A DNA stretch of 64,000 nt from Streptomyces sp. TS71-3. Its GTDB lineage: Bacteria; Actinomycetota; Actinomycetes; Streptomycetales; Streptomycetaceae. Positions 1 through 64,000 of this stretch are shown one piece after another; the first letter of the stretch is position 1; every line of letters starts with the position of its first letter. Below the pieces are notes generated by a model, which ran no database searches, was not told the origin of the DNA, and worked only from the letters and a program-made list of their open reading frames with translations. The position numbers were made by a program, and so were the translations under genes. The stretch is taken from the NCBI RefSeq assembly GCF_018327685.1, contig NZ_BNEL01000003.1, forward strand, positions 1,426,001 through 1,490,000. The letters run 5' to 3'.

Positions 1-3000
1 CTCGGCCAGCTCAGGCACGGCCCGCTCGCGGCCCTGGTAGACGATGTCGACGACCATGCCGTCCTCCGTCATCCGGGCGGTGGCGGCGTGACCGCCGCGG
101 GAGAGGGAGTCCTGGAGCTTCTTGTACTCCTCGCCGAGTTTTTTCTGCACCCGTTCCCAGGCGCCGTCGGAGTCGTCGGTTGCGGACAGGCCGGCCTCAA
201 TGGCCCGCGCGAGCGTGATCGCCGGGGTGGCGGCCCATGGGCCGATGTCCAGCGGCGGTACGGCCGCCTCGGGAAGAGCTACGGAGAGCAGTCCGGTGGC
301 CGCGAACCGCTGGAGCGTGGCGATCGCCTCGGCGCGGGCAGCCGCCGCTTCCCGTACGTCCTGCTCCAGCTGTTCGATACGGCCCTCGGCCCGGCTGGTG
401 CGCCGGTCGGCGTCGGTGTACTCCCCGCGGGCCCGGCGCTGGTCGCTCCCGCAGGCGGCCAGCGCGTCGGCGGTCTCGGCCAGGCGCCGCTCAAGCTCGG
501 CGACGGCGGCGCCGACGGTGGAACGCAGGGTGGTGTGGCGTTCGTCGGCAGCGGCGGCGAGCCGGGCCGACTCCTCAGCCCGCTCGCCCAGCTCGGTGAC
601 CCGGCCGTCGGTCCGGGCGGCCTCGGCGCGCTCGTCGGCGACGGCGCGGGCCGAGGCGGAGCGTTCGCGCAGCGCGGGCCACAGGGCGGCGAGGACGGCG
701 GTGTAGTCGGCCAGGGCCTGGCGGACGGCCGCGAGCCCTGCCCGGTCCGTGGGCAGACGCACGGCGGCGGCTGTCTCGGCGAGTTCGGTGGCTGCCTCGG
801 CCTCCCGCCTTGCCGCCTCGGTCAGGTCGGCGGCGCGTTCGTCGCGGTGCTGCCGCGCCCGGTGGGCGGCGTCGGCCGCGGCCGCGGTACGCGCGTGGGC
901 GTGGCGCAGGGCGGCGTCGTCGGGGACGGCCGCCAGCTCGGCGTCCACGACGCGGCGCCGCTCGGCCACGTGAGCCCGCTCGGCTTCCAGCCGCCCCGTC
1001 TCGTCGGCCAGGTCGCCCAGCTCGGACCGCAGGGCGGCGATCCGGGCCCGGCGGGCCTCCTCGCGTGCGCCCTCGCCTACGTATACGGCCTTCTCCTTGG
1101 CCCAGGAGCCGGTCAGTGCGCCGATGCGGAAGCGGCCGTCGGCGGCCACCCAGGTGTCGCCGCCGGAACCGAGGCCCACGGCGGACAGGAGTCGGGCCAC
1201 CGCCTCCTCACTCACCGAGGCGGCTGGGGGTACCCCCTCTGGGAGATCGTCGCCGTGGTCGACGGCTGGTCGCAGCATGCCGACGAGCGTCGGTCCGGCC
1301 GGCGCCCCGCTTGGCGCGAGGAGCACGTCGTGTCCGTCCGCGTGCAGGGCGGCGCCGTCCGGGCGCACCCAGGCGTCCAGGAGCCCGGACGCCTCCAACG
1401 CTGCCTCCAGGCCCGCTCGTTCACCGGCCGGGACATGGTCGCGGAAGTCGACGAGCCGCCACAGTGGCGCCCCCGGCGCTTTGTCGCGCACGCCCGGCGT
1501 ACGGGTGTGAGGGGCCTCGGGACCGCGCTGGCCGCCCGCCTCAAGCCCGGCCAGCTCCCGCTGAGCCTCCGCCCGCCGAGCGTTCAGGGCGTCCAGCTCC
1601 TGCCCGAGCGCGGCAGACCGGTCAGCCAGCTCCGCCGCGCGTGCCCGGTGCGTCCACCCGGCCTGTTCCCGCGCCGGATACGTGCCCTGACAGTGCGTCG
1701 TCCAGTCCTGAAGGTCGTCGAGCAGGCCGGCGAGATCGACGACGCTCAGCTCCCGGCAGCCCTGGAGGTGGTCCCGGACGCGTCCGACCAGCTCCCGGCC
1801 CGCCTCGGCGGCCTGTTCCTCGGCCTCGGCCCGCCGGGCGGCGGTGTGGCCGGCCTCGGTCTCGGCCTCGTCAAGGCGCCGGGCGGCGGCACGCTTGTCG
1901 CCGGCGGCCTCCGCGGCGCGCGCGGCCAGCTCCTCCGCATGGTCGATGGTGCGCCGCCTGCGGGCCACCGACTCCTCGGCCGCGCCCCGCAGATCCGCCT
2001 CCGGCGCGCCGTCGGTGTACAGCTCCCCGCCGAGCCGGGCCGCCGCAGCAGCCTCCCGCTCCCGCACCAGGGTGTCCGCGACCTGCCCCTCGGCCGCCGC
2101 GAACCGCCCTTCGGCAGCCTGAAGACGGCCCAGGGCCCGGGTGTGCGCGGCGGCGGCCTGCTCCTGGTCGGCCTCGGCGCGAGCAAGCTCCCCAGCCATA
2201 CGACGGGCGTCGGCCGCCGCCTGCTCCAGCTCCCGTGCGCTGCGCATCTGAGGCCCCGCGCGCAGCGCCACCTCCTGAGCCCTCAGCCGGGTCGCGGTCT
2301 CCTCCAAGTGGGTGATCCGCCGGGCTGCCTCATCCCGCTCCCGCTCGGCCTCCTCTCGTTCGGTCCGGGCCTGGGCCAGGTCGCGGCCGAGTTGCTCGTA
2401 GCGGGCGTGCTCGGCGCGTGGCAGCCGGGCCCTGCGCCGGGTGGCGACGCGGGCGTAGCGGCGGTAGTGCTCCAGGAACGCGGACGCGGCCCGCTCCGCC
2501 TCGGCAGCCGCACGCAGCTCCTCCTTCTCCTCGTCGAGCGACCGGAACGCCTCGGCCACGTCCGCGATCACCGCCTGGTCCATCGGAGGCAGCGCCTCGG
2601 TCAGCGCACGGGACAGCGCGGCCTCGTTGGGCCGCTTGGACAACTGCGGCTGGCGCAGCTGGATCAGCAGGTCCACCAGGGCCGCGTACCGTTGCTCGCC
2701 GAGCCCGAACAGGGCCTCGTCGACGGCGCGCCGGTACGTCTTCGCCTGGTCGTACACCATGCCGCGCCCTGCGACGGCCTCAGCGAGCCGGTCCCGCGAC
2801 AGGGCGGTACCGGTGGCGTCCAGCAGGCTCAGCTCCTCGCCGATCCGCTGGTCGGTGACGGCGTACCAGTGGCGGGCGATACCCCGCCCCGCCACCGCCT
2901 TCAGCCCGCACAGCAACGTCCGGAAACGGGCCTGCCCGCTGTCCGCGTCGACCCGGCCGAACTCGATCCAGGTGTAGCCGAGCCGCTCCGGGTGCGGGTG

Positions 3001-3261
3001 CTCCCCGCCGAGCAACAGGTTCCACTCCATCCGCTTGCCCGGGTCGGTGTCAGGCTCCACGCGCCGCGCGGACAGATCGCCGTCCAGCAGGAACGGCAGG
3101 GTCAGCGCCAGCACCTTGGACTTGCCGGTGCCGTTGTTGCCGCGCAGCAGCAGCCGACCGTCGCGGAACCAGAACTCCTCGGTGTCGTAATAGAACAGGT
3201 CCACCAGACCGACACGCAGCGGGCGCCAACGGCCGGGCGCGGGGACGGGCAGGGCGGTCAC
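1..3261 (-). CDS. jetC: SMC-like ATPase of a Wadjet system (TIGR02680 family), 3' end cut off by window edge
   Basis: Large SMC/SbcC-like ATPase, the motor subunit of Wadjet, which recognises and clears plasmid DNA. Reading on the minus strand from a GTG at 3261, the frame stays open to base 1 (1087 codons). The N-terminus has the family start (GRWRPLRVGLVDLF), then a Walker A motif GNNGTGKSK at about residues 43-51. Long Glu/Arg/Ala-rich stretches follow that read as coiled coil. The Walker B and signature motifs, expected near the C-terminus of a protein of about 1,350 residues, are off the left edge. The GTG overlaps the upstream TGA (GTGA), so translation is coupled to jetB. Family membership is clear; activity cannot be judged without the missing end. 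Confidence 0.88.
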   Translation of the reverse strand, partial: MTALPVPAPGRWRPLRVGLVDLFYYDTEEFWFRDGRLLLRGNNGTGKSKVLALTLPFLLDGDLSARRVEPDTDPGKRMEWNLLLGGEHPHPERLGYTWIEFGRVDADSGQARFRTLLCGLKAVAGRGIARHWYAVTDQRIGEELSLLDATGTALSRDRLAEAVAGRGMVYDQAKTYRRAVDEALFGLGEQRYAALVDLLIQLRQPQLSKRPNEAALSRALTEALPPMDQAVIADVAEAFRSLDEEKEELRAAAEAERAASAFLEHYRRYARVATRRRARLPRAEHARYEQLGRDLAQARTEREEAERERDEAARRITHLEETATRLRAQEVALRAGPQMRSARELEQAAADARRMAGELARAEADQEQAAAAHTRALGRLQAAEGRFAAAEGQVADTLVREREAAAAARLGGELYTDGAPEADLRGAAEESVARRRRTIDHAEELAARAAEAAGDKRAAARRLDEAETEAGHTAARRAEAEEQAAEAGRELVGRVRDHLQGCRELSVVDLAGLLDDLQDWTTHCQGTYPAREQAGWTHRARAAELADRSAALGQELDALNARRAEAQRELAGLEAGGQRGPEAPHTRTPGVRDKAPGAPLWRLVDFRDHVPAGERAGLEAALEASGLLDAWVRPDGAALHADGHDVLLAPSGAPAGPTLVGMLRPAVDHGDDLPEGVPPAASVSEEAVARLLSAVGLGSGGDTWVAADGRFRIGALTGSWAKEKAVYVGEGAREEARRARIAALRSELGDLADETGRLEAERAHVAERRRVVDAELAAVPDDAALRHAHARTAAAADAAHRARQHRDERAADLTEAARREAEAATELAETAAAVRLPTDRAGLAAVRQALADYTAVLAALWPALRERSASARAVADERAEAARTDGRVTELGERAEESARLAAAADERHTTLRSTVGAAVAELERRLAETADALAACGSDQRRARGEYTDADRRTSRAEGRIEQLEQDVREAAAARAEAIATLQRFAATGLLSVALPEAAVPPLDIGPWAATPAITLARAIEAGLSATDDSDGAWERVQKKLGEEYKKLQDSLSRGGHAATARMTEDGMVVDIVYQGRERAVPELAE

Positions 3262-4523
3262 GGCTGGTGCGCCTTTCGCTGAGAGGGACGGGCGGTGCGA
3301 GCTCCCTGTTCGACCACTACGGTCTCCCCGACCGCGTACCGGGCAAGCGCCGGCAGCGGGGTCACGCCGGCGGCGGTACGGGCCACCAGGCCGAGCGCGG
3401 TGAGCTTGGTGAGTGCCTGGTCCACCAGCTCGGCCTCCGCGCCCGGCTGCTTGGCGCTCTTCGACCAGAACGCCCCGTGATCGGCAGCCAGTTCCCGCAC
3501 GCGTCGCTCCAACTCACCGTGGCTCACCGCTACGTCCGCGGTCGCCAGGTGTTCGGCGAGCAGCAGGGTGACATGCCCGTGGGTGCCCTGCTCGGGCATT
3601 CGTACGTCGGTGAGGTCGTTGGGGGCACCTCCCAGGCGAAGCTCTGGGGGAGGATCAACCATCGCGATGCCCTCGGCCCGCACCTCCGCGACCAGGCCGG
3701 TCAGTTCGGTGATGCGAGCGGTGAGGAAGCCGCGCTGGCGGGTCAGGTAGGCGAGTTCCTCGTCGGTCAGGCGCTCGTAGTACAGCACCGGGTCGTCCAG
3801 CAGTCGGCGGGTCAGGCGCTGGCGGATCGCGCGGAAGCGCAGCTCCTCGCTGTCCAGGGCGGTCTCGGAGGTCAGCTCGGCCAGCCGCTCCTCGAAACCG
3901 CCGGCGGGAATCGTCGACGGGCCGCGGCGCGCGGCGAGCAGCCCGGCCAGGACGCGGCGCTGCACGTCGTACAGCACGTCTCCGGACCCGCTGACGTAGG
4001 CGTCCTCGTCCCCGGCCACCCGCCTCAGCACCCCGTACCGCAACAGCAGCCGCACCACCGCCGCCAGGTCCGTCCGCTCCTCGCGCCGCTCCAGCGTGAA
4101 CTCGATGCCGGCGGCGGCCAGACGCGGATCGGCGGCGTCCAGCACCACCTGCTCGGCCAGCCGCCCCAGCGCGGTCTGCGACTCGCCCCGCTCCAGCGCC
4201 GCGAGTGCCAGGCACAGCAGTACGTAGCGGCGCCGGGTGAACGGCGCACGGGCGCGGGACGCCTCGCGCGCCGGATGGGTCGCGTCGGCCAGGGTGCCGG
4301 GCGTGCGGTGCAGCCGGGCCGCCTCCGCGTCCACCCGCAGCGTCCAGCCGGTGTTGCGGTCGAACCAGTCGCGCAGCTCACCGGCGTACTGCCGCACCAG
4401 GCGGAACTCGTCCGCCGACGGGCCGTGCGCGAGCAACAGCGGCTCCTTCAGCAGGGCGCGGGCGGCCCTTTGCAGCTCGGCCGCGCGCCGTCCGTCGAGC
4501 ACTTCACCCAGGGGCGTCGTCAT
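3258..4523 (-). CDS. jetB: Wadjet accessory protein, TIGR02678/DUF2398 family
   Basis: A 421-residue protein of the TIGR02678 (DUF2398) family. It is the partner, corresponding to the MukE/KITE role, that bridges the kleisin-like subunit and the SMC ATPase in Wadjet complexes. The N-terminus (MTTPLGEVLDGRRAAELQRA) and the central RLHRTPGTLADATHPAR and YVLLCLALAALERGESQTAL stretches are typical of the family. Its ATG overlaps the stop of the gene before it by 4 bases and its TGA overlaps the next start by 3, giving a tight three-gene operon. Length is normal for the family and there is no sign of damage. Confidence 0.88.
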   Translation of the reverse strand: MTTPLGEVLDGRRAAELQRAARALLKEPLLLAHGPSADEFRLVRQYAGELRDWFDRNTGWTLRVDAEAARLHRTPGTLADATHPAREASRARAPFTRRRYVLLCLALAALERGESQTALGRLAEQVVLDAADPRLAAAGIEFTLERREERTDLAAVVRLLLRYGVLRRVAGDEDAYVSGSGDVLYDVQRRVLAGLLAARRGPSTIPAGGFEERLAELTSETALDSEELRFRAIRQRLTRRLLDDPVLYYERLTDEELAYLTRQRGFLTARITELTGLVAEVRAEGIAMVDPPPELRLGGAPNDLTDVRMPEQGTHGHVTLLLAEHLATADVAVSHGELERRVRELAADHGAFWSKSAKQPGAEAELVDQALTKLTALGLVARTAAGVTPLPALARYAVGETVVVEQGARTARPSQRKAHQP

Positions 4524-6109
4524 CGTTCCTCTCCTGCCGCCGGCACCGTGGCGGATCGCACCCGCCCGTCGCGGGTCAGATCGGTGATCTCGACCAGATG
4601 ATCAGGGCCGCGGAAGGTGCCGCCCGGTGTGCGGATCTCGGTGGTCGTCCCGTCCGCCAGGGCCGTCAGCCGGATCTCCATCGTGCCGTCGTTGCTGGTC
4701 GCCAGGGTCGTCGTCATGCCCGGCCGCCAGGTGGACAGGGCATCCCCGAGCAGCCGCAGGAACAGGTCGAAGGCCGCCGGTTCGAGCTCGCCGAGTGCCG
4801 ACAACCGGGTCGTGCCGTCCGTGGCCAGCCGGGCGCGGGCCGCCGTGACCTCCTCCGCCTGCCGCGCGGCCAGCTCAGCCAGCAGCCGCCGCTGTTCGGA
4901 CCTGTCCTGCACCTTGCGAGCCCTGCCCCGCCGCTCGTAGCTGCCGGTGCGGCGCAGCTGCGGGCTGATCCGAAGCGGCTCGGCCTCGGACCACGGGGTG
5001 GACGCGGGCACCGGGCTGGCCGTACGCCCGGCGAGGGTGTCGGCGTCCACGGTCAGGTGCCGGGAGGAGTACAGCCCGAAAGCGGCCCGCCACAGCCGGT
5101 GCCGCGCTTCGTCGTCCGGCGCCTCGGCGAACCAGCGGGCCAGAGCACGGAAATCCGCAGACCGGTCCGAGCGCCCGGCGCGCCGCTCGTTCAACTGCCG
5201 CACGACGGCCAGCAGCTGCGGGATGGCACCCAGGGCACGTCCACGCAGCAGCCGGGCCTGCGACTCCCGCCCGTCCGCCGACATGAACCAGGCGGCCAGC
5301 CCCGCCCACCGTGCCGCCCACCGCGCGTACGCCTGCGCCTCGGCGCTCTCCGCCTCCTCCGGAGCGGCGTCGGCCGCCTCACGGGCCGCCGCGAGCCGCA
5401 ACAGCGCGTCTGCCCGGCCCCCCTGCTCCAGCTCGCCGATGAGCAGCGCGATCCGCCCGCCCAGCGTGATCAGGTCCTGGATGAACCGCTCCAGGTACTG
5501 GATCAGCCGATCCTTGTAGGCGAGAAACACCTCCACCTCGACACCGTGCAGGTCGATCGTGCGCTGTAGCGACCCCATGAACGCCCGCGCGTTCTCCGCC
5601 AGCGCCTCGAACCGGGCCGTCAGGACGGACAGCGCCAGATGCGCCTTCGCGTCATCCGGTATCTCCTCGGCCGCGATCACCAGCAGCGCCCGCAGCTGGG
5701 TGACGATGTCATGCAGGGCCACCGCCTGCAACGCACCGCGCCGCCCCAGCGCCTCGTCGTACGCGTTCAGCGCCTCCTCGGCGGCCTCTCCGGCCTGGGT
5801 GAGCTGGTAGATGAACCGCTTGCGGTAGAAGTCCTCGACCGCCGTGACCCTTGCGGTGTCCGGGTCCGCCCGCAGATTGCCCCACTCGACGAGGCTGTCC
5901 AGCGCCTTGACGACCGCGTCCAGATCACCGGGCCGCTGCTCCGGCGGCAGCGCCGCGTGCACGTCCTCGGGCCGCAGGTGCACTGCGAACCGTTCCTTTG
6001 CGGCCAGGAACGCACGCATCACCCGCCGGTACAGGGCGGCATGGGGCACGGTCAGGTGTGCGAAGGGCGCGTAGTCGGTCCGCTCCCGGCCAGGAGGCTG
6101 CGAGGTCAT
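4520..6109 (-). CDS. jetA: Wadjet kleisin-like protein, TIGR02677/DUF2397 family
   Basis: A 529-residue protein of the TIGR02677 (DUF2397) family, the kleisin/MukF-like subunit of Wadjet and the first gene of the operon. The conserved opening is FAHLTVPHAALYRRVMRAFL, followed by the expected alpha-helical middle. An in-frame ATG 39 bases upstream exists, but the chosen ATG at 6109 gives the usual family N-terminus (MTSQPPGRERTDYAPF). There is little room for a ribosome site, and a weak -35/-10 pair (TTGACG at 6148-6143, GACAAT at 6123-6118, spacer 19) would start the transcript almost at the ATG, so a leaderless message is possible. Family assignment is strong; promoter assignment is weak. 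Confidence 0.87.
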   Translation of the reverse strand: MTSQPPGRERTDYAPFAHLTVPHAALYRRVMRAFLAAKERFAVHLRPEDVHAALPPEQRPGDLDAVVKALDSLVEWGNLRADPDTARVTAVEDFYRKRFIYQLTQAGEAAEEALNAYDEALGRRGALQAVALHDIVTQLRALLVIAAEEIPDDAKAHLALSVLTARFEALAENARAFMGSLQRTIDLHGVEVEVFLAYKDRLIQYLERFIQDLITLGGRIALLIGELEQGGRADALLRLAAAREAADAAPEEAESAEAQAYARWAARWAGLAAWFMSADGRESQARLLRGRALGAIPQLLAVVRQLNERRAGRSDRSADFRALARWFAEAPDDEARHRLWRAAFGLYSSRHLTVDADTLAGRTASPVPASTPWSEAEPLRISPQLRRTGSYERRGRARKVQDRSEQRRLLAELAARQAEEVTAARARLATDGTTRLSALGELEPAAFDLFLRLLGDALSTWRPGMTTTLATSNDGTMEIRLTALADGTTTEIRTPGGTFRGPDHLVEITDLTRDGRVRSATVPAAGEER

Positions 6110-6501
6110 CGTCCGACATTGTCCCTGACAGGTATCCGATCCCGTCAACCGTGGTCAGAGGATGCACGGAGCGTGACAGAAGTAGTCGGCCGCTCCGCTC
6201 CCGGTTCCCGCTGTCCCGGATAAGCGGGACGGCCTGCTACTCCCGTTCGCGAACCGTCGGTGTCGGGCGCCCGCCCCGCTCAGTTCACCGGCTAGCGTGC
6301 CTCAGCCGGTGAGGTTCGTTGGACGCTCCTGCCGCCTCACAGCCTGTGCCCGAGACAGGAGAATGCATTTTGACCTGCAGATTTTACGGGACTTTGGCGA
6401 ATACCTCTTCTACTGATGTGGATCGTCGGCCTTGCGCAGGCAAGCGACCCCTCTCAAGGGGCGCACGGGTCCACGGGCCCCGTGATGAGCATACATCGTT
6501 G
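6110..6501. other. intergenic region between the Wadjet operon and a toxin-antitoxin pair
   Basis: No convincing gene is seen. The stretch holds a short hairpin (GTCCCG at 6213-6218 pairing with CGGGAC at 6225-6230, loop GATAAG) and an AT-richer patch around 6355-6420. It must carry the outward promoters of the two divergent units. A 65-codon open frame at 6319-6516 has no start signal and no recognisable product. Confidence 0.5.
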
Positions 6502-6527
6502 TGGTACATATGCTAGCTTTGGTACAT
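6502..6527 (+). promoter_or_regulatory. repeated operator/promoter of the RHH-PIN toxin-antitoxin operon
   Basis: Two direct copies of TGGTACAT (6502-6509 and 6520-6527) lie 18 bases apart and the second runs into the start codon. TAGCTT at 6514-6519 fits a -10 element placed so that transcription would begin at the ATG itself, and no Shine-Dalgarno precedes the gene. A ribbon-helix-helix antitoxin would be expected to bind such paired sites and repress its own operon. Confidence 0.5.
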
Positions 6528-6786
6528 GTCCATGAAGCGAACCAACGTCTACGCCGATCCGGAAGACCTCGCGATTATCAAGGAGGCCGCGAAGCGGCGC
6601 GGCGTCAGTGAGGCCGAGATCATCCGTCAGGGCATCCATCTCGCGGCCATGGCCAACCGTGTCTGGGACGAGCCTCTCTTCTCCCGTACCTTCCGGGGGA
6701 CGGGCAGTACGCCCGGCAAGCGCGAGGTGCGTGACGCCGTCGCCGATGCCGTGCGTCGCGAGGCCGGGTCCGGGACCGCCGCGTGA
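6526..6786 (+). CDS. ribbon-helix-helix antitoxin (CopG/VapB-like)
   Basis: An 86-residue protein whose first half (MSMKRTNVYADPEDLAIIKE, then RGVSEAEIIRQGI) has the short beta-strand plus two-helix pattern of MetJ/Arc/CopG DNA-binding antitoxins. The tail, rich in Arg, Gly and Ala, would wrap the toxin. It precedes a PIN-domain gene with a GTGA start/stop overlap, the classic antitoxin-first arrangement. There is no ribosome-binding site, so the mRNA is probably leaderless. The operator repeats in front suggest autoregulation. Confidence 0.82.
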   Translation: MSMKRTNVYADPEDLAIIKEAAKRRGVSEAEIIRQGIHLAAMANRVWDEPLFSRTFRGTGSTPGKREVRDAVADAVRREAGSGTAA

Positions 6787-7226
6787 TCATCGTCATCGCG
6801 GACACCTCCGGGCTCCTTGCGGCGCTCGATTCCACCCACCCCGAGCACCAGGCGTCGAATGAAGCGATCATGGCTGCTGGACTCCTGGTGATGTCCCCGT
6901 TGCTGCTCGCGGAGATCGATCACGTAGCAACGCGCGAGATCGGCCGTGAAGCGGCGCTCAGCGCGGTCGACGACATCCGGCACTGGATGCGTCGGGGCCG
7001 TATCGCTCTGCCTGAGATCACGGAAGATCATCTCGGGGTCGCCCAGTCCGTGCGGGCCCGCTATCGCGATCTGGACCTGGATCTCGCGGATGCGGTGAAC
7101 GTGGCCCTTGCTGCTGACTACGACACCGACGCCGTACTCACACTCGACCGTCGCGACTTCCGGGCTGTGCGCCCATTGGGCCGGCACAAGGCGTTCCGGG
7201 TACTACCCGACGACCTTCCGATCTGA
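6783..7226 (+). CDS. PIN-domain ribonuclease toxin (VapC-like)
   Basis: A 147-residue PIN-domain protein, the RNase toxin partner of the gene before it. The first acidic residue of the metal site is D7 in the family motif IADTSGLLAALD. E44 (LLAEIDH) and the late acidic cluster (RDLDLDLADAVNVALA, then LTLDRRDF) fit the remaining Mg/Mn-binding positions. It starts at a GTG that overlaps the antitoxin stop. The protein looks intact and of normal length. Its RNA target cannot be told from sequence. Confidence 0.85.
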   Translation: MIIVIADTSGLLAALDSTHPEHQASNEAIMAAGLLVMSPLLLAEIDHVATREIGREAALSAVDDIRHWMRRGRIALPEITEDHLGVAQSVRARYRDLDLDLADAVNVALAADYDTDAVLTLDRRDFRAVRPLGRHKAFRVLPDDLPI

Positions 7227-7808
7227 TGTCGGACGACGCCCGGTCATGTCGTCGATTCCGCCGGTTGTGACGCTCGTTCGACGCTCGCGGGGTTCGTGGA
7301 TTCTCGGGTCCGGGCGCGAAACCCTGTCTGACCTGGAGTTTCTCTGAGGTGGTTCCGGCTGATGTGTTTCCGATGACGCATCACGTGGAGTGCGTGGCGG
7401 TGCTTGAGCCTGCCGAAAAAGGCCGCTGACCTGCTGCTTTATTTTCCAGGTGGCCAGTTCACCCGTTTTCGCTCTGGAGTGCGTCGACTGAGGTTCGCGT
7501 GTGCAGAACGGCCTGAGTTACAGCTTCAAGGGCCGGCACGGGATTCGCGGGCGACTGGCGATGCGGAATGCGGAATTTTGACGCTCGGATGACGCTCGAA
7601 TATCGGAAATTCTCAACCTCGCGGACCTCTCCGGCCCCGGGCCGCGCGGACCGGGGCCGTCGGCGGCCAAGGACTCCGGGCCGGGGGTCCGACTGTACCT
7701 CGCCGGCCACGGCGCGTGCTGCCACCTCGTCGCACGCACCGTGGAACCGAGAGTGCGACCCGACCGGGCCGCAAAGGACGGCGCCGTGGTCCGAGGCCTT
7801 GAGTGGCT
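7227..7808. other. intergenic region between two toxin-antitoxin modules
   Basis: No gene is supported. An unusual composite repeat, GACGCTCG-N3-GACGCTCG, occurs at 7269-7287 and again at 7580-7598. The patch 7560-7620 is less GC-rich than its surroundings. Such a stretch between two mobile-type modules may be an old insertion scar, but no integrase, transposase or tRNA end is visible. Confidence 0.4.
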
Positions 7809-7846
7809 GGTATCACCTCGCCACCTAGATACCAGTCCGGTATCAT
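7809..7846 (+). promoter_or_regulatory. operator/promoter of the RHH-Doc toxin-antitoxin operon
   Basis: Three half-sites related by symmetry sit directly before the antitoxin gene: GGTATCA (7809-7815), GATACC (7828-7833) and GGTATC (7839-7844). The last two form the inverted repeat ATACC-N5-GGTAT. TATCAT at 7841-7846 fits a -10 element with the transcript starting at the ATG at 7853, so this operon also seems leaderless and self-repressed. Confidence 0.5.
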
Positions 7847-7852
7847 CGCTGT

Positions 7853-8047
7853 ATGGCGATGACACTCCGACTCCCCGACGACCTTGACGCGAAACTCACC
7901 GAGCGGGCCCGTCGGGAGCGCCGCAGTAAGCAGGAACTTGCCATTGAGGCCATCCGTGACGCCGAGAATCGGGCCGAGCTGAAGGTCGATGACGTCCTGG
8001 CCGAGCTCATGGACAGCGATGCGGAGATCCTGGACTACCTGAAGTGA
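7853..8047 (+). CDS. ribbon-helix-helix antitoxin of a Doc toxin
   Basis: A 64-residue protein. MTLRLPDDLDAKLTERARR followed by RSKQELAIEAI is a textbook ribbon-helix-helix domain. The acidic end (DDVLAELMDSDAEILDYLK) is the kind of tail that blocks a Doc toxin. The stop overlaps the toxin start (GTGA). Operators just upstream match an autoregulated antitoxin. It is short but complete. Confidence 0.83.
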   Translation: MAMTLRLPDDLDAKLTERARRERRSKQELAIEAIRDAENRAELKVDDVLAELMDSDAEILDYLK

Positions 8048-8436
8048 CCGAAGTGCGCTACATCCAGATCGACGAGATCCTCGCCATCGCCCGCAAGGTC
8101 AACGATACCGAGCACAGCGTGCGTGACATGGGACTCTTGGTGTCGGCGATCGAACGACCCCGGACGAACGTGTTCGGAGCCGAGCTGTATCCCACGCTGC
8201 ACGAGAAGGCGGCGGCTCTGCTGCACTCCGTTGCCCGCAATCACGCGCTGATCGACGGCAACAAGCGCACCGCCTGGCTCGCGATGCGTGTCTTCCTGCG
8301 GTTCAACGGCGTCAGCGCCGGCATCGCCCCGCCGCACGTCTCCATTGCCGGTCCGTTCGTCGAGGAAGTCGCGCAGGACAATATCGATGTACCGGCCATC
8401 GCCAAGCGTCTGTCGGCCTGGTTCCCCGTTTCCTGA
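8044..8436 (+). CDS. Doc/Fic-family toxin
   Basis: A 130-residue Fic/Doc protein. Toxins of the Doc branch phosphorylate EF-Tu and halt translation. The active loop is H67-A-L-I-D-G-N-K74-R75-T, which has the Asn-Lys-Arg ending typical of Doc rather than the Asn-Gly-Arg of AMP-transferring Fic proteins. It starts at a GTG overlapping the antitoxin stop. Length and motif are normal, so it is likely active. The bacterial EF-Tu target is inferred from the family. Confidence 0.87.
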   Translation: MTEVRYIQIDEILAIARKVNDTEHSVRDMGLLVSAIERPRTNVFGAELYPTLHEKAAALLHSVARNHALIDGNKRTAWLAMRVFLRFNGVSAGIAPPHVSIAGPFVEEVAQDNIDVPAIAKRLSAWFPVS

Positions 8437-8574
8437 CGTTTGACGTCGTGAGGTACGGGACGGAATGAGGTTCGTGAGCGGTGCTGGCTCCTGGCGGTCC
8501 GCCGGGCAGACTGATCCCGTTCTTGTGGGACCCGTTCGTTCAGCCGGTTGATTCGTGTGCCTTCGCGAGGGGGC

Positions 8575-8962
8575 AGCGGGGGCGCGAAACGACGACGGAC
8601 ACGGCGAACGAGACGGCGGCAGCCAAGATCCGCAGGGTGCTGCCCGAGCGGTTGTCCCGGGCACTCGACACGGTCCTGGAATCCCTCGCATTCACAGCTC
8701 CGCCCGGCGAGTTCACGAAGCCGGACGCCGCGCCCGGCTTCCGGCCGGCGTTGCGAGGCTGGAGGAGATCGCTCCCGCGGCAGGCGCGGATCCGGCGAGC
8801 GGGCCTTGGCTGCGAGTCGAGCTACGGGCGGAAACCCTCGACTGGTTGCCGCCGGTACTCGCCTCACTCGACCGGCCCTTCGTCATCGAGCGCCCCGACG
8901 AATTGCGCCACCTCGTCATCGCGCTCGCCGACCGCCTTGCGTCCTGCGCCCGTCAAGCCTGA
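8575..8962 (+). pseudogene. remnant of a WYL-domain transcriptional regulator
   Basis: Two pieces in different frames match parts of YafY/WYL regulators. The first reads AAAKIRRVLPERLSRALD and ESLAFTAPP, the linker behind the winged helix. The second reads WLRVELRAETLDWLPPVLAS and then DRPFVIERPDELRHLV, the usual C-terminus, and ends at a TGA at 8960-8962. The helix-turn-helix and most of the WYL core are missing and the frame changes near 8740. The likely explanation is a decayed gene with an internal deletion. The next 170 bases hold nothing convincing. Confidence 0.65.
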
Positions 8963-9134
8963 CAGCAGGGGACCGTCTGGACCCCGTGGCGGGTGCTCCA
9001 CGGGGCCGCCGCCCGCGCGGAGGACGTCGTCGGCGTGAACGCCGAGGGTCTGGCCCTCGCCGCCCGCCCGCCGCCTTGTCAAGGCCAAGGGCGCCCGGAG
9101 CAAGGCGTACTCGCTCGACCCCCGCAGACGACCG

Positions 9135-9725
9135 TCAGCGAGAACCCGCACGCCCATGGTCGTACTCGCCGGCTGGGATGCGGAGCCCGTTGAGCATGGT
9201 CTGGATGATCGGTTCGAGGTAGTCCGGGGATCCGTGGATCTTGGCGATGGCCACGATCATGTCGAAGACCTGCTCCAGGGTGAGGTCGTCGCGCACCTCA
9301 CGGGCCTTCTGCGCGGCGGCCAGCAGGGGCCGGCCGGCGGCGAGGGCCTGCTCGCGACGGCTGTGCGGGCCGTCCTGGCCGGTGTGCTCCAGCAACTCCG
9401 AGACGATGAGGCGCTTGTTGGGGAGGAAGTCGAAGTGCAGGCGCAGCCAGGCAGTGAGTGCCGCGCCCGGCGTCTGTCCGTCTTCCATGACCGCGGCTTC
9501 GCAGATGGCGTCGACTTCCCCGGCGTAGAGGGCTTCGAGCAGTTCCTGGCGTCCGGGGAAGTTGCGATAGAGCGTGGCCATGCCGACGCCCGCGCGCCGA
9601 GCAACCCCGGCCATGGAGATGTCGGTGTCACCTTCGGCGAACGCGGTGCGGGCCGCAGCCAGGATCTTGTCGCGGTTGCGTTCGGCCGCTGCCCGCCGTG
9701 TGGGAAACGCCCTCTTGTCAGTCAT
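9135..9725 (-). CDS. TetR-family repressor, divergent from a broken drug exporter
   Basis: A 196-residue TetR/AcrR regulator. The N-terminal helix-turn-helix reads AAARTAFAEGDTDISMAGVA then GVGMATLYRNFPGRQELLEA. The C-terminal half is the ligand-binding all-helical domain. The ATG at 9725 follows a good ribosome site (GGAGAAGG); the upstream extension to 9866 is not needed. It is divergent from an EmrB/QacA-type exporter and most likely controlled it through the repeats at 9814-9865. Since that exporter now carries a frameshift, the regulator may have lost its main target. Confidence 0.85.
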   Translation of the reverse strand: MTDKRAFPTRRAAAERNRDKILAAARTAFAEGDTDISMAGVARRAGVGMATLYRNFPGRQELLEALYAGEVDAICEAAVMEDGQTPGAALTAWLRLHFDFLPNKRLIVSELLEHTGQDGPHSRREQALAAGRPLLAAAQKAREVRDDLTLEQVFDMIVAIAKIHGSPDYLEPIIQTMLNGLRIPAGEYDHGRAGSR

Positions 9726-9813
9726 CACCCTTCTCCGATCCGGTATCACCCCGCGTGGGCGGTGGGCCGCGCTCGCCTCCCTGCGTCGCGCCCGTGCGTT
9801 CACCCCCACCCAA

Positions 9814-9865
9814 GTGGACAACCTATCCGGCATCGGCCTACTGTTGGTGGACAGCCTATCCGGCA
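9814..9865. promoter_or_regulatory. direct-repeat operator between TetR gene and exporter
   Basis: GTGGACAACCTATCCGGCA (9814-9832) is repeated as GTGGACAGCCTATCCGGCA (9847-9865), 33 bases apart with a single mismatch. Each copy contains a weak dyad, GGACA...TATCC. The position between divergent regulator and transporter genes fits a TetR binding region. Confidence 0.5.
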
Positions 9866-9929
9866 ATGGTGCCGGTGCAGCTGGTCAGCCGCCCAGTACA
9901 TCAGCCACCCAGTACAGAGGAGCTTCGCC

Positions 9930-11425
9930 ATGCCTCACGCACGTTCCAGAGGGCTGACGTCCCCGCAGCCCGCGACGCGGGCCGTGGCCAAACCGGGCGT
10001 GGTCCTGGCCGCGATTGCCTTGATCGCCTGCACCGCGCAGTTCATGGTGGTGCTCGACTCCAGCATCGTGAACGTGGCCCTTCCCTCGATGAAGGCCGGC
10101 CTCCGCCTGTCGGACACCGCGCAGCAGTGGGTGTCAACGGCTATCTGATCGCATTCGGCGGCCTGCTGCTGCTCGCCTCGCGCGCCAGTGACCTGTTCGG
10201 TCGCCGCCGCCTCTTCCAGGCCGGCCTGGTCGTCTTCACCGCCGCCAGCCTCTTCGGGGGCCTGGCCACCGATGGCTGGATGCTGCTGGCGGCACGCGTC
10301 GTGCAAGGTGCAGGCGCCGCCGCGCTGGCACCGTCCAGCCTGAGCCTGATCACCACGAGTCACACCGACCCCGCCCAGCGCACGCGCGCGATGACCTGGT
10401 GGGGCGTCGCCGCGTCCAGTGCCGGCGCGGCCGGCATCGTGCTCGGCGGCCTGCTGACCGCCTCCTTGAGCTGGCGCTGGGTGATGCTCGTCAACGTGCC
10501 CATCGGCGTCGGCCTGCTGGTGGCCAGTCTCATCTGCCTGCAGCCCTCCGCACCCTCAACGGCCCGCGCCCGCATGGACGTTCCCGGTGCCGTGACGATC
10601 ACCCTGGCCGCTGCCGCGATCGTCTACGGCGTGTCCATCGCCCCGGACCACGGCTGGGCATCCGGACGGGTCCTCGCCCTGCTGATCGGCGGAATCCTGG
10701 TGCTGGCGGCATTCGTGGCGATCGAGCGCCGCACCGGCGACCCGCTCATCCCGCTGGACGTCTTCTCCATCCACAACGTGCGCATCGGCAACATCCTGAC
10801 CCTGTGCATGGGTGTGGTGATCACCGCGCCGCTGTTCTTCCTCTCGCTGTACCTGCAGCAGGTGCTGGGGGAGAGCGCCCTGCGCACCGGGCTGTCGCTG
10901 CTGCCGATGGTCTCCGTGATCAGCGCAGGCGTCCTGATCTCCCAGAAGCTGATCCCCGCGATCGGCCCGCGCCGCCTGGTGGTGACCGGCGGCCTGGTTG
11001 CCGCCGCCGGACTGGTATGGCTGGCCTCGTTGCCCGACCAGTCCGACTATGTCGGACACGTCCTGCTGCCCACGGTGGTCATCGGTGCGGGCACGAGCCT
11101 GACGATGATGCCGGCGATCGTCGCCGCCACCACCGGCGTCGCCCCGCGCAACGCCGGTGTTGCCTCCGGTCTGATCAACATGTGCCGCCAGCTCGGTGCG
11201 GCCCTCGGTCTGGCCGCGCTCGTCACCGTCGCCGCCACCGTCACCCGCAACAGCTCCGCGACCGGCTCCGCGGCCACGGTCGACGGCTACCGCATCGCGT
11301 TCTACGCCATCGCCACGATGAGCATCGTCACCGCCCTTCTCTCGCTGCTGCTCAAGGGCGATGGCGCGGCCACGAGCCCGCAGCGCAAGGGCCGCGCGGT
11401 CGCCGCGCCGCCTGAGTCCCGGTAG
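9930..11425 (+). pseudogene. EmrB/QacA-type MFS drug exporter with a one-base frameshift
   Basis: A 14-helix MFS multidrug exporter. The start at 9930 reads MPHARSRGLTSPQ, then helix 1 with motif MVVLDSSIVNVALPSM, up to QQWV near 10130. There the frame runs into a TGA at 10146, while the continuation NGYLIAFGGLLLLASRASDL is in the next frame and runs cleanly to 11425. Family members read W-V-V-N-x-Y-L, so a single missing base (GTG-GTC-AAC reduced to GTGTCAAC) explains the break. This is either a true inactivating mutation or a sequencing error. The rest, including motif A GRRRLF, is intact. Confidence 0.75.
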
Positions 11426-11589
11426 CCGCCTGGAAGGGTCGGGCGTGCCGCGCCCAGGGAGGGATCAGCGCGTTCCAGGACATCAACGCGGCGCCCGCAC
11501 GCGGCCTTTCGGGAGGCTGGGCTCACGTTGGGTGGAAGGGGCGCGGCCACCCCTGTTCTTGACTGTCCCGTCCAGAACGCGCTATGTTC

Positions 11590-11608
11590 TGGACCACATA
11601 GTCAATAA
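11590..11608. promoter_or_regulatory. TetR-type operator upstream of the SDR gene
   Basis: TGGACCACATAGTCAATAA is, on the other strand, nearly identical to the site at 13191-13209 in front of the TetR gene at 12584-13174. The core GAC-N6-GTC is a dyad. It lies 130 bases before the SDR start. The rest of 11426-11741 holds no gene. Confidence 0.6.
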
Positions 11609-11741
11609 TTTCTCGCTGACCCATCCCCTGCCATGCCCCCCGCTTCCCGACGGCGGCGAGCGAGTGGACGAGCGCATGAGCTCAGCGGGGCGACGAGGCA
11701 GGCACGGACGCGGGTGACGAGATCATCGAAAGGACATCGCC

Positions 11742-12494
11742 ATGTCTCATCTGGATGGGAAGACCGCCCTCGTGACCGGCGCCTCCAGCGGTATCGGGCG
11801 CGCGACAGCCCGGCGTCTCGCCGGCGACGGTGCCCGCGTCTACCTGACGGGCAGGCGCAAGGACGAACTGGAAGCCGCGGCGGCGGAGTGCGGCCCCGGC
11901 GCGGTCGCCGTGCCGTGCGACGTCTCGCAGGCGGCCGATCTCGACCGTGTCATGGACGTCATCCGCGGCGACGGACGCCGCCTGGACGCCGTGGTGGCCA
12001 ATGCCGGCCTCGGTGTCCTGACCAGCCTCGCGGAGGCCACCCAGGAGCAGTACGACCACGTCTTCGGGGTGAACGCGAAAGGCACCCTGCTGACCGTGCA
12101 GAAGTCGCTGCCGCTCCTGGCCGACGGTGCCTCGGTGATCCTGCTCGGCTCGACGTCCAGCTACCAGGGGATCAGCGGCATGGGCCTCTACGCCGCCTCC
12201 AAGGCCGCGATCCGCAGTCTGGGGCGCACCTGGGCCGCCGAACTCGCGCCCCGGGGCGTGCGCGTCAACGTCATCACCCCTGGCCCCACCGCCACTCCCG
12301 GAATCGAGGGGCTGGCGGAGGCGAACGGCCTGAGCACTGAGGGTTTCCACGGTGTGCTCGCCTCCCAGGTCGCGTTGAACCGGATGGGCCGACCCGCCGA
12401 GGTGGCCGCCGTGGTCGCGTTCCTGGCCGGCCCGGAGAGCTCCTTCGTCACCGGCTCCGAGTACTTCGTGGACGGCGGCCAGATACAGGTCTGA
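11742..12494 (+). CDS. short-chain dehydrogenase/reductase
   Basis: A 250-residue classical SDR. It has the NAD(P)-binding motif TGASSGIG (residues 11-18), NAG, the catalytic Ser in LGSTSSYQG, the Y-x3-K pair in YAASKAAIRSLGR, and the C-terminal PGPTATP and YFVDGGQIQV. The substrate is unknown. It is convergent with a TetR gene that shares its operator sequence, so the pair is probably an inducible detoxification unit in which the repressor senses the compound the enzyme changes. The start follows an AAAGGAC ribosome site. Confidence 0.88.
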   Translation: MSHLDGKTALVTGASSGIGRATARRLAGDGARVYLTGRRKDELEAAAAECGPGAVAVPCDVSQAADLDRVMDVIRGDGRRLDAVVANAGLGVLTSLAEATQEQYDHVFGVNAKGTLLTVQKSLPLLADGASVILLGSTSSYQGISGMGLYAASKAAIRSLGRTWAAELAPRGVRVNVITPGPTATPGIEGLAEANGLSTEGFHGVLASQVALNRMGRPAEVAAVVAFLAGPESSFVTGSEYFVDGGQIQV

Positions 12495-12518
12495 ACCCTG
12501 CTGTGGAGGTGAAGGGGG

Positions 12519-12545
12519 CGGCGCCCGGGCCTGGGTCGGGCGCCG
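12519..12545. terminator. hairpin terminator between convergent SDR and TetR genes
   Basis: CGGCGCCCG (12519-12527) pairs with CGGGCGCCG (12537-12545) over a 9-base loop, just after the SDR stop and before the TetR stop. It has no U-tract, as is usual in Streptomyces. Confidence 0.6.
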
Positions 12546-12583
12546 TACGTGAGCGCCCCGCGCGGTCCCGCCGCGGGGGCGGG

Positions 12584-13174
12584 TCAGGACTCCGGCAGGA
12601 GCCGGGCGGTGAGCGAGCGCGCCGTCGCCGTCAGGGTGTCGATGTCCATGCCCGTGCGCCCCATGAAGACCAGTCCCTGCTGCGCGGCGAGCAGGGAGCG
12701 GGCGAATTCGAGCGGATCGGCGTCGGCCGGCAGATCGCCCTGGCCCTTGGCCCGCACGATGCACTCGGCGACCGCGGCCGTCGTCGCCTCGTAGGTGCGC
12801 CGGGACTCCGCCAGGACGCCCGGGTCCGCGGTGGCGAGCTCGCACGTGCTGTTCGCCATGAGGCACCCTCGGCGAGCGGCTGCCCCGGTGGCGTCGCCCA
12901 CGGGAGCCATCATGAACGCCCGCAGGGCGTCCACGGCCCGCTCGGCGGAGTCGAGCTCCTTCCGCAGGTAGCCGTGGCTCACCTCGTTGTAGTTGCGCAG
13001 CGCCTTGAGGAAGAGCCGGTGCTTGTCCCCGAAGGCCGCGTACAGGCTGCCCTTGCCGAGGCCGGTGACCTGCATCAGGTCGTCCAGGGACGTGGCCGCG
13101 TATCCCGCGTTCCAGAACTGTTCGCGGACCGCTTCCAGGACGCTCCGCTCGTCGAACCCTCGTGGTCTGGCCAT
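12584..13174 (-). CDS. TetR/AcrR repressor of the SDR gene
   Basis: A 196-residue TetR-family protein. DNA-binding domain: VREQFWNAGYAATSLDDLMQ, then VTGLGKGSLYAAFGDKHRLF. The C-terminal domain resembles the C-terminal region of the AcrR branch (RGCLMANSTCELA). The ATG at 13174 gives the usual MARPRGFDERSVLEA start. The operator at 13191-13209 overlaps its own promoter region, and the same sequence lies before the neighbouring SDR, so it most likely represses both. Ligand unknown. Confidence 0.86.
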   Translation of the reverse strand: MARPRGFDERSVLEAVREQFWNAGYAATSLDDLMQVTGLGKGSLYAAFGDKHRLFLKALRNYNEVSHGYLRKELDSAERAVDALRAFMMAPVGDATGAAARRGCLMANSTCELATADPGVLAESRRTYEATTAAVAECIVRAKGQGDLPADADPLEFARSLLAAQQGLVFMGRTGMDIDTLTATARSLTARLLPES

Positions 13175-13190
13175 GACATCACGGTAACAG

Positions 13191-13262
13191 TTATTGACCG
13201 TATGGTCCACAAAGGGATATAAAGGAATAACGTGGATGATTTGGATAGTGGACCACTCGGTC
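13191..13262. promoter_or_regulatory. TetR operators between the regulator and the SpoIIE phosphatase gene
   Basis: TTATTGACCGTATGGTCCA (13191-13209) matches the inverse of the site at 11590-11608. A second, shorter copy, TGGACCACTCGGTC, lies at 13249-13262. The second site is on the phosphatase side, so the repressor could also affect that gene. Confidence 0.55.
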
Positions 13263-13442
13263 GGGAACGCGCGACCATGCCGTCGCGTGCGTCACGCGAG
13301 GGTGCCGGCGCCGCGCTCCAGTAGCCGCTCCAGCACCCGCTTCAGCGCCCCGCCCCGGCGTCGGGCTGATGGCATCTGCGGCCCCGTAGACTGGGGTATT
13401 CCCGAAAAACTTCCCGAAAGGGCACGAGGAGGGCGGTGGGAC

Positions 13443-15572
13443 ATGCGTGGAGACGAGAACAGCGCCGTCGCCCCGGAGACGGCGGAGGTGGACCGGCTGC
13501 TCGACCGGGCCACGAGAACCGTCGGCGCGCATTTCGGGGCGCTGTATCTGAAGGTCCCGGAGCGGAAGCTGATGATGATGACGACCGCGACCGGGGTGCC
13601 CAGCAGGCTGACCCGGCCGTGGTCGCGGGTGGCGCTGGCGGCCCCCGTGCCGGTGGCCGAGGCGGCCCGGTCGGGCGCTCCGGTGTGGCTCCCCAACCGG
13701 CAGGAGCTGGCCCGCCGCTTCCCGCGCACGGCGCTCGCCTTCCCCTACTCGGTGGCCATGTACGTCGTTCCGGTGCTCGTCGACGGCGCCTGCTGGGGTG
13801 CCGTCCTGATGCTGTGGCCCGGCAACCGCCCACAGGAGCTGACCCCCGCCGAGACCAGCGAGATAGGGCGGGCCGTGGAGCTGATCGCCCGGGGGCTGCG
13901 CACGGCCGCGGCGCGGGGCAGCCCGGTGCGTCCGAGGATCACCCCGCTCGCCCTGGACCCGCCGTCGCCGCGGTACGGCCACCCCGCGTCCGACCTCACC
14001 GAACGGCTCGGTGAAGGCGTCTGCGCGCTCGACCTGCACGGCCGCGTCACCTTCCTGAACAGCACGGCGGCCGGCCTCCTGGAACGCGACCGCGCCGAGC
14101 TGCTGGGCAACCGGCCCTGGCAGATGGTGCCCTGGCTGACCGACCCCGCCTACGAGAACGCCTATCTCGCGGCTCTCTTCAGCCGTCTTCCCACCAGCTT
14201 CACCGCCGACCGGCCGGACGGCACGTCGCTCGCGTTCCTGCTGTATCCCGACACCACCGGGATCACCGTGCGCATCAGGCCGACCGACAGGCCCGAGGAC
14301 CCGCCGGATCCGGCCACCGACACCCTGCCCGCCGCGCCGGCCCGCCCCGGCACCCTCTTCCACCTCCTGCACCTCGCGTCCGCCCTCACCCGGGCCGTCG
14401 ATGTGGAGGAGCTGACGTTCTCCCTGACCGAGCAGGTCATGCAGGTCCTCGACGCCCAGGGCCTGGCGCTGCTCACGGCCGACGAGGGACGGCTCCAGGT
14501 CGTCGGGACCGCCGGGTTCCCCCCGGAGGTGCAGAGGTACCTCAACGGCCTCCCGCTGTCCTCGCAGACCGCCGGCATCCGGGCGATCGAGACCGGTGTG
14601 CCGTTGTTCTACTCCGACGCCTCGGACCTGATCCGCGACTTCCCCAACAACCGGCACTGCGGGGACATGGCGGCGTTCGCCTTCCTGCCCCTGACGGTGT
14701 CCGGCCGGACCATCGGCTGCTGCGTCCTCGGGTACGACCGGCCGAGGCTCTTCCCCACCGACCAGCGAGCCGAACTCACCTCGCTGGCCGGGATGATCGC
14801 GCAGGCACTCGAACGCGCCCGGCTCTACGACTCCAACGCCCAGGTCGCACGCGGCCTCCAGGAGGGGCTGCTGCCGCACCGGCTGCCCCGGCCCGGGCAG
14901 CTCGACGTGGCCGCCCGCTACCGACCCGCCACGCACGCCCTCGAAGTCGGCGGCGACTTCTACGACCTGATCGACTTCGGCGAGTCCGTCGTGGGAGCGG
15001 TCGTCGGCGATGTCCAGGGGCACAGCGTCCAGGCGGCCGCCATCATGGGCCAGGTCCGCACCGCCGTCCACACCCACGCTCGGGCGGGCTCCCCGCCCGA
15101 AGAGATCCTCTCGCGGACGAACCGGCTGCTCACCGAGCTGAGCGGCAGCCTGTTCTGCAGCTGCGTCTACGCCCACATCGACGTTCCCCGGCACCGGGTC
15201 CGGCTCGTGTCCGCCGGGCACCCGCCCCCGATCCTGCGGCATCCGGACGGCACCACCGAGGTGCTGGACAAGGCGTCCGGGCTGCTCCTGGGCATCGAGC
15301 CGGACGTGCGCTACGAGATCACGGAGTTCGACCTGCCGCCTGGAGCGCTTCTGGCCCTCTACACCGACGGGCTCGTCGAGCGGCCCGGCATCGATCTGGG
15401 ACAGGCGATCGGCAGGCTTGCCGAGGAGATCTCCGAGGCGGGACGGCAGGAACTGGGCGCGCTGGCGGACGCCGTCATCGAGCGGGCCGAGACGACCGTG
15501 AGCCCGCGCAGCGGCGACGACATCGCGCTGCTCCTCGTCGAATGCCCCATGGCCGGATCGGATCACCGTTAG
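13443..15572 (+). CDS. GAF/PAS-SpoIIE protein phosphatase
   Basis: A 709-residue multidomain regulator. A GAF-like sensor occupies about residues 1-160, a PAS-like segment about 185-290 (LGEGVCALDLHGRVTFLNST), and a second GAF about 310-470. The PP2C/SpoIIE Ser/Thr phosphatase at the C-terminus has GGDFYDLI and GDVQGHSVQAAAIM metal-binding motifs, then SAGHPPP, YTDGLVE and GDDIALL. Such proteins dephosphorylate anti-anti-sigma factors. The ATG at 13443 with an upstream GAGGAGGG-type site is the likely start. No sigma or anti-sigma gene is adjacent, so its partner is unknown. Confidence 0.87.
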   Translation: MRGDENSAVAPETAEVDRLLDRATRTVGAHFGALYLKVPERKLMMMTTATGVPSRLTRPWSRVALAAPVPVAEAARSGAPVWLPNRQELARRFPRTALAFPYSVAMYVVPVLVDGACWGAVLMLWPGNRPQELTPAETSEIGRAVELIARGLRTAAARGSPVRPRITPLALDPPSPRYGHPASDLTERLGEGVCALDLHGRVTFLNSTAAGLLERDRAELLGNRPWQMVPWLTDPAYENAYLAALFSRLPTSFTADRPDGTSLAFLLYPDTTGITVRIRPTDRPEDPPDPATDTLPAAPARPGTLFHLLHLASALTRAVDVEELTFSLTEQVMQVLDAQGLALLTADEGRLQVVGTAGFPPEVQRYLNGLPLSSQTAGIRAIETGVPLFYSDASDLIRDFPNNRHCGDMAAFAFLPLTVSGRTIGCCVLGYDRPRLFPTDQRAELTSLAGMIAQALERARLYDSNAQVARGLQEGLLPHRLPRPGQLDVAARYRPATHALEVGGDFYDLIDFGESVVGAVVGDVQGHSVQAAAIMGQVRTAVHTHARAGSPPEEILSRTNRLLTELSGSLFCSCVYAHIDVPRHRVRLVSAGHPPPILRHPDGTTEVLDKASGLLLGIEPDVRYEITEFDLPPGALLALYTDGLVERPGIDLGQAIGRLAEEISEAGRQELGALADAVIERAETTVSPRSGDDIALLLVECPMAGSDHR

Positions 15573-15599
15573 GGTGAGATCAGCCGTGTATGTCGAGAT

Positions 15600-15853
15600 A
15601 GGTGGGGATAATCCAGACATTCATTACCGGTCAACTTCCCCGCGATAATGTGGAATTCGGTATTCTGGGTTGCGGGGGCAAAATCGGGTGGATAGAGTCG
15701 CGGCGGTCGCCGGGACGAGGGCCCATCTCCTTGCGGGAAAAGGAGGGGGGCGGAGTGATCGATGAGGGGGATCGTGCGATGGGCGAAGTTCACTTATCAG
15801 AAGTGAGCCATATCCCGGAAATCAACCCGGGGGATATGGCGGCAGTACGGTGA
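15600..15853 (+). repeat. left copy of an inverted duplication flanking the biosynthetic cluster
   Basis: This stretch aligns, as reverse complement, with 39339-39600; about three quarters of positions agree by eye, with very few gaps. Conserved parts in order: GGTCAA and GGATAA boxes, which on the minus strand form a promoter TTGACC-N17-TTATCC (15634-15629, 15611-15606) pointing left; GGTTGCGGGGG; GATAGAGTCGCG; a hairpin CTCCTT/AAGGAG (15727-15732, 15740-15745); a GAGGGGG ribosome site (15764-15770); and the 24-codon ORF. Homology continues in patches to about 16510. Confidence 0.8.
15779..15853 (+). CDS. conserved 24-residue peptide, left copy
   Basis: A 24-codon ORF with a good ribosome site (GAGGGGG, 8 bases before ATG). 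It begins MGEVHL, keeps E8 and H11, has INPGD at 15-19 and AA at 21-22, and ends VR. The right-hand copy at 39339-39413 has 15 of 24 residues identical, the same length and no indels. By my count differences fall 5, 4 and 7 on codon positions 1, 2 and 3, including three silent changes within INPGD. Codon 6 is TTA in both copies, which would make translation depend on the bldA tRNA. It has no Cys, Thr or Tyr, so a lanthipeptide or PqqA-like precursor is unlikely. Function unknown: leader peptide, signal peptide or precursor are all open. Confidence 0.5.
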   Translation: MGEVHLSEVSHIPEINPGDMAAVR

Positions 15854-16227
15854 CCGTGCCCATCTTGCAGGTGAGAAATTCCGATCAGGACCCTGGTGCC
15901 GGAGTTCGACCCCCTCTTGTGCTGAATTCCTCCTGCGCGTTGCCGACGACGCCGACCGTGTACGTCTCTCCTCGCGCTCCTTCTCCCGCGACATGCGTCC
16001 CGCCTTGGCCACCGTGCGTGCCGCGGGCACCCACTCATGGGCGCGATGCCGTCCGCACGCCGTCCGGGCCGGCTTCACCTGCGACGTCATGGTGAGGCGC
16101 GCTGGGCCCGGTTGGCAGCTCCCGTAGGTGCGGGCGGTGAATTCTGCTTGAGCCATCGGGACCGGTCGCTGATTTCCCTCCATGCTGACGCGGGCCCGCA
16201 GTTCGAATCGGGTGCGTCGCATAGGGA

Positions 16228-16575
16228 ATGTGGCATCCGTGGCGGGTGAGCCGCCACCGCGATGCTCGCCCTCGCCGCGCGACAATCCTCGACAGGGCGG
16301 TTAGCACGCCGGTGACGGTAGCGAGGCGGGTGCGGATCCGTTCGAGGGCTGATGTCGCCGCCGTCTTCCGTAGTTCACCCGGGGGGATTTCTCCTGGCCG
16401 AAACACCACCTACCTCGAATTCGACGCCGGCCACACGTCCCTCGTCGAAAAGCGCACCGAACTTGTCGACACCATCCCCCTCCCCGTCACCTTCATCATC
16501 CATAAGCCCCGGAATGCGCTCATACCCGGCAGGCCGCTCGCAACCCAGCAAGCCGCTCGCGACCAAGCCGTATAG
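16228..16575 (+). pseudogene. C-terminal remnant of an alpha/beta hydrolase, left flank
   Basis: Residues encoded at 16402-16509 read TYLEFDAGHTSLVEKRTEL then VDT...TFIIHKP. They match the C-terminus of the intact hydrolase at 37809-38588 (TYREFDSGHMVLVEKPTEL, FIHKP), including the catalytic His. Everything upstream of this (nucleophile, oxyanion hole) is absent. Between 15854 and 16400 are further scraps of the same duplication: a patch reading FTCDVMVRR at 16074-16100 matches FTCDVVVRR on the minus strand at 39022-39050. The left copy of the flank has therefore decayed. Confidence 0.75.
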
Positions 16576-16601
16576 ATCCCCTATGAGAGGACCTGACGAT
16601 C

Positions 16602-17246
16602 ATGACCGTCTCGCCACCGGACCGGCAGGACAAGACCGTTGTCGACCTGTGGTTCGATCCGCGCTGCCCGTGGGCGTGGATCACCTCCCGCTGGCTGCTG
16701 GAGGTCGAACAGGTGCGACCCATCGAAACCCGTTTCCACATCATGAGCCTGTCGGTCCTCAACGAGGGCCGCGAGGTGCCCGAGAAGTACAAGCAGGGCA
16801 TGATCGACGGCTGGGGGCCGGTGCGCGTCTGCATCGCGGCCGAGCAGCAGTACGGCAACGAGGTGATGCGGCCGCTCTACAACGCCATGGGAACCCGGAT
16901 CCACCACGACAAGGCCGGCCTGGGGCGGGACATGATGCTCGCCTCCCTCGCCGAGGCCGATCTGCCGTCAGCGCTCATCGAGGCGGCGGACTCCACCGAT
17001 TACGACAAGGAGCTCCGGGCCAGCCACCACGCCGGCATGGACCCCGTCGGCCAGGAGGTCGGCACTCCCGTGATCCACGTGCCCGGAGCCGACGGCGAAC
17101 TCGTCGCGTTCTTCGGACCCGTCATCACCCCCGCCCCGCGGGGCGAGGCCGCCGGCCGCCTCTGGGACGGTGTCATCGCCGTGACGAGCACCGACGGGTT
17201 CTTCGAGCTCAAGCGCACCCGCACCCGCGACCCCATCTTCGACTGA
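16602..17246 (+). CDS. DsbA-family protein, mycothiol-dependent nitroreductase (Rv2466c) type
   Basis: A 214-residue thioredoxin-fold protein of the DsbA/Rv2466c group. The active-site motif is D-P-R-C22-P-W-A-W where Rv2466c has C-P-W-C, so only the first Cys is kept and a monothiol, mycothiol-using mechanism is likely. VDLWFDPRCPWAWITSRWLL, the late cis-Pro VGTPVIHV and FFGPVITPAPRGEAAGRLWD fit the family. It is the first gene inside the left flank of the cluster and may serve redox chemistry or self-protection against an electrophilic product. No cluster operon is evident; the next gene is convergent. Confidence 0.83.
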   Translation: MTVSPPDRQDKTVVDLWFDPRCPWAWITSRWLLEVEQVRPIETRFHIMSLSVLNEGREVPEKYKQGMIDGWGPVRVCIAAEQQYGNEVMRPLYNAMGTRIHHDKAGLGRDMMLASLAEADLPSALIEAADSTDYDKELRASHHAGMDPVGQEVGTPVIHVPGADGELVAFFGPVITPAPRGEAAGRLWDGVIAVTSTDGFFELKRTRTRDPIFD

Positions 17247-17365
17247 CGCGCCGCGGATGACCCTCCGCTGACGCGCCCCCGGGGCGACCCTCCGCCACGG
17301 TGCCGGGCCTCTGGCAGCCGCGGTGGGGGCCCGTCAGCGGTGGAGTGCCCCGCGGGTGCGGGCCC

Positions 17366-17890
17366 CTACTCGCTCGGCAGCGTCCGGTTCAGCTTGCGGA
17401 GCAGGTGCGTCAGGGCGTCCTGCTCCTCGGCGGTCAGCCCGGCGACGAGCCGCGTCTCGTTCTTGACGTGCTGCTCGACCGCCGCGTCGATGAGCTCCCG
17501 GCCCCGCTCCGTGAGGCGGATGAGCCGGCCGCGCCCGTCGTCCTCGGCCGCTCGGCGGCTGACCAGGCCGGCGCGCTCCAGCCGGTCGACGCGCTTCGTC
17601 ACCGCGCCCGAGGTGACCATCGTCGACCCGCGCAGGTCACCGGCCGTCAGCTCGTAAGGAGGGCCGGAGCGGCGCAGCGTGCCGAGCACGTCGAACTCGC
17701 CCCTGCCCAGGTCGAAGCTCTCGAAGACCCGGGACAGCCGTTCGTCCAGCGCCCAGTGCAGGCGGGTGATGCGTCCGATCACGTGCATCGGGCTGGGGTC
17801 GAGTTCGGGCCGCTCCCGATGCCACTGGTCGATGATGAGATCGACCGCGTCGGCTTCGGTGGGCGCAAGGGAGTCACCGTCCTGGGGCAT
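17366..17890 (-). CDS. MarR-family regulator
   Basis: A 174-residue MarR protein with a winged helix: LGRGEFDVLGTLRRSG, LTAGDLRGSTMVTSGAVTKR and VDRLERAGLVSRR, then the wing DDGRGRLIRLTERG. It is divergent from a DMT-family exporter with two TTCCATGGAA palindromes between, the usual set-up for a ligand-released repressor of an efflux gene. The start at 17890 (MPQDGDSLAP) lies clear of the palindromes; the longer upstream frame would place them inside the gene. It is the only obvious regulator within the cluster borders. Confidence 0.86.
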   Translation of the reverse strand: MPQDGDSLAPTEADAVDLIIDQWHRERPELDPSPMHVIGRITRLHWALDERLSRVFESFDLGRGEFDVLGTLRRSGPPYELTAGDLRGSTMVTSGAVTKRVDRLERAGLVSRRAAEDDGRGRLIRLTERGRELIDAAVEQHVKNETRLVAGLTAEEQDALTHLLRKLNRTLPSE

Positions 17891-17904
17891 GGCTTGACTA
17901 TACC

Positions 17905-17936
17905 TTCCATGGAAAGTAATCTTATCTTCCATGGAA
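17905..17936. promoter_or_regulatory. paired palindromic MarR operator
   Basis: Two perfect palindromes TTCCATGGAA (17905-17914 and 17927-17936) are 22 bases apart, two helical turns. The flanks are also similar (ATACC and TTATC before, AGTAA and ACTA after). They sit between the divergent MarR and exporter genes. Confidence 0.7.
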
Positions 17937-18004
17937 ACTACCGTATGGTGCCTGGCGTCGGCGAACCCCGATGACCGGTACTTCGGTACGGAGGGCGACG
18001 CGGT

Positions 18005-18952
18005 ATGAAGAGCGGCCAGCAATTACTTACCTCGGGCGTGACGGCACTGGCGCCGGCTGTCTGGGGCACCACCTACATGGTGACGACCGAGTGGTTGCCG
18101 CCGGACCGCCCCATGCTCGCCACCACCGTGCGGGCGCTTCCAGCGGGCCTGATCCTGCTGGCCTTCGCGCGGGCGATGCCGAAGGGGATCTGGCTGTGGC
18201 GCGCCCTGGTGCTCGGCACGCTCAACATAGGCGCGTTCAACTACCTGTTGTTCGTCGCGGCCTATCGCCTGCCGGGCGGCATAGCAGCGATGATCATGGC
18301 GGTGCAGCCGATGGTCGTGCTGATCCTCGCGGCCCTGCTCATGGGGGACAGGGTCCAACCGGTGCACGTGTTGGCCTGCCTCCTCGGCGCGGGCGGTGTC
18401 GTACTGCTCGTCTTCAAGGGGAACGCGACAGTCGACTACGTCGGCGTGGTGGCGGCCCTGATAGCGGCCGTCTGCATGGCCACCGGCATCACGCTGACCA
18501 AGATGTGGGGGCGCCCGGACGGCGTGGGGCTGCTGCCCTTCACCGGCTGGCAGCTGGTCGCGGGCGGACTCGTGGCGCTGCCCTTCACGCTGGGCATCGA
18601 GGGCCTGCCGTCCAGCATCAACGGAACGAACGTCCTCGGGTTCTCCTACCTCATTATCCTCGGCGCCGTGATCAGTTATGTGATCTGGTTCCGCGGAATA
18701 GAGCGACTGCCCGCGGTGGCGGTTTCCTTCCTTGCCCTCGGAAGCCCGATCGTCGCCACCCTTCTTGGATATGTCGTCCTGGATCAGACGCTGTCGATCC
18801 TTCAGCTGCTCGGAATCGTCGTGATTCTCGCCGCCGTGCTGCTCGCACAGCCCCGGCCGGCCAAGCGGCAGAAGCTCAGTCCGGACGACACCCCCGATAC
18901 CGCGGTACCCGAACCGACGTCATCGTCGGCGGTGGAAGGGGGGCGCTCATGA
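18005..18952 (+). CDS. EamA/DMT-family exporter
   Basis: A 315-residue, ten-helix membrane protein with two EamA repeats (for example TALAPAVWGTTYMVTTEWLP at the start and LGAVISYVIWFRGIERLPAV in the second half). DMT proteins of this kind export metabolites and drugs. Codon 7 (18023-18025) is TTA, rare in Streptomyces, so expression may depend on bldA. The charged tail after about residue 280 lies in the cytoplasm. Control by the divergent MarR gene is likely. Substrate is inferred to be the cluster product or an intermediate. Confidence 0.85.
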   Translation: MKSGQQLLTSGVTALAPAVWGTTYMVTTEWLPPDRPMLATTVRALPAGLILLAFARAMPKGIWLWRALVLGTLNIGAFNYLLFVAAYRLPGGIAAMIMAVQPMVVLILAALLMGDRVQPVHVLACLLGAGGVVLLVFKGNATVDYVGVVAALIAAVCMATGITLTKMWGRPDGVGLLPFTGWQLVAGGLVALPFTLGIEGLPSSINGTNVLGFSYLIILGAVISYVIWFRGIERLPAVAVSFLALGSPIVATLLGYVVLDQTLSILQLLGIVVILAAVLLAQPRPAKRQKLSPDDTPDTAVPEPTSSSAVEGGRS

Positions 18953-19227
18953 TGACGCATGAGCAACACCCCACCCCGTCCGCCGGTGCGCACTGAAGAA
19001 GTTCGGACGCCATCGCAGCCGGCTTGACCAGCCGGTGGTGAGCGCTGGCATCGAACGTCCTCACCTCCACGGCCAGGCGTATCCCGGACAATGCAGCGAC
19101 CGCCCGGAAGGTGGGGCCGGCAGTGAAGCCCGGAAATGCGGCGCGGAAACCGAGCGCCTCGCATCGACCGATCGACCCCGGTGTTCCTCTGCCGACTCCA
19201 CAGCCTAAAACAATTCAGAGAGAAGAA

Positions 19228-20445
19228 ATGGTTACTATCGCTGAACGCCCGCACTCGGCCTTACGGTCCTGGCTGGGTGTCTCCGTCATCACAGCCAGTC
19301 TCTTTACTTTCGTCACCACCGAGTTGATGCCCGTCGGCCTTCTTACTCCGATCAGTACGAGCCTGAAGATCGAAGTGGGCATCGCCGGTCTGATGGTCAC
19401 TCTTTACGGTGTCTCAGCCGGGCTCGGCGTACCGTTTATCGTGGCGTGGACCAGGCATGTCAACCGACGTGTGCTGCTGTCCACGCTCTTGGCGATCCTG
19501 GCTCTCGGTAACCTGATCACGGCCATCTCGCCGAACTTCCCGCTGGTCCTGACGACGCGACTGATCATGGGATTCGCCAACGGCGTCTTCTGGGCCATCG
19601 GCGTCGGCATGGCGATGCGCCTCGTTCCGGATCGCTACGCGAGCAGGGCGTCCGCGGTCGCCCTGTCCGGCATCTCGATCGCCACGGTCGTGGGCATCCC
19701 GCTGGGAACGTTCCTGGAGAGCCTCAGCGACTGGCGCACCACGTTCCTGATCTGGAGCGGCCTCAGCGCGGTGGTGTTCGTCCTGGTCGCCACGATCGTG
19801 CCGTCGCTGCCGTCGGACAACGCCGTCTCGGTGCGGGAGGTCTTCTCGCTCCCGGTCAAGAACGTACGGCTGCGCCTGGTGGCCACCGCCGTCGCCCTCT
19901 ACGTGCTGGGTCACTTCGGGGCGTACACGTTCATCCGGCCGTTCGCCGAGGACAACACCTCCGCCTCGGCCGCCTTCATCAGCATCCTGCTCGTGGTGTA
20001 CGGCGTCAGCGGCGCGGCCGGCAACTTCGTCGCCGGATACACCGTGAACAAGAACCTGAGGGCCACCTTCATCACCGCCTGCGTCGGAATCCTCGCGGCG
20101 CTGCTGCTGCTCCTCACGATCGGCCACACGAAGCTCGGCCTGATCCTCTCGGTGATCCTCTGGGGCCTCTCCTTCGGCGGGGCGAACCTCTCCCAGATCA
20201 ACCTCACGCTCGGGGCGGCGCCCGACAAGTTCGAGGCCGCCATGTCGATCAACACCCTCGGCTACAACACGTCCATCGCGCTCGGTGCGCTCTTCGGTGG
20301 GCTGTTCGCCGACAACTTCGGTGTCGAGAGTGCCGTCTGGTTCGGCGTGGCGCTGACAGCGCTCTCGCTGGTCATCACGCTCGGCACGCGTAAGAGGACC
20401 GCGAGCCCGGTCGTCGACGAGGCGCTGGCGACGACCGGTAGCTAG
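19228..20445 (+). CDS. MFS exporter (AraJ/chloramphenicol-resistance type)
   Basis: A 405-residue, 12-helix MFS transporter: SLFTFVTTELMPVGLLTPIS in helix 1, VPFIVAWTRHVNRRVLLSTL between helices 2 and 3, and LIMGFANGVFWAIGVGMA in helix 4. The ATG at 19228 follows AGAGAGAAGAA; longer upstream frames lack family similarity. Codon 12 (19261-19263) is TTA, as in the neighbouring DMT exporter. It is probably a second efflux pump of the cluster. It ends against a strong terminator facing the convergent biosynthetic operon. Confidence 0.87.
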   Translation: MVTIAERPHSALRSWLGVSVITASLFTFVTTELMPVGLLTPISTSLKIEVGIAGLMVTLYGVSAGLGVPFIVAWTRHVNRRVLLSTLLAILALGNLITAISPNFPLVLTTRLIMGFANGVFWAIGVGMAMRLVPDRYASRASAVALSGISIATVVGIPLGTFLESLSDWRTTFLIWSGLSAVVFVLVATIVPSLPSDNAVSVREVFSLPVKNVRLRLVATAVALYVLGHFGAYTFIRPFAEDNTSASAAFISILLVVYGVSGAAGNFVAGYTVNKNLRATFITACVGILAALLLLLTIGHTKLGLILSVILWGLSFGGANLSQINLTLGAAPDKFEAAMSINTLGYNTSIALGALFGGLFADNFGVESAVWFGVALTALSLVITLGTRKRTASPVVDEALATTGS

Positions 20446-20680
20446 ACCGGTTCTCCGGTCCGCCGGTCCTGGCGAAGGGCTGACGGCCACACGGTTCCCT
20501 CATCGAGTGGGGCGCACGCCGTCCACCGTCCACGTTTCCGGGTCGAGAGACACGGGAGCGGCCGAGGACGGGACGGTGTGCGCCTCTCGCGTTCCCGACG
20601 CCTCCCGCCAGAGCGGCACAGCGGCACAGCGGCACAGCGGCGCCCGCGCCGCCGTAGCGAGCGGTGGGCTGGCACGACGG

Positions 20681-20728
20681 CGGGCCCCCGCCGGCGCACA
20701 GCACTCGCTGCCCGCCGGCGGGGGCCCG
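20681..20728. terminator. strong bidirectional terminator between exporter and O-methyltransferase
   Basis: A perfect 15-bp stem, CGGGCCCCCGCCGGC (20681-20695) with GCCGGCGGGGGCCCG (20714-20728), and an 18-base loop between convergent genes. Upstream of it, 20612-20640 is a short tandem run of the 9-base unit GCGGCACAG, and GACCGG/CCGGTC (20445-20460) makes a small hairpin at the exporter stop. No gene lies in 20446-20752. Confidence 0.8.
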
Positions 20729-20752
20729 CCCACGACGTCCGGCCGCCGGCCG

Positions 20753-21340
20753 TCACCTGTCCTTCAGGATCACCAGCTCACCCTTGCCGATCGGGGAGAG
20801 GGAGCTGAGGTAGCCCTCCGAGGCCTCGACCAGCTTGTTGAACTCCTCCAACTGGGGGGCATGGGAGGTGGCGTTGTCGACGACCATGACGCAGCCGTCC
20901 GCGAGGACCTGCTGCAACGAGGGCCACCAGCCGGCGTACTGCCCGCGATTGCTGTCGAGGAAGACGAAGTCGTACTCACCGGCACCGCGCGAGGCGAGGA
21001 ACCGGCCGGCCTCGTCCGTGATCTGCTGGATACGGGGGCCGAGGCCGGAGCGCTGGAAGTTCCGCTCGGCCATGGCGATCTTGCCGGGTGCCTGCTCGAC
21101 GGTCGTGACCGAGCCGCCGGGGCCCACGGCGTCGGCCAGCCACAGCGTGGAATAGCCGTTCGACGTCCCGATCTCCAGCACGTTCTTGCACTTGCATGCC
21201 TTGATGAGCAGCGCGAGGAACACGCCGGTGTCGTGCGTGATGTTCAGCATCTTCCGGCTCCGGTCGTCCGTCGCCGCGTCGTTGGTCTCACCGAATTCCT
21301 CCAACTCGCGCAGGAGCTCGATCAGAGCCGGTTCCATCAT
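20753..21340 (-). CDS. SAM-dependent O-methyltransferase (family 3, CCoAOMT-like)
   Basis: A 195-residue class I methyltransferase. The SAM motif VLEIGTSNGYSTLWLADAV, the acidic residue in TVEQAP and the metal/substrate motif FVFLDSNRGQYAGWW (with D in VVDNATSH) fit the small Mg-dependent O-methyltransferases. Two Met codons stand at 21340 and 21337 after AGGGG. It is the last gene of the long minus-strand operon, 29 bases after the TSUP transporter. It suggests that either the product or an intermediate is methylated. Acceptor unknown. Confidence 0.84.
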   Translation of the reverse strand: MMEPALIELLRELEEFGETNDAATDDRSRKMLNITHDTGVFLALLIKACKCKNVLEIGTSNGYSTLWLADAVGPGGSVTTVEQAPGKIAMAERNFQRSGLGPRIQQITDEAGRFLASRGAGEYDFVFLDSNRGQYAGWWPSLQQVLADGCVMVVDNATSHAPQLEEFNKLVEASEGYLSSLSPIGKGELVILKDR

Positions 21341-21369
21341 GCTTCCCCTCGTCGCGTCATGGCGCCTCG

Positions 21370-22140
21370 TCAGCCAGCCAGATTCTGCACCGTAATGTAC
21401 AACCCGAGCAGTAGCAGGGCCGCACAGAGCACCGTTCGGAACCTGTCCTCGGGTATCCCGCGGCGTATCCGATTTCCGATCGACATACCGAGGAATGCCG
21501 GGGCCAGGGAGAGGGCCGACATGACGAGGAGGTTCACGCTGAGCAGGTCCTGCGCCCGCAGCGACGAGGCAAGACCGACCGTCGACAGCGTGAAGAGGAT
21601 TCCCATGCTCTGCACCAGCTCGTCGCGGAGGAGCCCGATGGACTGCAGGTAGAAGACCCCCGGGACGGCCGAGGAGCCGGTCATTCCGGTGAGGAAGCCG
21701 TTGGTGGCTCCGAAGAGCACGCCCGTGGGGTGGTGGAACCACTTCCCCCGGATGTCGACCCGCAGCTTGAACAGCCCGAGCAGCCCGTACACGGCGAGCC
21801 CCACGCCGAGCAGGGACGACATCACGTCCGCCCGGAAAAAGCCCAGCGTGAGGATGCCCGACAGGGCGAACACCGTGGCCGCCAGGAGGAACGGCCACGT
21901 GAGCCTGGCGACTTTCCGGCCGTGGCCGCCGCGCAGAGCCTGGAGGATGTTCGTCAGGAACGTCGGGATGAGGATCAGCGCCTTCGCGGGCTGGATCCCG
22001 ATCGTCGCGGTGAGAATCCCCAGGACAACGGGCGGCAGCCCCAGACCGGTCAAACCCTTGAACAACCCACCCACGAAGAACGTCAGGGCGATCAGCGCGA
22101 AGGTGGTCAGGTGGAACGAGAACAGGTCGCTGCGGATCAC
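21370..22140 (-). CDS. TSUP (TauE/SafE)-family membrane transporter
   Basis: A 256-residue membrane protein with about eight helices. Two TSUP repeats are recognisable: GGLFKGLTGLGLPPVVLGIL near the start and FGATNGFLTGMTGSSAVPGV in the second half. The GTG start at 22140 overlaps the cupin stop (GTGA), so the two are co-translated. Members move sulfonates, sulfite or other organic anions. Here it could export a small acid or provide a sulfur source. Its substrate cannot be read from sequence. Confidence 0.83.
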   Translation of the reverse strand: MIRSDLFSFHLTTFALIALTFFVGGLFKGLTGLGLPPVVLGILTATIGIQPAKALILIPTFLTNILQALRGGHGRKVARLTWPFLLAATVFALSGILTLGFFRADVMSSLLGVGLAVYGLLGLFKLRVDIRGKWFHHPTGVLFGATNGFLTGMTGSSAVPGVFYLQSIGLLRDELVQSMGILFTLSTVGLASSLRAQDLLSVNLLVMSALSLAPAFLGMSIGNRIRRGIPEDRFRTVLCAALLLLGLYITVQNLAG

Positions 22141-22664
22141 TGGTGGACGGCGGCCTCCGGGTGCCCCGCCTCGATCCCGCGGGACACGAAGCACCGCAGT
22201 GCCTCCACCACGTCGGCCTGCTCCTGCGAGGTCAGCTCCTCGGGCCGCTCCTGCTCGAAGCGGTCGGCGAGCCCCAGGATGTCGTCCCTGCGGTTCTCGA
22301 TGTAGACGCTGGCGTCCGCCACATGCGTCGCCTGGTGGCCTTCGAACTGCTCGGCGAGCTCCTCGGCGGACGGCACGAAGTTGATGTCGAACGTGCCGAT
22401 CTGGAGAAGGACGTAGCGCGAGGGCGTCCCGACGGGGGCGCCGTTGACGAACCGGTGCCTGCTCGGGTTCGGCACCTGGAACACCTGCCCCGGATCGACG
22501 CTGAACGACTCGCCCGCGTCGGGGAGTTCGATCGTGATCCGGCCCCGCGAGCAGTACATCATGTCCGACACTTCCTTGTGGAAGTGATACGGGACGGCCT
22601 TGTGGTCGAGGTTGAACACGCTGACCCGCAGGCCGTCCTGGTAGTGGAACTCTTTCATTTCCAT
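22137..22664 (-). CDS. cupin-domain protein
   Basis: A 175-residue protein with one cupin barrel at about residues 10-100. The first motif PYHFHKEVSDMMYCSRGRI supplies His-x-His and Glu for a metal site; the second, VFQVPNPSRHRFVNG, supplies the last His. A helical tail (ENRRDDILGLADRFEQER) follows. Such a protein may be a dioxygenase, isomerase or sensor. It lies 3 bases after the FAD protein gene and overlaps the TSUP gene, so it belongs to the operon. Confidence 0.8.
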   Translation of the reverse strand: MEMKEFHYQDGLRVSVFNLDHKAVPYHFHKEVSDMMYCSRGRITIELPDAGESFSVDPGQVFQVPNPSRHRFVNGAPVGTPSRYVLLQIGTFDINFVPSAEELAEQFEGHQATHVADASVYIENRRDDILGLADRFEQERPEELTSQEQADVVEALRCFVSRGIEAGHPEAAVHQ

Positions 22665-22667
22665 TGC

Positions 22668-24485
22668 TCATCTCCCTGTTTCGGTACTGACCAGCCCGGG
22701 GCCGTCCCCGGCGACGGGCCGTTCACCGGCGGCCGTGACCGATTCGACCCAGTCGTCGGCCACCCGTTCCGCCGCCTCGACGAATGCGCCGGCGTAATTG
22801 CGTTCGTTCTGCCAGAACCTGACGGGCGCGCCGAAGGACGACAGATACGGTGACGGGACGCGCGCGCCATTCATCCGCTTCATCGCCCGATACCTTCCAT
22901 GGGCGTCGAGCGCTATTCCGCCCGTGGTGTATCCCCCCTCTTCGTGGGGGACGATCTCGCCCCGGCGCAGAAGGCTCTGCACGAACGCCGAGGGGTGGCG
23001 TTCCATCCGGAAATCCTGCGTCTTCGCGCGGACCACGCAGTCCGCTAGCAGAGTCGACGGTGCGCCGTCGGCGGACCGGTAGGCGACCTGGAACCGGCCG
23101 TCTTCGCCGACGTCGATGCCCGGCGCGTCGTAACCCTGCCGCACGGTCGTCAGGATGCCGGCGTCCATCAGGGCGAGGATCTTCTCCGCGTTCGCGGCCG
23201 GCATGGGTACGGCCGTGCGGATGAAGTGGGTGTCGAGCAGGCGGTCGTAGAGGGCCTTGTCGCTCGGTTCGAGCTGGTGGTAGAAGCGCATCCTGCGCGT
23301 CTTCAGCACGATCGTGTAGACGAGGTTGCCCTTGTAGGAGTCCTCCAGATCGCTCCGGAGCTTCTCCCCGGCGGAGCGGTAGCGGGGGTGCTCGACGTCG
23401 TGCCACCCCACCGCCCCGGCGGTCGCCCGGCGCAGGTCCTTGTCCAGGAGTTCCAGGATGGGCTCGATCCTCAGCTGACCGTGGTGCTCGCGCCGGATCG
23501 CGGCCAGGTTCTCCTCCGTGACGTGGTGCAGCTCGTAGTCGGCGAGCGGCCCCCGGACCGGAGGGAAGAACCCGGAGCGCGATCCGGCGACGATCCGCAG
23601 CGGCTCCCGGCCGGCGCCCGCCGCCGGCCGGTACGAGGCGACGTGGCCGTCGGGCGTGTACGCGAACTCGCCCTCGCCGGTGAGCGACATGATGGCGTCG
23701 ATGCCACTCGGGCCCATGCCCTGGACGAACACGCGGGGGCGCTCGCCGCGGGCACGCCGGGACCGGGCGCGGCCGGCGACGGCGAGCCCCAGCGCGTCCG
23801 GTGGATACGGCGACGCGATGTATCCACCGTGGCCCGAAAGCGCGTCGGTCTCCGTGGGCTTCCAGTGCCCGGTGCTCAGCAGGACGCGGTCGAAGCCCTC
23901 CACGGTGAACTCGCGCTGGGTGCCGAGCTCGCGGAGGCGTACGGAGAAGCCCCCCTCCGCCGCGTATCCGTCGAAGGCTTCGTGCCGGACGTACTGCCGG
24001 ACCTCGATGCCGTGCGCGCGGCACGTCTCGACGGTGTCCCGGAACCGGTCTTCGAGGTACAGGCCGAACAGCGCGCGCGGATAGAACTCGCCGTCCGCGG
24101 GCCGCCACTCGGCCAGCTCGATCCCGGGGTGTGTCTCCAGGACGAGTTCCGGGTGGTCCCTGATGAGCCGGGGTTTGCTCTCGGCCATCCAGTCGACGAA
24201 GTCGTTGCCATGGATGCCCATGGTGCTGGCCTCGTTGTTGCACCGGTGCCCGAGCTGGACGTTGTCCTTGGCGTAGGGGTATCCGGGGCCGTTCACCGAC
24301 CCCCGCTCCACCGTGGTGATCGAGATCGCCGAACGGGGGAGCGGGGGCTGCACCCGTGGATCCGTCAGCCTCCTGACCAGATGCCACAGCGCGCACGTAC
24401 CGGCGAAACCGGTACCGATGATGCAGAACCTCAGGGATCCCGGGGGATTGGCATTCAGGTCAGGACTCCAGACGGCTGAGGGCAT
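22668..24485 (-). CDS. large FAD/NAD(P)-binding oxidoreductase
   Basis: A 605-residue flavoprotein of the NAD_binding_9 type. The dinucleotide fold begins with FCIIGTGFAG (residues 20-29). Typical are NGPGYPYAKDNVQLGHRCNN, VLLSTGHWKP and FVQGMGPSGIDAIMSLTGEG, the last being a second glycine-rich fold. Proteins like this are often annotated FAD-NAD(P)-binding protein; characterised relatives are N-hydroxylating or other monooxygenases. The start overlaps the aminotransferase stop by 26 bases. It is a candidate for an oxidative step on the heterocycle. Confidence 0.78.
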   Translation of the reverse strand: MPSAVWSPDLNANPPGSLRFCIIGTGFAGTCALWHLVRRLTDPRVQPPLPRSAISITTVERGSVNGPGYPYAKDNVQLGHRCNNEASTMGIHGNDFVDWMAESKPRLIRDHPELVLETHPGIELAEWRPADGEFYPRALFGLYLEDRFRDTVETCRAHGIEVRQYVRHEAFDGYAAEGGFSVRLRELGTQREFTVEGFDRVLLSTGHWKPTETDALSGHGGYIASPYPPDALGLAVAGRARSRRARGERPRVFVQGMGPSGIDAIMSLTGEGEFAYTPDGHVASYRPAAGAGREPLRIVAGSRSGFFPPVRGPLADYELHHVTEENLAAIRREHHGQLRIEPILELLDKDLRRATAGAVGWHDVEHPRYRSAGEKLRSDLEDSYKGNLVYTIVLKTRRMRFYHQLEPSDKALYDRLLDTHFIRTAVPMPAANAEKILALMDAGILTTVRQGYDAPGIDVGEDGRFQVAYRSADGAPSTLLADCVVRAKTQDFRMERHPSAFVQSLLRRGEIVPHEEGGYTTGGIALDAHGRYRAMKRMNGARVPSPYLSSFGAPVRFWQNERNYAGAFVEAAERVADDWVESVTAAGERPVAGDGPGLVSTETGR

Positions 24486-25740
24486 CCCTGATGCGTATGC
24501 CGGCTTTGCTCAGGAGGGAACCGGTGCGGCCGCAGTTGATCCGCACGAAGTGGTCCAGGCGGTCGTCCTCGCCGAAGTGGTTGCCGCAGATCGTGGCGAC
24601 CTTCGCCTCCGCCAGCAGGAACTGGTCGGCGGTGACGTAGCCGTGCCGCTGGTAGGCGGCGGCGTAGGCCGAGAGGTCCACGAACAGGAAGTAGCCTCCC
24701 TGCGGCCGGCGGACCTGCAACGAGGGGACCGCTTCGAGCTCTCGCAGCATGGCCTCCAGGTTGGCGCGCGCGGTCCTCGCCCTGCCGGTGGCCACCTCGT
24801 CCATCTCCGGCCTCAGCGCGATGTGCGTGGAGACCTGGCCGTAGGTGGACGCGAACGACGTCAGGTTGACCTGGGCGCGTGCGGCCGCTTCCACGATGTC
24901 CGCCGGACCGCAGAGGTAGCCGATCCGATCGCCGTGCATGCCGTACGTCTTGCCCGGTCCGGTCACGGAGACCGTCCACGGCCGCATGGAGCAGTGGCCG
25001 CCGTCCGGGAGCGGGACGTCGATGGCCCCGAACGTCCTGGCCCGGGCGTCGAGGATGTGGGCCTCGTAGGGGCAGTCGAACAAGACGTGGATCGGGCTCT
25101 GCCCGCCGGCCTCGCGCCGCAGGTTGTGCCGGGCGATGACGAGGGCCAGCGCCGACAGCTCCTCGGTCGAGTAGATCTTGCCCGTCGGGTTGATGCAGTC
25201 GCCGAGGACGACGATCTTGGTTCGCTCCGAGATCGCCTCCTCCAGGGCCGGGGCCGTCAGCCCGTCGTCCGCCGTGACCAGGACGGTCTTCGGCGTGGCT
25301 TCGTGAAGCCTCACCATGTCCGGGTAGTGCGGCCAGTTGGGCACGGGGATCACGACCTCGTCGCCCGGATCCAGCAGTGCGTGGAAGGTCACCGAGATGG
25401 ACCCCTTCACACCGCCCGGCGTGACCATGATTTCGCTCTCCGGGTCGTACTCGATTCCGTGCAGGCGGGCCACGCGGGCCGCCACGGAATCCAGCAGGAA
25501 CGGAAATCCCTTGACCGGTGCGAAGGCGTGGATCGTGTTGGATTTCGTCTGGATGAACTCGATCACGCCCTGGTCGATCCGGGGATCGGTCGGCGTGTCC
25601 AGCGCACCGATGCTGAGGTCGATGATCTTGTCTTCCTCGGCGAGTCCACGATTGAGCGCGGCGAGCTTCGCCGCGGTTCCGTGGGTCGCTGATTCCGGAA
25701 TGCTCAGGACGGCGTTTGAGATGCCTCGAATTTTCTGCAC
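24460..25740 (-). CDS. class I/II PLP-dependent aminotransferase
   Basis: A 426-residue fold-type I aminotransferase. PLP contacts are visible: N184-P-T-G, D222 in VLFDCPYEAH, Schiff-base lysine K264 in VTGPGKTYGMHGDRIG, and the substrate carboxylate Arg near the end in VRINCGRTG. The fold suggests an aspartate- or alanine-type transaminase. It lies 34 bases downstream of the haem-oxygenase-fold gene and overlaps the FAD gene. In this setting it could make or remove an amino group on a glutamine-derived intermediate. Reaction not determined. Confidence 0.85.
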   Translation of the reverse strand: MQKIRGISNAVLSIPESATHGTAAKLAALNRGLAEEDKIIDLSIGALDTPTDPRIDQGVIEFIQTKSNTIHAFAPVKGFPFLLDSVAARVARLHGIEYDPESEIMVTPGGVKGSISVTFHALLDPGDEVVIPVPNWPHYPDMVRLHEATPKTVLVTADDGLTAPALEEAISERTKIVVLGDCINPTGKIYSTEELSALALVIARHNLRREAGGQSPIHVLFDCPYEAHILDARARTFGAIDVPLPDGGHCSMRPWTVSVTGPGKTYGMHGDRIGYLCGPADIVEAAARAQVNLTSFASTYGQVSTHIALRPEMDEVATGRARTARANLEAMLRELEAVPSLQVRRPQGGYFLFVDLSAYAAAYQRHGYVTADQFLLAEAKVATICGNHFGEDDRLDHFVRINCGRTGSLLSKAGIRIRDALSRLES

Positions 25741-25774
25741 GGTCGTACGGGCTGCCTCTCTGACGCTCCGGAAC

Positions 25775-26533
25775 TCAACTCGTGACGGCCTTGTGCATGG
25801 CGTTCCACATCTCGAGCTGGATGTTCAGGGTCTCCGTCGCGGCATAGGCGATCTCGGCGACGTCGGCGTCGGCGTGGCAGTTGTTCAGTACACACTTCTT
25901 CGCGTCGGCGGCGTGGCGCTCCTCGACGCCCTCGTCGCCCACGTGGACGTTGAAGTAGATCTCCACGTCGTCCACGAACCGGGCCTCGGGGAGTTCGTTG
26001 TTCGTGTTGCGGAAGGCCGTGCGGCAGACCTGGAGCATCCTGTCCGCGTGCGACTCCAGGGCCATCGCGACGCCGAGCATGCGGTGGTAGTTGGTGGTGA
26101 GCAGGCCGAGGGTCCGCTCCCGGTACGCCAGCGTCTCCGAGATGATCAGCTTGCTGTCCCGCGCGTCCCTGACGAGCAGCGGCGACAGGCCGAACTCGAC
26201 CTCGCCGTGCAGGTTGTGGGCGTTCTCCATCAGGATCTCGTGGCAGTGCGCGGCCACGCCGTTGCCCGTCTCCTCGTTGAGGATGTGGGAGAACAGGACC
26301 AGCGTGTCGCGGTCGTCGTGGGCCGCCGCCTGGGCGCACACGTGGGCGATGCCCTTGACCGTGCCCTCGGTCCGGTGGAAGAAGTTCGCCCGGTGGAAGT
26401 CGTAGGTCTCGCCGGTCCAGGGCGTCGACTCCAGGAGCTTGAAGTACTCGTTGTCGTAGACGGGGTGCCGGTCCAGGTCGTCGATGAGCGAGGTGACCTG
26501 GTCGTGAAGTGCGGTTGCGGTGCTTGTCGTCAT
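25775..26533 (-). CDS. haem-oxygenase-like iron-containing oxidase (HDO/TenA-like fold)
   Basis: A 252-residue all-helical protein of the iron-containing redox enzyme family. Candidate metal ligands follow the HDO pattern: E87/E88 with H96/H98 in NEETGNGVAAHCHE, E160/H162 in ALESHAD, and H197, E201/E204 and H207 in NVHVGDEGVEERH. HDO enzymes use a di-iron centre for N-oxygenation, C-C cleavage or similar four-electron steps. Such activity would suit ring contraction or heteroatom insertion in a C-nucleoside pathway. The start follows AGGAGTGG. Confidence 0.75.
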   Translation of the reverse strand: MTTSTATALHDQVTSLIDDLDRHPVYDNEYFKLLESTPWTGETYDFHRANFFHRTEGTVKGIAHVCAQAAAHDDRDTLVLFSHILNEETGNGVAAHCHEILMENAHNLHGEVEFGLSPLLVRDARDSKLIISETLAYRERTLGLLTTNYHRMLGVAMALESHADRMLQVCRTAFRNTNNELPEARFVDDVEIYFNVHVGDEGVEERHAADAKKCVLNNCHADADVAEIAYAATETLNIQLEMWNAMHKAVTS

Positions 26534-27072
26534 CTTTTTTCCACTCCTATTTCAGGCAGGATTGAATCGTGTCACGGCATTGATGGTCGAGTGACGATCC
26601 AGTGGATTAGCGCGAAGAGTCGACAAATGGCTCGGACAGGGTCGTGGGCATGCTTACGCCTTCCCCCTTCAAGCGGAGGCAGGCGGATCCCTTCAGGGAA
26701 ATCCGGCCTCCGTCAGCCACGACGACCCCGGCTCTCGGTCGTGTCCATATTGGCGTACCGACCCTACGAGAAACAGGCCTCAAACCGGCCATTGATTTTT
26801 CGTCACCGCGCTGCTGTGTATCGTTATCGAGGTGGAGCCGCCGGCATGTATTCGTACCACCCTGGTCGTGAATGTATCGGTGAACCGGCCGGCGCAGACG
26901 GCGCATACTCCCGCGCCGGAAAAGAGGAATGTGAGAATCCCCTTGGCGTCCGCGGAAGGGGCGGCGGAGAATCCGTGCTCGGCGAGGGAATCCGCTAAAA
27001 GCAGCATGCTCCATTCCGTTTGTGCGGAAACGCGGTGACGGCTTTTTCCGATACCCCGCGGGGACGCAGCGA
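26534..27072. other. 539-base gap inside the cluster with possible small ORFs
   Basis: No recognisable gene. On the minus strand three small frames are plausible: 75 codons from 27007 (MLLLADSLAEHGF..., ends at 26780 beside an ATG), 61 codons starting in that overlap, and a 14-codon ORF MPTTLSEPFVDSSR at 26651-26607 preceded by GGGGGAAGG. The last has the best ribosome site and would sit in the leader of the oxidase gene. Base composition is lower in GC than the flanks. The stretch probably contains the promoter for the oxidase-to-O-methyltransferase operon. Confidence 0.35.
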
Positions 27073-27109
27073 GGCCTCCTCACCGCCTCTCGGAACCGGT
27101 GAGGAGGCC
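27073..27109. terminator. hairpin terminator after the HemK-like methyltransferase
   Basis: GGCCTCCTCACC (27073-27084) pairs perfectly with GGTGAGGAGGCC (27098-27109) around a 13-base loop. It lies 22 bases past the methyltransferase stop and divides the cluster into an upstream NRPS operon and a downstream oxidase operon. Confidence 0.85.
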
Positions 27110-27130
27110 CCTGTGGCGCTCAGTTCCGGC

Positions 27131-27856
27131 TCACGACAACCGGTAGGCGGCGAAGTCCACCGGCACGTCGGCGACGGGTGCCGTGTGCTCCAGCACGACC
27201 TCGCGGTGGAACCCCGCCTCGTCGATGAGCTTCAGGAGGTAGTTCACGTCACCCATCGTGCTGAAGAAGATGATCATGCGCCCGTTCTCGGCGAGGTGCT
27301 CGCGGACCTGCTTGAAGAACGTCGTCAACGCGCCGTAGTTCTCGTCCGTCGTGGCCGAGTCGGCCACGTCGCGGGCGGCGAACCACTGGAACGGCGGGTT
27401 GAAGATGATCAGGTCGAACGTGCCCTCGACGGCGCTGAAGACATCGCTCTGGCGCACCTCGTAACGGTCGGCCACGCCGTTGCTCGCGGCGTTGGCCCGG
27501 GCGGCCTCGACCGCGTGCGGGTTGATGTCGACGGCGAACACCCTGGCGGCCCTGGTGGCGGCGAGGATGCCCAGGGACCCGCTTCCGGCGCCCATGTCCA
27601 GAACGCGGTCGCTCTCGGTGACCTCGGCGAGGATCTTCTTGCCGAGCATGTGGGAGACGGGGCAGGGGGTCATGACCTGGGAGGGGACCTTCAGCGTCAG
27701 ACCGTTGAAGGAGACGGTCTCCTCGCCGGCGGGCTCGCTGCCGTCACTGGCCAGGGTCCTGCGCAGTTCCAGGACCTGCCCGAGACGCTCGTCGGACATC
27801 AGCGGCCGGTGGTCGACGGCCGTGCCGAGGCCGCCCTGTGACTGGTTGTTTTCCAT
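27131..27856 (-). CDS. HemK/PrmC-like SAM methyltransferase
   Basis: A 241-residue class I methyltransferase. Motif I is VLDMGAGSGSLGI. The late motif IIFNPPFQW is an NPP-aromatic signature, as in HemK/PrmC enzymes (NPPY) and rRNA/DNA amino-methyltransferases, which methylate planar nitrogen. This hints at N-methylation of an amide or ring nitrogen rather than oxygen. The N-terminal recognition domain of PrmC is missing. The start at 27856 follows GGAGGAG. It lies 224 bases after the PRPP synthetase gene. Substrate unknown. Confidence 0.78.
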   Translation of the reverse strand: MENNQSQGGLGTAVDHRPLMSDERLGQVLELRRTLASDGSEPAGEETVSFNGLTLKVPSQVMTPCPVSHMLGKKILAEVTESDRVLDMGAGSGSLGILAATRAARVFAVDINPHAVEAARANAASNGVADRYEVRQSDVFSAVEGTFDLIIFNPPFQWFAARDVADSATTDENYGALTTFFKQVREHLAENGRMIIFFSTMGDVNYLLKLIDEAGFHREVVLEHTAPVADVPVDFAAYRLS

Positions 27857-28080
27857 GGTGGAGACTCCTCCGTCGAAGGGGAATGTCGGGATGTGCAAGT
27901 GCCGCGGTCCTTCCCCCGCACGGGGCGGTGGGTGCGGAACCGCGCTCATGGCCGGATGAGCCGGCCTGTTTCCGCGTGGATCCGGGGTGGTCGGTGGACC
28001 CGTCAGGGCTCCCCGAATCCACGCGTCGCTCTCGTCCTCGGCTGCCGGAATCGCTCCGCTCCGTCGCGAGGGCCCGCCGG

Positions 28081-29046
28081 TCAGGCGTGCCCGTCGAAGA
28101 GGCTGGTGACCGATCCGTCCTCGCAGACCTCCTGGATCGCCCGCGCCAGCAGGGGGGCGATGGACAGCACGGTCAGCTTGGGAAAGCGCTTCTCCTCGGG
28201 GATCGGCAGGGTGTTGGTGACGATCACCTCGCACGCCGCGCAGGTCGACAGGCGCTCGGCGGCGGGGTCGGACAGGATGCCGTGCGTGGAGGCGATGACC
28301 ACGTCAGCGGCGCCCTCGGCCAGCAGGGCCTCGGTGGCCTTCACGATCGTGCCGCCGGTGTCGATCATGTCGTCGATCAGCACGCAGAGCCGGCCGCGCA
28401 CCGTGCCGACGACGCGGTTCGCGACGGCCTCGTTGGGCCTGTCGGGGTCGCGGGTCTTGTGGATGAAGGCGATCGGCCGGCCGCCCAGGTGGCCGGCCCA
28501 CTTCTCGGCCAGCTTGGTCCGCCCGGAGTCGGGGGAGACCACGGTGATGTCGGCGCCGCCGCCGTACTTGTCGTTCACGTACTCGGCCAGCATGTTCTGC
28601 GCGAGCAGGTGGTCGACCGGGCCGTCGAAGAAGCCCTGGATCTGGGCGGTGTGCAGGTCGACCGTCATGACCCGGTTCGCGCCCGCCGTCCTGAACAGGT
28701 CGGCGATGAGCCGGGCCGAGATCGGCTCCCGGCCCCGGTGCTTCTTGTCCTGCCGGGAGTAGGGGTAGAACGGCATGATCACGGTGATCCGCCTGGCGCT
28801 GGCGCGTTTGAGCGTGTCCACCATGATCAGTTGTTCCATGAGCCACTTGTTGATCGGCGTGCAGTGGCTCTGGAGGACGAACGCGTCACTGCCGCGCACC
28901 GACTCCTCGAACCGGACGAAGATCTCACCGTTCGCGAAGTCGTACACCGACTGCGGGGTGAGCGGGACGTCCACGTGCTTGGCGACCTGCTCGGCCAGCT
29001 CGGGGTGACTGCGCCCGGCGAACAGCATGACGTTCTTCGCGTCCAT
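28081..29046 (-). CDS. prs: ribose-phosphate pyrophosphokinase, cluster copy
   Basis: A 321-residue PRPP synthetase, which converts ribose 5-phosphate plus ATP to PRPP. Clear motifs: FANGEIFVRFEESVRG, the ATP-binding flexible loop YPYSRQDKKHRGREPIS, TVDLHTAQIQGFF, VSPDSGR and the PRPP loop LIDDMIDTGGT. The ATG is coupled to the glycosidase-like gene before it by a TGATG overlap. A housekeeping copy is expected elsewhere, so this copy probably feeds or balances the ribose phosphate pool of the pathway, or protects against product interference. Confidence 0.92.
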   Translation of the reverse strand: MDAKNVMLFAGRSHPELAEQVAKHVDVPLTPQSVYDFANGEIFVRFEESVRGSDAFVLQSHCTPINKWLMEQLIMVDTLKRASARRITVIMPFYPYSRQDKKHRGREPISARLIADLFRTAGANRVMTVDLHTAQIQGFFDGPVDHLLAQNMLAEYVNDKYGGGADITVVSPDSGRTKLAEKWAGHLGGRPIAFIHKTRDPDRPNEAVANRVVGTVRGRLCVLIDDMIDTGGTIVKATEALLAEGAADVVIASTHGILSDPAAERLSTCAACEVIVTNTLPIPEEKRFPKLTVLSIAPLLARAIQEVCEDGSVTSLFDGHA

Positions 29047-30008
29047 CAGCCTCGCACCTTCCTGCGGTACGCGGCGTGTGCCGCGGCGAGCCGCCCGCCG
29101 ACCCCGGCCGTGCTGATCAGGACGGCCATGTTGGCCCTGGCCGACCGCCCCTCCGTGGCCGCGTCCACCGCGCGCATGAGGTACTTCGTGATCGCCTGCC
29201 CCCGGATGCCGTCCCGCTCCGCGGCGGCCATGGCCTCGGTGATGGCGGCGTCGACCTCGTCGCTGTCGATCGCCTCCTCGGGCCGGACCGGCGTCGTGAT
29301 CAGGAACGAGCTGTCGTTGCCCAGCGCCCAGTGGTTCTCTATGGAACGGGCGATCACCTCGTCGTCGTCCAGCCGCATCGGGCTGCGGAAACCGCTGGTG
29401 GTGCAGTAGAACGCGGGGAAGTCGTCGGACCGGTACGAGACCACCGGCACGCACTGGGTCTCCAGGTACTCCAGCGTCAGGCCGAGGTCGAGGATCTTCT
29501 TCGCGCCGGCGCACACCACCGCGACCCTGGAGCGCGTGAACTGGATGAGGTCGGAGGAGACGTCCATGGTCTTCTCCGCGCCCCGGTGCACACCGCCGAT
29601 TCCGGCCGAGGAGAAGAACGGGATGCCCGCGAGCTCGGCCGCCACCACCGAGGAGGCGACCGTCAGCGCGCCCATCCGGCCCTGGGCCAGGACGATCGGC
29701 ATGTCCCTGCTGCTGACCTTGGGGATGCCCGGCGTCGAGGCGAACCGCTCGATGTCGGCGTCGGTCATGCCGACCACGATCCTGCCGCCGTCGACGGCGA
29801 TCGTGGCCGGGACGGAACCGCCCGCCCGGACGGCATCCTCGACCTTCCGCGCGGTCGCGGCGTTCTCCGGGTAGGGCAGTCCGTGGGTGATGACGTTGGA
29901 CTCCAGCGCCACCACCGGACGGCCCTCGTGGAGCGCGTCGGCCACCTCGGCGCTGAAGGCGAGCGGAATGTTCTCGTGGGGAAGCGAGGTCATGGTCGTC
30001 ACCGCCAT
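29046..30008 (-). CDS. pseudouridine-5'-phosphate glycosidase family protein, probable C-nucleoside synthase
   Basis: A 320-residue PsuG-family protein. In E. coli PsuG cleaves pseudouridine 5'-phosphate reversibly; in antibiotic clusters (IndA, AlnA, SdmA, MinB) relatives run in the C-C bond-forming direction with ribose 5-phosphate. All residues equivalent to the catalytic E31, K93, D149 and K166 of E. coli are present: E36 ([12 protein letters not shown]), K97 (PKVSSRD), D153 (DVSSDL), K170 (CAGAKK). The base-pocket loops differ: GALTV for GATTV and FSSAGIGG for FATGGIGG, fitting a non-uracil heterocycle. Coupled on both sides by TGATG overlaps to the NRPS and PRPP synthetase genes. Confidence 0.88.
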
Positions 30009-30247
30009 CAGTCGATGTCGGGGCCGTAGGTGGGCACCTTGCCCAGGATGTCCCGGCGATTGACGATCTCCGGGATGTAGACCTTCTCGGTCCAGACCTC
30101 CTTGTCGATCGGCTCGAACGCGATCGACACCACCCCCTCGTCGCAGCCGAAGGCGGTGGTGACCGCTCTCGTCAGGGCCGAGACCAGCTCCGACTGCTGC
30201 TCGTCGCTGAGCGAGACCGGGAAGTGCTTGATGTTGACGTGCGGCAT
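30008..30247 (-). CDS. PptA-like 4-oxalocrotonate tautomerase, possibly translated separately from inside the NRPS gene
   Basis: The last 79 codons of the NRPS frame encode a complete 4-OT-superfamily protein close in pattern to E. coli PptA (MPH-x-x-IK-x-FP at the start, DEQQ, then [15 protein letters not shown]). These enzymes need a free N-terminal proline left after Met removal. Here Met-Pro is at NRPS residues 1269-1270 and the ATG at 30247 is preceded by AAGGAAA, a good ribosome site 6 bases away. A free tautomerase could therefore be made from an internal start. Alternatively it acts only as a fused domain without Pro-1 chemistry. Confidence 0.6.
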
Positions 30248-33200
30248 GATCGTTTCCTTCCGGATGTCCAGGCGGCGACGGATGGCCGTCGCGAGCTCGT
30301 CGATGTCCGGCGCCTTGAGCATGGAGTAGTGATCGGCCTGAAGTTCCAGAACGGTCGGTGGCGAGGCCGCATAGCCGCTGCTGCCGTCCAGGAACGAGTA
30401 GTCGTCTCCCCGGGCCTTGAAGATGGTGATGGGGGCGGTGATCCGCCGCTCGGTCAGCTCGCGGAAGGTGTAGCTGAACTCGAACGTCGTCCCCACGACC
30501 GCGATGATCCGGCGCACCAGGTCGATGTCGAGGTTCGGGATGCTCTCGCTGACGAAGGCGGCGAAGGTCTCGTCGTCCTCCGCGGCGGCGAGGCACTTCT
30601 CCAGTAGGGGACCGCTGATCGCGCCGGAGAAGACGGAGAAGAGGATCGTCACGTACGCCTTGTTGGCGTAGGAGGCGACGCGGTCCTGCCCGCCGGCCGA
30701 GCGGACCTTGGGCGAGCCGGGGGCGATCAGGAAGACGTGGTCGACCTTCTCACCCGCCTGTTCGAGCTGGTACGCGGCCTCGAAGGCCACGCGCGCCCCG
30801 AAGGAGTAGCCCCACAGGGTGTACGGGCCCTCCGGCTGGAGCTGCTTGATGGCCTTGACGTCCTCGGCCGCCATCTCCCTGATCGTCGGGTACGGAGCCT
30901 CACCCTCGTTGATGCCGTGTGCCTGCACACCGAAGAACGGCCGGTCCGTGCCCATCTTCGCGGCCAGCAGCCGCAGGTTCATGGTGTAGCCGCCGAGACC
31001 GGGCCAGCAGTAGACCGGCTTCTGCGGCCCCTCGGGCTGGAGGGGGACCAGCCGGGAGGACTGCTGGTCGTCCGCCCCGTCCACCCGCCGGGCCAGCTTC
31101 TCGATCGTCGGGGACTCGAACAGCACCTGAAGCGGCAGCGACGCCTCGAACTCCCGGTTGATCTTGTTGATCAGCCCGACCGCGATCAGCGAGTTGCCTC
31201 CGGAGGCGAAGAAGTCGTCCTGCACCGAGACGGCCTCCCGCTTCATCGCCTTCTTCCAGTGCTCGGCGATGCGGCGCTCGACGTGGGTGCGGGGCGCGAT
31301 GAAGGGGCGGTCGCCGCTGTCCACGCCGGTCCTGTCGGAGGCGGCGAGCGCCTTGACGTCGATCTTGCCGTTGGCGGTCGTCGGCAGCGCGTCGAGGATC
31401 ACGACCTTGTTGGGGATCATGTAGTCCGGAAGGAAGTTGATCAGGTCGTCACGGATGATCTCCGCCGGGCCGCGCATGTGCACGACGTCTTCCTTCATGC
31501 CCTCGTGCAGCCGCTGCTCGTCGCTCACCCGGCCGCCGACGAAGAAGTACGACGGACCGGTGGCCCGGCCGAGCCCGCTGAGGATGCCGTCGATCCGCCG
31601 GTGCGAGGGGAGGTCGTCGCCCGTCCTGGAGCTGTACCCGGACGACATGAACCCGAGGTTCACGTCGTTCATCGACAGCTTCTGGAGCCCCCGGCCGAGG
31701 TCTATGTACCGGCGCCAGTCCTCGGTGGTCCGGCTGATGACCGAGATCCCGATGCTCGCCCGGTCGTACACCGCCTGGTTGATGGCGATGACCTGCTTGC
31801 GCAGGACCAGGTCGGACGAGATCGGCTCCAGCTCCCCGCCCGCGTAGGCGTACTGCCCTGCCGGCAGGTCGGCGACCTTTCCCGGATGGGCCTGGACGTA
31901 CACGTCGACGGCGTCGTCCATGCGCGGGCCCGCGTAGGGCACCCACGCGAAGGTGCCGAGGTAGTAGTCCTCCTCGGCGACGTCCAGCCTGTCCTTGACG
32001 GACGGCGCGAACTCCGCGCCGGCGATGTCGAGGCCGTACGCCGGCAGTATCTCCTCCAGCAGGCCCACCATGTGGCCGGTCTCGATCTCCAGCACTTCCT
32101 GGATGTTGTTCTTGTAGACCGGCTCGATCGCCCGCTTCTTGCCGAGGAAGTGCAGCTTCACCCCGGGCTCGGCCGCGCCGGCCGTCTCCGTGATCAGCAC
32201 CAGCTCGTGCTCGACCGGGTGGTAGTAGTAGATGCCGGGCCGGGTGTCGCCGATGCCGGTGATCTCCAGGTACACCTGCGTGGCGTACAGGGAGCCCGGC
32301 GACGCGTAGCCGTACTTCGGCAGCAGCCGCTCCGGGCTCAGGTGCTGCCCGAAGAAGCGCAGGATCTCGCCGAACTCGTCGAAGCCGACCTCGGCCAGGT
32401 TCCGCGAGCCGGTCCCCGCGACCCGCCGTTCGAGCAGCCGGAGGACGTCGGCCTTGGTGACCTCCCCGCCCTCGTAGAACCGGTAGGTCTTGCGCGCGAA
32501 CGCCTGCCGCCGCTGCTTCTCGGTGGCCGTCCTGCCCGGCAGCGTGATCACGGTCCTGCCGTCCAGCTCGTCGGCGTCGCGCACGCCCGCGTTCGACAGC
32601 TGCGCCTTGACCTGGAGCTTGCTCTCCTTGGACTGGTGGTGCGCGCCGTGGTTGCCCTGGTCCATCAGGGCGGCTTCCCGCGGGTTCAGCTCCACGCAGG
32701 CGATCAGGTTCTGGAAGCCGGTGCGGCCGTCCTTCTTGACGATCACCGCGGCGTGCTTGACCCATTCGTGCGTCTCGATCGCCAGCCGGATCTCGTCCAG
32801 CTCGACGCGGAAGCCGCGCAGCTTCACCTGGTTGTCAGCCCGGCCGACGAACTGGACGGTGCCGTCGGCGTTCCAGTGCGCGAGGTCGCCGGTCCTGAAG
32901 AGCTTCCCCCTGCCGAACGGGTTGTCCACGAACCGCTGCGCCGTCAGCTCCGGCTTGTTCAGGTAACCGCGCGCCAGCTGGACCCCGCCGATGTACAGCT
33001 CGCCGATCTCGCCGACGGCCACCCTGGACCGCTCGGCGTCGAGAACGTGGTACTCGGTGTCGTGCACCGGGGCGCCGATCGAGATCGAGTTGGGGCCCTC
33101 GCCGACGGCTGCCCGGTTCACGGTGATCGCGGAGGAGTTGATCGTGCACTCCGTCGGCCCGTAGAGGTTGACCAGGTCGCACCACGGCAGGGTGTCGAGG

Positions 33201-34051
33201 CACTCCTGGGCGAGCGGCCTCGACAGCGCCTCGCCGCCGGTGAAGATCTGCGTGAGCGACTTGCACGACTGGAGCTCGGCCGTGTCCAGCAGCGCCTGGA
33301 GCAGGGTGGGAACGCACTGCAACGTGGTGACACCGTGCTTCCTGATGGTGTCGATCAGCCGCTCGGCGTCACGGTAGATCCCCGGGGTGCCCATCACGAC
33401 CACCGCTCCGCACGCGGGCGCGAGGATCTCCCACTGCGCCGCGTCGAAGCTCATGGGCGTCTTCTGGAGCACGGTCTTCTCGCTGTCCAGGCCGTAGGTC
33501 ACCGCGAGCCAGTGCATCTGGCTGACGATGCTGCGGTGCTCGATCATCACGCCCTTCGGCTTGCCGGTGCTGCCGGAGGTGTAGATGACGTACGCCAGGT
33601 TGTACGCGGCCGGGCGGGTGGTGGCCGGGGTGAAGCCCCGGGCGTCCTCCAGCGTGACGATCGCGGTGCCCACGGGGGCGAGCGCGGCCAGCCGGTCCGC
33701 CAGCTCCGCCTGGGTGACGATGACCTTCGTACCGGAGTCCTCGATCATGTAGCGCAGGCGCTCTTCGGGGTACTCCGGCGACAGCGGCAGGTAGGCACCG
33801 CCCGCGAAGAGGATTCCCCATGCACCGATCATGAGGTCCACGGACGGCTCGACGAACAGCCCGACGCTGCCGTCGGCCGCCACGCCGAGCTGCTCCAGGC
33901 ACCCCGACAGCTCGGAGCCGCGCCGGACCAGCTCGCGGTAGGTCAGGTGCTCGCCGCCGTAGATGACGGCCGTGTCGTCCGGCCGCTGTCGTGCTTCTTC
34001 CCGGAGTAAGTCGGGAAGGGTGGTCTCCGGCGAGGGTTTCAGCCTCGCCAT
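30008..34051 (-). CDS. single-module NRPS, indigoidine-synthetase type (A-Ox-PCP-TE) with C-terminal tautomerase
   Basis: A 1347-residue NRPS like BpsA/IndC. Adenylation domain about 20-505 and 850-905 (A3 [10 protein letters not shown] at 158-167, YGPTE at 297-301, A10 TANGKID at 892-898) is split by an FMN oxidase domain about 510-840. PCP follows at about 920-990 (S954 in GGNSL), then thioesterase about 1010-1255 (S1083 in GYSFG, H1241). BpsA-type enzymes activate glutamine, oxidise and cyclise it to a six-membered diketopiperidine. Residues 1269-1347 are an in-frame PptA-like tautomerase, not part of BpsA. Codon 15 is TTA. The ATG lies about 12 bases after GGGGGAGAAG. Confidence 0.9.
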
Positions 34052-34404
34052 GTCAAGTGGTAACACTTCTCCCCCTATGGATGACTGCTTGCCGGTCGCT
34101 CTCTCAGGAACGGCAACCGGTCCCTGCGGGCCGGCGATGGATCCGGCCGGCCTGACCTGGGCGAGCACCGCGGCACCGGCGCTGGCGAGGCACCGATGAC
34201 CTGCGCGACGGCCGGTTCCCGCCACGGGGAACGCACGGCGCGGCACCGCCCTGACGGTCGGGCTCGCGAACGCGAGGAACGACGCCTGCCCGGCGGACCG
34301 TCCCGCCGGCACCGGGGCACCGGGGCACCGGGCACTGGGGCGCCGGGAGGCCGCGGGTGGGCGGCGAGGACGCCCCCGAGCCGCACGGGGCCCGCCGACC
34401 GCCG
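34052..34404. other. intergenic region before the NRPS gene
   Basis: No gene is visible in 353 bases. The middle (about 34310-34350) has short CACCGGGG-type direct repeats and the whole stretch is very GC-rich. A promoter for the NRPS operon is likely here, but no clear -35/-10 pair stands out. Confidence 0.4.
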
Positions 34405-35085
34405 TCACTCCAGAGAGGTCATCGCGAAGCCCTGCCGCAGGGCGGTGGCGATCTCGACCATCCTCCGGGTCTGGTAGGCGATCGCGGCCAGGTTGTCCTC
34501 GGTGACGTTCTCCGCCAGCCGTCCGGGGATCGCCTGCCGGCCGGAGACCGAGCTCACCCCGTACGGGTTGCCGTTGCTGGGCGCCGTCTGGATGTCGTCG
34601 GTGATGCCCGGCGGCACGATGATCGCGCCCCAGTGGTAGAAGACGTTGTTCAGCGACAGGATCGTGGCCTCCTGGCCGCCGTGCGGGGCGCCGGTCGAGG
34701 TGAACGACGACATGACCTTGTTGGCCAGCCCGCGGCGCGCGTTCAGCGGCCAGGCCAGGTCGATGAAGTGCTTGAGCGGCGCGGCGATGAGGCCGAACCG
34801 CCCCGGTGCTCCCAGCAGGACCACGTCCGCCCAGTCGAGGTCGTCGATGCCGGCCGTCGGCACGTCCTTCATCGCCTCGGCGTTCTCCGACCAGGCCTCG
34901 GTCCATTCGGTGAACTCGGGTGCCAGCGACTCGTTGACGTACTCGGGCACCCGGCGCAGGCGCGCCTGCGCCCCGGCCTTCTCGGCCGCCTCGGCCGCGG
35001 CCGTCGCGAGCTTGTGGATGTTGCCGGTTCCGGAGTAGTAGACGATGGCGACTCTGGTGACGCTGGTGGGGCCGGCGGTTGACAT
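34405..35085 (-). CDS. flavodoxin-like NAD(P)H:quinone oxidoreductase (WrbA type)
   Basis: A 226-residue flavodoxin-fold protein. The FMN phosphate loop is VAIVYYSGTGNIHKLA; LLGAPGRFGLIAAPLKHFID and FTSTGAPHGGQEATILSL match WrbA/NQO-type reductases. It could reduce quinone-like or maleimide-like intermediates, or recycle flavin for the oxidase domain. The start at 35085 follows AAGGAGC. The 309 bases between it and the UPRTase gene (35086-35394) hold no gene. Confidence 0.86.
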   Translation of the reverse strand: MSTAGPTSVTRVAIVYYSGTGNIHKLATAAAEAAEKAGAQARLRRVPEYVNESLAPEFTEWTEAWSENAEAMKDVPTAGIDDLDWADVVLLGAPGRFGLIAAPLKHFIDLAWPLNARRGLANKVMSSFTSTGAPHGGQEATILSLNNVFYHWGAIIVPPGITDDIQTAPSNGNPYGVSSVSGRQAIPGRLAENVTEDNLAAIAYQTRRMVEIATALRQGFAMTSLE

Positions 35086-35394
35086 GGCTTGCTGTGCTCC
35101 TTGGGTGGTTGTGAACGGTCTGGACGCGAGCCGGGCCGGCCGCGGGCGCGGCGGACGCCGGCCGGTGTGGGGCGCGTACCGGCCGCCGTCCGGGGCCGTG
35201 CGCACGCCGGGCGTGGAGCCCGTGGTGGGCGCGTGGTGGCCGGCCGGGCTCGATCCCCTCGCGGAGGAGGGCGCGCAGCAGAGGGGCGGGGTTCTGGCGG
35301 ATGCGGGTGTGCCGCACGGGCGGCGGGATGGGCGGCACGGGGCGGTCACACCCGGGTCGGCGGGCGACCGGCTTCCTTCAGGCGCCGGCTCCGC

Positions 35395-36066
35395 TCACAG
35401 CACCACGTCCGTCCCGAAGTACCGGTCGCCGAAGTCGCCGATGCCGGGCTGCATGTAGGCGTTCTCGTTCAGCCGCTGCTCGATGGACGAGGTCACCATG
35501 CGCACGTGCGGGTAGCGCTCGCGGACGGCCTTGATGCCCTCGGGTGCCGACAGCAGATTGACGAACACGATGTGCTCTTCGGGCACGCCCGTCTCGAGCA
35601 GGACCTCGATCGCGGCCAGGGCCGTGCCGCCGGTGGCGAGCATCGGGTCGAGCAGCAGCACGTGGCGGTTCACGATGTCGGCGGGCAGCGCCGAGTAGTA
35701 CAGGTGCGGCAGCTTCGTCACCTTGTCGCGCTGGATCAGGATCTTGCCGATCCGGATCTCCGGCGACATGGCACGCAGCTCCGCCTCCATGCTCTCGCCG
35801 GCGCGGGCGATGGACACGCCGCAGATCTCCGGGGTGATGCGCAGGCCGTGGTAGGTCTCGCCGACCGGGGTCCGCACGTCGCAGGGCTCGAAGGGGAGCA
35901 GTTCCAGGCCGGCCTCGATGAGCTGGCGGATGACCCTGCCCGCGTTCGAGACGAAGTCGTCCCGGTCGGCGCCCCGGTTGCGGATGATGGTGTGCAGGGC
36001 CCGCAACTGCTTGGTCTGCGGCAGCAGATGCACCGCGTCCTGCACCGTCGTGGTCTCGGTGGTCAT
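35395..36066 (-). CDS. upp: uracil phosphoribosyltransferase
   Basis: A 223-residue UPRTase: PRPP plus uracil to UMP. Motifs: SIARAGESMEAELRAM, the PRPP-binding loop LLDPMLATGGTALAAIEVL and the uracil-binding end GIGDFGDRYFGTD. The ATG at 36066 has AGAGGTG six bases before it and is preferred over a GTG nine bases upstream. It sits 5 bases after the TrpF-like gene. In a C-nucleoside cluster it may supply UMP, use a uracil-like heterocycle, or protect the host from the product. A chromosomal copy is expected elsewhere. Confidence 0.9.
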   Translation of the reverse strand: MTTETTTVQDAVHLLPQTKQLRALHTIIRNRGADRDDFVSNAGRVIRQLIEAGLELLPFEPCDVRTPVGETYHGLRITPEICGVSIARAGESMEAELRAMSPEIRIGKILIQRDKVTKLPHLYYSALPADIVNRHVLLLDPMLATGGTALAAIEVLLETGVPEEHIVFVNLLSAPEGIKAVRERYPHVRMVTSSIEQRLNENAYMQPGIGDFGDRYFGTDVVL

Positions 36067-36071
36067 CGCGT

Positions 36072-36764
36072 TCACCTCTGCTGGGTCTCGGCGGCCAAGC
36101 GGGCGAAGGCCCTGCGGGACTCCGTGACGAACGTGCGCACCTTCAGCCGGTCCTTGCGGCCCGTGGCGTCCTCCAGGCCGGTGTGGGCGTCCACGGCGGC
36201 CGGGCGGACCTGCTCGATCGCGTCGGCGACGTTCTGCGGGTTCAGCCCGCCCGCCAGCATCAGCGGCCGCGGTGAGATCCGCACCAGCTCGGCGCTGATG
36301 TCCCAGTCGTGCACCAGGCCCGTGGCGCCCTTGGCGCCGGTCGCGGGGTTGAAGCTGTCGGTGATGAACATGTCGACATGCTCGGCGGAGTCATCGACGA
36401 TCTTGGCCAGCTCGTCGGTGTTGTCCGCCTTCACCACGAGGCTCTTGAGGACGTAGAGGTCCGGGGCGATGGTCCGCAGCTTGCGCAGCTGGGCGGGGAC
36501 CACGTCACCGTGCAGCTGGATGGCGCCGACGCCCATCTCGGCGCAGAAGTCCCTGATCTCGTCGGCGTCGGTCAGGTAGGTGATGATGACGCCCTTGTGC
36601 TCCGGCTGGATCGCCCTGACGATCGCGGCCGCGTCCTTCTCGGAGAGGTCCTCGTTCTTCGCGGGGAGCCGCAGCGCGAACCCGAGCCAGTCGGCGCCCT
36701 CCTCGATGATCATGTCGGCTTCGGCCTGGTCGATGATTCCCGCGACCTGGATCAAACCCTGCAT
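36072..36764 (-). CDS. TrpF-like (beta/alpha)8 barrel lacking the catalytic cysteine
   Basis: A 230-residue phosphoribosylanthranilate isomerase-like protein. The phosphate-binding end (LMLAGGLNPQNVADAIEQ, AAVDAHTGLED) and the Asp position (MFITDSFNP) match TrpF, which runs an Amadori rearrangement. The N-terminal strand, however, reads IQVAGI where TrpF has K-x-C-G-I, so the general-base Cys is Ala. Loss of this residue argues against ordinary tryptophan synthesis and for a changed reaction on a ribosyl intermediate. The start at 36764 follows GGGAG. Confidence 0.82.
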   Translation of the reverse strand: MQGLIQVAGIIDQAEADMIIEEGADWLGFALRLPAKNEDLSEKDAAAIVRAIQPEHKGVIITYLTDADEIRDFCAEMGVGAIQLHGDVVPAQLRKLRTIAPDLYVLKSLVVKADNTDELAKIVDDSAEHVDMFITDSFNPATGAKGATGLVHDWDISAELVRISPRPLMLAGGLNPQNVADAIEQVRPAAVDAHTGLEDATGRKDRLKVRTFVTESRRAFARLAAETQQR

Positions 36765-36949
36765 GGTGATCTCCCTTTGCCGGCGGCCGTTCACGACGGC
36801 CGTCCGTGATGGATCCGGACCGCACGGGAATGTCCGGAGGCATCACCGTGCGGAACTGCTGACATCAGCGAAAGTTGATGCGGAAAGAGGAGGGGCGCCC
36901 ACCGGCGGGCAGCGTGGTTCGCACCCCGTGCCAGCGACGCGAGCCGCTG

Positions 36950-37630
36950 TCAGGCGTTCTTCAGTGTGTCGACGACGAGCCGTGCCACCGGCGCCGCCGA
37001 CGCGGGGTTCTGGCCCGTGATGACCCGGCCGTCGGCCTCGGTGTGGGAGACGTAGTTCCCCGCCTTGGTGTGCCGCGCGCCGCGTTCCTTCAGCCGGTCC
37101 TCCAGGAGGAACGGCATGATCTCGACGAACCCGAGGGACGCCTCCTCCTCGTTGGTGAAGGACGCCACCCGCTTTCCGTCTATCAGGTAGGAACCGTCGG
37201 ACAGGCGGAGATTGACGAGGCCGGCGGGGCCGTGGCAGACGGCGGAGACCACGCCTCCGCGTTCGTAGATGCCGATGGCGAGCCGGGCGAGGTCGGGCGA
37301 CTCCGGAAAGTCCCACATGGCGCCGTGCCCGCCGACGTAGAAGATGGCCTCGTAGTCGGCCGAGTGCACCTGGGAGGCCGGCTGCGTCGCCACGAGCTTC
37401 GCCTTCACGGTCTCGTCGGCGAGGAAGCCGACGATCTCCGGGTCGTTCTCCTCGCCGTCGAACACCACGGCCGGCGGCTCGCCGCCCAGCACGGACACGA
37501 AGTCCACGTCGTAGCCCGCGGCCGTGAAGACGTTGTACGGGTGGGCGGCCTCCGAAACGCTGTAGCCCGTCCTGTTGCCGGTGTCGCCGAGAACATCATG
37601 ACTGCTGACTGCGAGCAGTACCTTGGCCAC
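36950..37630 (-). CDS. DJ-1/PfpI family protein (Hsp31/glyoxalase III-like)
   Basis: A 226-residue class I glutamine amidotransferase-fold protein. The nucleophile elbow is SAVCHGPAG (C132, H133); FYVGGHGAMWDFPES and ITGQNPASAAPVARLV are typical of the Hsp31-like branch. Relatives are glyoxalases, isonitrile hydratases or cofactor-free hydrolases; some antibiotic clusters use them for ring hydration. It stands alone between gaps of 178 and 185 bases. It could protect against reactive carbonyls or modify the heterocycle. The exact role is open. Confidence 0.84.
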   Translation of the reverse strand: MAKVLLAVSSHDVLGDTGNRTGYSVSEAAHPYNVFTAAGYDVDFVSVLGGEPPAVVFDGEENDPEIVGFLADETVKAKLVATQPASQVHSADYEAIFYVGGHGAMWDFPESPDLARLAIGIYERGGVVSAVCHGPAGLVNLRLSDGSYLIDGKRVASFTNEEEASLGFVEIMPFLLEDRLKERGARHTKAGNYVSHTEADGRVITGQNPASAAPVARLVVDTLKNA

Positions 37631-37808
37631 TTCTCCTCCTGGTGTGTCGTGAATTCAGCCGGCCATGGACCTCGTGGCCGCCGGGCCCCGGTCGATCGCT
37701 CGGGAGTGGATGTCCGGGGTTTTCGTGGGCGCGGCCGGTGACGGTGTGATGGCCGGGGAAGGGGCCGCGCCCACGGTGTGGCACAGGGGGTCGGGTTGTG
37801 GGCGTGCG

Positions 37809-38588
37809 TCAGGGCTTGTGGATGAAGGTGGTGATGGTGTCGACGAGCTCGGTCGGCTTCTCGACGAGGACCATGTGACCGGAGTCGAATTCGCGGTAGG
37901 TGGCGTTCGGTATGGCGGCGGCGAGCTCGCGGGAGTGGTGGGTGGGCACGGCGGCGTCGGGGTTGCAGCCGATGACGAGGCTCTCGGCCTCGACCTTGCC
38001 GGCGAGGTCGCGGATGTCGGTGCGCACGAGGAGTTCGAGCTGGCGGATGCGTCCGCTGGAGGGGCTCAGCTCGGCGCCCATCTCGTCGATCTGCTCAAGG
38101 CTGTCGAGGGTGTTGATGAAGCGGGGGCTGAAGGCGGTGGTGGTCAGCACACGGCCGAAGGCCAGGGCGTCGTGCTTCTGGCTGAGGGTCAGGCCGATGA
38201 GGTTCTCCATGTAGCGGTCGGTCTGCACCAGGCCGCCGATGGGGACCAGGCGGCGGACCTGCTCGGGGTGCAGACCGGCGGTGGCCGCCACGACCGCGCC
38301 GCCCAGGGAGAAGCCGACCAGATCGACCGGACCCCTGCCGGCGTCGGTGATGATGGCGGAGACCTCGTCGGCGAGCTGCTCCATGGTCAGGTCGCTGCCG
38401 TCGTCCTCGGCGGCCTCGCTGCCGGACAGGTCGGGCAGGATGACCGTGTTGCGCCGGGCGAACTGCTCCAGCAGGTGCCCGAAGGCTGCCTGCCCGCCCT
38501 TGCCCACACCGTGCACCAGCATCAGGGCCGGACCCGACCCGGTCACCGTGTACTTCACCCGCGAGGTTCCCACAGTCACCGTAGGCAT
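37809..38588 (-). CDS. alpha/beta-fold hydrolase, right-flank copy
   Basis: A 259-residue hydrolase: oxyanion-hole region MLVHGVGKGG, nucleophile elbow GFSLGG (S94), acid region CNPDAAVP and catalytic His in FDSGHMVLVEKP. It is the outermost intact gene of the cluster on this side and part of the flanking duplication: its C-terminus is found again, as a remnant, at 16402-16509. The original flank unit therefore contained a hydrolase at each end. It may be a tailoring esterase or an unrelated gene of the flank unit. Confidence 0.84.
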   Translation of the reverse strand: MPTVTVGTSRVKYTVTGSGPALMLVHGVGKGGQAAFGHLLEQFARRNTVILPDLSGSEAAEDDGSDLTMEQLADEVSAIITDAGRGPVDLVGFSLGGAVVAATAGLHPEQVRRLVPIGGLVQTDRYMENLIGLTLSQKHDALAFGRVLTTTAFSPRFINTLDSLEQIDEMGAELSPSSGRIRQLELLVRTDIRDLAGKVEAESLVIGCNPDAAVPTHHSRELAAAIPNATYREFDSGHMVLVEKPTELVDTITTFIHKP

Positions 38589-39338
38589 AACTGATCTTCT
38601 CCTTGTGGATCGTGAAGTGGACAGCGGGACCGATCACTTGATCGCCCCCACGCGGCAGCAACCCCCTGCTGGACGAGCCAGAGAACTCCTTTTCCGGTTG
38701 CTGCCAGGATCGAGAAGTCGTACGAGGCGCAGGCAGGTGGATACGCCGGGTGTATCCGGGCATGCGGGATCCCCGTGGCGGAACGCATGGGAAGCGGCGG
38801 CGGTATCGGCACTTCAAAGGCATCCGCGGCCACGCTCACGTTTTTGGCCGGCAAGGCTCGCGGCAGCGGCCTCACCGCACGGATGTCATATCTCCGGTAC
38901 CCCGCGCCCAGCTCGCAGCGGCAGCCCGGCCACAGGCGCGTAAAGGAGCCCTGAGACCGATCCGCTGGTACGAGCAGAATTCATCGGCCGCGCAATGCGG
39001 CGGTCGTCAGCTAAGCGCGTTGCGCCTCACAACGACATCGCATGTGAATGCAGCCAGGAAGGCATGCGAACAGCATTGTGCTCACTGATATTCCCCCACA
39101 TCAGTTCACCAATGTATTGAGCGTTCCACGAGGTCGCACAGGTGTCGGCCGCGTCGTGTCCGCAGTCACCCGATGGAACCGCCGGCCGGTCGGTACGGCG
39201 GTCAGGTGAGTGGGTGGCCGCGGATCATCCGGCGGCTGAGGCGGGCTTTGCGCCATAAGAGAGGGAGTCTGCCCGGAACCACGCGCGATTGACGGCGTCG
39301 GCAACGCGCGGGACGAGCTTGGTGCGAGAGGGGCTGGT
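38589..39338. other. stretch between hydrolase and conserved peptide, with a decayed ORF
   Basis: Parts of this region align with 15854-16400 in inverse orientation: CGCGCGTTGCCGACG (near 39290-39305 against 15936-15950), FTCDVVVRR-coding bases (39022-39050), and a GAATTCTGC patch near 38978. The FTCDV patch differs mainly at third codon positions between the two copies, so it was probably the end of a protein-coding gene. No open frame with a start signal survives on either side. Confidence 0.45.
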
Positions 39339-39413
39339 TCAGGGTTCTGCCGCCAAGTCTCCCGGATTGATATCCGAGAAATGGTGCGCCTCAGGTAAGT
39401 GAACTTCGCCCAT
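39339..39413 (-). CDS. conserved 24-residue peptide, right copy
   Basis: Counterpart of the ORF at 15779-15853, in opposite orientation. It begins MGEVHL, has E8, H11, INPGD (15-19), LAA, and ends EP. The ribosome site AGGGGG lies 7 bases before the ATG. Codon 6 is TTA as in the left copy. Nothing in it resembles known RiPP core residues. Being next to the less decayed flank, this is the copy more likely to be active. Function unknown. Confidence 0.5.
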   Translation of the reverse strand: MGEVHLPEAHHFSDINPGDLAAEP

Positions 39414-39600
39414 CGTGCTACCCCCTAGGTGATCACTTTGGCCCTCTCCTTTTCCCGTAGGAGATGGGTCCTCATCCCGGCGATCGACGCGACTCTATCT
39501 ATTCGATTTTTCCCCCGCAACCGTGAACCTTGAATTCCGCATTTTCTCCTGGAGGTTGACTGGTAATGTGTGCCTGGATTGTCCGTACGTATCCGGACAT
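39339..39600 (-). repeat. right copy of the inverted duplication flanking the cluster
   Basis: Reverse-complement partner of 15600-15853. The plus strand has the conserved outward promoter TTGACT (39556-39561), 17-base spacer, TTGTCC (39579-39584). Inward come GGTTGCGGGGG, ATAGAGTCGCG, a CTCC...GGAG hairpin, the AGGGGG site and the peptide ORF. In the upstream non-coding part changes fall on all codon positions of every frame I tried, so it is probably regulatory or structured RNA. Confidence 0.8.
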
Positions 39601-40481
39601 ACTCCATCGAACAGCGCTCGAACGAGGGGGCGATCCGGCCAGGGCTCGTGCGCAAGGTGGTGCGGAGGGGTCCCGCGGTGTCCGAAGTACGGACCGCAGG
39701 CGGTGTTGCGATGATCTTGCCGCACGGCCTCGGGGCGGCCTCCGGCGGCCCGCGGCGGGCTCCGTCAGAGGGCGATTCCGTTGGTCGAGATGCCTCCTTC
39801 GGGCCCGCGGCGAGACCGCCCGAACCGGGCGGGCATCCGGAGGAGCGCCGCCCAGGGAGCGGCCGGGCGGGCCCGGCGGCAGGTCGTCGGCCGGAGTCGG
39901 CCGGGCTCCGGCCGGCCATCTGACCTGCTGGATTTCGCCATCCACCCTGTTTCCGGGCGGTGCCGGAGCACTCCTGTCCGGCTCGCCGCTGCCCTTCGGC
40001 GCCGTCGTCACGTCCGGCACCGGCACCCCCTCCGGGGCCCCGTGGGCGAGGTCGAACGGCCGGCCCGCACCCCGGACGGCGGTCGGCCGGGGGTGGGCTT
40101 CGTGCCCGCCCTGTGCCCGGTTCCGCGCCCGGTTCTGCCTCGTGTGCCCGGCGCGGTCGGGGCCCCCGGGGGCCTCCACCGCCGTCATCGGCCGTTCCGG
40201 CGGCGTACGCGCCACCGGCAAGAACCTTGTATCGGCCACCCATTGACGTGCCCATGGGGTGATTCACCCGCGGTAGGCCAATCGAAATGGAAAATGAATG
40301 GATTGGCCGGTCAACCACGCGTGAACGCAGATGGGTTCCCGAACGCGGGTGGGTTCCCGGATTGCGATACGGTCGGAGGCACTCCGGTATTCCGCAGGCA
40401 ATGAGATGCCTTGAGGGCGCGTCGACTTACGGTATGTGTTTCCATCCGGAGAGTCAGGAGATGCATGTCATGCGATGAGGA
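39601..40481. other. long non-coding or decayed stretch right of the cluster
   Basis: 880 bases without a supportable gene. Many GC-rich open frames occur on both strands but none has start signals or family motifs. The outward promoter in the repeat would transcribe into it. Around 40255-40460 is an AT-richer patch with a near-repeat of GTGGGTTCCCG (40338-40365). Confidence 0.4.
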
Positions 40482-41279
40482 TCAGTACCTCATCTGCGCG
40501 TAGACCTTGCCGTCGGTGTCGTAGACGGTGACGGCGGTGATGAAGTCCATGTCGGTGCTGTGCGGTCCGAGGTCGCCGGTGGCGTACCAGACTCCCCAGC
40601 CCGGGGCACCGGGCAGTTCGAGGAGGCCGCCCTGCACGGTGCCCGCCTTGGTGGTGACCACGACGCGGGAGGCGGTGCCCTTGCCGCCGTAGTACAGGCC
40701 GCTCAGGTAGGAACGCCCGGAGGTGGTCTCGGCCTGCAACGACACACCGGGGCTCTGCACGCCCACGTTCCCGTCGACGACGGAGCGGAACTCCGGTTCG
40801 GGGGAGGACGGGGTGGACCAGTGCTTGCCCTCGGGGGTGAGCCAGAGCTCGAAGCCGGGGGCGACCCTGGTGTGCCGGCCGGACGCGACCACCCGCTTCG
40901 CCTCGCCCGCGGCGGGCGGGGATGCCGCGGGAGGGGACACCGAGCGCGAGGACGCGGAGGGAGAAGGGGGCGCCGGATGCGAGGTGACGCGGTCGGCGTC
41001 GCCGGAGCCCGGGCCCCACAGCCCCACCACGGCCAGCGGCACCAGCAGCAGCCCGCATCCGGCGCTCAGCACAGCCGCCCTGCGCCTGAACCTGCGCCGG
41101 CGGCCGTCGCGTTCGATGGCCTCCAGCGGCAGCCGTGAGGGCGTGATCTCGTACGCGGCCTCGGTGAGCGCCGCGCGCAGCCGCCCCGTCGAGGCGTCCG
41201 TCGTGTCGCGCTCGGTTTCGAGTCCGGTTTCGAGTCCGGTTCCGGGTCCGGATTCGGTCCGGGAGTCGGGGTGCTTCAT
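40482..41279 (-). CDS. membrane-anchored partner of an ECF sigma factor
   Basis: A 265-residue protein with a cytoplasmic N-terminus (about 1-66), one membrane helix at about 67-90 (AAVLSAGCGLLLVPLAVVGLW), a Ser/Pro/Ala-rich linker and an outer domain from about residue 130. Its ATG overlaps the sigma gene stop (ATGA), so it is the probable anti-sigma or sensor, although no zinc-type anti-sigma motif is seen. The outer domain is nearly the same as the secreted protein at 41914-42513 (FELWLTPEGKHW, SSPEPEFRSVVDGN). An ETGLETGLETER repeat lies near the start. Confidence 0.75.
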   Translation of the reverse strand: MKHPDSRTESGPGTGLETGLETERDTTDASTGRLRAALTEAAYEITPSRLPLEAIERDGRRRRFRRRAAVLSAGCGLLLVPLAVVGLWGPGSGDADRVTSHPAPPSPSASSRSVSPPAASPPAAGEAKRVVASGRHTRVAPGFELWLTPEGKHWSTPSSPEPEFRSVVDGNVGVQSPGVSLQAETTSGRSYLSGLYYGGKGTASRVVVTTKAGTVQGGLLELPGAPGWGVWYATGDLGPHSTDMDFITAVTVYDTDGKVYAQMRY

Positions 41280-41830
41280 CGGCGGGCTCCGGTGACGGGG
41301 CGGGGGCGGTCGGAGACGGCGAGGGCGGGGTGGGTGCGCAGCATCGCGAGGGCCCGCCGGACATGGGTCTTGACCGTGCCGAGCGAGCAGCCCAGCAGAT
41401 CGGCGATCTCCACCTCGGTGAGATCCTCCCAGAAGCGCAGCACCAGCACGGTCCGCTGGCGCCCGGAGAGCGTGGCGAGCGCACCGGAGACCGCGGCCCG
41501 CCGCTCGATGGACTCGGCGTGCCCCGCGTCCGGTTGGTGCACCCTCTCCGGCAGGGACGGCATCAGCAGGTGCATGATGCGTCTCTTCCGTAACCGGCTC
41601 AGGTTGTTGTTGACGAGCGAGCGCCGCACGTAGCGGTCGACGTCCGCCTCCGGGATGTGCTGCCAGCGTGCGTACACCTTGGCCAGCGTGGTCTGCACCA
41701 GGTCCTCGGCCTCGTGGAAGTCGCCGGTGAGCAGGTGCGCGGTGCGCACCAGACGGGGCCAGGCCGCGGCTGAATAAGCGGCGAAGCCGCTGCTCCCGGC
41801 GGAGGCTGGGGATGTCTCGTCCTGCGGCAC
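41276..41830 (-). CDS. ECF sigma factor, SigE-like
   Basis: A 184-residue sigma-70 family protein. Region 2: LVRTAHLLTGDFHEAEDLVQ and TTLAKVYARWQHI. Region 4: ALATLSGRQRTVLVLRFWED then EVEIADLLGCSLGTVKTHVR. The GTG at 41830 with GAGGGA upstream is preferred to an ATG at 41905, because the latter would begin beyond the hairpin at 41877-41907. It is co-translated with the membrane protein following it. The target promoters are unknown; the neighbouring secreted paralogue is a natural candidate. Confidence 0.85.
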   Translation of the reverse strand: MPQDETSPASAGSSGFAAYSAAAWPRLVRTAHLLTGDFHEAEDLVQTTLAKVYARWQHIPEADVDRYVRRSLVNNNLSRLRKRRIMHLLMPSLPERVHQPDAGHAESIERRAAVSGALATLSGRQRTVLVLRFWEDLTEVEIADLLGCSLGTVKTHVRRALAMLRTHPALAVSDRPRPVTGARR

Positions 41831-41876
41831 TGGCGCGGTCCCTCGGGGTCGGCTGAGCGGGGTGTCAGGAGCCGAT

Positions 41877-41907
41877 GGGTGGGGGGGCCATGCGTGCCCC
41901 CCCACCC
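41877..41907. terminator. G/C hairpin terminator between secreted-protein and sigma genes
   Basis: GGGTGGGGGGGC (41877-41888) pairs perfectly with GCCCCCCCACCC (41896-41907) over loop CATGCGT. It lies 7 bases after the stop of the secreted protein gene and separates it from the sigma operon on the same strand. Confidence 0.8.
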
Positions 41908-41913
41908 CCGGGA

Positions 41914-42513
41914 TCAGATCTTCAGCTGCGCGTAGACCTTGCCCTTGGTGTCGTACACGGTGATGGCGGTGATGAAGTCCATGTCGGTGCCGCCCGGACC
42001 GAAGTCGGCGGTGGCGTACCAGACGCCCCAGCCGGTGTTGTCGGCCAGCTCGATGAGCTTGCCCTGCACGGTGCCCGCCTTGGTGGTGACCACGACGCGG
42101 GAGGCCGTGCCCTTGCCGCCGTAGTACAGGCCGCTCAGGTAGGCCTGGCTCGGGGAGATCTCGGCCTGCATCGAGACGCCGGGGGTGTTCAGGTCTATGT
42201 TGCCGTCCACCACGCTGCGGAACTCCGGTTCGGGGGAGGACGGGGTGAACCAGTGCTTGCCCTCGGGGGTGAGCCAGAGCTCGAAGCCGGGGGCCGCCGT
42301 CACGTGCTCACCGGGGGCGACGATCCGCGGCGTCGGGGCGTGCGTGCGGGCGGCGTTCGCCACCGCGGAGACCTGGGCCCGTGCGGGGGCGGCGGCCTTG
42401 GCCACCGCGGTCGCGGTGCCCGTGCCGGACGTGGCGGCGTACGCGACGGCCGGAGTCCCCACCAGCGCGGCGGTGACGGCCACGGCGGCCACACAGTTCT
42501 GCATCCGTGTCAT
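41914..42513 (-). CDS. secreted paralogue of the sigma-partner outer domain
   Basis: A 199-residue exported protein. Sec signal peptide MTRMQNCVAAVAVTAALVG with cleavage after AYA, an Ala-rich linker, then a domain of about 130 residues shared with the C-terminal half of the protein at 40482-41279: FELWLTPEGKHW, SPEPEFRSVVDGN, YLSGLYYGGKGTASRVVVTT and GWGVWYAT. The start at 42513 follows GAGGAG. The pair of one soluble and one membrane-held version of the same domain suggests a shared ligand or competition in signalling. The domain family was not recognised. Confidence 0.8.
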   Translation of the reverse strand: MTRMQNCVAAVAVTAALVGTPAVAYAATSGTGTATAVAKAAAPARAQVSAVANAARTHAPTPRIVAPGEHVTAAPGFELWLTPEGKHWFTPSSPEPEFRSVVDGNIDLNTPGVSMQAEISPSQAYLSGLYYGGKGTASRVVVTTKAGTVQGKLIELADNTGWGVWYATADFGPGGTDMDFITAITVYDTKGKVYAQLKI

Positions 42514-42639
42514 GGACGGATAACTCCTCGCGAGACATGGACCCTTCGGGTCCGGATGGGCGGTAGACGGGCGTGAGGCACCGTCTCCACCCCTCCAAAC
42601 TCCGCGGCCCGGCTCGCGGATGACACGGATGCCGGTTTT

Positions 42640-42935
42640 TCTTCGCGTGCCCGCCGGGGTTCTCACGGAGGGGTCCACCGTCGGGGGTCCGCCATCGGGG
42701 GTCTGGCGTCGGGGGTCTGCTGGCGGGGTCCACCGTCGGGGGTCTGCCGGCAGGGGTCTGCCGGCAGGGGTCTGGCGGCGGGGTTCTCGCGGTGGGGGAC
42801 TCGCGGCAGGGACTCCCGCCGTGGTTCTCGCGGTGAGGCCTTCCCAGCGAGGCTTCACGGCCAGGCCTTGGCGGCGAGGCCTTCCTGTGTGAGGCCGTCA
42901 TGTGTGAGGCCATTGCGGCGAGGTTCTCCCGCTCG
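42640..42935. repeat. degenerate tandem repeats upstream of the secreted-protein gene
   Basis: About 300 bases of imperfect 14-16-base units. The first half repeats GGGGTCTGCCGGCA-like units (for example 42737-42780); the second half shifts to GGCGAGGCCTTCC-like units (42840-42930). The open frames across it encode only low-complexity repeats and are not considered genes. It lies between the signal-peptide gene and a convergent-side MFS stop. Confidence 0.7.
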
Positions 42936-42941
42936 CCGGTC

Positions 42942-44246
42942 TCAGTCCCGCAGGTTCGGTTTGGACGCCGTGTCCGGGGAACGGCGGCTCTCGGGCGCCC
43001 GGGGCCCGGCCGTCCGGACCAGCGTGCTTCTGCCGCGGGTGCCGGTGGTGGCGAACTCCGAGTAGCGCGGCACCCAGCGCAGCAGGGCCCCGGCCGCCAC
43101 GATCCCCATGCCGCCCATCACGGCGATTCCGGTCGCCAGACTGCCGAGGGCCGCGGCGGCCGACACGACGAGCGGTCCTCCGGCGCTGCCCGAATCGGCG
43201 CACAGCCGCCAGACGCCGAGGAACTGCGAGCGGGTGTCCGGCGGTGCCACGTCCGCGCCGAGGGTCATCAGGATTCCGCTGCCTATGCCGTTGCCGAACC
43301 CCATGAGCATGGCGACGACGGTCAGCGAGACCAGTCCGTGCGTGAGCGGCAGGGCGGCCTGGGTCAGTCCCAGCACCAGCATCGAGGGCACCGCGATCCA
43401 CAGCCTGCCGGCCCGGTCCATGACCTTCCCCGAGGGGTAGAACGTCAGGGTGTCGATCAGCCCGGCGATGCCGAAGATGACGCTGGTGGACGACGGGCTC
43501 TGGTGCAGGTGCTCGGCCCACAGCGGCAGGACCGTCTGCCGGGTCGCCCGGACCGAGCCCACCAGGAGGACGGCGACGCCGAGGGTGAGGAAGACCCTGC
43601 GGTGGCGGCGTACGACGGTGCGCACGGAGGCGGGCGCGGCACCGCCGCGGGCGGCCTTGGCGGGGTCGGCGACATCGGGCACGACGAACAGGACCACGAC
43701 GGTGATGGCCGTGCACGCCAGCGCCAGCCAGTAGATGTCCCGTATCGGCCGGCCCGTGAGGACCGCGGCGCCGATGAAGGGGCCGACGAAGGCCCCGACC
43801 CGTGACATGCCGCCGAGCGTGGAAAGGGCCCGGGCGCGCAGCCCGACGGGGACCGCTTCCGTGAGGTAGGCCTGCCGGGCCAGGATGAACACCGCGTTGG
43901 TCGCGCCGGTGGCGGTCACCGCGAGGGCGAGCTGCCACACGCTCCGGGCCAGCGCGCACCCCGCCAGCGTGACCATGGCGACGCCCGCGGCGACCATCAT
44001 CGCCTTGCGGTCACCGAGCCTCGCGGCCAGCGCGCCGGCCGGCACGTCCCCGAGGATCTGTCCCACTCCGAGCAGCGCGAGGACCAGGCTCGCGCCCCCG
44101 ACGGATGCCCCGAGCGCTCTGCCGCTGAGCGCGAGCACCGGCGCGAGGGCCCCCATCCCCGTCTCGAAGATCAGAGCCGGCAGGAACACGGCCGGGATCA
44201 GGCTCCAGAGGGTCACGGGACGGGAGCTCACGCGCTGCGGCCTCAT
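42942..44246 (-). CDS. MFS transporter
   Basis: A 434-residue, 12-helix MFS protein: ILGDVPAGALAARLGDRKAM (motif A), ATGATNAVFILARQAYLTEA in helix 4 and GFGNGIGSGILMTLGADVAP in the second half. It reads as a drug or sugar efflux carrier. The C-terminal tail is long and Arg-rich. The gene stands alone with no regulator next to it, so the substrate is unclear. No strong ribosome site precedes the ATG. Confidence 0.82.
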   Translation of the reverse strand: MRPQRVSSRPVTLWSLIPAVFLPALIFETGMGALAPVLALSGRALGASVGGASLVLALLGVGQILGDVPAGALAARLGDRKAMMVAAGVAMVTLAGCALARSVWQLALAVTATGATNAVFILARQAYLTEAVPVGLRARALSTLGGMSRVGAFVGPFIGAAVLTGRPIRDIYWLALACTAITVVVLFVVPDVADPAKAARGGAAPASVRTVVRRHRRVFLTLGVAVLLVGSVRATRQTVLPLWAEHLHQSPSSTSVIFGIAGLIDTLTFYPSGKVMDRAGRLWIAVPSMLVLGLTQAALPLTHGLVSLTVVAMLMGFGNGIGSGILMTLGADVAPPDTRSQFLGVWRLCADSGSAGGPLVVSAAAALGSLATGIAVMGGMGIVAAGALLRWVPRYSEFATTGTRGRSTLVRTAGPRAPESRRSPDTASKPNLRD

Positions 44247-44578
44247 TTCCGGGGGCGTACGGCACCTTGGCGGCGAGGGCTCCAGGCCGGTCGGGAGACG
44301 AGGGAGCCCGGGACACCATTGAACATCAGCACGATTCGGCGGCCACCGGAGCCCTGCGCGGTGGAAGCGAGGCTCCGGACGGCACCGGCGCTGTCACTCT
44401 GCGACGTGGATTCCTCTGGACGGAGGGGTGCCGGGGGCGGCCGGATCGAGGGGTGCCGGGTCGCCGGGTGCGCCGGTGTGCTCGCCCTGGTGGCCGTCCT
44501 GGGCCTCGGCTCAGGGGCGCTCCGGCGAGCCGGTGCCGCGGGTTTCTGACGGCACCGTCACGCACCCGGCGGCGGAGG
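44247..44578. other. intergenic stretch without a supported gene
   Basis: 332 very GC-rich bases between the MFS start and the end of the monooxygenase gene. Open frames on the plus strand show no family motif. No hairpin or repeat stands out. Confidence 0.4.
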
Positions 44579-44884
44579 TCAGACCGTCGCGTCGGGCAGG
44601 ACGGAGACGATGTGCTCAACCTGCGGGGGCGTGGCGAAGTGCGGGCCGACCAGGGCGCGCCAGCGGCCGAAGTCGTCGGACTCGCGGAACTTCACCATGT
44701 GGTGCTCGACGGTCTCCCAGCGGACCAGGAGCCGGTAGCGCTGCGGGAACTCGACGCTGCGGTGCAACTCCACGCCGTGGCAGCCCTCGGCCGAGGAGAA
44801 GAGGGGTACGGCCTGGGCCACCGCCCGCTCGAACTCCTCCTCACTGCCCGGGTGAACCTCGATCTGCGCGATCTCCGTGACCAT
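44579..44884 (-). CDS. antibiotic biosynthesis monooxygenase (ABM) domain protein
   Basis: A 101-residue ABM/ferredoxin-like alpha-beta protein: MVTEIAQIEVHPGSEEEFER, SAEGCHGVELHRS, YRLLVRWETVEHHMVKFRES and the H in GPHFATPP. Such small dimeric proteins oxidise polycyclic substrates without cofactor, or degrade haem. There is no polyketide or haem-uptake gene beside it, so it is more likely a general stress or quinone-handling protein. Confidence 0.85.
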   Translation of the reverse strand: MVTEIAQIEVHPGSEEEFERAVAQAVPLFSSAEGCHGVELHRSVEFPQRYRLLVRWETVEHHMVKFRESDDFGRWRALVGPHFATPPQVEHIVSVLPDATV

Positions 44885-45037
44885 GTGACTGCCTGCTTTC
44901 GATACTCGGGCCCGGCGTGCTCCGCACCGGCACGGGCCGTTGCTCCGGTCCCGATGATCGTACGGGTGGGCCGAGAGCCGGGAAGCGGGGAGCCGGACGG
45001 CACAAGAGACGGCACGAGGGGACGAACGCCGCGTCGA

Positions 45038-45256
45038 TCAGGACTTGTCGCGCCGTACGTCGATCACCAGGCTGATGGAGAAGGCCACCATCACCAGGAC
45101 ACCGCCCAGTACGGCAAGACCGGCGTCCCCGAAGAGGCCGAGTGCGACGGCGGTCACCAGCACGGCCAGGGACAGCACCACGGCGACCGCGATCTTCCAG
45201 TCGTCACCGACGATGAAGTCGTACCAGAACCGCCCGAAGGACTTCAGGAACCTCAT
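45038..45256 (-). CDS. small two-helix membrane protein
   Basis: A 72-residue protein: MRFLKSFGRFWYDFIVGDDW, then two membrane helices (IAVAVVLSLAVLVTAVALGL and LAVLGGVLVMVAFSISLVI), and a basic end DVRRDKS. The ATG overlaps the stop of the COG4280 gene by 4 bases, so the two are probably subunits of one membrane unit. Too small for an assigned family. Confidence 0.75.
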   Translation of the reverse strand: MRFLKSFGRFWYDFIVGDDWKIAVAVVLSLAVLVTAVALGLFGDAGLAVLGGVLVMVAFSISLVIDVRRDKS

Positions 45257-46056
45257 CCCGCCCTCTCCTCGATCGGCTCGGGCGAACCGGCGGGAGCCGG
45301 CGGCTCGGGGGTGGTGCGCAGGACCCGTACGAACAGCCGGCTCAGCAGGAACCACGCGACCAGCAGCGCGAGGATGGACACGTCCCCGCCCGGCCACCGG
45401 ATGCTCTCGTGCCCGGCACGGAAGATGCCGATGCCGCCCACCGCCCAGTACGTGCCGAACGAGGCGAGCAGCAGACCGACGCCGTACTTGAGCAGGTTCT
45501 CGTCGATCATCGACAGGGGCCGGCGCACCGCGAACGCGATGCCGAGCACGGCCACGACCGCGGCCGCGGCGCCGACGCCGGCGGCGGGGACGTTGTCCGC
45601 GTTGAGGCCGAAGGTGATCACGATGAAGACGACCTCCATGCCTTCGAGGAAGACGCCCTTGAAGGAGACCATGAAGGAGAACATGTCCAGTCCGCCGGCG
45701 CCTCGCTCGGCGGCCTCGGCCGCCTCGACCCCCCTGCGGTAGGCCGCGTCCTCGTCGCGGACGGCCTTGCGGCCCGAGGAGCGCAGGATCGCCTTCCTCA
45801 GCCACTGCATGCCGAAGATCAGGAGCAGACCGCCGATGACCAGCTGGAGGGCCGCTTCGGGGAACCAGTGCCCGAGCGCGTACCCGGCGATCGACGTGAC
45901 CACCGCGAGCACGGCGAGGGCGGCCGCCACTCCGGTCAGGGCCGAGCGCCAGCCGCGGGTGTAGCCCATCGCCATGACGATCGTCGTCGCCTCGACCATC
46001 TCCACGAAGCAGGCGACGAAGGTCGCGATGATGAGGCCCCAGGTTGCCGCGTCCAC
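45253..46056 (-). CDS. predicted transporter, COG4280-type membrane protein
   Basis: A 267-residue membrane protein with about seven helices. Two Glu-x-x-Glu repeats lie in membrane segments: FVACFVEMVEATTIVMAMG (helix 1) and KGVFLEGMEVVFIVITFG (helix 4-5). This internal duplication recalls metal permeases such as FTR1 (Arg-Glu-x-x-Glu) and GDT1. The start is a GTG at 46056 after GGGAGGAG. With EfeO and EfeB 7 kb away lacking an EfeU, a role in metal transport is a fair guess, not shown. Confidence 0.75.
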   Translation of the reverse strand: MDAATWGLIIATFVACFVEMVEATTIVMAMGYTRGWRSALTGVAAALAVLAVVTSIAGYALGHWFPEAALQLVIGGLLLIFGMQWLRKAILRSSGRKAVRDEDAAYRRGVEAAEAAERGAGGLDMFSFMVSFKGVFLEGMEVVFIVITFGLNADNVPAAGVGAAAAVVAVLGIAFAVRRPLSMIDENLLKYGVGLLLASFGTYWAVGGIGIFRAGHESIRWPGGDVSILALLVAWFLLSRLFVRVLRTTPEPPAPAGSPEPIEERAG

Positions 46057-46300
46057 CGGGCTCCTCCCGTTCGCCGTGAAAAGCAGCCATGAAAAGCAGA
46101 GGCATGACGATCGTCGCAGATCACATGCGGTCCATGAAACAGCACTACGGCGCAGGCCGCCTCAGCACCCATGGCCGGGCGGCGCGCATGCGGGGGAGGG
46201 GCGTCGGCGAACGCGTGGGGAGCGGCCGGGCGGGCGCCGGGGAATTCCCCTGGCGCCCGGAGAGGATCCCCGGCGCCCGGCTGCCGGGGTCATGCCGCTG

Positions 46301-46555
46301 TCAGCGGCCCTCGCGGCGGCCGTAGCGGCGCTCGAAGCGCTCGACGCGGCCGGCGGTGTCCAGCACGCGTGCGGTGCCGGTGTAGAAGGGGTGGCTCGCG
46401 GAGGAGATCTCCACGTCGACCACGGGGTAGACGTTGCCGTCCTCCCACTCCATGGTGCGGTCGCTGGACAGCGTGGAGCGGGTGAGGAAGGCGAAGCCGG
46501 CAGCCCTGTCGCGGAACACGACGGGGCCGTAGGCCGGGTGGATTCCGGACTTCAT
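46301..46555 (-). CDS. rpmE2: 50S ribosomal protein L31 type B (zinc-independent)
   Basis: An 84-residue bL31 of the cysteine-free type: [20 protein letters not shown], then [15 protein letters not shown] and [12 protein letters not shown]. It lacks the CxxC zinc ribbon. In Streptomyces such paralogues replace the zinc-binding L31 when zinc is scarce, freeing the metal. It lies 54 bases behind the matching L33 gene on the same strand, under one Zur-type site. Confidence 0.94.
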
Positions 46556-46608
46556 GGTCCTCCTTCGATGCGCTCGGGACTCTTCGGGGGGTCCGGCGCG
46601 CTCGGGCG

Positions 46609-46773
46609 TCAGCGCTCCTCGCGGAAGTCGACGTGCCGGCGGACCACCGGGTCGTACTTGCGCAGGACCAGGCGGTCGGGATCGTTTCGGCGGTTCTTCC
46701 TTGTTGTGTACGTGTACCCGGTTTGCGCTGTGGAGCGCACCTTGACGACGGGGCGTAGTTCGTTGCGTGCCAT
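46609..46773 (-). CDS. rpmG: 50S ribosomal protein L33 (zinc-independent paralogue)
   Basis: A 54-residue bL33: [20 protein letters not shown] then [20 protein letters not shown]. The usual CxxC pairs are replaced, leaving no cysteine at all. The ATG at 46773 gives the family start; the upstream extension to 46809 runs through the regulatory site. First gene of the zinc-starvation pair. Confidence 0.94.
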
Positions 46774-46787
46774 GGCGGCAGGATAAG

Positions 46788-46808
46788 TGATAATGATTGT
46801 CGTTGTCA
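46788..46808. promoter_or_regulatory. Zur-type operator in front of L33/L31
   Basis: TGATAATGATTGTCGTTGTCA is AT-rich in very GC-rich surroundings and has the TGAxAAxGATT...TCA look of Streptomyces Zur boxes. It is 15 bases before the L33 ATG and would overlap the promoter. Zur control of cysteine-free ribosomal proteins is established in S. coelicolor. Confidence 0.75.
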
Positions 46809-46828
46809 ATAGCTGGATGCCGGGCCGC

Positions 46829-49000
46829 TCAGCGCGTGTGCCACCGCCGGAAGGGCGGGGCGCCCGGCGCGGTCGGTGCCCGGGTGAGCGCGATGAGCAG
46901 GGAGACGTCGTCCTCGGGCGTGGCGCTGCGCAGCATGGTCCTGATGACGTGGGCGCAGCACTCGTCCAACGTGCGGCACCTGTGCCGCAGGGCCTCGGCG
47001 AGCCGGGTGAGGCCGGTGTCGATGTCGTCCTTGCGGCTCTCGATCAGGCCGTCGGTGAACAGCGCGATCTTGCTGCCCTCCGCCAGCTCGATCTCGGCGG
47101 ACTCGTACGTGGCGAGCCCCCAGCCGACGGGCCCGCCGGTCGGCACCTCGGGGAAGACGACGTCGCCCTCCGGGGAGACCAGAGCGGGCGGCGGGTGCCC
47201 CGCCCGGGCCAGCGTGCAGATCCGGGTCGCCGGGTCGTACATCGCGTAGGCGCAGGTGGCGGCCAGGCTGGGGATGCCGGACGGGTTCCGGTCGTCGGCC
47301 TCCTCGGAGAGGTTCAGAGCGACCCGGTCGAGCTGGGCGAGCAGCCGGTTCGGCGGCAGGTCCATGGCCGCCAGGGTGTGCACGGCCGTGCGCAGCCGGC
47401 CCATCGCGGCGGCCGCGTTGATCCCGTGGCCCACCACGTCCCCCACGACCAGGGCCACCCGGCCCCGGGAGAGCGGGATGACGTCGTACCAGTCGCCTCC
47501 CACGCCCTCGTGCTTGTCCGTCGGCAGATAGCGCGAGGCGACCTCCAGGCCGGGCCCGCCGCTGAGCCGGCGCGGCAGCAGGTCCCGCTGGAGCGCGAGT
47601 GCGGCGTTGCGCTCGCGGGAGTACTGGCGGGCGTTGTCCAGGCTCAGGGCCGCCCGCGTCGCCAGCTCCTCGGCGAGCAGCAGGTCGTCACGGGTGAACG
47701 GCACCGGGTTCTCCGCGCGGATGAAGACCGCGACGCCGAGGATCGCGCCGCGCGCCTTCAGCGGCACGAACATGGCCGAGTGCATGCCGGTGTCGCGGAT
47801 CATCGTGGCGCGGGCCGGGTCCTCGGTGAGCCAGTAGCGGGTCCGGTCGAGCTCCGGCTCGAAGTGCGACTCGCCGGTCAGGAGTGGCTTGACCATGGGC
47901 GAGGAGGGCGGCTGGTACACCATCTGGCCGGGTGAGAAGACGGCCTCGGGGACGTCCTTGTGGATCGACGCCATCCCGGCCCGCCGGAAGAGCGGCCCGC
48001 TGCCGTAGGAGCCGCCTCCCGGGCGCTCCCGGGGGATCTCGCCGATCGGGATCCAGTCGGCGAGGTCGACGGTGGCGAAGTCCGCCAGGCCGGGGATCGC
48101 GATGTCCGCGAGCTCCTGGGCGGTCGTGAGGGTGTCGAGGGTGGTGCCGACCACCGTGGCGGCCCTGTTCAGCAGTGCCAGCCGCCGGCGCGCGAGGCTG
48201 TCGCTCACGTCGATGCCGACCGTGCACAGGCCCTGCGGGGTGCCGTCGGGCCCGTCGAGCCGGAAGACGGACGCCGACAGGGCGCTCTCCTGCCCGTCGA
48301 GGCCGGAGCGGCGCACCTCCAGGTCGATCATCGGTGTGCCGTTCTCCAGGACGCGCTGCATGACCGGCGCGATCGCCGAGAGGTCGAAACCGAGTGCCGC
48401 CGCCTTCGACAGGGGCTTGCCGACCCGGCGGCTGGCCATCCCGCCGGCCTCGGCGGCGGCCGCGTTCACCCAGATGCAGTTGAGATCGGTGTCCCAGAGG
48501 GCGAGCGCGATCGGGGAGCGCTCCATGAGGATCCGCAGCAGCGGGAAGCCGTTGGTTCCTGACGTGCCCGAGATGGAGAGCTCCACGGCCGACAGCAGCC
48601 AGGCGGTGCTGCCGCCGGCCCCGGCCATCGGGGAGACCTCCATCGCCACCGGCGTGCCGCGCCCCTCGTCGCCCTGCACCTGGACCACGCACGCCCAGCG
48701 CCCGCCCGGGGCGGACTGCTGCACGCATCCGCTGGCCGCGAGGAAGCGCAGCCAGGGCACGTCCGGCATGTCGCCGCTCTCCACCTCCGGGATGGCGGGG
48801 TCGCCCGCGGGCTGGAGCAGGGACTCCACGGGCCGCCCCAGGGCCTCCTCGGCGCTGCGCCCGACGAGCTGCCGCATCCCCTCCGACCACCCCGAGATCC
48901 GCCCGGCCTCGTCCACGAGCGCCGTGGCCATGTCACCGAAGACAGGAGCGACCGGAGACCCGCGCCGTCCGCGCGCGTCGCCTTTGGAGGGGTGGGCCAT
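46829..49000 (-). CDS. PAS-GAF-SpoIIE protein phosphatase
   Basis: A 723-residue regulator. PAS-like domains at about residues 20-150 and 155-270 ([20 protein letters not shown]), GAF domain about 275-465 ([20 protein letters not shown]), SpoIIE/PP2C about 480-700 with [45 protein letters not shown] and [10 protein letters not shown]. It is a typical Streptomyces dephosphorylator of anti-anti-sigma factors. It has no sigma partner beside it. The gene starts right after the Zur-controlled ribosomal pair's promoter but is independent of it. Confidence 0.88.
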
Positions 49001-49275
49001 GCCTGGTCACCATGGATCGGGGGTGGGTTTTCGGTCCTTATCGCCCATTATCGGCTATTTGCGCCGATTGCTACGAGGCCGAAGGGTAACGCGCTCGGAC
49101 TCCGGAGCACGACACCGTCCACGGGGCCGGTGAGGCGCCGGACGGGCAGCGCACCAGGCCGGGTAGGCGATCAGGCCGGGCAGGGCGCCCGGCCGGGCGG
49201 GGCCCCAGTCCGGCGGGGGCGGGCGACCCGGCAACGGGCGGCCCCCGGACCCACCGCGGCAACCGCGCCCGTCCC

Positions 49276-50172
49276 CTAGAGCCGCCCCGCCTCCGTGATC
49301 CGCCGCAGGAAGCGGCGGGTGCGTTCCTCGCGCGGATCGCCGAAGACCTGCTCGGGGGTGCCCCGCTCGCACACCACCCCGTCGTCCAGGAAGCACACCT
49401 GGTCGGCGACGGTCCGCGCGAAGCCCATCTCGTGGGTGGCCAGCACCATCGTCATGCCCTCGTCCTTCAGGCCCCGCACGACACCCAGCACCTCGCCGAC
49501 CAGCTCGGGGTCGAGCGCCGCCGTGATCTCGTCGAGCAGCAGCAGCCGGGGGCGCACGGCGAGTGCGCGGACGATCGCGGCGCGCTGCTGCTGGCCGCCG
49601 CTGAGCCGGTCGGGGTACTCGAGCGCCTTGTCGGCGAGCCCCAGCCGGCCGAGCAGCGCGCGCGCCCGCTCCTCCGCCTCCTCGCGCCCGGCGCCCAGCA
49701 CCCGGCGCGGGGCGAGGGTGACGTTCTCCAGGACGGTCATGTGCGGGAAGAGGTTGTACGACTGGAACACCACACCGATCCTGCGGCGCACCGCGTCGGC
49801 GTCGGCCCGCGGATCGGTGATCTCCTCGCCGTCCAGGTAGATGGCGCCGTCGTCGATCTCCTCCAGGAGGTTGGCGCAGCGCAGCAGCGTCGACTTCCCG
49901 GAGCCGGAGGCGCCGATCAGGGCGGTGACGGTGTGCTGCGGCACCGCCAGCGAGACATCCCGCAGCACCACGCGGTGCTCCCGGCCGTGCTCCTTCCCCT
50001 CCGCCGTGGACGCCGCGGACGCCCCGCGCAGCCATCCGTGCGCGCCGCGTGCCGACCCGTACGTCTTGCGCACCGAGTCCAGGCGCAGCACGGGAAGGGC
50101 GGACACCTGGTCCGCGGCGGCCTCCGCCGGTGCGTGCGGCGGTGTGTCCGGCTGCGTGGCCGACCCGCTCAT
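49276..50172 (-). CDS. polar amino-acid ABC transporter ATPase
   Basis: A 298-residue ABC ATPase: Walker A GASGSGKST, Q-loop VVFQSYNLFPHMTVLENVTL, signature LSGGQQQRAAI, and Walker B LLLLDEITAALDPE where most relatives have DEPTSALD. The His switch is in LATHEMGFA. An N-terminal extension of about 25 residues and a loop insert (GAHGWLRGASAAS) are unusual. The ATG overlaps the permease stop (ATGA). It is the third gene of a solute-binding protein, permease, ATPase operon. Confidence 0.92.
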   Translation of the reverse strand: MSGSATQPDTPPHAPAEAAADQVSALPVLRLDSVRKTYGSARGAHGWLRGASAASTAEGKEHGREHRVVLRDVSLAVPQHTVTALIGASGSGKSTLLRCANLLEEIDDGAIYLDGEEITDPRADADAVRRRIGVVFQSYNLFPHMTVLENVTLAPRRVLGAGREEAEERARALLGRLGLADKALEYPDRLSGGQQQRAAIVRALAVRPRLLLLDEITAALDPELVGEVLGVVRGLKDEGMTMVLATHEMGFARTVADQVCFLDDGVVCERGTPEQVFGDPREERTRRFLRRITEAGRL

Positions 50173-51071
50173 ACGGTTCCTCCCTGGTCGCGCCTGCGGT
50201 CGAGGCGGCCCGTGACCCAGTCGGTGAAGCGCGTCATCGGGATGGTCAGCGCGACGAAGACCAGGCCCGCGACCACGTACGGCGTGTAGTTGAAGTCCTT
50301 GCCCGCGATGATCTGCGCCGCGTACACGGCGTCCACGGCGCCGGCGATGGAGACGAGGCCGGTGTCCTTCTGGAGCGAGACCAGGTCGTTCAGGAGCGGC
50401 GGCACCACCCGCCGCACGGCCTGCGGCAGCACCACGTACCGCAGCGTCTGCGCACCCGACAGGCCCAGCGAGCGGGCCGCCGCGCGCTGCGAGGGGTGCA
50501 CGGACTCGATGCCCGCGCGGAACACCTCGGCCACGTACGCGGAGTACGTGAGGACGAGCGCGGTGCCGCCGAGCAGCACCGGGTTCGTGGTGACCCCCTG
50601 GAGCCGCAGTGCCGGCACCCCGAAGACGATCATCAGCAGGCAGATGATCAGCGGCAGCCCCCGGAAGAAGTCCGTGTACGCGATGGCCAGCGCCCGCAGG
50701 GGGAAGAACACCGGGCCGCGCAGGGTGCGCGTGACGGCCAGCAGCATCCCGAGCACCAGCACGCAGCACCCGCACACCGCGAGCAACTCGATGTTGAGCA
50801 GCAGCCCGCGGAGCACGTCCGGCAGGGCGATGCGCGCGTACCTGGCGTTGAAGAACGTCTCGCGGGTGCGCTGCCAGCCGGGGGAGCCGGTGACGAGCAG
50901 GTAGAGCAGTACCGCCGTCACCGCCGTGGACACCGCGGCGACGGCGGTGGACCTGAGGGCCCTCGCCCGCTTGTACCGCTCGCGCTCCAGCCGCCGGGCC
51001 GAGGGCGCGTAGCCGTCCGCGGCGCCGGTGTCCCGGTCCGCGGCTCCCGGCGGCGCGGACTCGGCGGTCAC
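50169..51071 (-). CDS. polar amino-acid ABC transporter permease
   Basis: A 300-residue HisM/GlnP-type permease: a disordered N-terminus, then five to six helices. The conserved AYTDFFRGLPLIICLLMI and the EAA loop EVFRAGIESVHPSQ...AARSLGLSGAQTLRYVVLP contact the ATPase. The GTG at 51071 overlaps the stop of the binding-protein gene. A single permease gene suggests a homodimeric channel. Confidence 0.91.
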   Translation of the reverse strand: MTAESAPPGAADRDTGAADGYAPSARRLERERYKRARALRSTAVAAVSTAVTAVLLYLLVTGSPGWQRTRETFFNARYARIALPDVLRGLLLNIELLAVCGCCVLVLGMLLAVTRTLRGPVFFPLRALAIAYTDFFRGLPLIICLLMIVFGVPALRLQGVTTNPVLLGGTALVLTYSAYVAEVFRAGIESVHPSQRAAARSLGLSGAQTLRYVVLPQAVRRVVPPLLNDLVSLQKDTGLVSIAGAVDAVYAAQIIAGKDFNYTPYVVAGLVFVALTIPMTRFTDWVTGRLDRRRDQGGTV

Positions 51072-51952
51072 TTCAGCACCGGCGCGGACACCGCGTCGGC
51101 GAGCCACTTCTTCTCCAGGCCGGCCAGCGTGCCGTCCTCGCGCAGCCCGTCGACGGCCTTGGTGACGCAGGCGCTGAGGGGGCTGCCCTTGTCCAGGACG
51201 AGCCCGAACTGCTCGGCCTTGCCGGACGTGTCCGGGAACTGCCCGGCGACGGTCGCCTCCGGGATCTCGGCGGAGGTGATGTAGAAGGCGGTCGGCAGGT
51301 CGAGGACGACGGCATCCACCTGGCCGTTGCGCAGGGCTTCCTTCACGTAGTCGCTCTTCTGGAAGACGGCTGGCTTGTGCACCGGCTTGATGCGGGCCTC
51401 GACGGCGTCGAGGCTGGTGGTGCCGATCTGCGCGCCGATCTTCGCGTCCTTGAGCCCGGCGGCGGTGGTCACGTGCGCGAAGCGCGACTTCTTCAGCGTC
51501 ACGACCGCCTGCCGCACGGTGTAGTAGCCGGAGGAGAAGTCCACGGCCTGCTTGCGGGCGTCGCTGATGGAGACCTGGTTGACGTCGAAGTCGAAGGTCT
51601 TCCTCCCGGGCGCGTACGCGTTGTTGAACGGCACGGTCTGCCAGACGACCTGGCCGCTGCCGAACCCGAGGGCGCGGGCGACGGCGTAGGCGACCGCGGA
51701 CTCGAAGCCCTTGCCGCCCGCCGGGTTGTCGTCCTGGAACCAGGGTGCGTAGGCGGGCTTGTCGGTGCCGACGGTCAGCCTGCCCTTCGTCTTGGTGGCG
51801 AGGGCGCTCTTGGCGCAGGAGGCGGCGGATGCGGAGGCGGACCCCTTGCCTCCCTGCTCGCCGGACGCGTCGGGCTCGGGGGCGCAGGCGGCGAGGACGA
51901 CGAGGAGCCCGGCCAGCAGTGCCGGAACGGTGGAGCGGGCGGCGGTGTACAT
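51068..51952 (-). CDS. amino-acid ABC transporter substrate-binding lipoprotein
   Basis: A 294-residue family 3 binding protein. The lipoprotein signal MYTAARSTVPALLAGLLVVL ends in the lipobox LAAC. GRLTVGTDKPAYAPWFQDDN, GFESAVAYAVARALGF and QVSISDARKQAVDFSSGYY are typical. The ligand may be a polar or basic amino acid. First gene of the three-gene transporter operon. Palindromic TGACGTCA-type sites lie upstream. Confidence 0.9.
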   Translation of the reverse strand: MYTAARSTVPALLAGLLVVLAACAPEPDASGEQGGKGSASASAASCAKSALATKTKGRLTVGTDKPAYAPWFQDDNPAGGKGFESAVAYAVARALGFGSGQVVWQTVPFNNAYAPGRKTFDFDVNQVSISDARKQAVDFSSGYYTVRQAVVTLKKSRFAHVTTAAGLKDAKIGAQIGTTSLDAVEARIKPVHKPAVFQKSDYVKEALRNGQVDAVVLDLPTAFYITSAEIPEATVAGQFPDTSGKAEQFGLVLDKGSPLSACVTKAVDGLREDGTLAGLEKKWLADAVSAPVLK

Positions 51953-52017
51953 GGCGGGAGGTTGCCAGCAGCCGGGCCCGCCTGTCGAGGCGATTGCGTT
52001 GCAGTGGCGTGAACAGG

Positions 52018-52150
52018 GTTGACGGGCGTCAACTCGGCCGATGTCACGGGGGACTTGAAGAGGGTGCGCCCCCGGGTAGCCCCGCTCGCGCGGCGCACCC
52101 GGGGAGCCGGGTTGACGTCACGTCAGCAAAGGCAGCGGGTTGACGTCACG
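52018..52150. promoter_or_regulatory. palindromic repeats upstream of the ABC transporter operon
   Basis: Three related sites occur in 133 bases: GTTGACGGGCGTCAAC (52018-52033, a dyad) and two direct copies of GGGTTGACGTCACG (52109-52122 and 52137-52150). The first copy continues as TGACGTCACGTCA, palindromic except at its centre. The first site is 66 bases upstream of the binding-protein start. It is probably an operator set for an unidentified regulator. Confidence 0.45.
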
Positions 52151-52163
52151 CCGGCGAGGCGGC

Positions 52164-52580
52164 TCAGCGCGAGGCCAGCGGCACCCGGCGCAGCAGCAGG
52201 TACATCTCGCAGCCCAGGCAGTAGCCGAACGCGGCGTTCAGGAACGCGGCGGCGAGCGCGCACCCGGTGGCCGCCAGCCCCAGCCACGCCGGCCCCCACA
52301 GGTAGCCGACCAGGCCGAGCAGAGCGAAGACGAGCCCCACGGCCTGCGCGAACTGCGGGGGAGCGGGCGGCTCGACGTCGGACGGCGGGCCGAGCCGCGG
52401 CCGTACGACTGCCCGGAAGAGCAGCCCGTAGGGCGACTTCTGCACCCCCGCCGCGGCTCCGACCGCGAAGCACAGGGCCTGCCAGCCGAGCAGGGCCGAA
52501 CTGCCGGTGACGAGGACGGCCGCGAGGACGACGGTCGTGACGGTCGCACCGAATCGGGGACCGCGGGTGTCGATGTCCAT
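52164..52580 (-). CDS. DUF4395 membrane protein
   Basis: A 138-residue protein with about three helices, beginning MDIDTRGPRFGATVTTVVLA, containing QKSPYGLLFRAVVRPRLGPP and ending FGYCLGCEMYLLLRRV with the conserved CxxC. DUF4395 genes commonly sit beside a thioredoxin-like gene, as here where the two are divergent. A role in membrane thiol or sulfur chemistry is inferred from that pairing only. Confidence 0.85.
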   Translation of the reverse strand: MDIDTRGPRFGATVTTVVLAAVLVTGSSALLGWQALCFAVGAAAGVQKSPYGLLFRAVVRPRLGPPSDVEPPAPPQFAQAVGLVFALLGLVGYLWGPAWLGLAATGCALAAAFLNAAFGYCLGCEMYLLLRRVPLASR

Positions 52581-52636
52581 GCAACCAGGATCCAGCCACT
52601 GGGCGGATTTGCGACCGAGGAATACCTTGCAGTCTT

Positions 52637-53080
52637 GTGAACGCTGTGTCGGACATGACATCGACGGGACTTGTGGTCTGCGTGGCGGTGCTCCTCGCCG
52701 CCGCGGTCTTCGGCGTGCTGCACCGACGCGCGGACGGCCGGCTGCGGCCCCGCGGCGGCGCGGGCGGGCCCCGCCTCGGTGCCGCGCAGCTGGGTCAGGA
52801 CCTGGGGGAGCGCGCCACCCTCGTGCAGTTCTCCAGCGCCTACTGCCAGCCCTGCCGTGCCACCCGGCGCACCCTCACCGAGATCGCCGACACCCTCCCC
52901 GGAGTGGGCCGGGTGGAGCTGGACGCGGCGGAGCGCCTCGACCTCGCCCGCGAGCTGCGTGTCTTCAGGACGCCGACGGTCCTGGTCCTCGACCGCTCGG
53001 GGCGGATCGTGAGCCGCGCCTCGGGCGCCCCGCGCAAGGCCGACGTGCTCGCGGCCCTCGCGGACGCCGGGGCGGCGTAG
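52637..53080 (+). CDS. membrane-anchored thioredoxin-like protein
   Basis: A 147-residue protein: an N-terminal membrane helix (GLVVCVAVLLAAAVFGVL) and a thioredoxin domain with active site FSSAYCQPCRATRR and cis-Pro FRTPTVLVLDRSG. It faces the cell exterior or stays at the membrane, probably working with the divergent DUF4395 protein. The start is uncertain: a GTG at 52637 or an ATG at 52655, neither with a strong ribosome site. Confidence 0.84.
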   Translation: MNAVSDMTSTGLVVCVAVLLAAAVFGVLHRRADGRLRPRGGAGGPRLGAAQLGQDLGERATLVQFSSAYCQPCRATRRTLTEIADTLPGVGRVELDAAERLDLARELRVFRTPTVLVLDRSGRIVSRASGAPRKADVLAALADAGAA

Positions 53081-53478
53081 GCGCCGTCGGCGGCTCCTGC
53101 CCCGGACCCGGCCGCACGGGACCCGGTCGTACGAGAGGATCTGTTCGCCGGTGAGTCACCCAGGGGTTTCCCGATGTTCGCCGGAGCGGTGTCGGCTGCG
53201 CTTGTGATGAGGGCGGGCGCCACCGTTATGACCGGGGGCGGTCCCGGGCCGGACCCCGCAGGCGGGGTCCGGGTGGATCAGACGAACGACCGGGCGGAAC
53301 CGGCGAGGGCGGCAGGCGGCTGTCGGTCCTCCATGAGGCCGCGACATGATGGACCGCGGCGCGCGCCCCGGAGCGCGTGCGGGGCGCGGCCATGTCGCGT
53401 GGCCGCGCTGCGCGGACGGACGCGCGGCCGCATCCGGGTCCGCGGAGTTCCGCCCGATGGAGCGAATGGAGAACTGCG
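53081..53478. other. intergenic region before efeO
   Basis: No gene in about 400 bases. It should carry the efeO promoter; I did not find a clear iron-box dyad. Short GC hairpins are present but none is strong enough to call a terminator. Confidence 0.4.
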
Positions 53479-54711
53479 ATGTCCGAGGCGTCCGACGAGC
53501 AGCCACCGGGGCGCCCGTGGTGGCAGGGGCGGGGTCGGTGGCTGGCGCCGGCGGCGGCCGTCGTGGTCGCGGGCGTGATCGCCGGCACCGTCACCCTCGT
53601 CTCGGGTTCCGGTTCGAACGACGGCAAGGGCGGGGCGCCCTCCGCGGGCACCGAGATCCAGGTCTCGTTGGGCACCTGCGGCCAGGGCTGGAGCAGCCCG
53701 CACGGCGGCACCCAGGTCTTCGCCATGCACAACACCATGGACCGCCCCGCCGAGGTGCACCTGGTCGACGCCCGTTCCGGTGCCGTGTACGGCGAGGTCG
53801 AGGGCCTCGCCCCCGGCACCACCCGTCCGATGAGCGCCCGCCTGGGCGCCGGCACCTACCGCTTCCGCTGCCTGCCGGACGACGCCGCCGCCGTCACCGG
53901 GCCCGTCGTGCACATCGGCGGCACCGCGCACGACTCCAACCCCGCCGCGGTCCCCGTCGACCAGCACGAGCTCATCCCGCCCACGCTCGACTACCAGAAG
54001 TGGATCGGCGGGCGGATGGCCGACCTCGACGACGCCACCGGGGCGCTGCGCTCCACGGTGCGCTCGGGCGACCTGGCCGCGGCCCGCACCGCCTGGCTGA
54101 AGGCGCACCTCGTGTACGAGCGGATGGGCGCCGCGTACGGTACCTTCGGCGACGCCGACGGGGCGATCAACGGCACCGACGCGGGCCTGCCCGACGGTGT
54201 GAAGGACCCCGGCTTCACCGGCTTCCACCGGCTCGAACAGGGGCTGTGGCACGGCGAGTCCGCCGCGTCCCTGCGGCCCGTCGCCGACCGCCTCGCCAAG
54301 GACGTGCACGCCCTGCGCGACAGCTGGGCGTCCGAGCGGATGGACCCGGCCGACCTCGGCCTGCGCGCCCACGAGATCCTGGAGAACACCCTCCAGTTCG
54401 AGCTGACGGGGCGCACCGACTACGGCAGCGGCACCAACCTCGCTACCGCCCGCGCCAACCTGGACGGCACCCGTGCCGTGCTCAGCCGGCTCCACCCGCT
54501 GCTGCGCACCCGCTACCCGCACCTCGACCAGCTGGACGCCTCCCTGGCGCACCTGCAGAAGGTGCTCGACGCCCAGCACCGGGGCGGGAGCTGGACCCCC
54601 CTGAAGGACCTGAGCCGCACGGACCGCGAGCAGATCAACGCCGCCGCCGGCGACGCCCTGGAACGCCTGGCCGACATCGCGGCCATCTGTGACGTACGGA
54701 GGACGGCATGA
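53479..54711 (+). CDS. efeO: EfeO-type iron uptake protein
   Basis: A 410-residue EfeO with membrane anchor ([20 protein letters not shown]), an N-terminal cupredoxin domain (about 60-150, with FRC near its end) and a C-terminal M75 peptidase-like domain. The latter has the [13 protein letters not shown] and [19 protein letters not shown] motifs, including the HxxE signature. EfeO binds ferrous/ferric iron for the permease EfeU. The stop overlaps efeB by 4 bases. No efeU precedes it, so either it is elsewhere or another permease serves. Confidence 0.92.
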
Positions 54712-56096
54712 CCACGGCCGACGGTACGGACCGTCCCGTGTCCGGCGAGAACACCGCTCCCGCCGGCATCGGCGAGGAGGCGGCACCCGGGGCGGGCGCC
54801 GCGGCCGCCGGCACCGCGAAGGCCACCGGCGCGACCGGTGCCGAACGCACCCCGGCACCCGGCGCCCGGTCCCGCCGGGGCTTCCTGCGCGGCGCGGCCG
54901 TCGCGGGCACCATCGGCGCGGCCGGAGCCGTGGGCCTGGTCGCGGGCCAGGCGGCGGACGCGGGATCGGACGGCACGGCGGCCGGCGCCGCGCCGCCGCG
55001 GGTCCCCTTCCACGGCGCCCACCAGAACGCCATCCTCACCGCGCCCCGCCGCAACAGCGCCGTGGTCTCCTTCGACGTGACCGCGGACGGCCGCGCCGAC
55101 CTCGCCGACCTGCTGCGGACCCTCACCGGCCGCGCCCGGTTCCTGACCGCCGGGGGAGCCCCGCAGCCGGCCGGCATCACCGCCCCGCCGACCGACTCCG
55201 GCACGCTGGGCCCCGAGGTGCCGCCCGGCGGCCTGATGGTGACCGTGGGCGTGGGCGCCTCGCTCTTCGACGACCGCTACGGCCTGGCGAAGGCGGCACC
55301 GCGGCGGCTGACGCCGATGGAGCCGTTCGAGGACGACGACCTCGACCCGGCCTGGTGCGGCGGAGACCTCAGCCTGCAACTCTGCGCGGACAGCCAGGAC
55401 ACGGTGCTGCACGCGCTGCGCGACATCACCCGGCAGACCCGCGGAGGCCTCCAGGTCCGCTGGCGGATCGACGGGTTCTCGTCACCGTCGCGGCCCAGCG
55501 GCGCCCCGCGCAACCACATGGGGTTCAAGGACGGCATCGCCAACCCCGACACGTCCGACCGGCGCAGCATGGAGCGGCTGGTGTGGGCGGGGCCCGCGTC
55601 CGGCGAGCCCGGGTGGGCGGCCGGCGGCAGCTACCAGGTCTTCCGGCTGATCCGGATGCTGGTGGAGTTCTGGGACCGGGTCTCGCTCACCGAGCAGGAG
55701 CGGATGTTCGGGCGCAGCCGGGACAGCGGGGCCCCGCTGGACGGCGACCACGAGCACGACACGCCCCAGTACCCGCAGGACCCCAAGGGCGACGTCATCC
55801 CGCTCGACAGCCACATCCGGCTGGCCAACCCGCGCACCGCGGACACCGACCGGAACCGGATCCTGCGCCGCGCCTACAACTACGACCGCGGCATGGACGG
55901 CAACGGCAACCTCGACATGGGCCTGGTCTTCGGCTGCTACCAGCAGGACCTGGCACGGCAGTTCAAGACCGTGCAGCAGCGCCTCGCGGGCGAACCCCTC
56001 ACCGACTACATCTCCCCTTTCGGGGGTGGTTACTTCTACGCTCTGCCAGGAGTACGGGATGCCGATGACTGGTACGGACGGGCCCTGCTGAGCTGA
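54708..56096 (+). CDS. efeB: EfeB, Tat-exported DyP-type haem peroxidase
   Basis: A 462-residue DyP peroxidase. A long N-terminus leads to a twin-arginine signal [20 protein letters not shown] at about residues 55-75. The haem-peroxidase motif GFKDGIANP (GxxDG) is present, then the proximal-His region [11 protein letters not shown] and the Arg in [11 protein letters not shown]. In EfeUOB it oxidises iron or releases it from haem outside the membrane. Translationally coupled to efeO. Confidence 0.93.
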
Positions 56097-56269
56097 AGGG
56101 TTCGGCCAAGGAGAGTCAAGGAATGGCCAAGTCGTGCTGGACAACTCATGACCCGCGCTTCACCAGGCCGTCATGAAAGGTCCGCCGCACTGTCGTGGAC
56201 CAGGCTGAGACTCCGGACCGTAGCCACTCCCCGGATATATGTTCAAAAGCAGCGAAGGATGTCGAACGC

Positions 56270-58159
56270 ATGGCCAAGAACGCAAGACGACCTCTACGAG
56301 CGCACCGCTGGGCGGTGCGGGCGGCAGCGCTGACCGGTGCGGCCGCGCTGAGCGTCTTCGGTGCCACCGCCCCCGCCCTCGCGACGGGGCAGAACCACGG
56401 TGGGCACCACGACGGGGGGACGGCCACACCCATCAAGCACGTCGTGGTCATCTTCGGTGAGAACATCTCCTTCGACCACTACTTCGCCACGTACCCGAAG
56501 GCCGCCAACACGGACGGCACGCCCTTCACGGCGTCGAAGCACACGCCGAGGGACATCGACAACCTGGCGAACGCGGGTCTGCTGAAGAAGAACCCCAACC
56601 AGTACCTGCCCAAGCGCCTCAGCCAGGAGCAGGCCGTCACCTGCGACCAGAACCACAGCTACACGCCCGAGCAGTACGCCTACAACGGCGGCAAGGCGGA
56701 CAAGTTCGTCGAGAACACCGACTCGGGCAAGTGCTCGGGCAACCTCTTCGGCGAGCCCGGTCTGGTGATGGACTACTACGACGGCAACACCGTCACCGGC
56801 ATGTGGAACTACGCTCAGCACTACGCGATGAGCGACCGCTCCTTCAGCGACGTGTACGGTCCCTCCAGCCCCGGCGCCGTCAGCCTGATCTCGGGCCAGA
56901 CGCACGGCATCATCTCGACGGACCCGGCGACCGGCAGCGAGAACCCGAAGCAGACGGACAAGCCCGACCCGTACACCGTCGTGTCGCCCGACGCCAAGGG
57001 CGTGGGCACCATGGTCAACGACCCCGACCCGGCGTACGACGACTGCTCCGACAAGGACCACACGGCCACCAGCCCGCTCGGCGTCATGCAGGGCAAGAAC
57101 ATCGGTGACCTGCTGAACCAGAAGAACGTCAGCTGGGGCTGGTTCCAGGGCGGCTTCCGCCCCGGCAAGGCCTGGGACGGCCAGCAGGGCCACTACGCCA
57201 CCTGCGCCTCCGTGACGCACGCCAACGTGAGCGGCGCCGCGTCCGAGGACTACAGCCCGCACCACCAGCCCTTCCAGTACTACAAGTCGACGGCGAACCC
57301 GCACCACCTGCCGCCGAAGAGCGTCAAGGAGATCGGGCACTCCGGCCAGGCCAACCACCAGTACGACCTGACGGACTTCGACGCCGCCCTCAAGACCGGC
57401 AACCTCCCGTCGGTCAGCTACCTGAAGGCGGCCGAGTACCAGGACGGCCACGCGGGCTACTCCGACCCGGTCGACGAGCAGCACTTCGTGACGAACGAGA
57501 TCAACAAGATCCAGAAGTCGCCGCAGTGGAAGGACACCGCTGTCGTCCTCGCCTACGACGACTCGGACGGCTGGTACGACCACGTCATGGCCAAGCCGCA
57601 GAACGGCTCGAAGGACACCACGCCGGACTCGCACGGCAACCCCGCCGACAGCCCTGCCTGCCAGTCGGGCCCGGCCGCCGCGGGCGGCTACTTGGACCGC
57701 TGCGGCCCCGGCCCGCGCCAGCCGCTCGTCGTCGTCTCGCCCTACAGCAAGGTCAACCACGTCGACCACGCCGTGACCACCCAGTCCTCGATCCTGAAGT
57801 TCGTCGAGGACAACTGGCACACCGGCCGCGTCGGCGACGCCTCGTTCGACGCGAAGGCGGGCTCCCTGAACGGCCTGTTCGACTTCCGCCACTCGAACAA
57901 CCAGCAGGTGCTCCTGAAGGACGACGGCTCGATCCAGTCGATCGGCAGGATCCCGAACCACTTCTCCACGGTGAGCGAGAAGACCGTGGACGCCCAGCAG
58001 TACACCGGCGGTGAGGTGGCGCTGTCCGCCGACGGCAGCGACGGCGGTGTCTCCACGGGCGCCGTCGCCGGTACCGCGGCGGCCGTCGCGCTGGTGGCCG
58101 CGGGTGCCGGTGTGGCGGTTATCCGCCGCCGCCGGTCGCACGCGAACTCCGCGCTCTGA
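56270..58159 (+). CDS. secreted phosphoesterase (AcpA/phospholipase C family)
   Basis: A 629-residue exported enzyme of the phosphoesterase (PF04185) family. A Sec signal peptide ends near APALATG. The catalytic start IKHVVVIFGENISFDHYFAT carries the metal-binding Glu-Asn and His; VYGPSSPGAVSLISGQTHG and VVLAYDDSDGWYDHV follow. The C-terminus has a membrane helix then RRRRSHANSAL, so it stays attached to the surface. It probably releases phosphate from phospholipid or other esters. Start after GAAGGA. Confidence 0.88.
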   Translation: MAKNARRPLRAHRWAVRAAALTGAAALSVFGATAPALATGQNHGGHHDGGTATPIKHVVVIFGENISFDHYFATYPKAANTDGTPFTASKHTPRDIDNLANAGLLKKNPNQYLPKRLSQEQAVTCDQNHSYTPEQYAYNGGKADKFVENTDSGKCSGNLFGEPGLVMDYYDGNTVTGMWNYAQHYAMSDRSFSDVYGPSSPGAVSLISGQTHGIISTDPATGSENPKQTDKPDPYTVVSPDAKGVGTMVNDPDPAYDDCSDKDHTATSPLGVMQGKNIGDLLNQKNVSWGWFQGGFRPGKAWDGQQGHYATCASVTHANVSGAASEDYSPHHQPFQYYKSTANPHHLPPKSVKEIGHSGQANHQYDLTDFDAALKTGNLPSVSYLKAAEYQDGHAGYSDPVDEQHFVTNEINKIQKSPQWKDTAVVLAYDDSDGWYDHVMAKPQNGSKDTTPDSHGNPADSPACQSGPAAAGGYLDRCGPGPRQPLVVVSPYSKVNHVDHAVTTQSSILKFVEDNWHTGRVGDASFDAKAGSLNGLFDFRHSNNQQVLLKDDGSIQSIGRIPNHFSTVSEKTVDAQQYTGGEVALSADGSDGGVSTGAVAGTAAAVALVAAGAGVAVIRRRRSHANSAL

Positions 58160-58164
58160 CCCGT

Positions 58165-58254
58165 CCGCCGGTGCCGCGGCTCTGACGCGGCGGCACCGGC
58201 GGTACGGGCTCGGCACATGAATCCAGGGCCGGCCCCCAAGGGGGCCGGCCCTGG
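58165..58254. terminator. two hairpin terminators between convergent genes
   Basis: First hairpin: CCGCCGGTGCCGC (58165-58177) with GCGGCACCGGCGG (58190-58202). Second: CCAGGGCCGGCCCCC (58223-58237) with GGGGGCCGGCCCTGG (58240-58254), a 15-bp stem with a two-base spacer. Both are perfect and follow the phosphoesterase gene. Confidence 0.85.
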
Positions 58255-58399
58255 ACCGTTTCCTTCCTCTGCTCCGGACGCCGTCCCCGGCCCGCATCGG
58301 GTTTCCCGCGCGGGTCGGTCTTCCGCGCCGGTCGGTTTCCCTCGCGGGTCGCCGGGGCCGCCCGCGAGGGCCGGCGCAGGGCCGGTCACGGCGGCCCGG

Positions 58400-59299
58400 T
58401 CAGGCCGGATCCGCCAGCGGAAGGAGGGTGCGCGGTGCGGCGGCGGGCAGCGCGACCTGCACCACCTCGTCGGTCGTGTCGTCGACCACGGTGACCCGTA
58501 CGGCGGGCCGCGGGGCGTTGTCGACGGTCGCCGCGAGGTCGAGCGCGAACAGCACGTTCACCGGCCGCGCCCCCCGCCCGCCCTCGTGCACACCCGCGTA
58601 CCGCAGGATGCGCCAGCCGTCGTCGTCCCAGTGGTCGAGCAGGCCCGAACGGACCACCGGCGCGGCGGCCTGCCAGGCGAGCGAGCGTTCCAGCAGTTCC
58701 ACGGTCGCCGCCACCGGCACCTCGGCCGCGCCGCCCGCCAGCGGGTGGCCGAGGACCTCCAGCCGCATCCGGCGCAGTGGCAGCAGCCACAGCCGGTCCA
58801 CGCCGTCCGAGAGCGCCACCAGGACGGCCGCGGCCAGCAGTACGAAGGCCACGGAAGCCACCGGACGCCCGGCGATCCGCGCCCACCAGGTCCCGTCCGC
58901 GGTGCATGCCGCAAGGCCGAGCACCACCACGAGACCGGCACGCGCGAAGGCCTGCCACCCGATCGGCCCCTCGTCCCGGGCCGTGCAGCCGCACGACGAC
59001 TCGGGCGCCGTCGCCTTGGCGTACCCCAGGTAGCCGAGGAAGCCGGCGCCGAGCACGGCCGCCCCGGCGCCCGGGGCCACCGCCTGCGGGACCGCGAGGA
59101 GTGCCGCCGCCACGGCCAGTTCGGCCGCGCCGACGGTGCGCAGGGCGAGGGCGGCGCGCCGGCCGTCGCCCAGGACCCGCACGAGCACGGTGCCTGCGGC
59201 CTGCTGCGCCACCCGGCGCCCGAACAGCTTGCCCGCGCCCGTGACGGCCAGCAGGGCGCCGCACGCCAGCGGCGCCAGGGTGCACACGAGTGAGATCAT
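58400..59299 (-). CDS. MauE/DoxX-family redox membrane protein
   Basis: A 299-residue protein. The first 130 residues form four helices of the MauE/DoxX type (CTLAPLACGALLAVTGAGKL...) with a Cys pair in SSCGCTARDEG. A further helix follows and a C-terminal soluble part from about residue 180. MauE assists disulfide formation in Cys-rich exported proteins. It is third in a minus-strand group behind a Cys-rich protein and a Tat-exported protein, which fits that job well. Confidence 0.82.
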   Translation of the reverse strand: MISLVCTLAPLACGALLAVTGAGKLFGRRVAQQAAGTVLVRVLGDGRRAALALRTVGAAELAVAAALLAVPQAVAPGAGAAVLGAGFLGYLGYAKATAPESSCGCTARDEGPIGWQAFARAGLVVVLGLAACTADGTWWARIAGRPVASVAFVLLAAAVLVALSDGVDRLWLLPLRRMRLEVLGHPLAGGAAEVPVAATVELLERSLAWQAAAPVVRSGLLDHWDDDGWRILRYAGVHEGGRGARPVNVLFALDLAATVDNAPRPAVRVTVVDDTTDEVVQVALPAAAPRTLLPLADPA

Positions 59300-59309
59300 C
59301 GGTCCTCCC

Positions 59310-59963
59310 TCAGTGGCCCGCGGTCACCCGGGAGATGTCGATGCCGTCGTCCTCGGGCCGCCAGGCGCCCAGGATCTGCGCCGACTGGCCGATCCGCAGC
59401 CGTGACAGGTCCGAGGTCTGCGCACCGCCCAGGTAGGACGCCGTGGTGTGGCTGGTGTGGACGTGCCCCACCACCGCGTGCCGGCCGTGCGACAGGTGCA
59501 GGCGGTCCTTCGCGATCCCCCGGATGGTGCAGAGGATGTTGACGATGTTCACCCAGACCGCGTCGGCCGCGATGGTGCCGTCGGGCATGTCGACACCGCG
59601 GGCGTACAGGCCGTCGCCGGGCTTGACGGCGTCGGCGGTGGTGGGCGTCAGCTTCCAGACGCTGGTGGCGTTGGTGAGCTGGATGAGGTGCTGCTCCCCG
59701 TAGGAGCCCTGGACCTCCAGGACGCTGCCGTTGATACGGCTGACGCGCCCTTCCGCGAACGACGACTTGGCGATCGCCGGATCGAGCGACGGCATCGGCT
59801 CCGCGAACGCGGCCTCCGCGTCGAGCCCGCCGAGCGCCGAGGCCCCCACGATGGTGGCGCCCCCGAGGGCCGCCGTGGTGAGGAAGCGCCGCCGGCCGAA
59901 ACCGCTCCGGCCGTCGGTCCGGCCCTGCTCGCCCTGCTGTCCGTGCTGGTGTCTGGCACGCAT
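59310..59963 (-). CDS. Tat-exported protein with DUF5666-like fold
   Basis: A 217-residue protein with a twin-arginine signal GRRRFLTTAALGGATIVGAS. The mature part is beta-rich (RVSRINGSVLEVQGSYGEQH, DGLYARGVDMPDGTIAADAV) like OB-fold DUF5666 proteins. It has one internal Cys (VNILCTIRG). It lies 10 bases before the MauE-like gene and 26 after the Cys-rich gene. Function unknown; exported folded, probably with its partner. Confidence 0.75.
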   Translation of the reverse strand: MRARHQHGQQGEQGRTDGRSGFGRRRFLTTAALGGATIVGASALGGLDAEAAFAEPMPSLDPAIAKSSFAEGRVSRINGSVLEVQGSYGEQHLIQLTNATSVWKLTPTTADAVKPGDGLYARGVDMPDGTIAADAVWVNIVNILCTIRGIAKDRLHLSHGRHAVVGHVHTSHTTASYLGGAQTSDLSRLRIGQSAQILGAWRPEDDGIDISRVTAGH

Positions 59964-59989
59964 CTCGGTTCTCCTCCTCACGTCTCGCG

Positions 59990-60412
59990 TCACTCGTAGA
60001 TGTAGACGGGCAGCATGCCGGAATCGAGGTTCCCGATCGCCGAGAAGGCCGCCGGGGTCAGGTCGATCACGCGGTTGGTGCGGCAGGCGCCGTTGCAGCA
60101 GGTGGCCTCGCCGCAGAAGCTCTTGGTGCGCGGGCCGCAGTCGGAGACGGTCACGCACACCGTGGCCCCCGAGCACTGGTGTCTGACGTTCATCACCGAG
60201 CCGCAGCCGCGTCTCGGGATGCTCTCGCCGCACAGGTCGGGCCGGGTGATGTCGAAGCACGATTGCGAGGCGTTGGGCCAGGCGGCCTGCGCCTTGCTGG
60301 ACTGGCAGGTGCCGCAGGCACCGGTTCCGGCGCTGCCGCAGGGGCCCCAGGCGCTGCCGCAGCAGAACCAGGTGCTCTCACCGGCCCAGAGGCTGGTCGA
60401 TCCGCAAGCCAT
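59990..60412 (-). CDS. cysteine-rich RlpA/expansin-like protein
   Basis: A 140-residue protein with 16 cysteines. The N-terminal half is small residues plus Cys (WFCCGSAWGPCGSAGTGACG). The C-terminal half matches the double-psi beta-barrel of RlpA/expansins: VCVTVSDCGP, then NRVIDLTPAAFSAIG and LPVYIYE. No classical signal peptide is seen, so export may depend on the Tat partner encoded next to it. All cysteines could pair into disulfides, which explains the MauE-like gene downstream. Confidence 0.75.
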   Translation of the reverse strand: MACGSTSLWAGESTWFCCGSAWGPCGSAGTGACGTCQSSKAQAAWPNASQSCFDITRPDLCGESIPRRGCGSVMNVRHQCSGATVCVTVSDCGPRTKSFCGEATCCNGACRTNRVIDLTPAAFSAIGNLDSGMLPVYIYE

Positions 60413-61081
60413 GTCGCTTCCCTTCACTGTGGAGCGGTCCGCCCTCGACACCCGGTCCGTTTGGGAGCCGCCTACCGGGGCGGGCCGTAGTGGACTGATC
60501 GTGGACCGGCACACGGCATGCGGCGCACACGGCCGCCATCCCGGTCCGGGGTGGCGGCCGCGCACCGGCTTCGGAGGTTTCGTCGATATTTCATGTTCAT
60601 GACAACTCCGTGCCGCGCGCGGTGCAGGCGCGGGAGCGGTACGGGGCTGCCTCGTCGGCGAGACCTCCTGCATGTGCCGGGTGGGACAGATGCGTCGGCA
60701 GTGCAGGTGGAGCACGCCCATCATGCTCGCTTCTACGCGCGTCCGCCAGGGTTCCGGGGCATCCGGTGGAGAGCAGCCGGAAAGCGCCCCTCCGGGCGTT
60801 CCGGGGGCCGAACGGCAGGGGGGCTTCGCCGCATGCGCACCCGCAGGGTGCTCTGTCGGCCGTCGGCTGCCGGCTGCCGGAGTCCGGCCTTCGCCACCCC
60901 CGTACGGGTGTGCCGGGGCCGGCGGATCCGGGGGCGCGGCGCGGCTCGCGAGGGCGGTGCGGCGCCCGGTCGACTGGGGGTCAGAAGCTTGCCACGAGCG
61001 CGTTCGCAGGGGCCCGGCTGCGGTTGCGGGGCCCAAGGGGCCGCGTTACCACGGGATGAGTTCCCTTATCTGGGAGGCGGT
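60413..61081. other. 669-base intergenic region before the aquaporin gene
   Basis: Two outward promoters must lie here, but no gene is supported; open frames on the plus strand have no start signal or family motif. The left third, around 60580-60600, is the least GC-rich part. Confidence 0.4.
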
Positions 61082-62020
61082 ATGGCCGTAGAAATCTCGC
61101 CCCTCACCAAAGGCGCAGGGCTCAAGGCGCGGGGCGGACTCCTGGGTGAACTCCTCGCAGAGTTCCTGGGCACGCTCATCCTCATCTCGTTCGGTGACGG
61201 TGTGGTGGCGATGGCCGTCGCCGCGCTGCCCGGATCGGGACGTACGGAAGGGCCCACCACCTTCTTCCTGGGAACGGGCGACTGGCTGCTCGTCACCTGG
61301 GGATGGGCCTTCGCCGTCACCTTCGCCGTCTATGTCGCCGGCGGCGTGAGCGGCGCGCACATCAACCCCGCGGTGACCCTGGCACTCGCGGCACGCCGCA
61401 AGTTCTCCTGGGCCAAGGTGATTCCCTACTGGGCCGCCCAGGTGGCAGGCGCCTTCAGCGGGGCGGCCCTGGTGTACGCGGTGTACCACAGCGCCATCCA
61501 CGCCTTCGACTCAACGATCAAGGCGCCGAAGACCGACGGGCACACCCTCCAGACCTTCTCGATCTTCGCGACCTTCCCCGCCCCCTACTTCCACGGCGGG
61601 ATCTGGGGACCGCTGGTCGACCAGATCGTGGGCACCGCGTTCCTGGTGCTCTTCATCGTCGCCCTCATCGACCTGCGGAACACCGCCGTCAAGGCCAACT
61701 TGGGGCCGCTGCTCGTCGGCCTCGTCGTGGCCGCCATCGGCATCTCGTACGGTGCCAACGCCGGGTACGCCATCAACCCGGCACGCGACTTCGGCCCGCG
61801 TCTGCTGGCGTATGCGGAGGGCTGGAGCAGTCTGGCCTTCCCAGGCAACATGCCGGGCGCCTTCAGCGCGTACTGGTGGATCCCGATCGTCGGCCCGCTG
61901 GTGGGCGGCCTGGTCGGCGTCCTCGTCTACGACCTCTTCATCAGCGACACGCTCCACGCCCGCGCTCAGCTGGGGGAGGAACTGGAAGTCGGCCGGACGA
62001 GGCCGACGACCGAGGACTAG
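61082..62020 (+). CDS. MIP family channel (glycerol facilitator type)
   Basis: A 312-residue, six-helix MIP channel. Both NPA boxes are intact: SGAHINPAVTLALA and GYAINPARDFGPRL. The Asp after the second NPAR is the mark of glycerol-conducting GlpF. There is no glycerol kinase gene next to it, so small polyols or water may be the substrate. Start after GGGAGGCGG. Confidence 0.9.
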   Translation: MAVEISPLTKGAGLKARGGLLGELLAEFLGTLILISFGDGVVAMAVAALPGSGRTEGPTTFFLGTGDWLLVTWGWAFAVTFAVYVAGGVSGAHINPAVTLALAARRKFSWAKVIPYWAAQVAGAFSGAALVYAVYHSAIHAFDSTIKAPKTDGHTLQTFSIFATFPAPYFHGGIWGPLVDQIVGTAFLVLFIVALIDLRNTAVKANLGPLLVGLVVAAIGISYGANAGYAINPARDFGPRLLAYAEGWSSLAFPGNMPGAFSAYWWIPIVGPLVGGLVGVLVYDLFISDTLHARAQLGEELEVGRTRPTTED

Positions 62021-62337
62021 GCAGTGGGGGAGCCGCGGGCCCACGAAGAGCCGCCGGACACGGCCCAGGCCTCGCGCGGGCCCGCGTCCCGGACCCTCGG
62101 CCCCGGCCCTCCGACCCGCCTCCGGCAGCGGGCACCTCGCCCGGATTCGCGCCGATCGGCGCTGCAGACCGCCTTCGGATCTCACCGGCCACCGGCACGG
62201 ACGCGGGTGCGTCCGTGCCGGTGGCCGTTTCGCGTGCCCGGCGAGGCCGTGTCGCTGTTGGGCCGATCGAGTGAGGACGCGTAACAATTGGCCGGTGAGC
62301 GGGAGACAGCGAGTGCGTAGCGGGACGGGGTGGGGCA

Positions 62338-62724
62338 GTGAGCGGTCACGACGCCACCGATGAACAGTGGGAAGGGCTCGCCGAGGTCGTGCCGCTGCGC
62401 AGCGGCGAGGCCTGGCCGACCTGGCCCGGCCGCCCGGCGACCCCCGCGGCCGAGGCCGAGACGCAGGCCCGCCGCCGCTTCGTGGTGCTGCGGGTCAACG
62501 TCTTCGCCGACGCCCGCGAGGTCGCGGAGACCCTGATGGCGCAGGTGCCGGTGCTGCTCGACCTGACCGGCGCGGAGACGGACGTCGCCAAGCGGGTCCT
62601 GGACTTCAGCAGCGGGGTGGTCTTCGGCCTCGGCAGCGGGATGCACCGGGTCGACCGGAACGTCTTCCTGCTGGCGCCGCCCGGCACCGAGGTGAAGGGT
62701 CTGGTGACCGGCGCGGCCGGCTGA
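62338..62724 (+). CDS. SepF-like cell-division protein
   Basis: A 128-residue protein whose second half is the SepF domain: VLRVNVFADAREVAETLMAQ, PVLLDLTGAETDVAKRVLDF, SSGVVFGLGSGMHRVDRNVF. SepF anchors FtsZ to the membrane. The usual N-terminal membrane helix is missing and this is not in the dcw cluster, so it is one of the extra SepF paralogues of Streptomyces. Starts at a GTG. Confidence 0.85.
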   Translation: MSGHDATDEQWEGLAEVVPLRSGEAWPTWPGRPATPAAEAETQARRRFVVLRVNVFADAREVAETLMAQVPVLLDLTGAETDVAKRVLDFSSGVVFGLGSGMHRVDRNVFLLAPPGTEVKGLVTGAAG

Positions 62725-62874
62725 GACCGCGCCCGCCATCCCGCTGCCGGCCGAGACCGGGAACGCGACACCGCACCGGCCGGCCGTCAGCGAAGCGTTC
62801 GCCGCGTCCCCCGATCGAAGGAAGTGCGGGCAGAGGAACGGTTCATCCGATCATCTGCTCCCTACGGTCCTGGC

Positions 62875-64000
62875 ATGACCGCACCCGTCGTTCGCCACGC
62901 GGCATCCGGCAGTGCCGGCCGCGCCCCTGCCGCGCCTGCCGTCGTCCCGGCCGCCCGGCGTCCCTCCGAGACCCTGCGGCCGATGCTCACCGAGCTGAGG
63001 CTCGCCGCCTTCGCGGGGCACCGGAAGACCGCCGTACGGCTGTCTCCGGTGACGCTGCTCGCGGGGCCCAGCGGCAGCGGGAAGTCCACCGTGCTGCGGG
63101 CCGTGGGGGCGCTCGCGGGGCTCGGCGGGGGCGCCCCGCTCGCGGAGGCGTTCCCCGACGCGGCGGCCTGCGTGCCGGAGCGGGCCTGGACCGGGCCCGG
63201 CCCGCGGGGCTTCCGGATCGGCTGCACCGCGGAAGGCCCGGCGGGCTCCGTCCGGCTCGACCTCGCCGTCCAGGCGGAACCCGTCCTCCGCATCGTCGGC
63301 GAACGCCTCACGGCCGACGGCGTGACGCTGCTCCGCACGGGGCTGAGCGCCCCGTCGCGCAGCGTGCTCGCGGCCGCCTGGCACACCGGCGGGCCCGCGC
63401 CGGTGACCTGCGACCCGTTCCCGGACGACCGGCTGGGCACCCCGCTGCTGCCGCTGCGGGTGGCCGGGCGCACCGCGGCGCAGCGGCAGGTGCTCGCGGC
63501 CGCGGAGCAACTGGTGGTCGCCCTGCGCTCGGTCTTCGCCTGCGACCCCGGCCCGGAGCGGATGCGCGCACCCTCCCCGCCGGCCGGTGGCCGGCTGCTG
63601 AGCGACTGCGGCAACCTCGCCGAGGTGCTGGGCCGCACCCGCAGGGAGTGCGGACGCCGGCACGCCCGGCTGGTCGCGGCCGTCCGTGCGGGCTGCGCCG
63701 GGCCGGTGCACGACCTGCTCGCCCGGCGGCTCGACGACGGCACCGTCCGCGCCGAGCTGGTACGTGACGGCGGCGTCGCCACTCCGCTGGAGCGCCTCGC
63801 CGACGGCGAGCTCCGCTATGTCGCCCTCGCCCTGGTGCTGCTCACCGGGCCGGGTGTCCTCGCGGTGGACCCCGCCGCCGAGGTGCCCGACGCCTACCAG
63901 ACCCTCACCGTCCTCGCCGACGGCCTCGACCGGTGCCTCGACGAGACCCAGACCCGTGAACTCGCGCGCCTCGCCGACGAGATGTGCGCACGCGGCCACA
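62875..64000 (+). CDS. AAA ATPase, partial (3' end beyond window)
   Basis: At least 375 residues, open to the window end. LTELRLAAFAGHRKTAVRLS leads to Walker A LLAGPSGSGKSTVLRAVGAL, as in OLD/AAA_21-type ATPases. Late in the visible part LADGELRYVALALVLLTGPG corresponds to the signature helix, and the following GVLAVDPAAEV is a weak Walker B, with no DE pair. Whether this ATPase is active is unclear. No partner gene is visible before the edge. Confidence 0.75.
   Translation, partial: MTAPVVRHAASGSAGRAPAAPAVVPAARRPSETLRPMLTELRLAAFAGHRKTAVRLSPVTLLAGPSGSGKSTVLRAVGALAGLGGGAPLAEAFPDAAACVPERAWTGPGPRGFRIGCTAEGPAGSVRLDLAVQAEPVLRIVGERLTADGVTLLRTGLSAPSRSVLAAAWHTGGPAPVTCDPFPDDRLGTPLLPLRVAGRTAAQRQVLAAAEQLVVALRSVFACDPGPERMRAPSPPAGGRLLSDCGNLAEVLGRTRRECGRRHARLVAAVRAGCAGPVHDLLARRLDDGTVRAELVRDGGVATPLERLADGELRYVALALVLLTGPGVLAVDPAAEVPDAYQTLTVLADGLDRCLDETQTRELARLADEMCARGH

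What the first reader, a model, noticed from the sequence alone, without database searches (positions are those of the whole stretch)
20753..38588. Candidate C-nucleoside antibiotic cluster built on an indigoidine-type NRPS and a PsuG homologue
A-Ox-PCP-TE NRPSs cyclise glutamine, and PsuG-family enzymes join such heterocycles to ribose 5-phosphate in the showdomycin, minimycin/oxazinomycin and indigoidine pathways. Here the two genes are translationally coupled to each other and to a PRPP synthetase. Two methyltransferases, an HDO-fold oxidase, an aminotransferase and a FAD enzyme imply extra tailoring beyond indigoidine. No HAD phosphatase of the IndB type was found, so the dephosphorylation step is unaccounted for. 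The overall gene set resembles what is reported for showdomycin, but I cannot confirm identity.
Basis: partly seen in the sequence, partly recalled or inferred. Interest (0 to 1): 0.8.

Follow-up and report, generated by a model that had tools for sequence, protein, structure and literature searches.

The report
TrpF-branch C-nucleoside cluster beside second operon
This Streptomyces region holds a gene cluster that probably turns glutamine and ribose phosphate into an unusual carbon-linked nucleoside or a related pigment, lying next to a separate small operon; an altered tryptophan-pathway enzyme sits where related clusters carry a phosphatase.

Summary
The genes are real, but the region is two units. 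Unit A (27131-38588, plus 16602-20445) has hydrolase, DJ-1, TrpF-like, UPRT, WrbA-like, NRPS, PsuG, PRPP-synthetase, methyltransferase and efflux genes. Unit B (20753-26533: HDO, aminotransferase, FAD, cupin, TauE, O-methyltransferase) lies between two strong hairpins and occurs alone in other Streptomyces.

A is not built like showdomycin, which uses dissociated NRPS proteins. It is nearer minimycin but lacks MinC (HAD phosphatase + DUF4243). It belongs to a branch, also on C. aurimucosum and A. vitis plasmids, where a TrpF-like protein accompanies UPRT, NRPS, tautomerase and PsuG. Of 54 NRPS+PsuG loci, 35 have TrpF-like, 18 HAD, none both. The TrpF-like protein has Ala for TrpF's catalytic Cys (129/129) and Glu/Asp for an Arg (130/130) but keeps the acid Asp.

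The NRPS-fused tautomerase keeps its own start codon and Shine-Dalgarno sequence in 26 of 29 fused genes (six-base matches 21/26, controls 26/1541): probably a nested gene exposing the catalytic proline.

Best reading: a new variant pathway to a Gln-derived, probably N-methylated C-nucleoside. The product is unknown; a pigment is not excluded.

The parts
37809..38588 (-). Unit A: alpha/beta hydrolase (ABH)
   Evidence: Pfam Abhydrolase_1 E=3e-19; in 9 of 9 unit-A loci
36950..37630 (-). Unit A: DJ-1/PfpI protein
   Evidence: Pfam E=3.6e-11; 9 of 9 unit-A loci
36072..36764 (-). Unit A: TrpF-like protein, catalytic Cys replaced by Ala8, Arg36 position by Glu38, acid Asp136 kept
   Evidence: Pfam PRAI E=5e-23; PDB TrpF alignment; 130-row alignment; AF2 pLDDT 93.9 with eight strands alternating with helices
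35395..36066 (-). Unit A: uracil phosphoribosyltransferase homologue (MinD-like)
   Evidence: Pfam UPRTase E=3e-73
34405..35085 (-). Unit A: WrbA/flavodoxin-like FMN protein
   Evidence: Pfam FMN_red 51 bits; NCBIfam quinone oxidoreductase 129.5 bits, below its cut-off of 141; 8 of 9 unit-A loci
30008..34051 (-). Unit A: NRPS A-Ox-T-TE-Tau, pocket DAWQFGLIN
   Evidence: Pfam; motifs
30008..30247 (-). Nested tautomerase gene inside the NRPS frame: AAGGA (30259-30255), ATG 30247, then Pro
29046..30008 (-). Unit A: PsuG-type C-glycosynthase
28081..29046 (-). Unit A: PRPP synthetase, third copy in the genome
   Evidence: PRK03092, 575 bits, cut-off 438; other copies 63% and 41%
27131..27856 (-). 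Unit A: HemK/MTS-type methyltransferase with NPPF motif
   Evidence: NPPF in 6 of 6 unit-A homologues
27073..27109 (.). 13-bp perfect hairpin between units A and B
   Evidence: -41.7 kcal/mol for 27060-27125, z -4.5; not in the T-run terminator list
25775..26533 (-). Unit B: haem-oxygenase-like di-iron oxidase family protein
24460..25740 (-). Unit B: class I/II aminotransferase
   Evidence: HDO-aminotransferase fusion P0281 elsewhere
22668..24485 (-). Unit B: FAD-NAD(P)-binding protein (NAD_binding_9)
   Evidence: no PDB relative by sequence
22137..22664 (-). Unit B: cupin-like protein
   Evidence: 22.0 bits, below cut-off 27.2; conserved in unit-B loci
21370..22140 (-). Unit B: TauE/SafE exporter
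20753..21340 (-). Unit B: O-methyltransferase (Methyltransf_3)
20679..20730 (.). 24-bp-arm hairpin between unit B and the MFS gene
   Evidence: -68.9 kcal/mol minus strand, z -6.1; -62.7 plus strand, z -6.8
19228..20445 (+). Unit A: MFS efflux protein
   Evidence: 8 of 9 unit-A loci
18005..18952 (+). Unit A: EamA transporter
   Evidence: 8 of 9 unit-A loci
17366..17890 (-). MarR-family regulator, probably of unit A
   Evidence: MarR also beside TrpF-like cassettes L126-L130, L132, L133 and on pET44827
16602..17246 (+). Unit A: Rv2466c-like mycothiol-dependent nitroreductase
   Evidence: 293 bits; 8 of 9 unit-A loci

Best explanation
Unit A makes a glutamine-derived C-nucleoside (or its 5'-phosphate) by a TrpF-like branch of the minimycin/indigoidine pathway. 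Proposed order: the NRPS loads L-Gln, cyclises and oxidises it to an aminopyridine-dione; a tautomerase, partly translated on its own from a start nested in the NRPS gene, gives the nucleophilic tautomer; PsuG joins its carbon to ribose 5-phosphate; the TrpF-like barrel, which keeps a phosphosugar fold and the general acid but not the base, then acts on the phosphoribosyl compound (my guess: acid-assisted furanose opening/closing such as anomer or ring-form change, without TrpF's C2' proton abstraction) in place of the HAD/DUF4243 steps of minimycin; the WrbA-like, DJ-1 and hydrolase proteins modify it and the NPPF methyltransferase N-methylates the exocyclic amine. UPRT and PRPP synthetase most likely raise UMP for self-protection, as published for minimycin; EamA, MFS and the mycothiol enzyme export or detoxify. 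Unit B is a separate operon. Shown: gene content, domains, motifs, conservation, exclusivity pattern, conserved nested start. Inferred: every reaction, their order and the product.
For: Domains and coupling. Same set in 9 loci of Streptomyces, Saccharothrix, Microbispora, Actinokineospora, Jidongwangia, Actinosynnema, Actinophytocola: DJ-1 9/9, hydrolase 9/9, WrbA-like 8/9, EamA 8/9, Rv2466c-like 8/9, MFS 8/9, methyltransferase 6/9, PRPP synthetase 6/9. TrpF-like 35, HAD 18, both 0, neither 1 of 54 NRPS+PsuG loci; 24 of the 35 came from the NRPS-seeded search, so are not chosen for TrpF-like; two further HAD-type loci lack TrpF-like. PRPP synthetase 19/35 against 0/18, DUF4243 0/35 against 12/18. 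TrpF-like residues; a trp-operon TrpF keeps Cys and Arg. Nested start: 26/29 fused genes, SD>=4 26/26, >=5 24/26, >=6 21/26; controls 240, 87 and 26 of 1541; in a variable linker only positions -4/-3, which encode the SD, are conserved. NPPF 6/6; S. naganishii adds SAM synthetase and MTHFR genes, i.e. methyl supply. Minimycin logic and UPRT role: PMC8724604 section 6, read.
Against: No chemistry is known for any TrpF-like member; a C. aurimucosum cassette of this kind is credited with a black pigment (PMC2830990, passages). The exclusivity needs only 3 label changes on the PsuG tree, so the Fisher P of 2e-13 overstates it. Any of 11 HAD-like places elsewhere in the genome (best 33%) could dephosphorylate the product, and a Questin_oxidase (DUF4243) hit lies about 0.8 Mb away. 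The methyltransferase is in only 6 of 9 unit-A loci. Fused genes in the nested-start count include near relatives (eight Microbispora/Sphaerimonospora loci); L011, L056 and L070 lack the start and SD. The HDO structure could not be predicted and no fold search could be run.
Confidence: 0.6

Rival explanations
1. The product is a pigment: indigoidine or a ribosylated, methylated indigoidine-type dye, with PsuG and TrpF-like making it soluble.
For: A. TrpF-like/UPRT/NRPS/tautomerase/PsuG/EamA is the gene set of plasmid pET44827, held responsible for black pigment (PMC2830990, passages). S. lavendulae pSA3239 has the same branch (L028, H2/H3), and a paper on a blue-pigment gene in strain CCM 3239 is cited (reference title only). 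The NRPS alone can make indigoidine (passage, PMC3992020).
Against: Dedicated UPRT, PRPP synthetase, efflux genes and mycothiol enzyme suggest a toxic nucleoside rather than a pigment; the unit-A extras (DJ-1, hydrolase, WrbA-like) are absent from pET44827.
Confidence: 0.22
2. Units A and B are one pathway: B makes an oxidised amino-acid building block that is attached to the A nucleoside.
For: A and B adjoin in the window and in S. naganishii in different orders; in S. griseosporeus the HDO and TrpF-like hits both have a longest contig of 108018 bases. Co-occurrence in 392 Streptomyces: 2 of 3 A genomes also have B (P=0.0014 with the window, 0.041 without).
Against: Six-gene B stands without A-type genes in the 20-kb stretches of four Streptomyces (L106-L109); 7 of 9 A loci show no HDO in the fetched flanks (flanks 10 kb or less); hairpins separate the units; the window HDO groups with that of a stand-alone B (100/99).
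Confidence: 0.12
3. It makes a known C-nucleoside, minimycin or showdomycin.
For: Shares NRPS with tautomerase, PsuG and UPRT with minimycin; a trpF lies near the showdomycin cluster.
Against: No HAD or DUF4243 in the window; single NRPS instead of dissociated proteins; different tailoring genes.
Confidence: 0.04

Closest known systems
TrpF-like/UPRT/NRPS/tautomerase/PsuG cassette of C. aurimucosum plasmid pET44827 (NC_010813.1) and A. vitis plasmid pAvCG78a (NZ_CP056049.1)
   Same: TrpF-like (50% and 57%), UPRT, NRPS, tautomerase, PsuG, EamA in one cassette, MarR beside it on pET44827; same Ala and Asp/Glu replacements; no minimycin-type HAD or DUF4243 hit
   Different: Tautomerase separate; no DJ-1, hydrolase, WrbA-like, PRPP synthetase or methyltransferase homologue found; A. 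vitis has an alkene reductase instead. A KdsC-type phosphatase is annotated on pET44827 about 8 kb from the TrpF-like gene, outside the cassette
Minimycin (oxazinomycin) cluster, S. hygroscopicus JCM 4712
   Same: MinA is A-Ox-T-TE-Tau, MinB PsuG-like, MinD UPRT (PMC8724604 section 6)
   Different: No MinC (HAD + DUF4243); TrpF-like, PRPP synthetase, DJ-1, hydrolase, WrbA-like and methyltransferase instead
Indigoidine clusters (indA/indB/indC)
   Same: NRPS and PsuG-like IndA, EamA-type transporter, phosphoribosyltransferase (passage of PMC3992020)
   Different: No IndB-type HAD; TrpF-like and further tailoring genes
Showdomycin cluster, S. showdoensis ATCC 15227
   Same: PsuG-like C-glycosynthase; glutamine-derived ring
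   Different: Dissociated NRPS proteins and phosphatase SdmB there (passages of PMC8724604); the original papers were not held
TrpF (phosphoribosylanthranilate isomerase)
   Same: Fold and general-acid Asp, up to 76 bits to PDB TrpF
   Different: Catalytic Cys and Arg36 replaced in the whole branch

Membership tests
Minimycin-type cluster | NRPS A-Ox-T-TE-Tau | tested here: met
   Pfam A, PP, TE; tautomerase 19.8 bits (cut-off 22), but 57-63% identical to the tautomerase end of L034-L036 and L039
Minimycin-type cluster | PsuG-like C-glycosynthase | tested here: met
Minimycin-type cluster | UPRT (MinD) | tested here: met
   71-74% to UPRT of L034-L036
Minimycin-type cluster | MinC: HAD phosphatase + DUF4243 | tested here: not met
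   no hit in the 64 kb window at E<=1e-5
Minimycin-type cluster | Product minimycin | not testable with these tools
   no metabolite data
Showdomycin-type cluster | Dissociated NRPS proteins | tested here: not met
   one 1347-aa NRPS; definition from passages of PMC8724604
Showdomycin-type cluster | HAD phosphatase SdmB | tested here: not met
   (query was the L015 HAD, not SdmB itself)
Indigoidine cluster (indABC) | IndB-type HAD | tested here: not met
Indigoidine cluster (indABC) | Blue pigment from the NRPS | not testable with these tools
   needs expression
TrpF-like/UPRT/NRPS/Tau/PsuG branch | All five genes in one locus | tested here: met
   window and 34 further loci have TrpF-like with NRPS+PsuG and UPRT; tautomerase; pET44827 and A. 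vitis
TrpF-like/UPRT/NRPS/Tau/PsuG branch | Ala for Cys7 and Glu/Asp for Arg36 of T. maritima TrpF | tested here: met
   129/129 and 130/130
TrpF (PRA isomerase) | Catalytic Cys and Asp | tested here: not met
   Cys replaced by Ala, Asp kept; roles of the residues recalled
HDO family (unit B) | Haem-oxygenase-like fold with di-iron ligands | tested here: inconclusive

The most novel reading that the evidence does not exclude
A TrpF-derived barrel that lost its catalytic base has been recruited, in a horizontally spread NRPS-PsuG cassette, to a new step on a C-nucleotide in place of the phosphatase/DUF4243 route; and these clusters make their tautomerase twice from one gene, as an NRPS domain and, by nested initiation, as a free enzyme with the N-terminal proline its chemistry needs.
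Probability: 0.35. Interest if true: 0.75.

Novelty: new variant of a known kind. Interest (0 to 1): 0.58.

Why it matters
C-nucleoside antibiotics are few and their enzymology is useful. The TrpF-like branch is the larger of the two groups in my sample yet has no assigned chemistry that I found. It gives a ready enzyme question: what does a TrpF barrel without its base do to a C-nucleotide? The nested start offers a testable answer to why some indigoidine-type NRPSs carry a fused tautomerase and others a separate one, although the enzyme class is described as needing an N-terminal proline. Splitting the region into two units keeps metabolite work from chasing wrong tailoring steps.

Tried and rejected
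Rejected: one 18-kb pathway (unit B occurs alone). Rejected: showdomycin relationship as framed. Considered: a larger ORF at 30008-35338; the NRPS start is taken as 34051 from the SD-like upstream and the relatives. Considered: that L008 or L013 carry a MinC downstream of PsuG; Pfam shows a pectate-lyase-like protein and a histidine kinase. Led nowhere: PDB sequence relatives of the HDO and FAD proteins; a class-wide HDO search found only the own genome, 1 of 394; a search of 150 relatives of S. naganishii gave 2, both known already; T-run terminator and sigma-70 scans were not above shuffles, 4 found against 6.0 expected and 1 against 0.9, so the hairpins are strong structures, not proven terminators. 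A first count of fused tautomerases used too lax a rule and is replaced. The independence of the two A+B junctions is unsettled: the concatenated A tree pairs the window with S. naganishii (96.3/95), the PsuG tree pairs S. naganishii with L050 (98/85), and S. naganishii's HDO was missed by the script for the HDO tree; it is 94% identical to P0031, which sits in another clade than the window's.

Literature: searches. No paper in those listings described a nested start for the NRPS-fused tautomerase; PMC12766979 (one passage) discusses fused and discrete tautomerases as excision or fusion. The original minimycin and showdomycin papers were not held, so this is not a claim that it is unpublished. 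PMC9832568 was seen in passages; PMC13405713 gave no hit for the terms tried.

Full report
What is there. The window lies in a 9.79-Mb genome, contig C3, whose kin in the searches are Streptomyces. All genes named in the finding were found on the minus strand, open and with high third-position GC. NRPS/PsuG and PsuG/PRPP-synthetase junctions are TGATG overlaps. Further genes not in the finding: UPRT, a TrpF-like protein, a WrbA-like flavoprotein, a cupin, a TauE exporter, a tautomerase fused to the NRPS end, and, on the plus strand at 16602-20445, an Rv2466c-like enzyme, EamA and MFS, with a MarR gene between them.

Two units. An NRPS-seeded scan kept the best 80 of 230 relatives. Nine non-redundant loci, the window included, share unit A: DJ-1 9/9, hydrolase 9/9, WrbA-like 8/9, EamA 8/9, Rv2466c-like 8/9, MFS 8/9, methyltransferase 6/9, PRPP synthetase 6/9; HDO is seen in 2 of the 9, with flanks of 10 kb or less for most. 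The HDO gene is in 9 of 392 sampled Streptomyces, own genome included. Unit B is flanked by a 13-bp and a 24-bp-arm hairpin, though a T-run terminator scan was not above chance. Overlap is unlikely by chance with the window counted (P=0.0014) and weak without it (0.041). So B may travel with A, but is a unit of its own. A protein elsewhere fuses HDO and aminotransferase (P0281), so these two probably act together.

Which branch. Of 92 loci examined, 54 have NRPS and PsuG: 35 with TrpF-like, 18 with a minimycin-type HAD, none with both, one (L033) with neither. 24 of the 35 were found through the NRPS; the other 11 are the window and loci found through the TrpF-like protein. PRPP synthetase is in 19/35 against 0/18, DUF4243 in 0/35 against 12/18, UPRT in 35/35 against 15/18, EamA in 26/35 against 4/18. 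On the PsuG tree the labels need 3 changes at least, so this is a few events, not 54. L034 carries HAD and DUF4243 fused, L015 as two genes, as in the published MinC (PMC8724604 section 6). Plasmid records show the same TrpF-like cassette in C. aurimucosum and A. vitis; the first is credited with a black pigment (PMC2830990, passages).

The TrpF-like protein. Against T. maritima TrpF the catalytic Cys7 position is Ala in 129 of 129 aligned rows, Arg36 is Glu or Asp in 130 of 130, the acid Asp126 is kept in 130 of 130 (117 of the 120 listed of 987 hits, plus the window and 12 loci). Both plasmid cassettes agree; a TrpF inside an archaeal trp operon keeps Cys and Arg; three other distant PF00697-type proteins differ variously. 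The residue roles are recalled. A prediction from 34 sequences gives pLDDT 93.9 with eight strands alternating with helices. I infer a barrel that can protonate and open a phosphoribosyl ring but not carry out the Amadori step. What it acts on is unknown.

The nested tautomerase. 4-OT enzymes are described as using an N-terminal proline (PMC5818174, passages), which a fused domain cannot have. In 29 loci the tautomerase is in one frame with the NRPS; the codon before its proline is ATG, GTG or TTG in 26, and each of these 26 has a Shine-Dalgarno match of at least 4 bases at a fitting distance; 24 have at least 5 and 21 at least 6, against 240, 87 and 26 of 1541 other in-frame start codons of the same genes. 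Start codons are 4.3% of codons there. In the variable linker only the two residues encoding the SD stand out (Lys 18 and Gln 6 of 31, then Glu 25 of 31). Two new fused loci also keep a start codon, one with AAGGAG, one with a weaker AAAGG. L011, L056 and L070 have lost start and SD together. The counts include close relatives, so independent lineages are fewer, about six by my reading. In the window the site is ATG 30247 with AAGGA at 30259-30255.

How it works, and the product. From the minimycin scheme and the indigoidine enzymology (abstract of PMC10989907, which puts cyclisation before oxidation), glutamine becomes an aminopyridine-dione that PsuG joins to ribose 5-phosphate. The NPPF motif (6/6 homologues) is, from general knowledge, typical of methyltransferases acting on nitrogen next to a flat ring or amide; S. 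naganishii adds SAM synthetase, MTHFR and a PfkB kinase, and other unit-A loci have some of these. So N-methylation of the amine is my prediction. UPRT is published as self-protection in minimycin. Dephosphorylation may be done by unlinked HAD proteins (11 weak hits in the genome) or may not occur.

Verdict. New variant of a known kind: a TrpF-branch relative of minimycin/indigoidine clusters with its own tailoring set. A C-nucleoside is most likely, a pigment possible. The showdomycin comparison and the single-pathway reading are not supported.

Noticed in passing
window 30247-30259 (minus strand): Nested start codon and Shine-Dalgarno sequence for the tautomerase inside the NRPS gene, conserved in 26 of 29 fused genes.
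   Followed up: yes
P0281 (protein): Fusion of HDO and aminotransferase outside Streptomyces-type loci, suggesting the two enzymes of unit B act together.
   Followed up: partly
L005 16849-20003: S. naganishii carries SAM synthetase, a PfkB-family kinase and methylenetetrahydrofolate reductase genes inside the cluster, a possible methyl-supply set.
   Followed up: partly
L175 8821-17627 (A. vitis plasmid pAvCG78a): The whole TrpF-like/UPRT/EamA/NRPS/tautomerase/PsuG/alkene reductase cassette on a plasmid of a Gram-negative plant-associated bacterium, beside an IS3 transposase.
   Followed up: no
L172 and L173 (G719, G416): Distant HAD-type clusters (NRPS 40-41%) in 3.6-3.7-Mb genomes of another family, with MarR, PsuG, HAD, UPRT, EamA and NRPS but no tautomerase hit.
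   Followed up: no
L126, L128-L130, L132, L133 and other Streptomyces loci: A third layout of the TrpF-like branch with an old-yellow-enzyme homologue and PRPP synthetase after PsuG.
   Followed up: no
window 20606-20637: Short tandem 8-base repeats (CGGCACAG) between unit B and the MFS gene.
   Followed up: no
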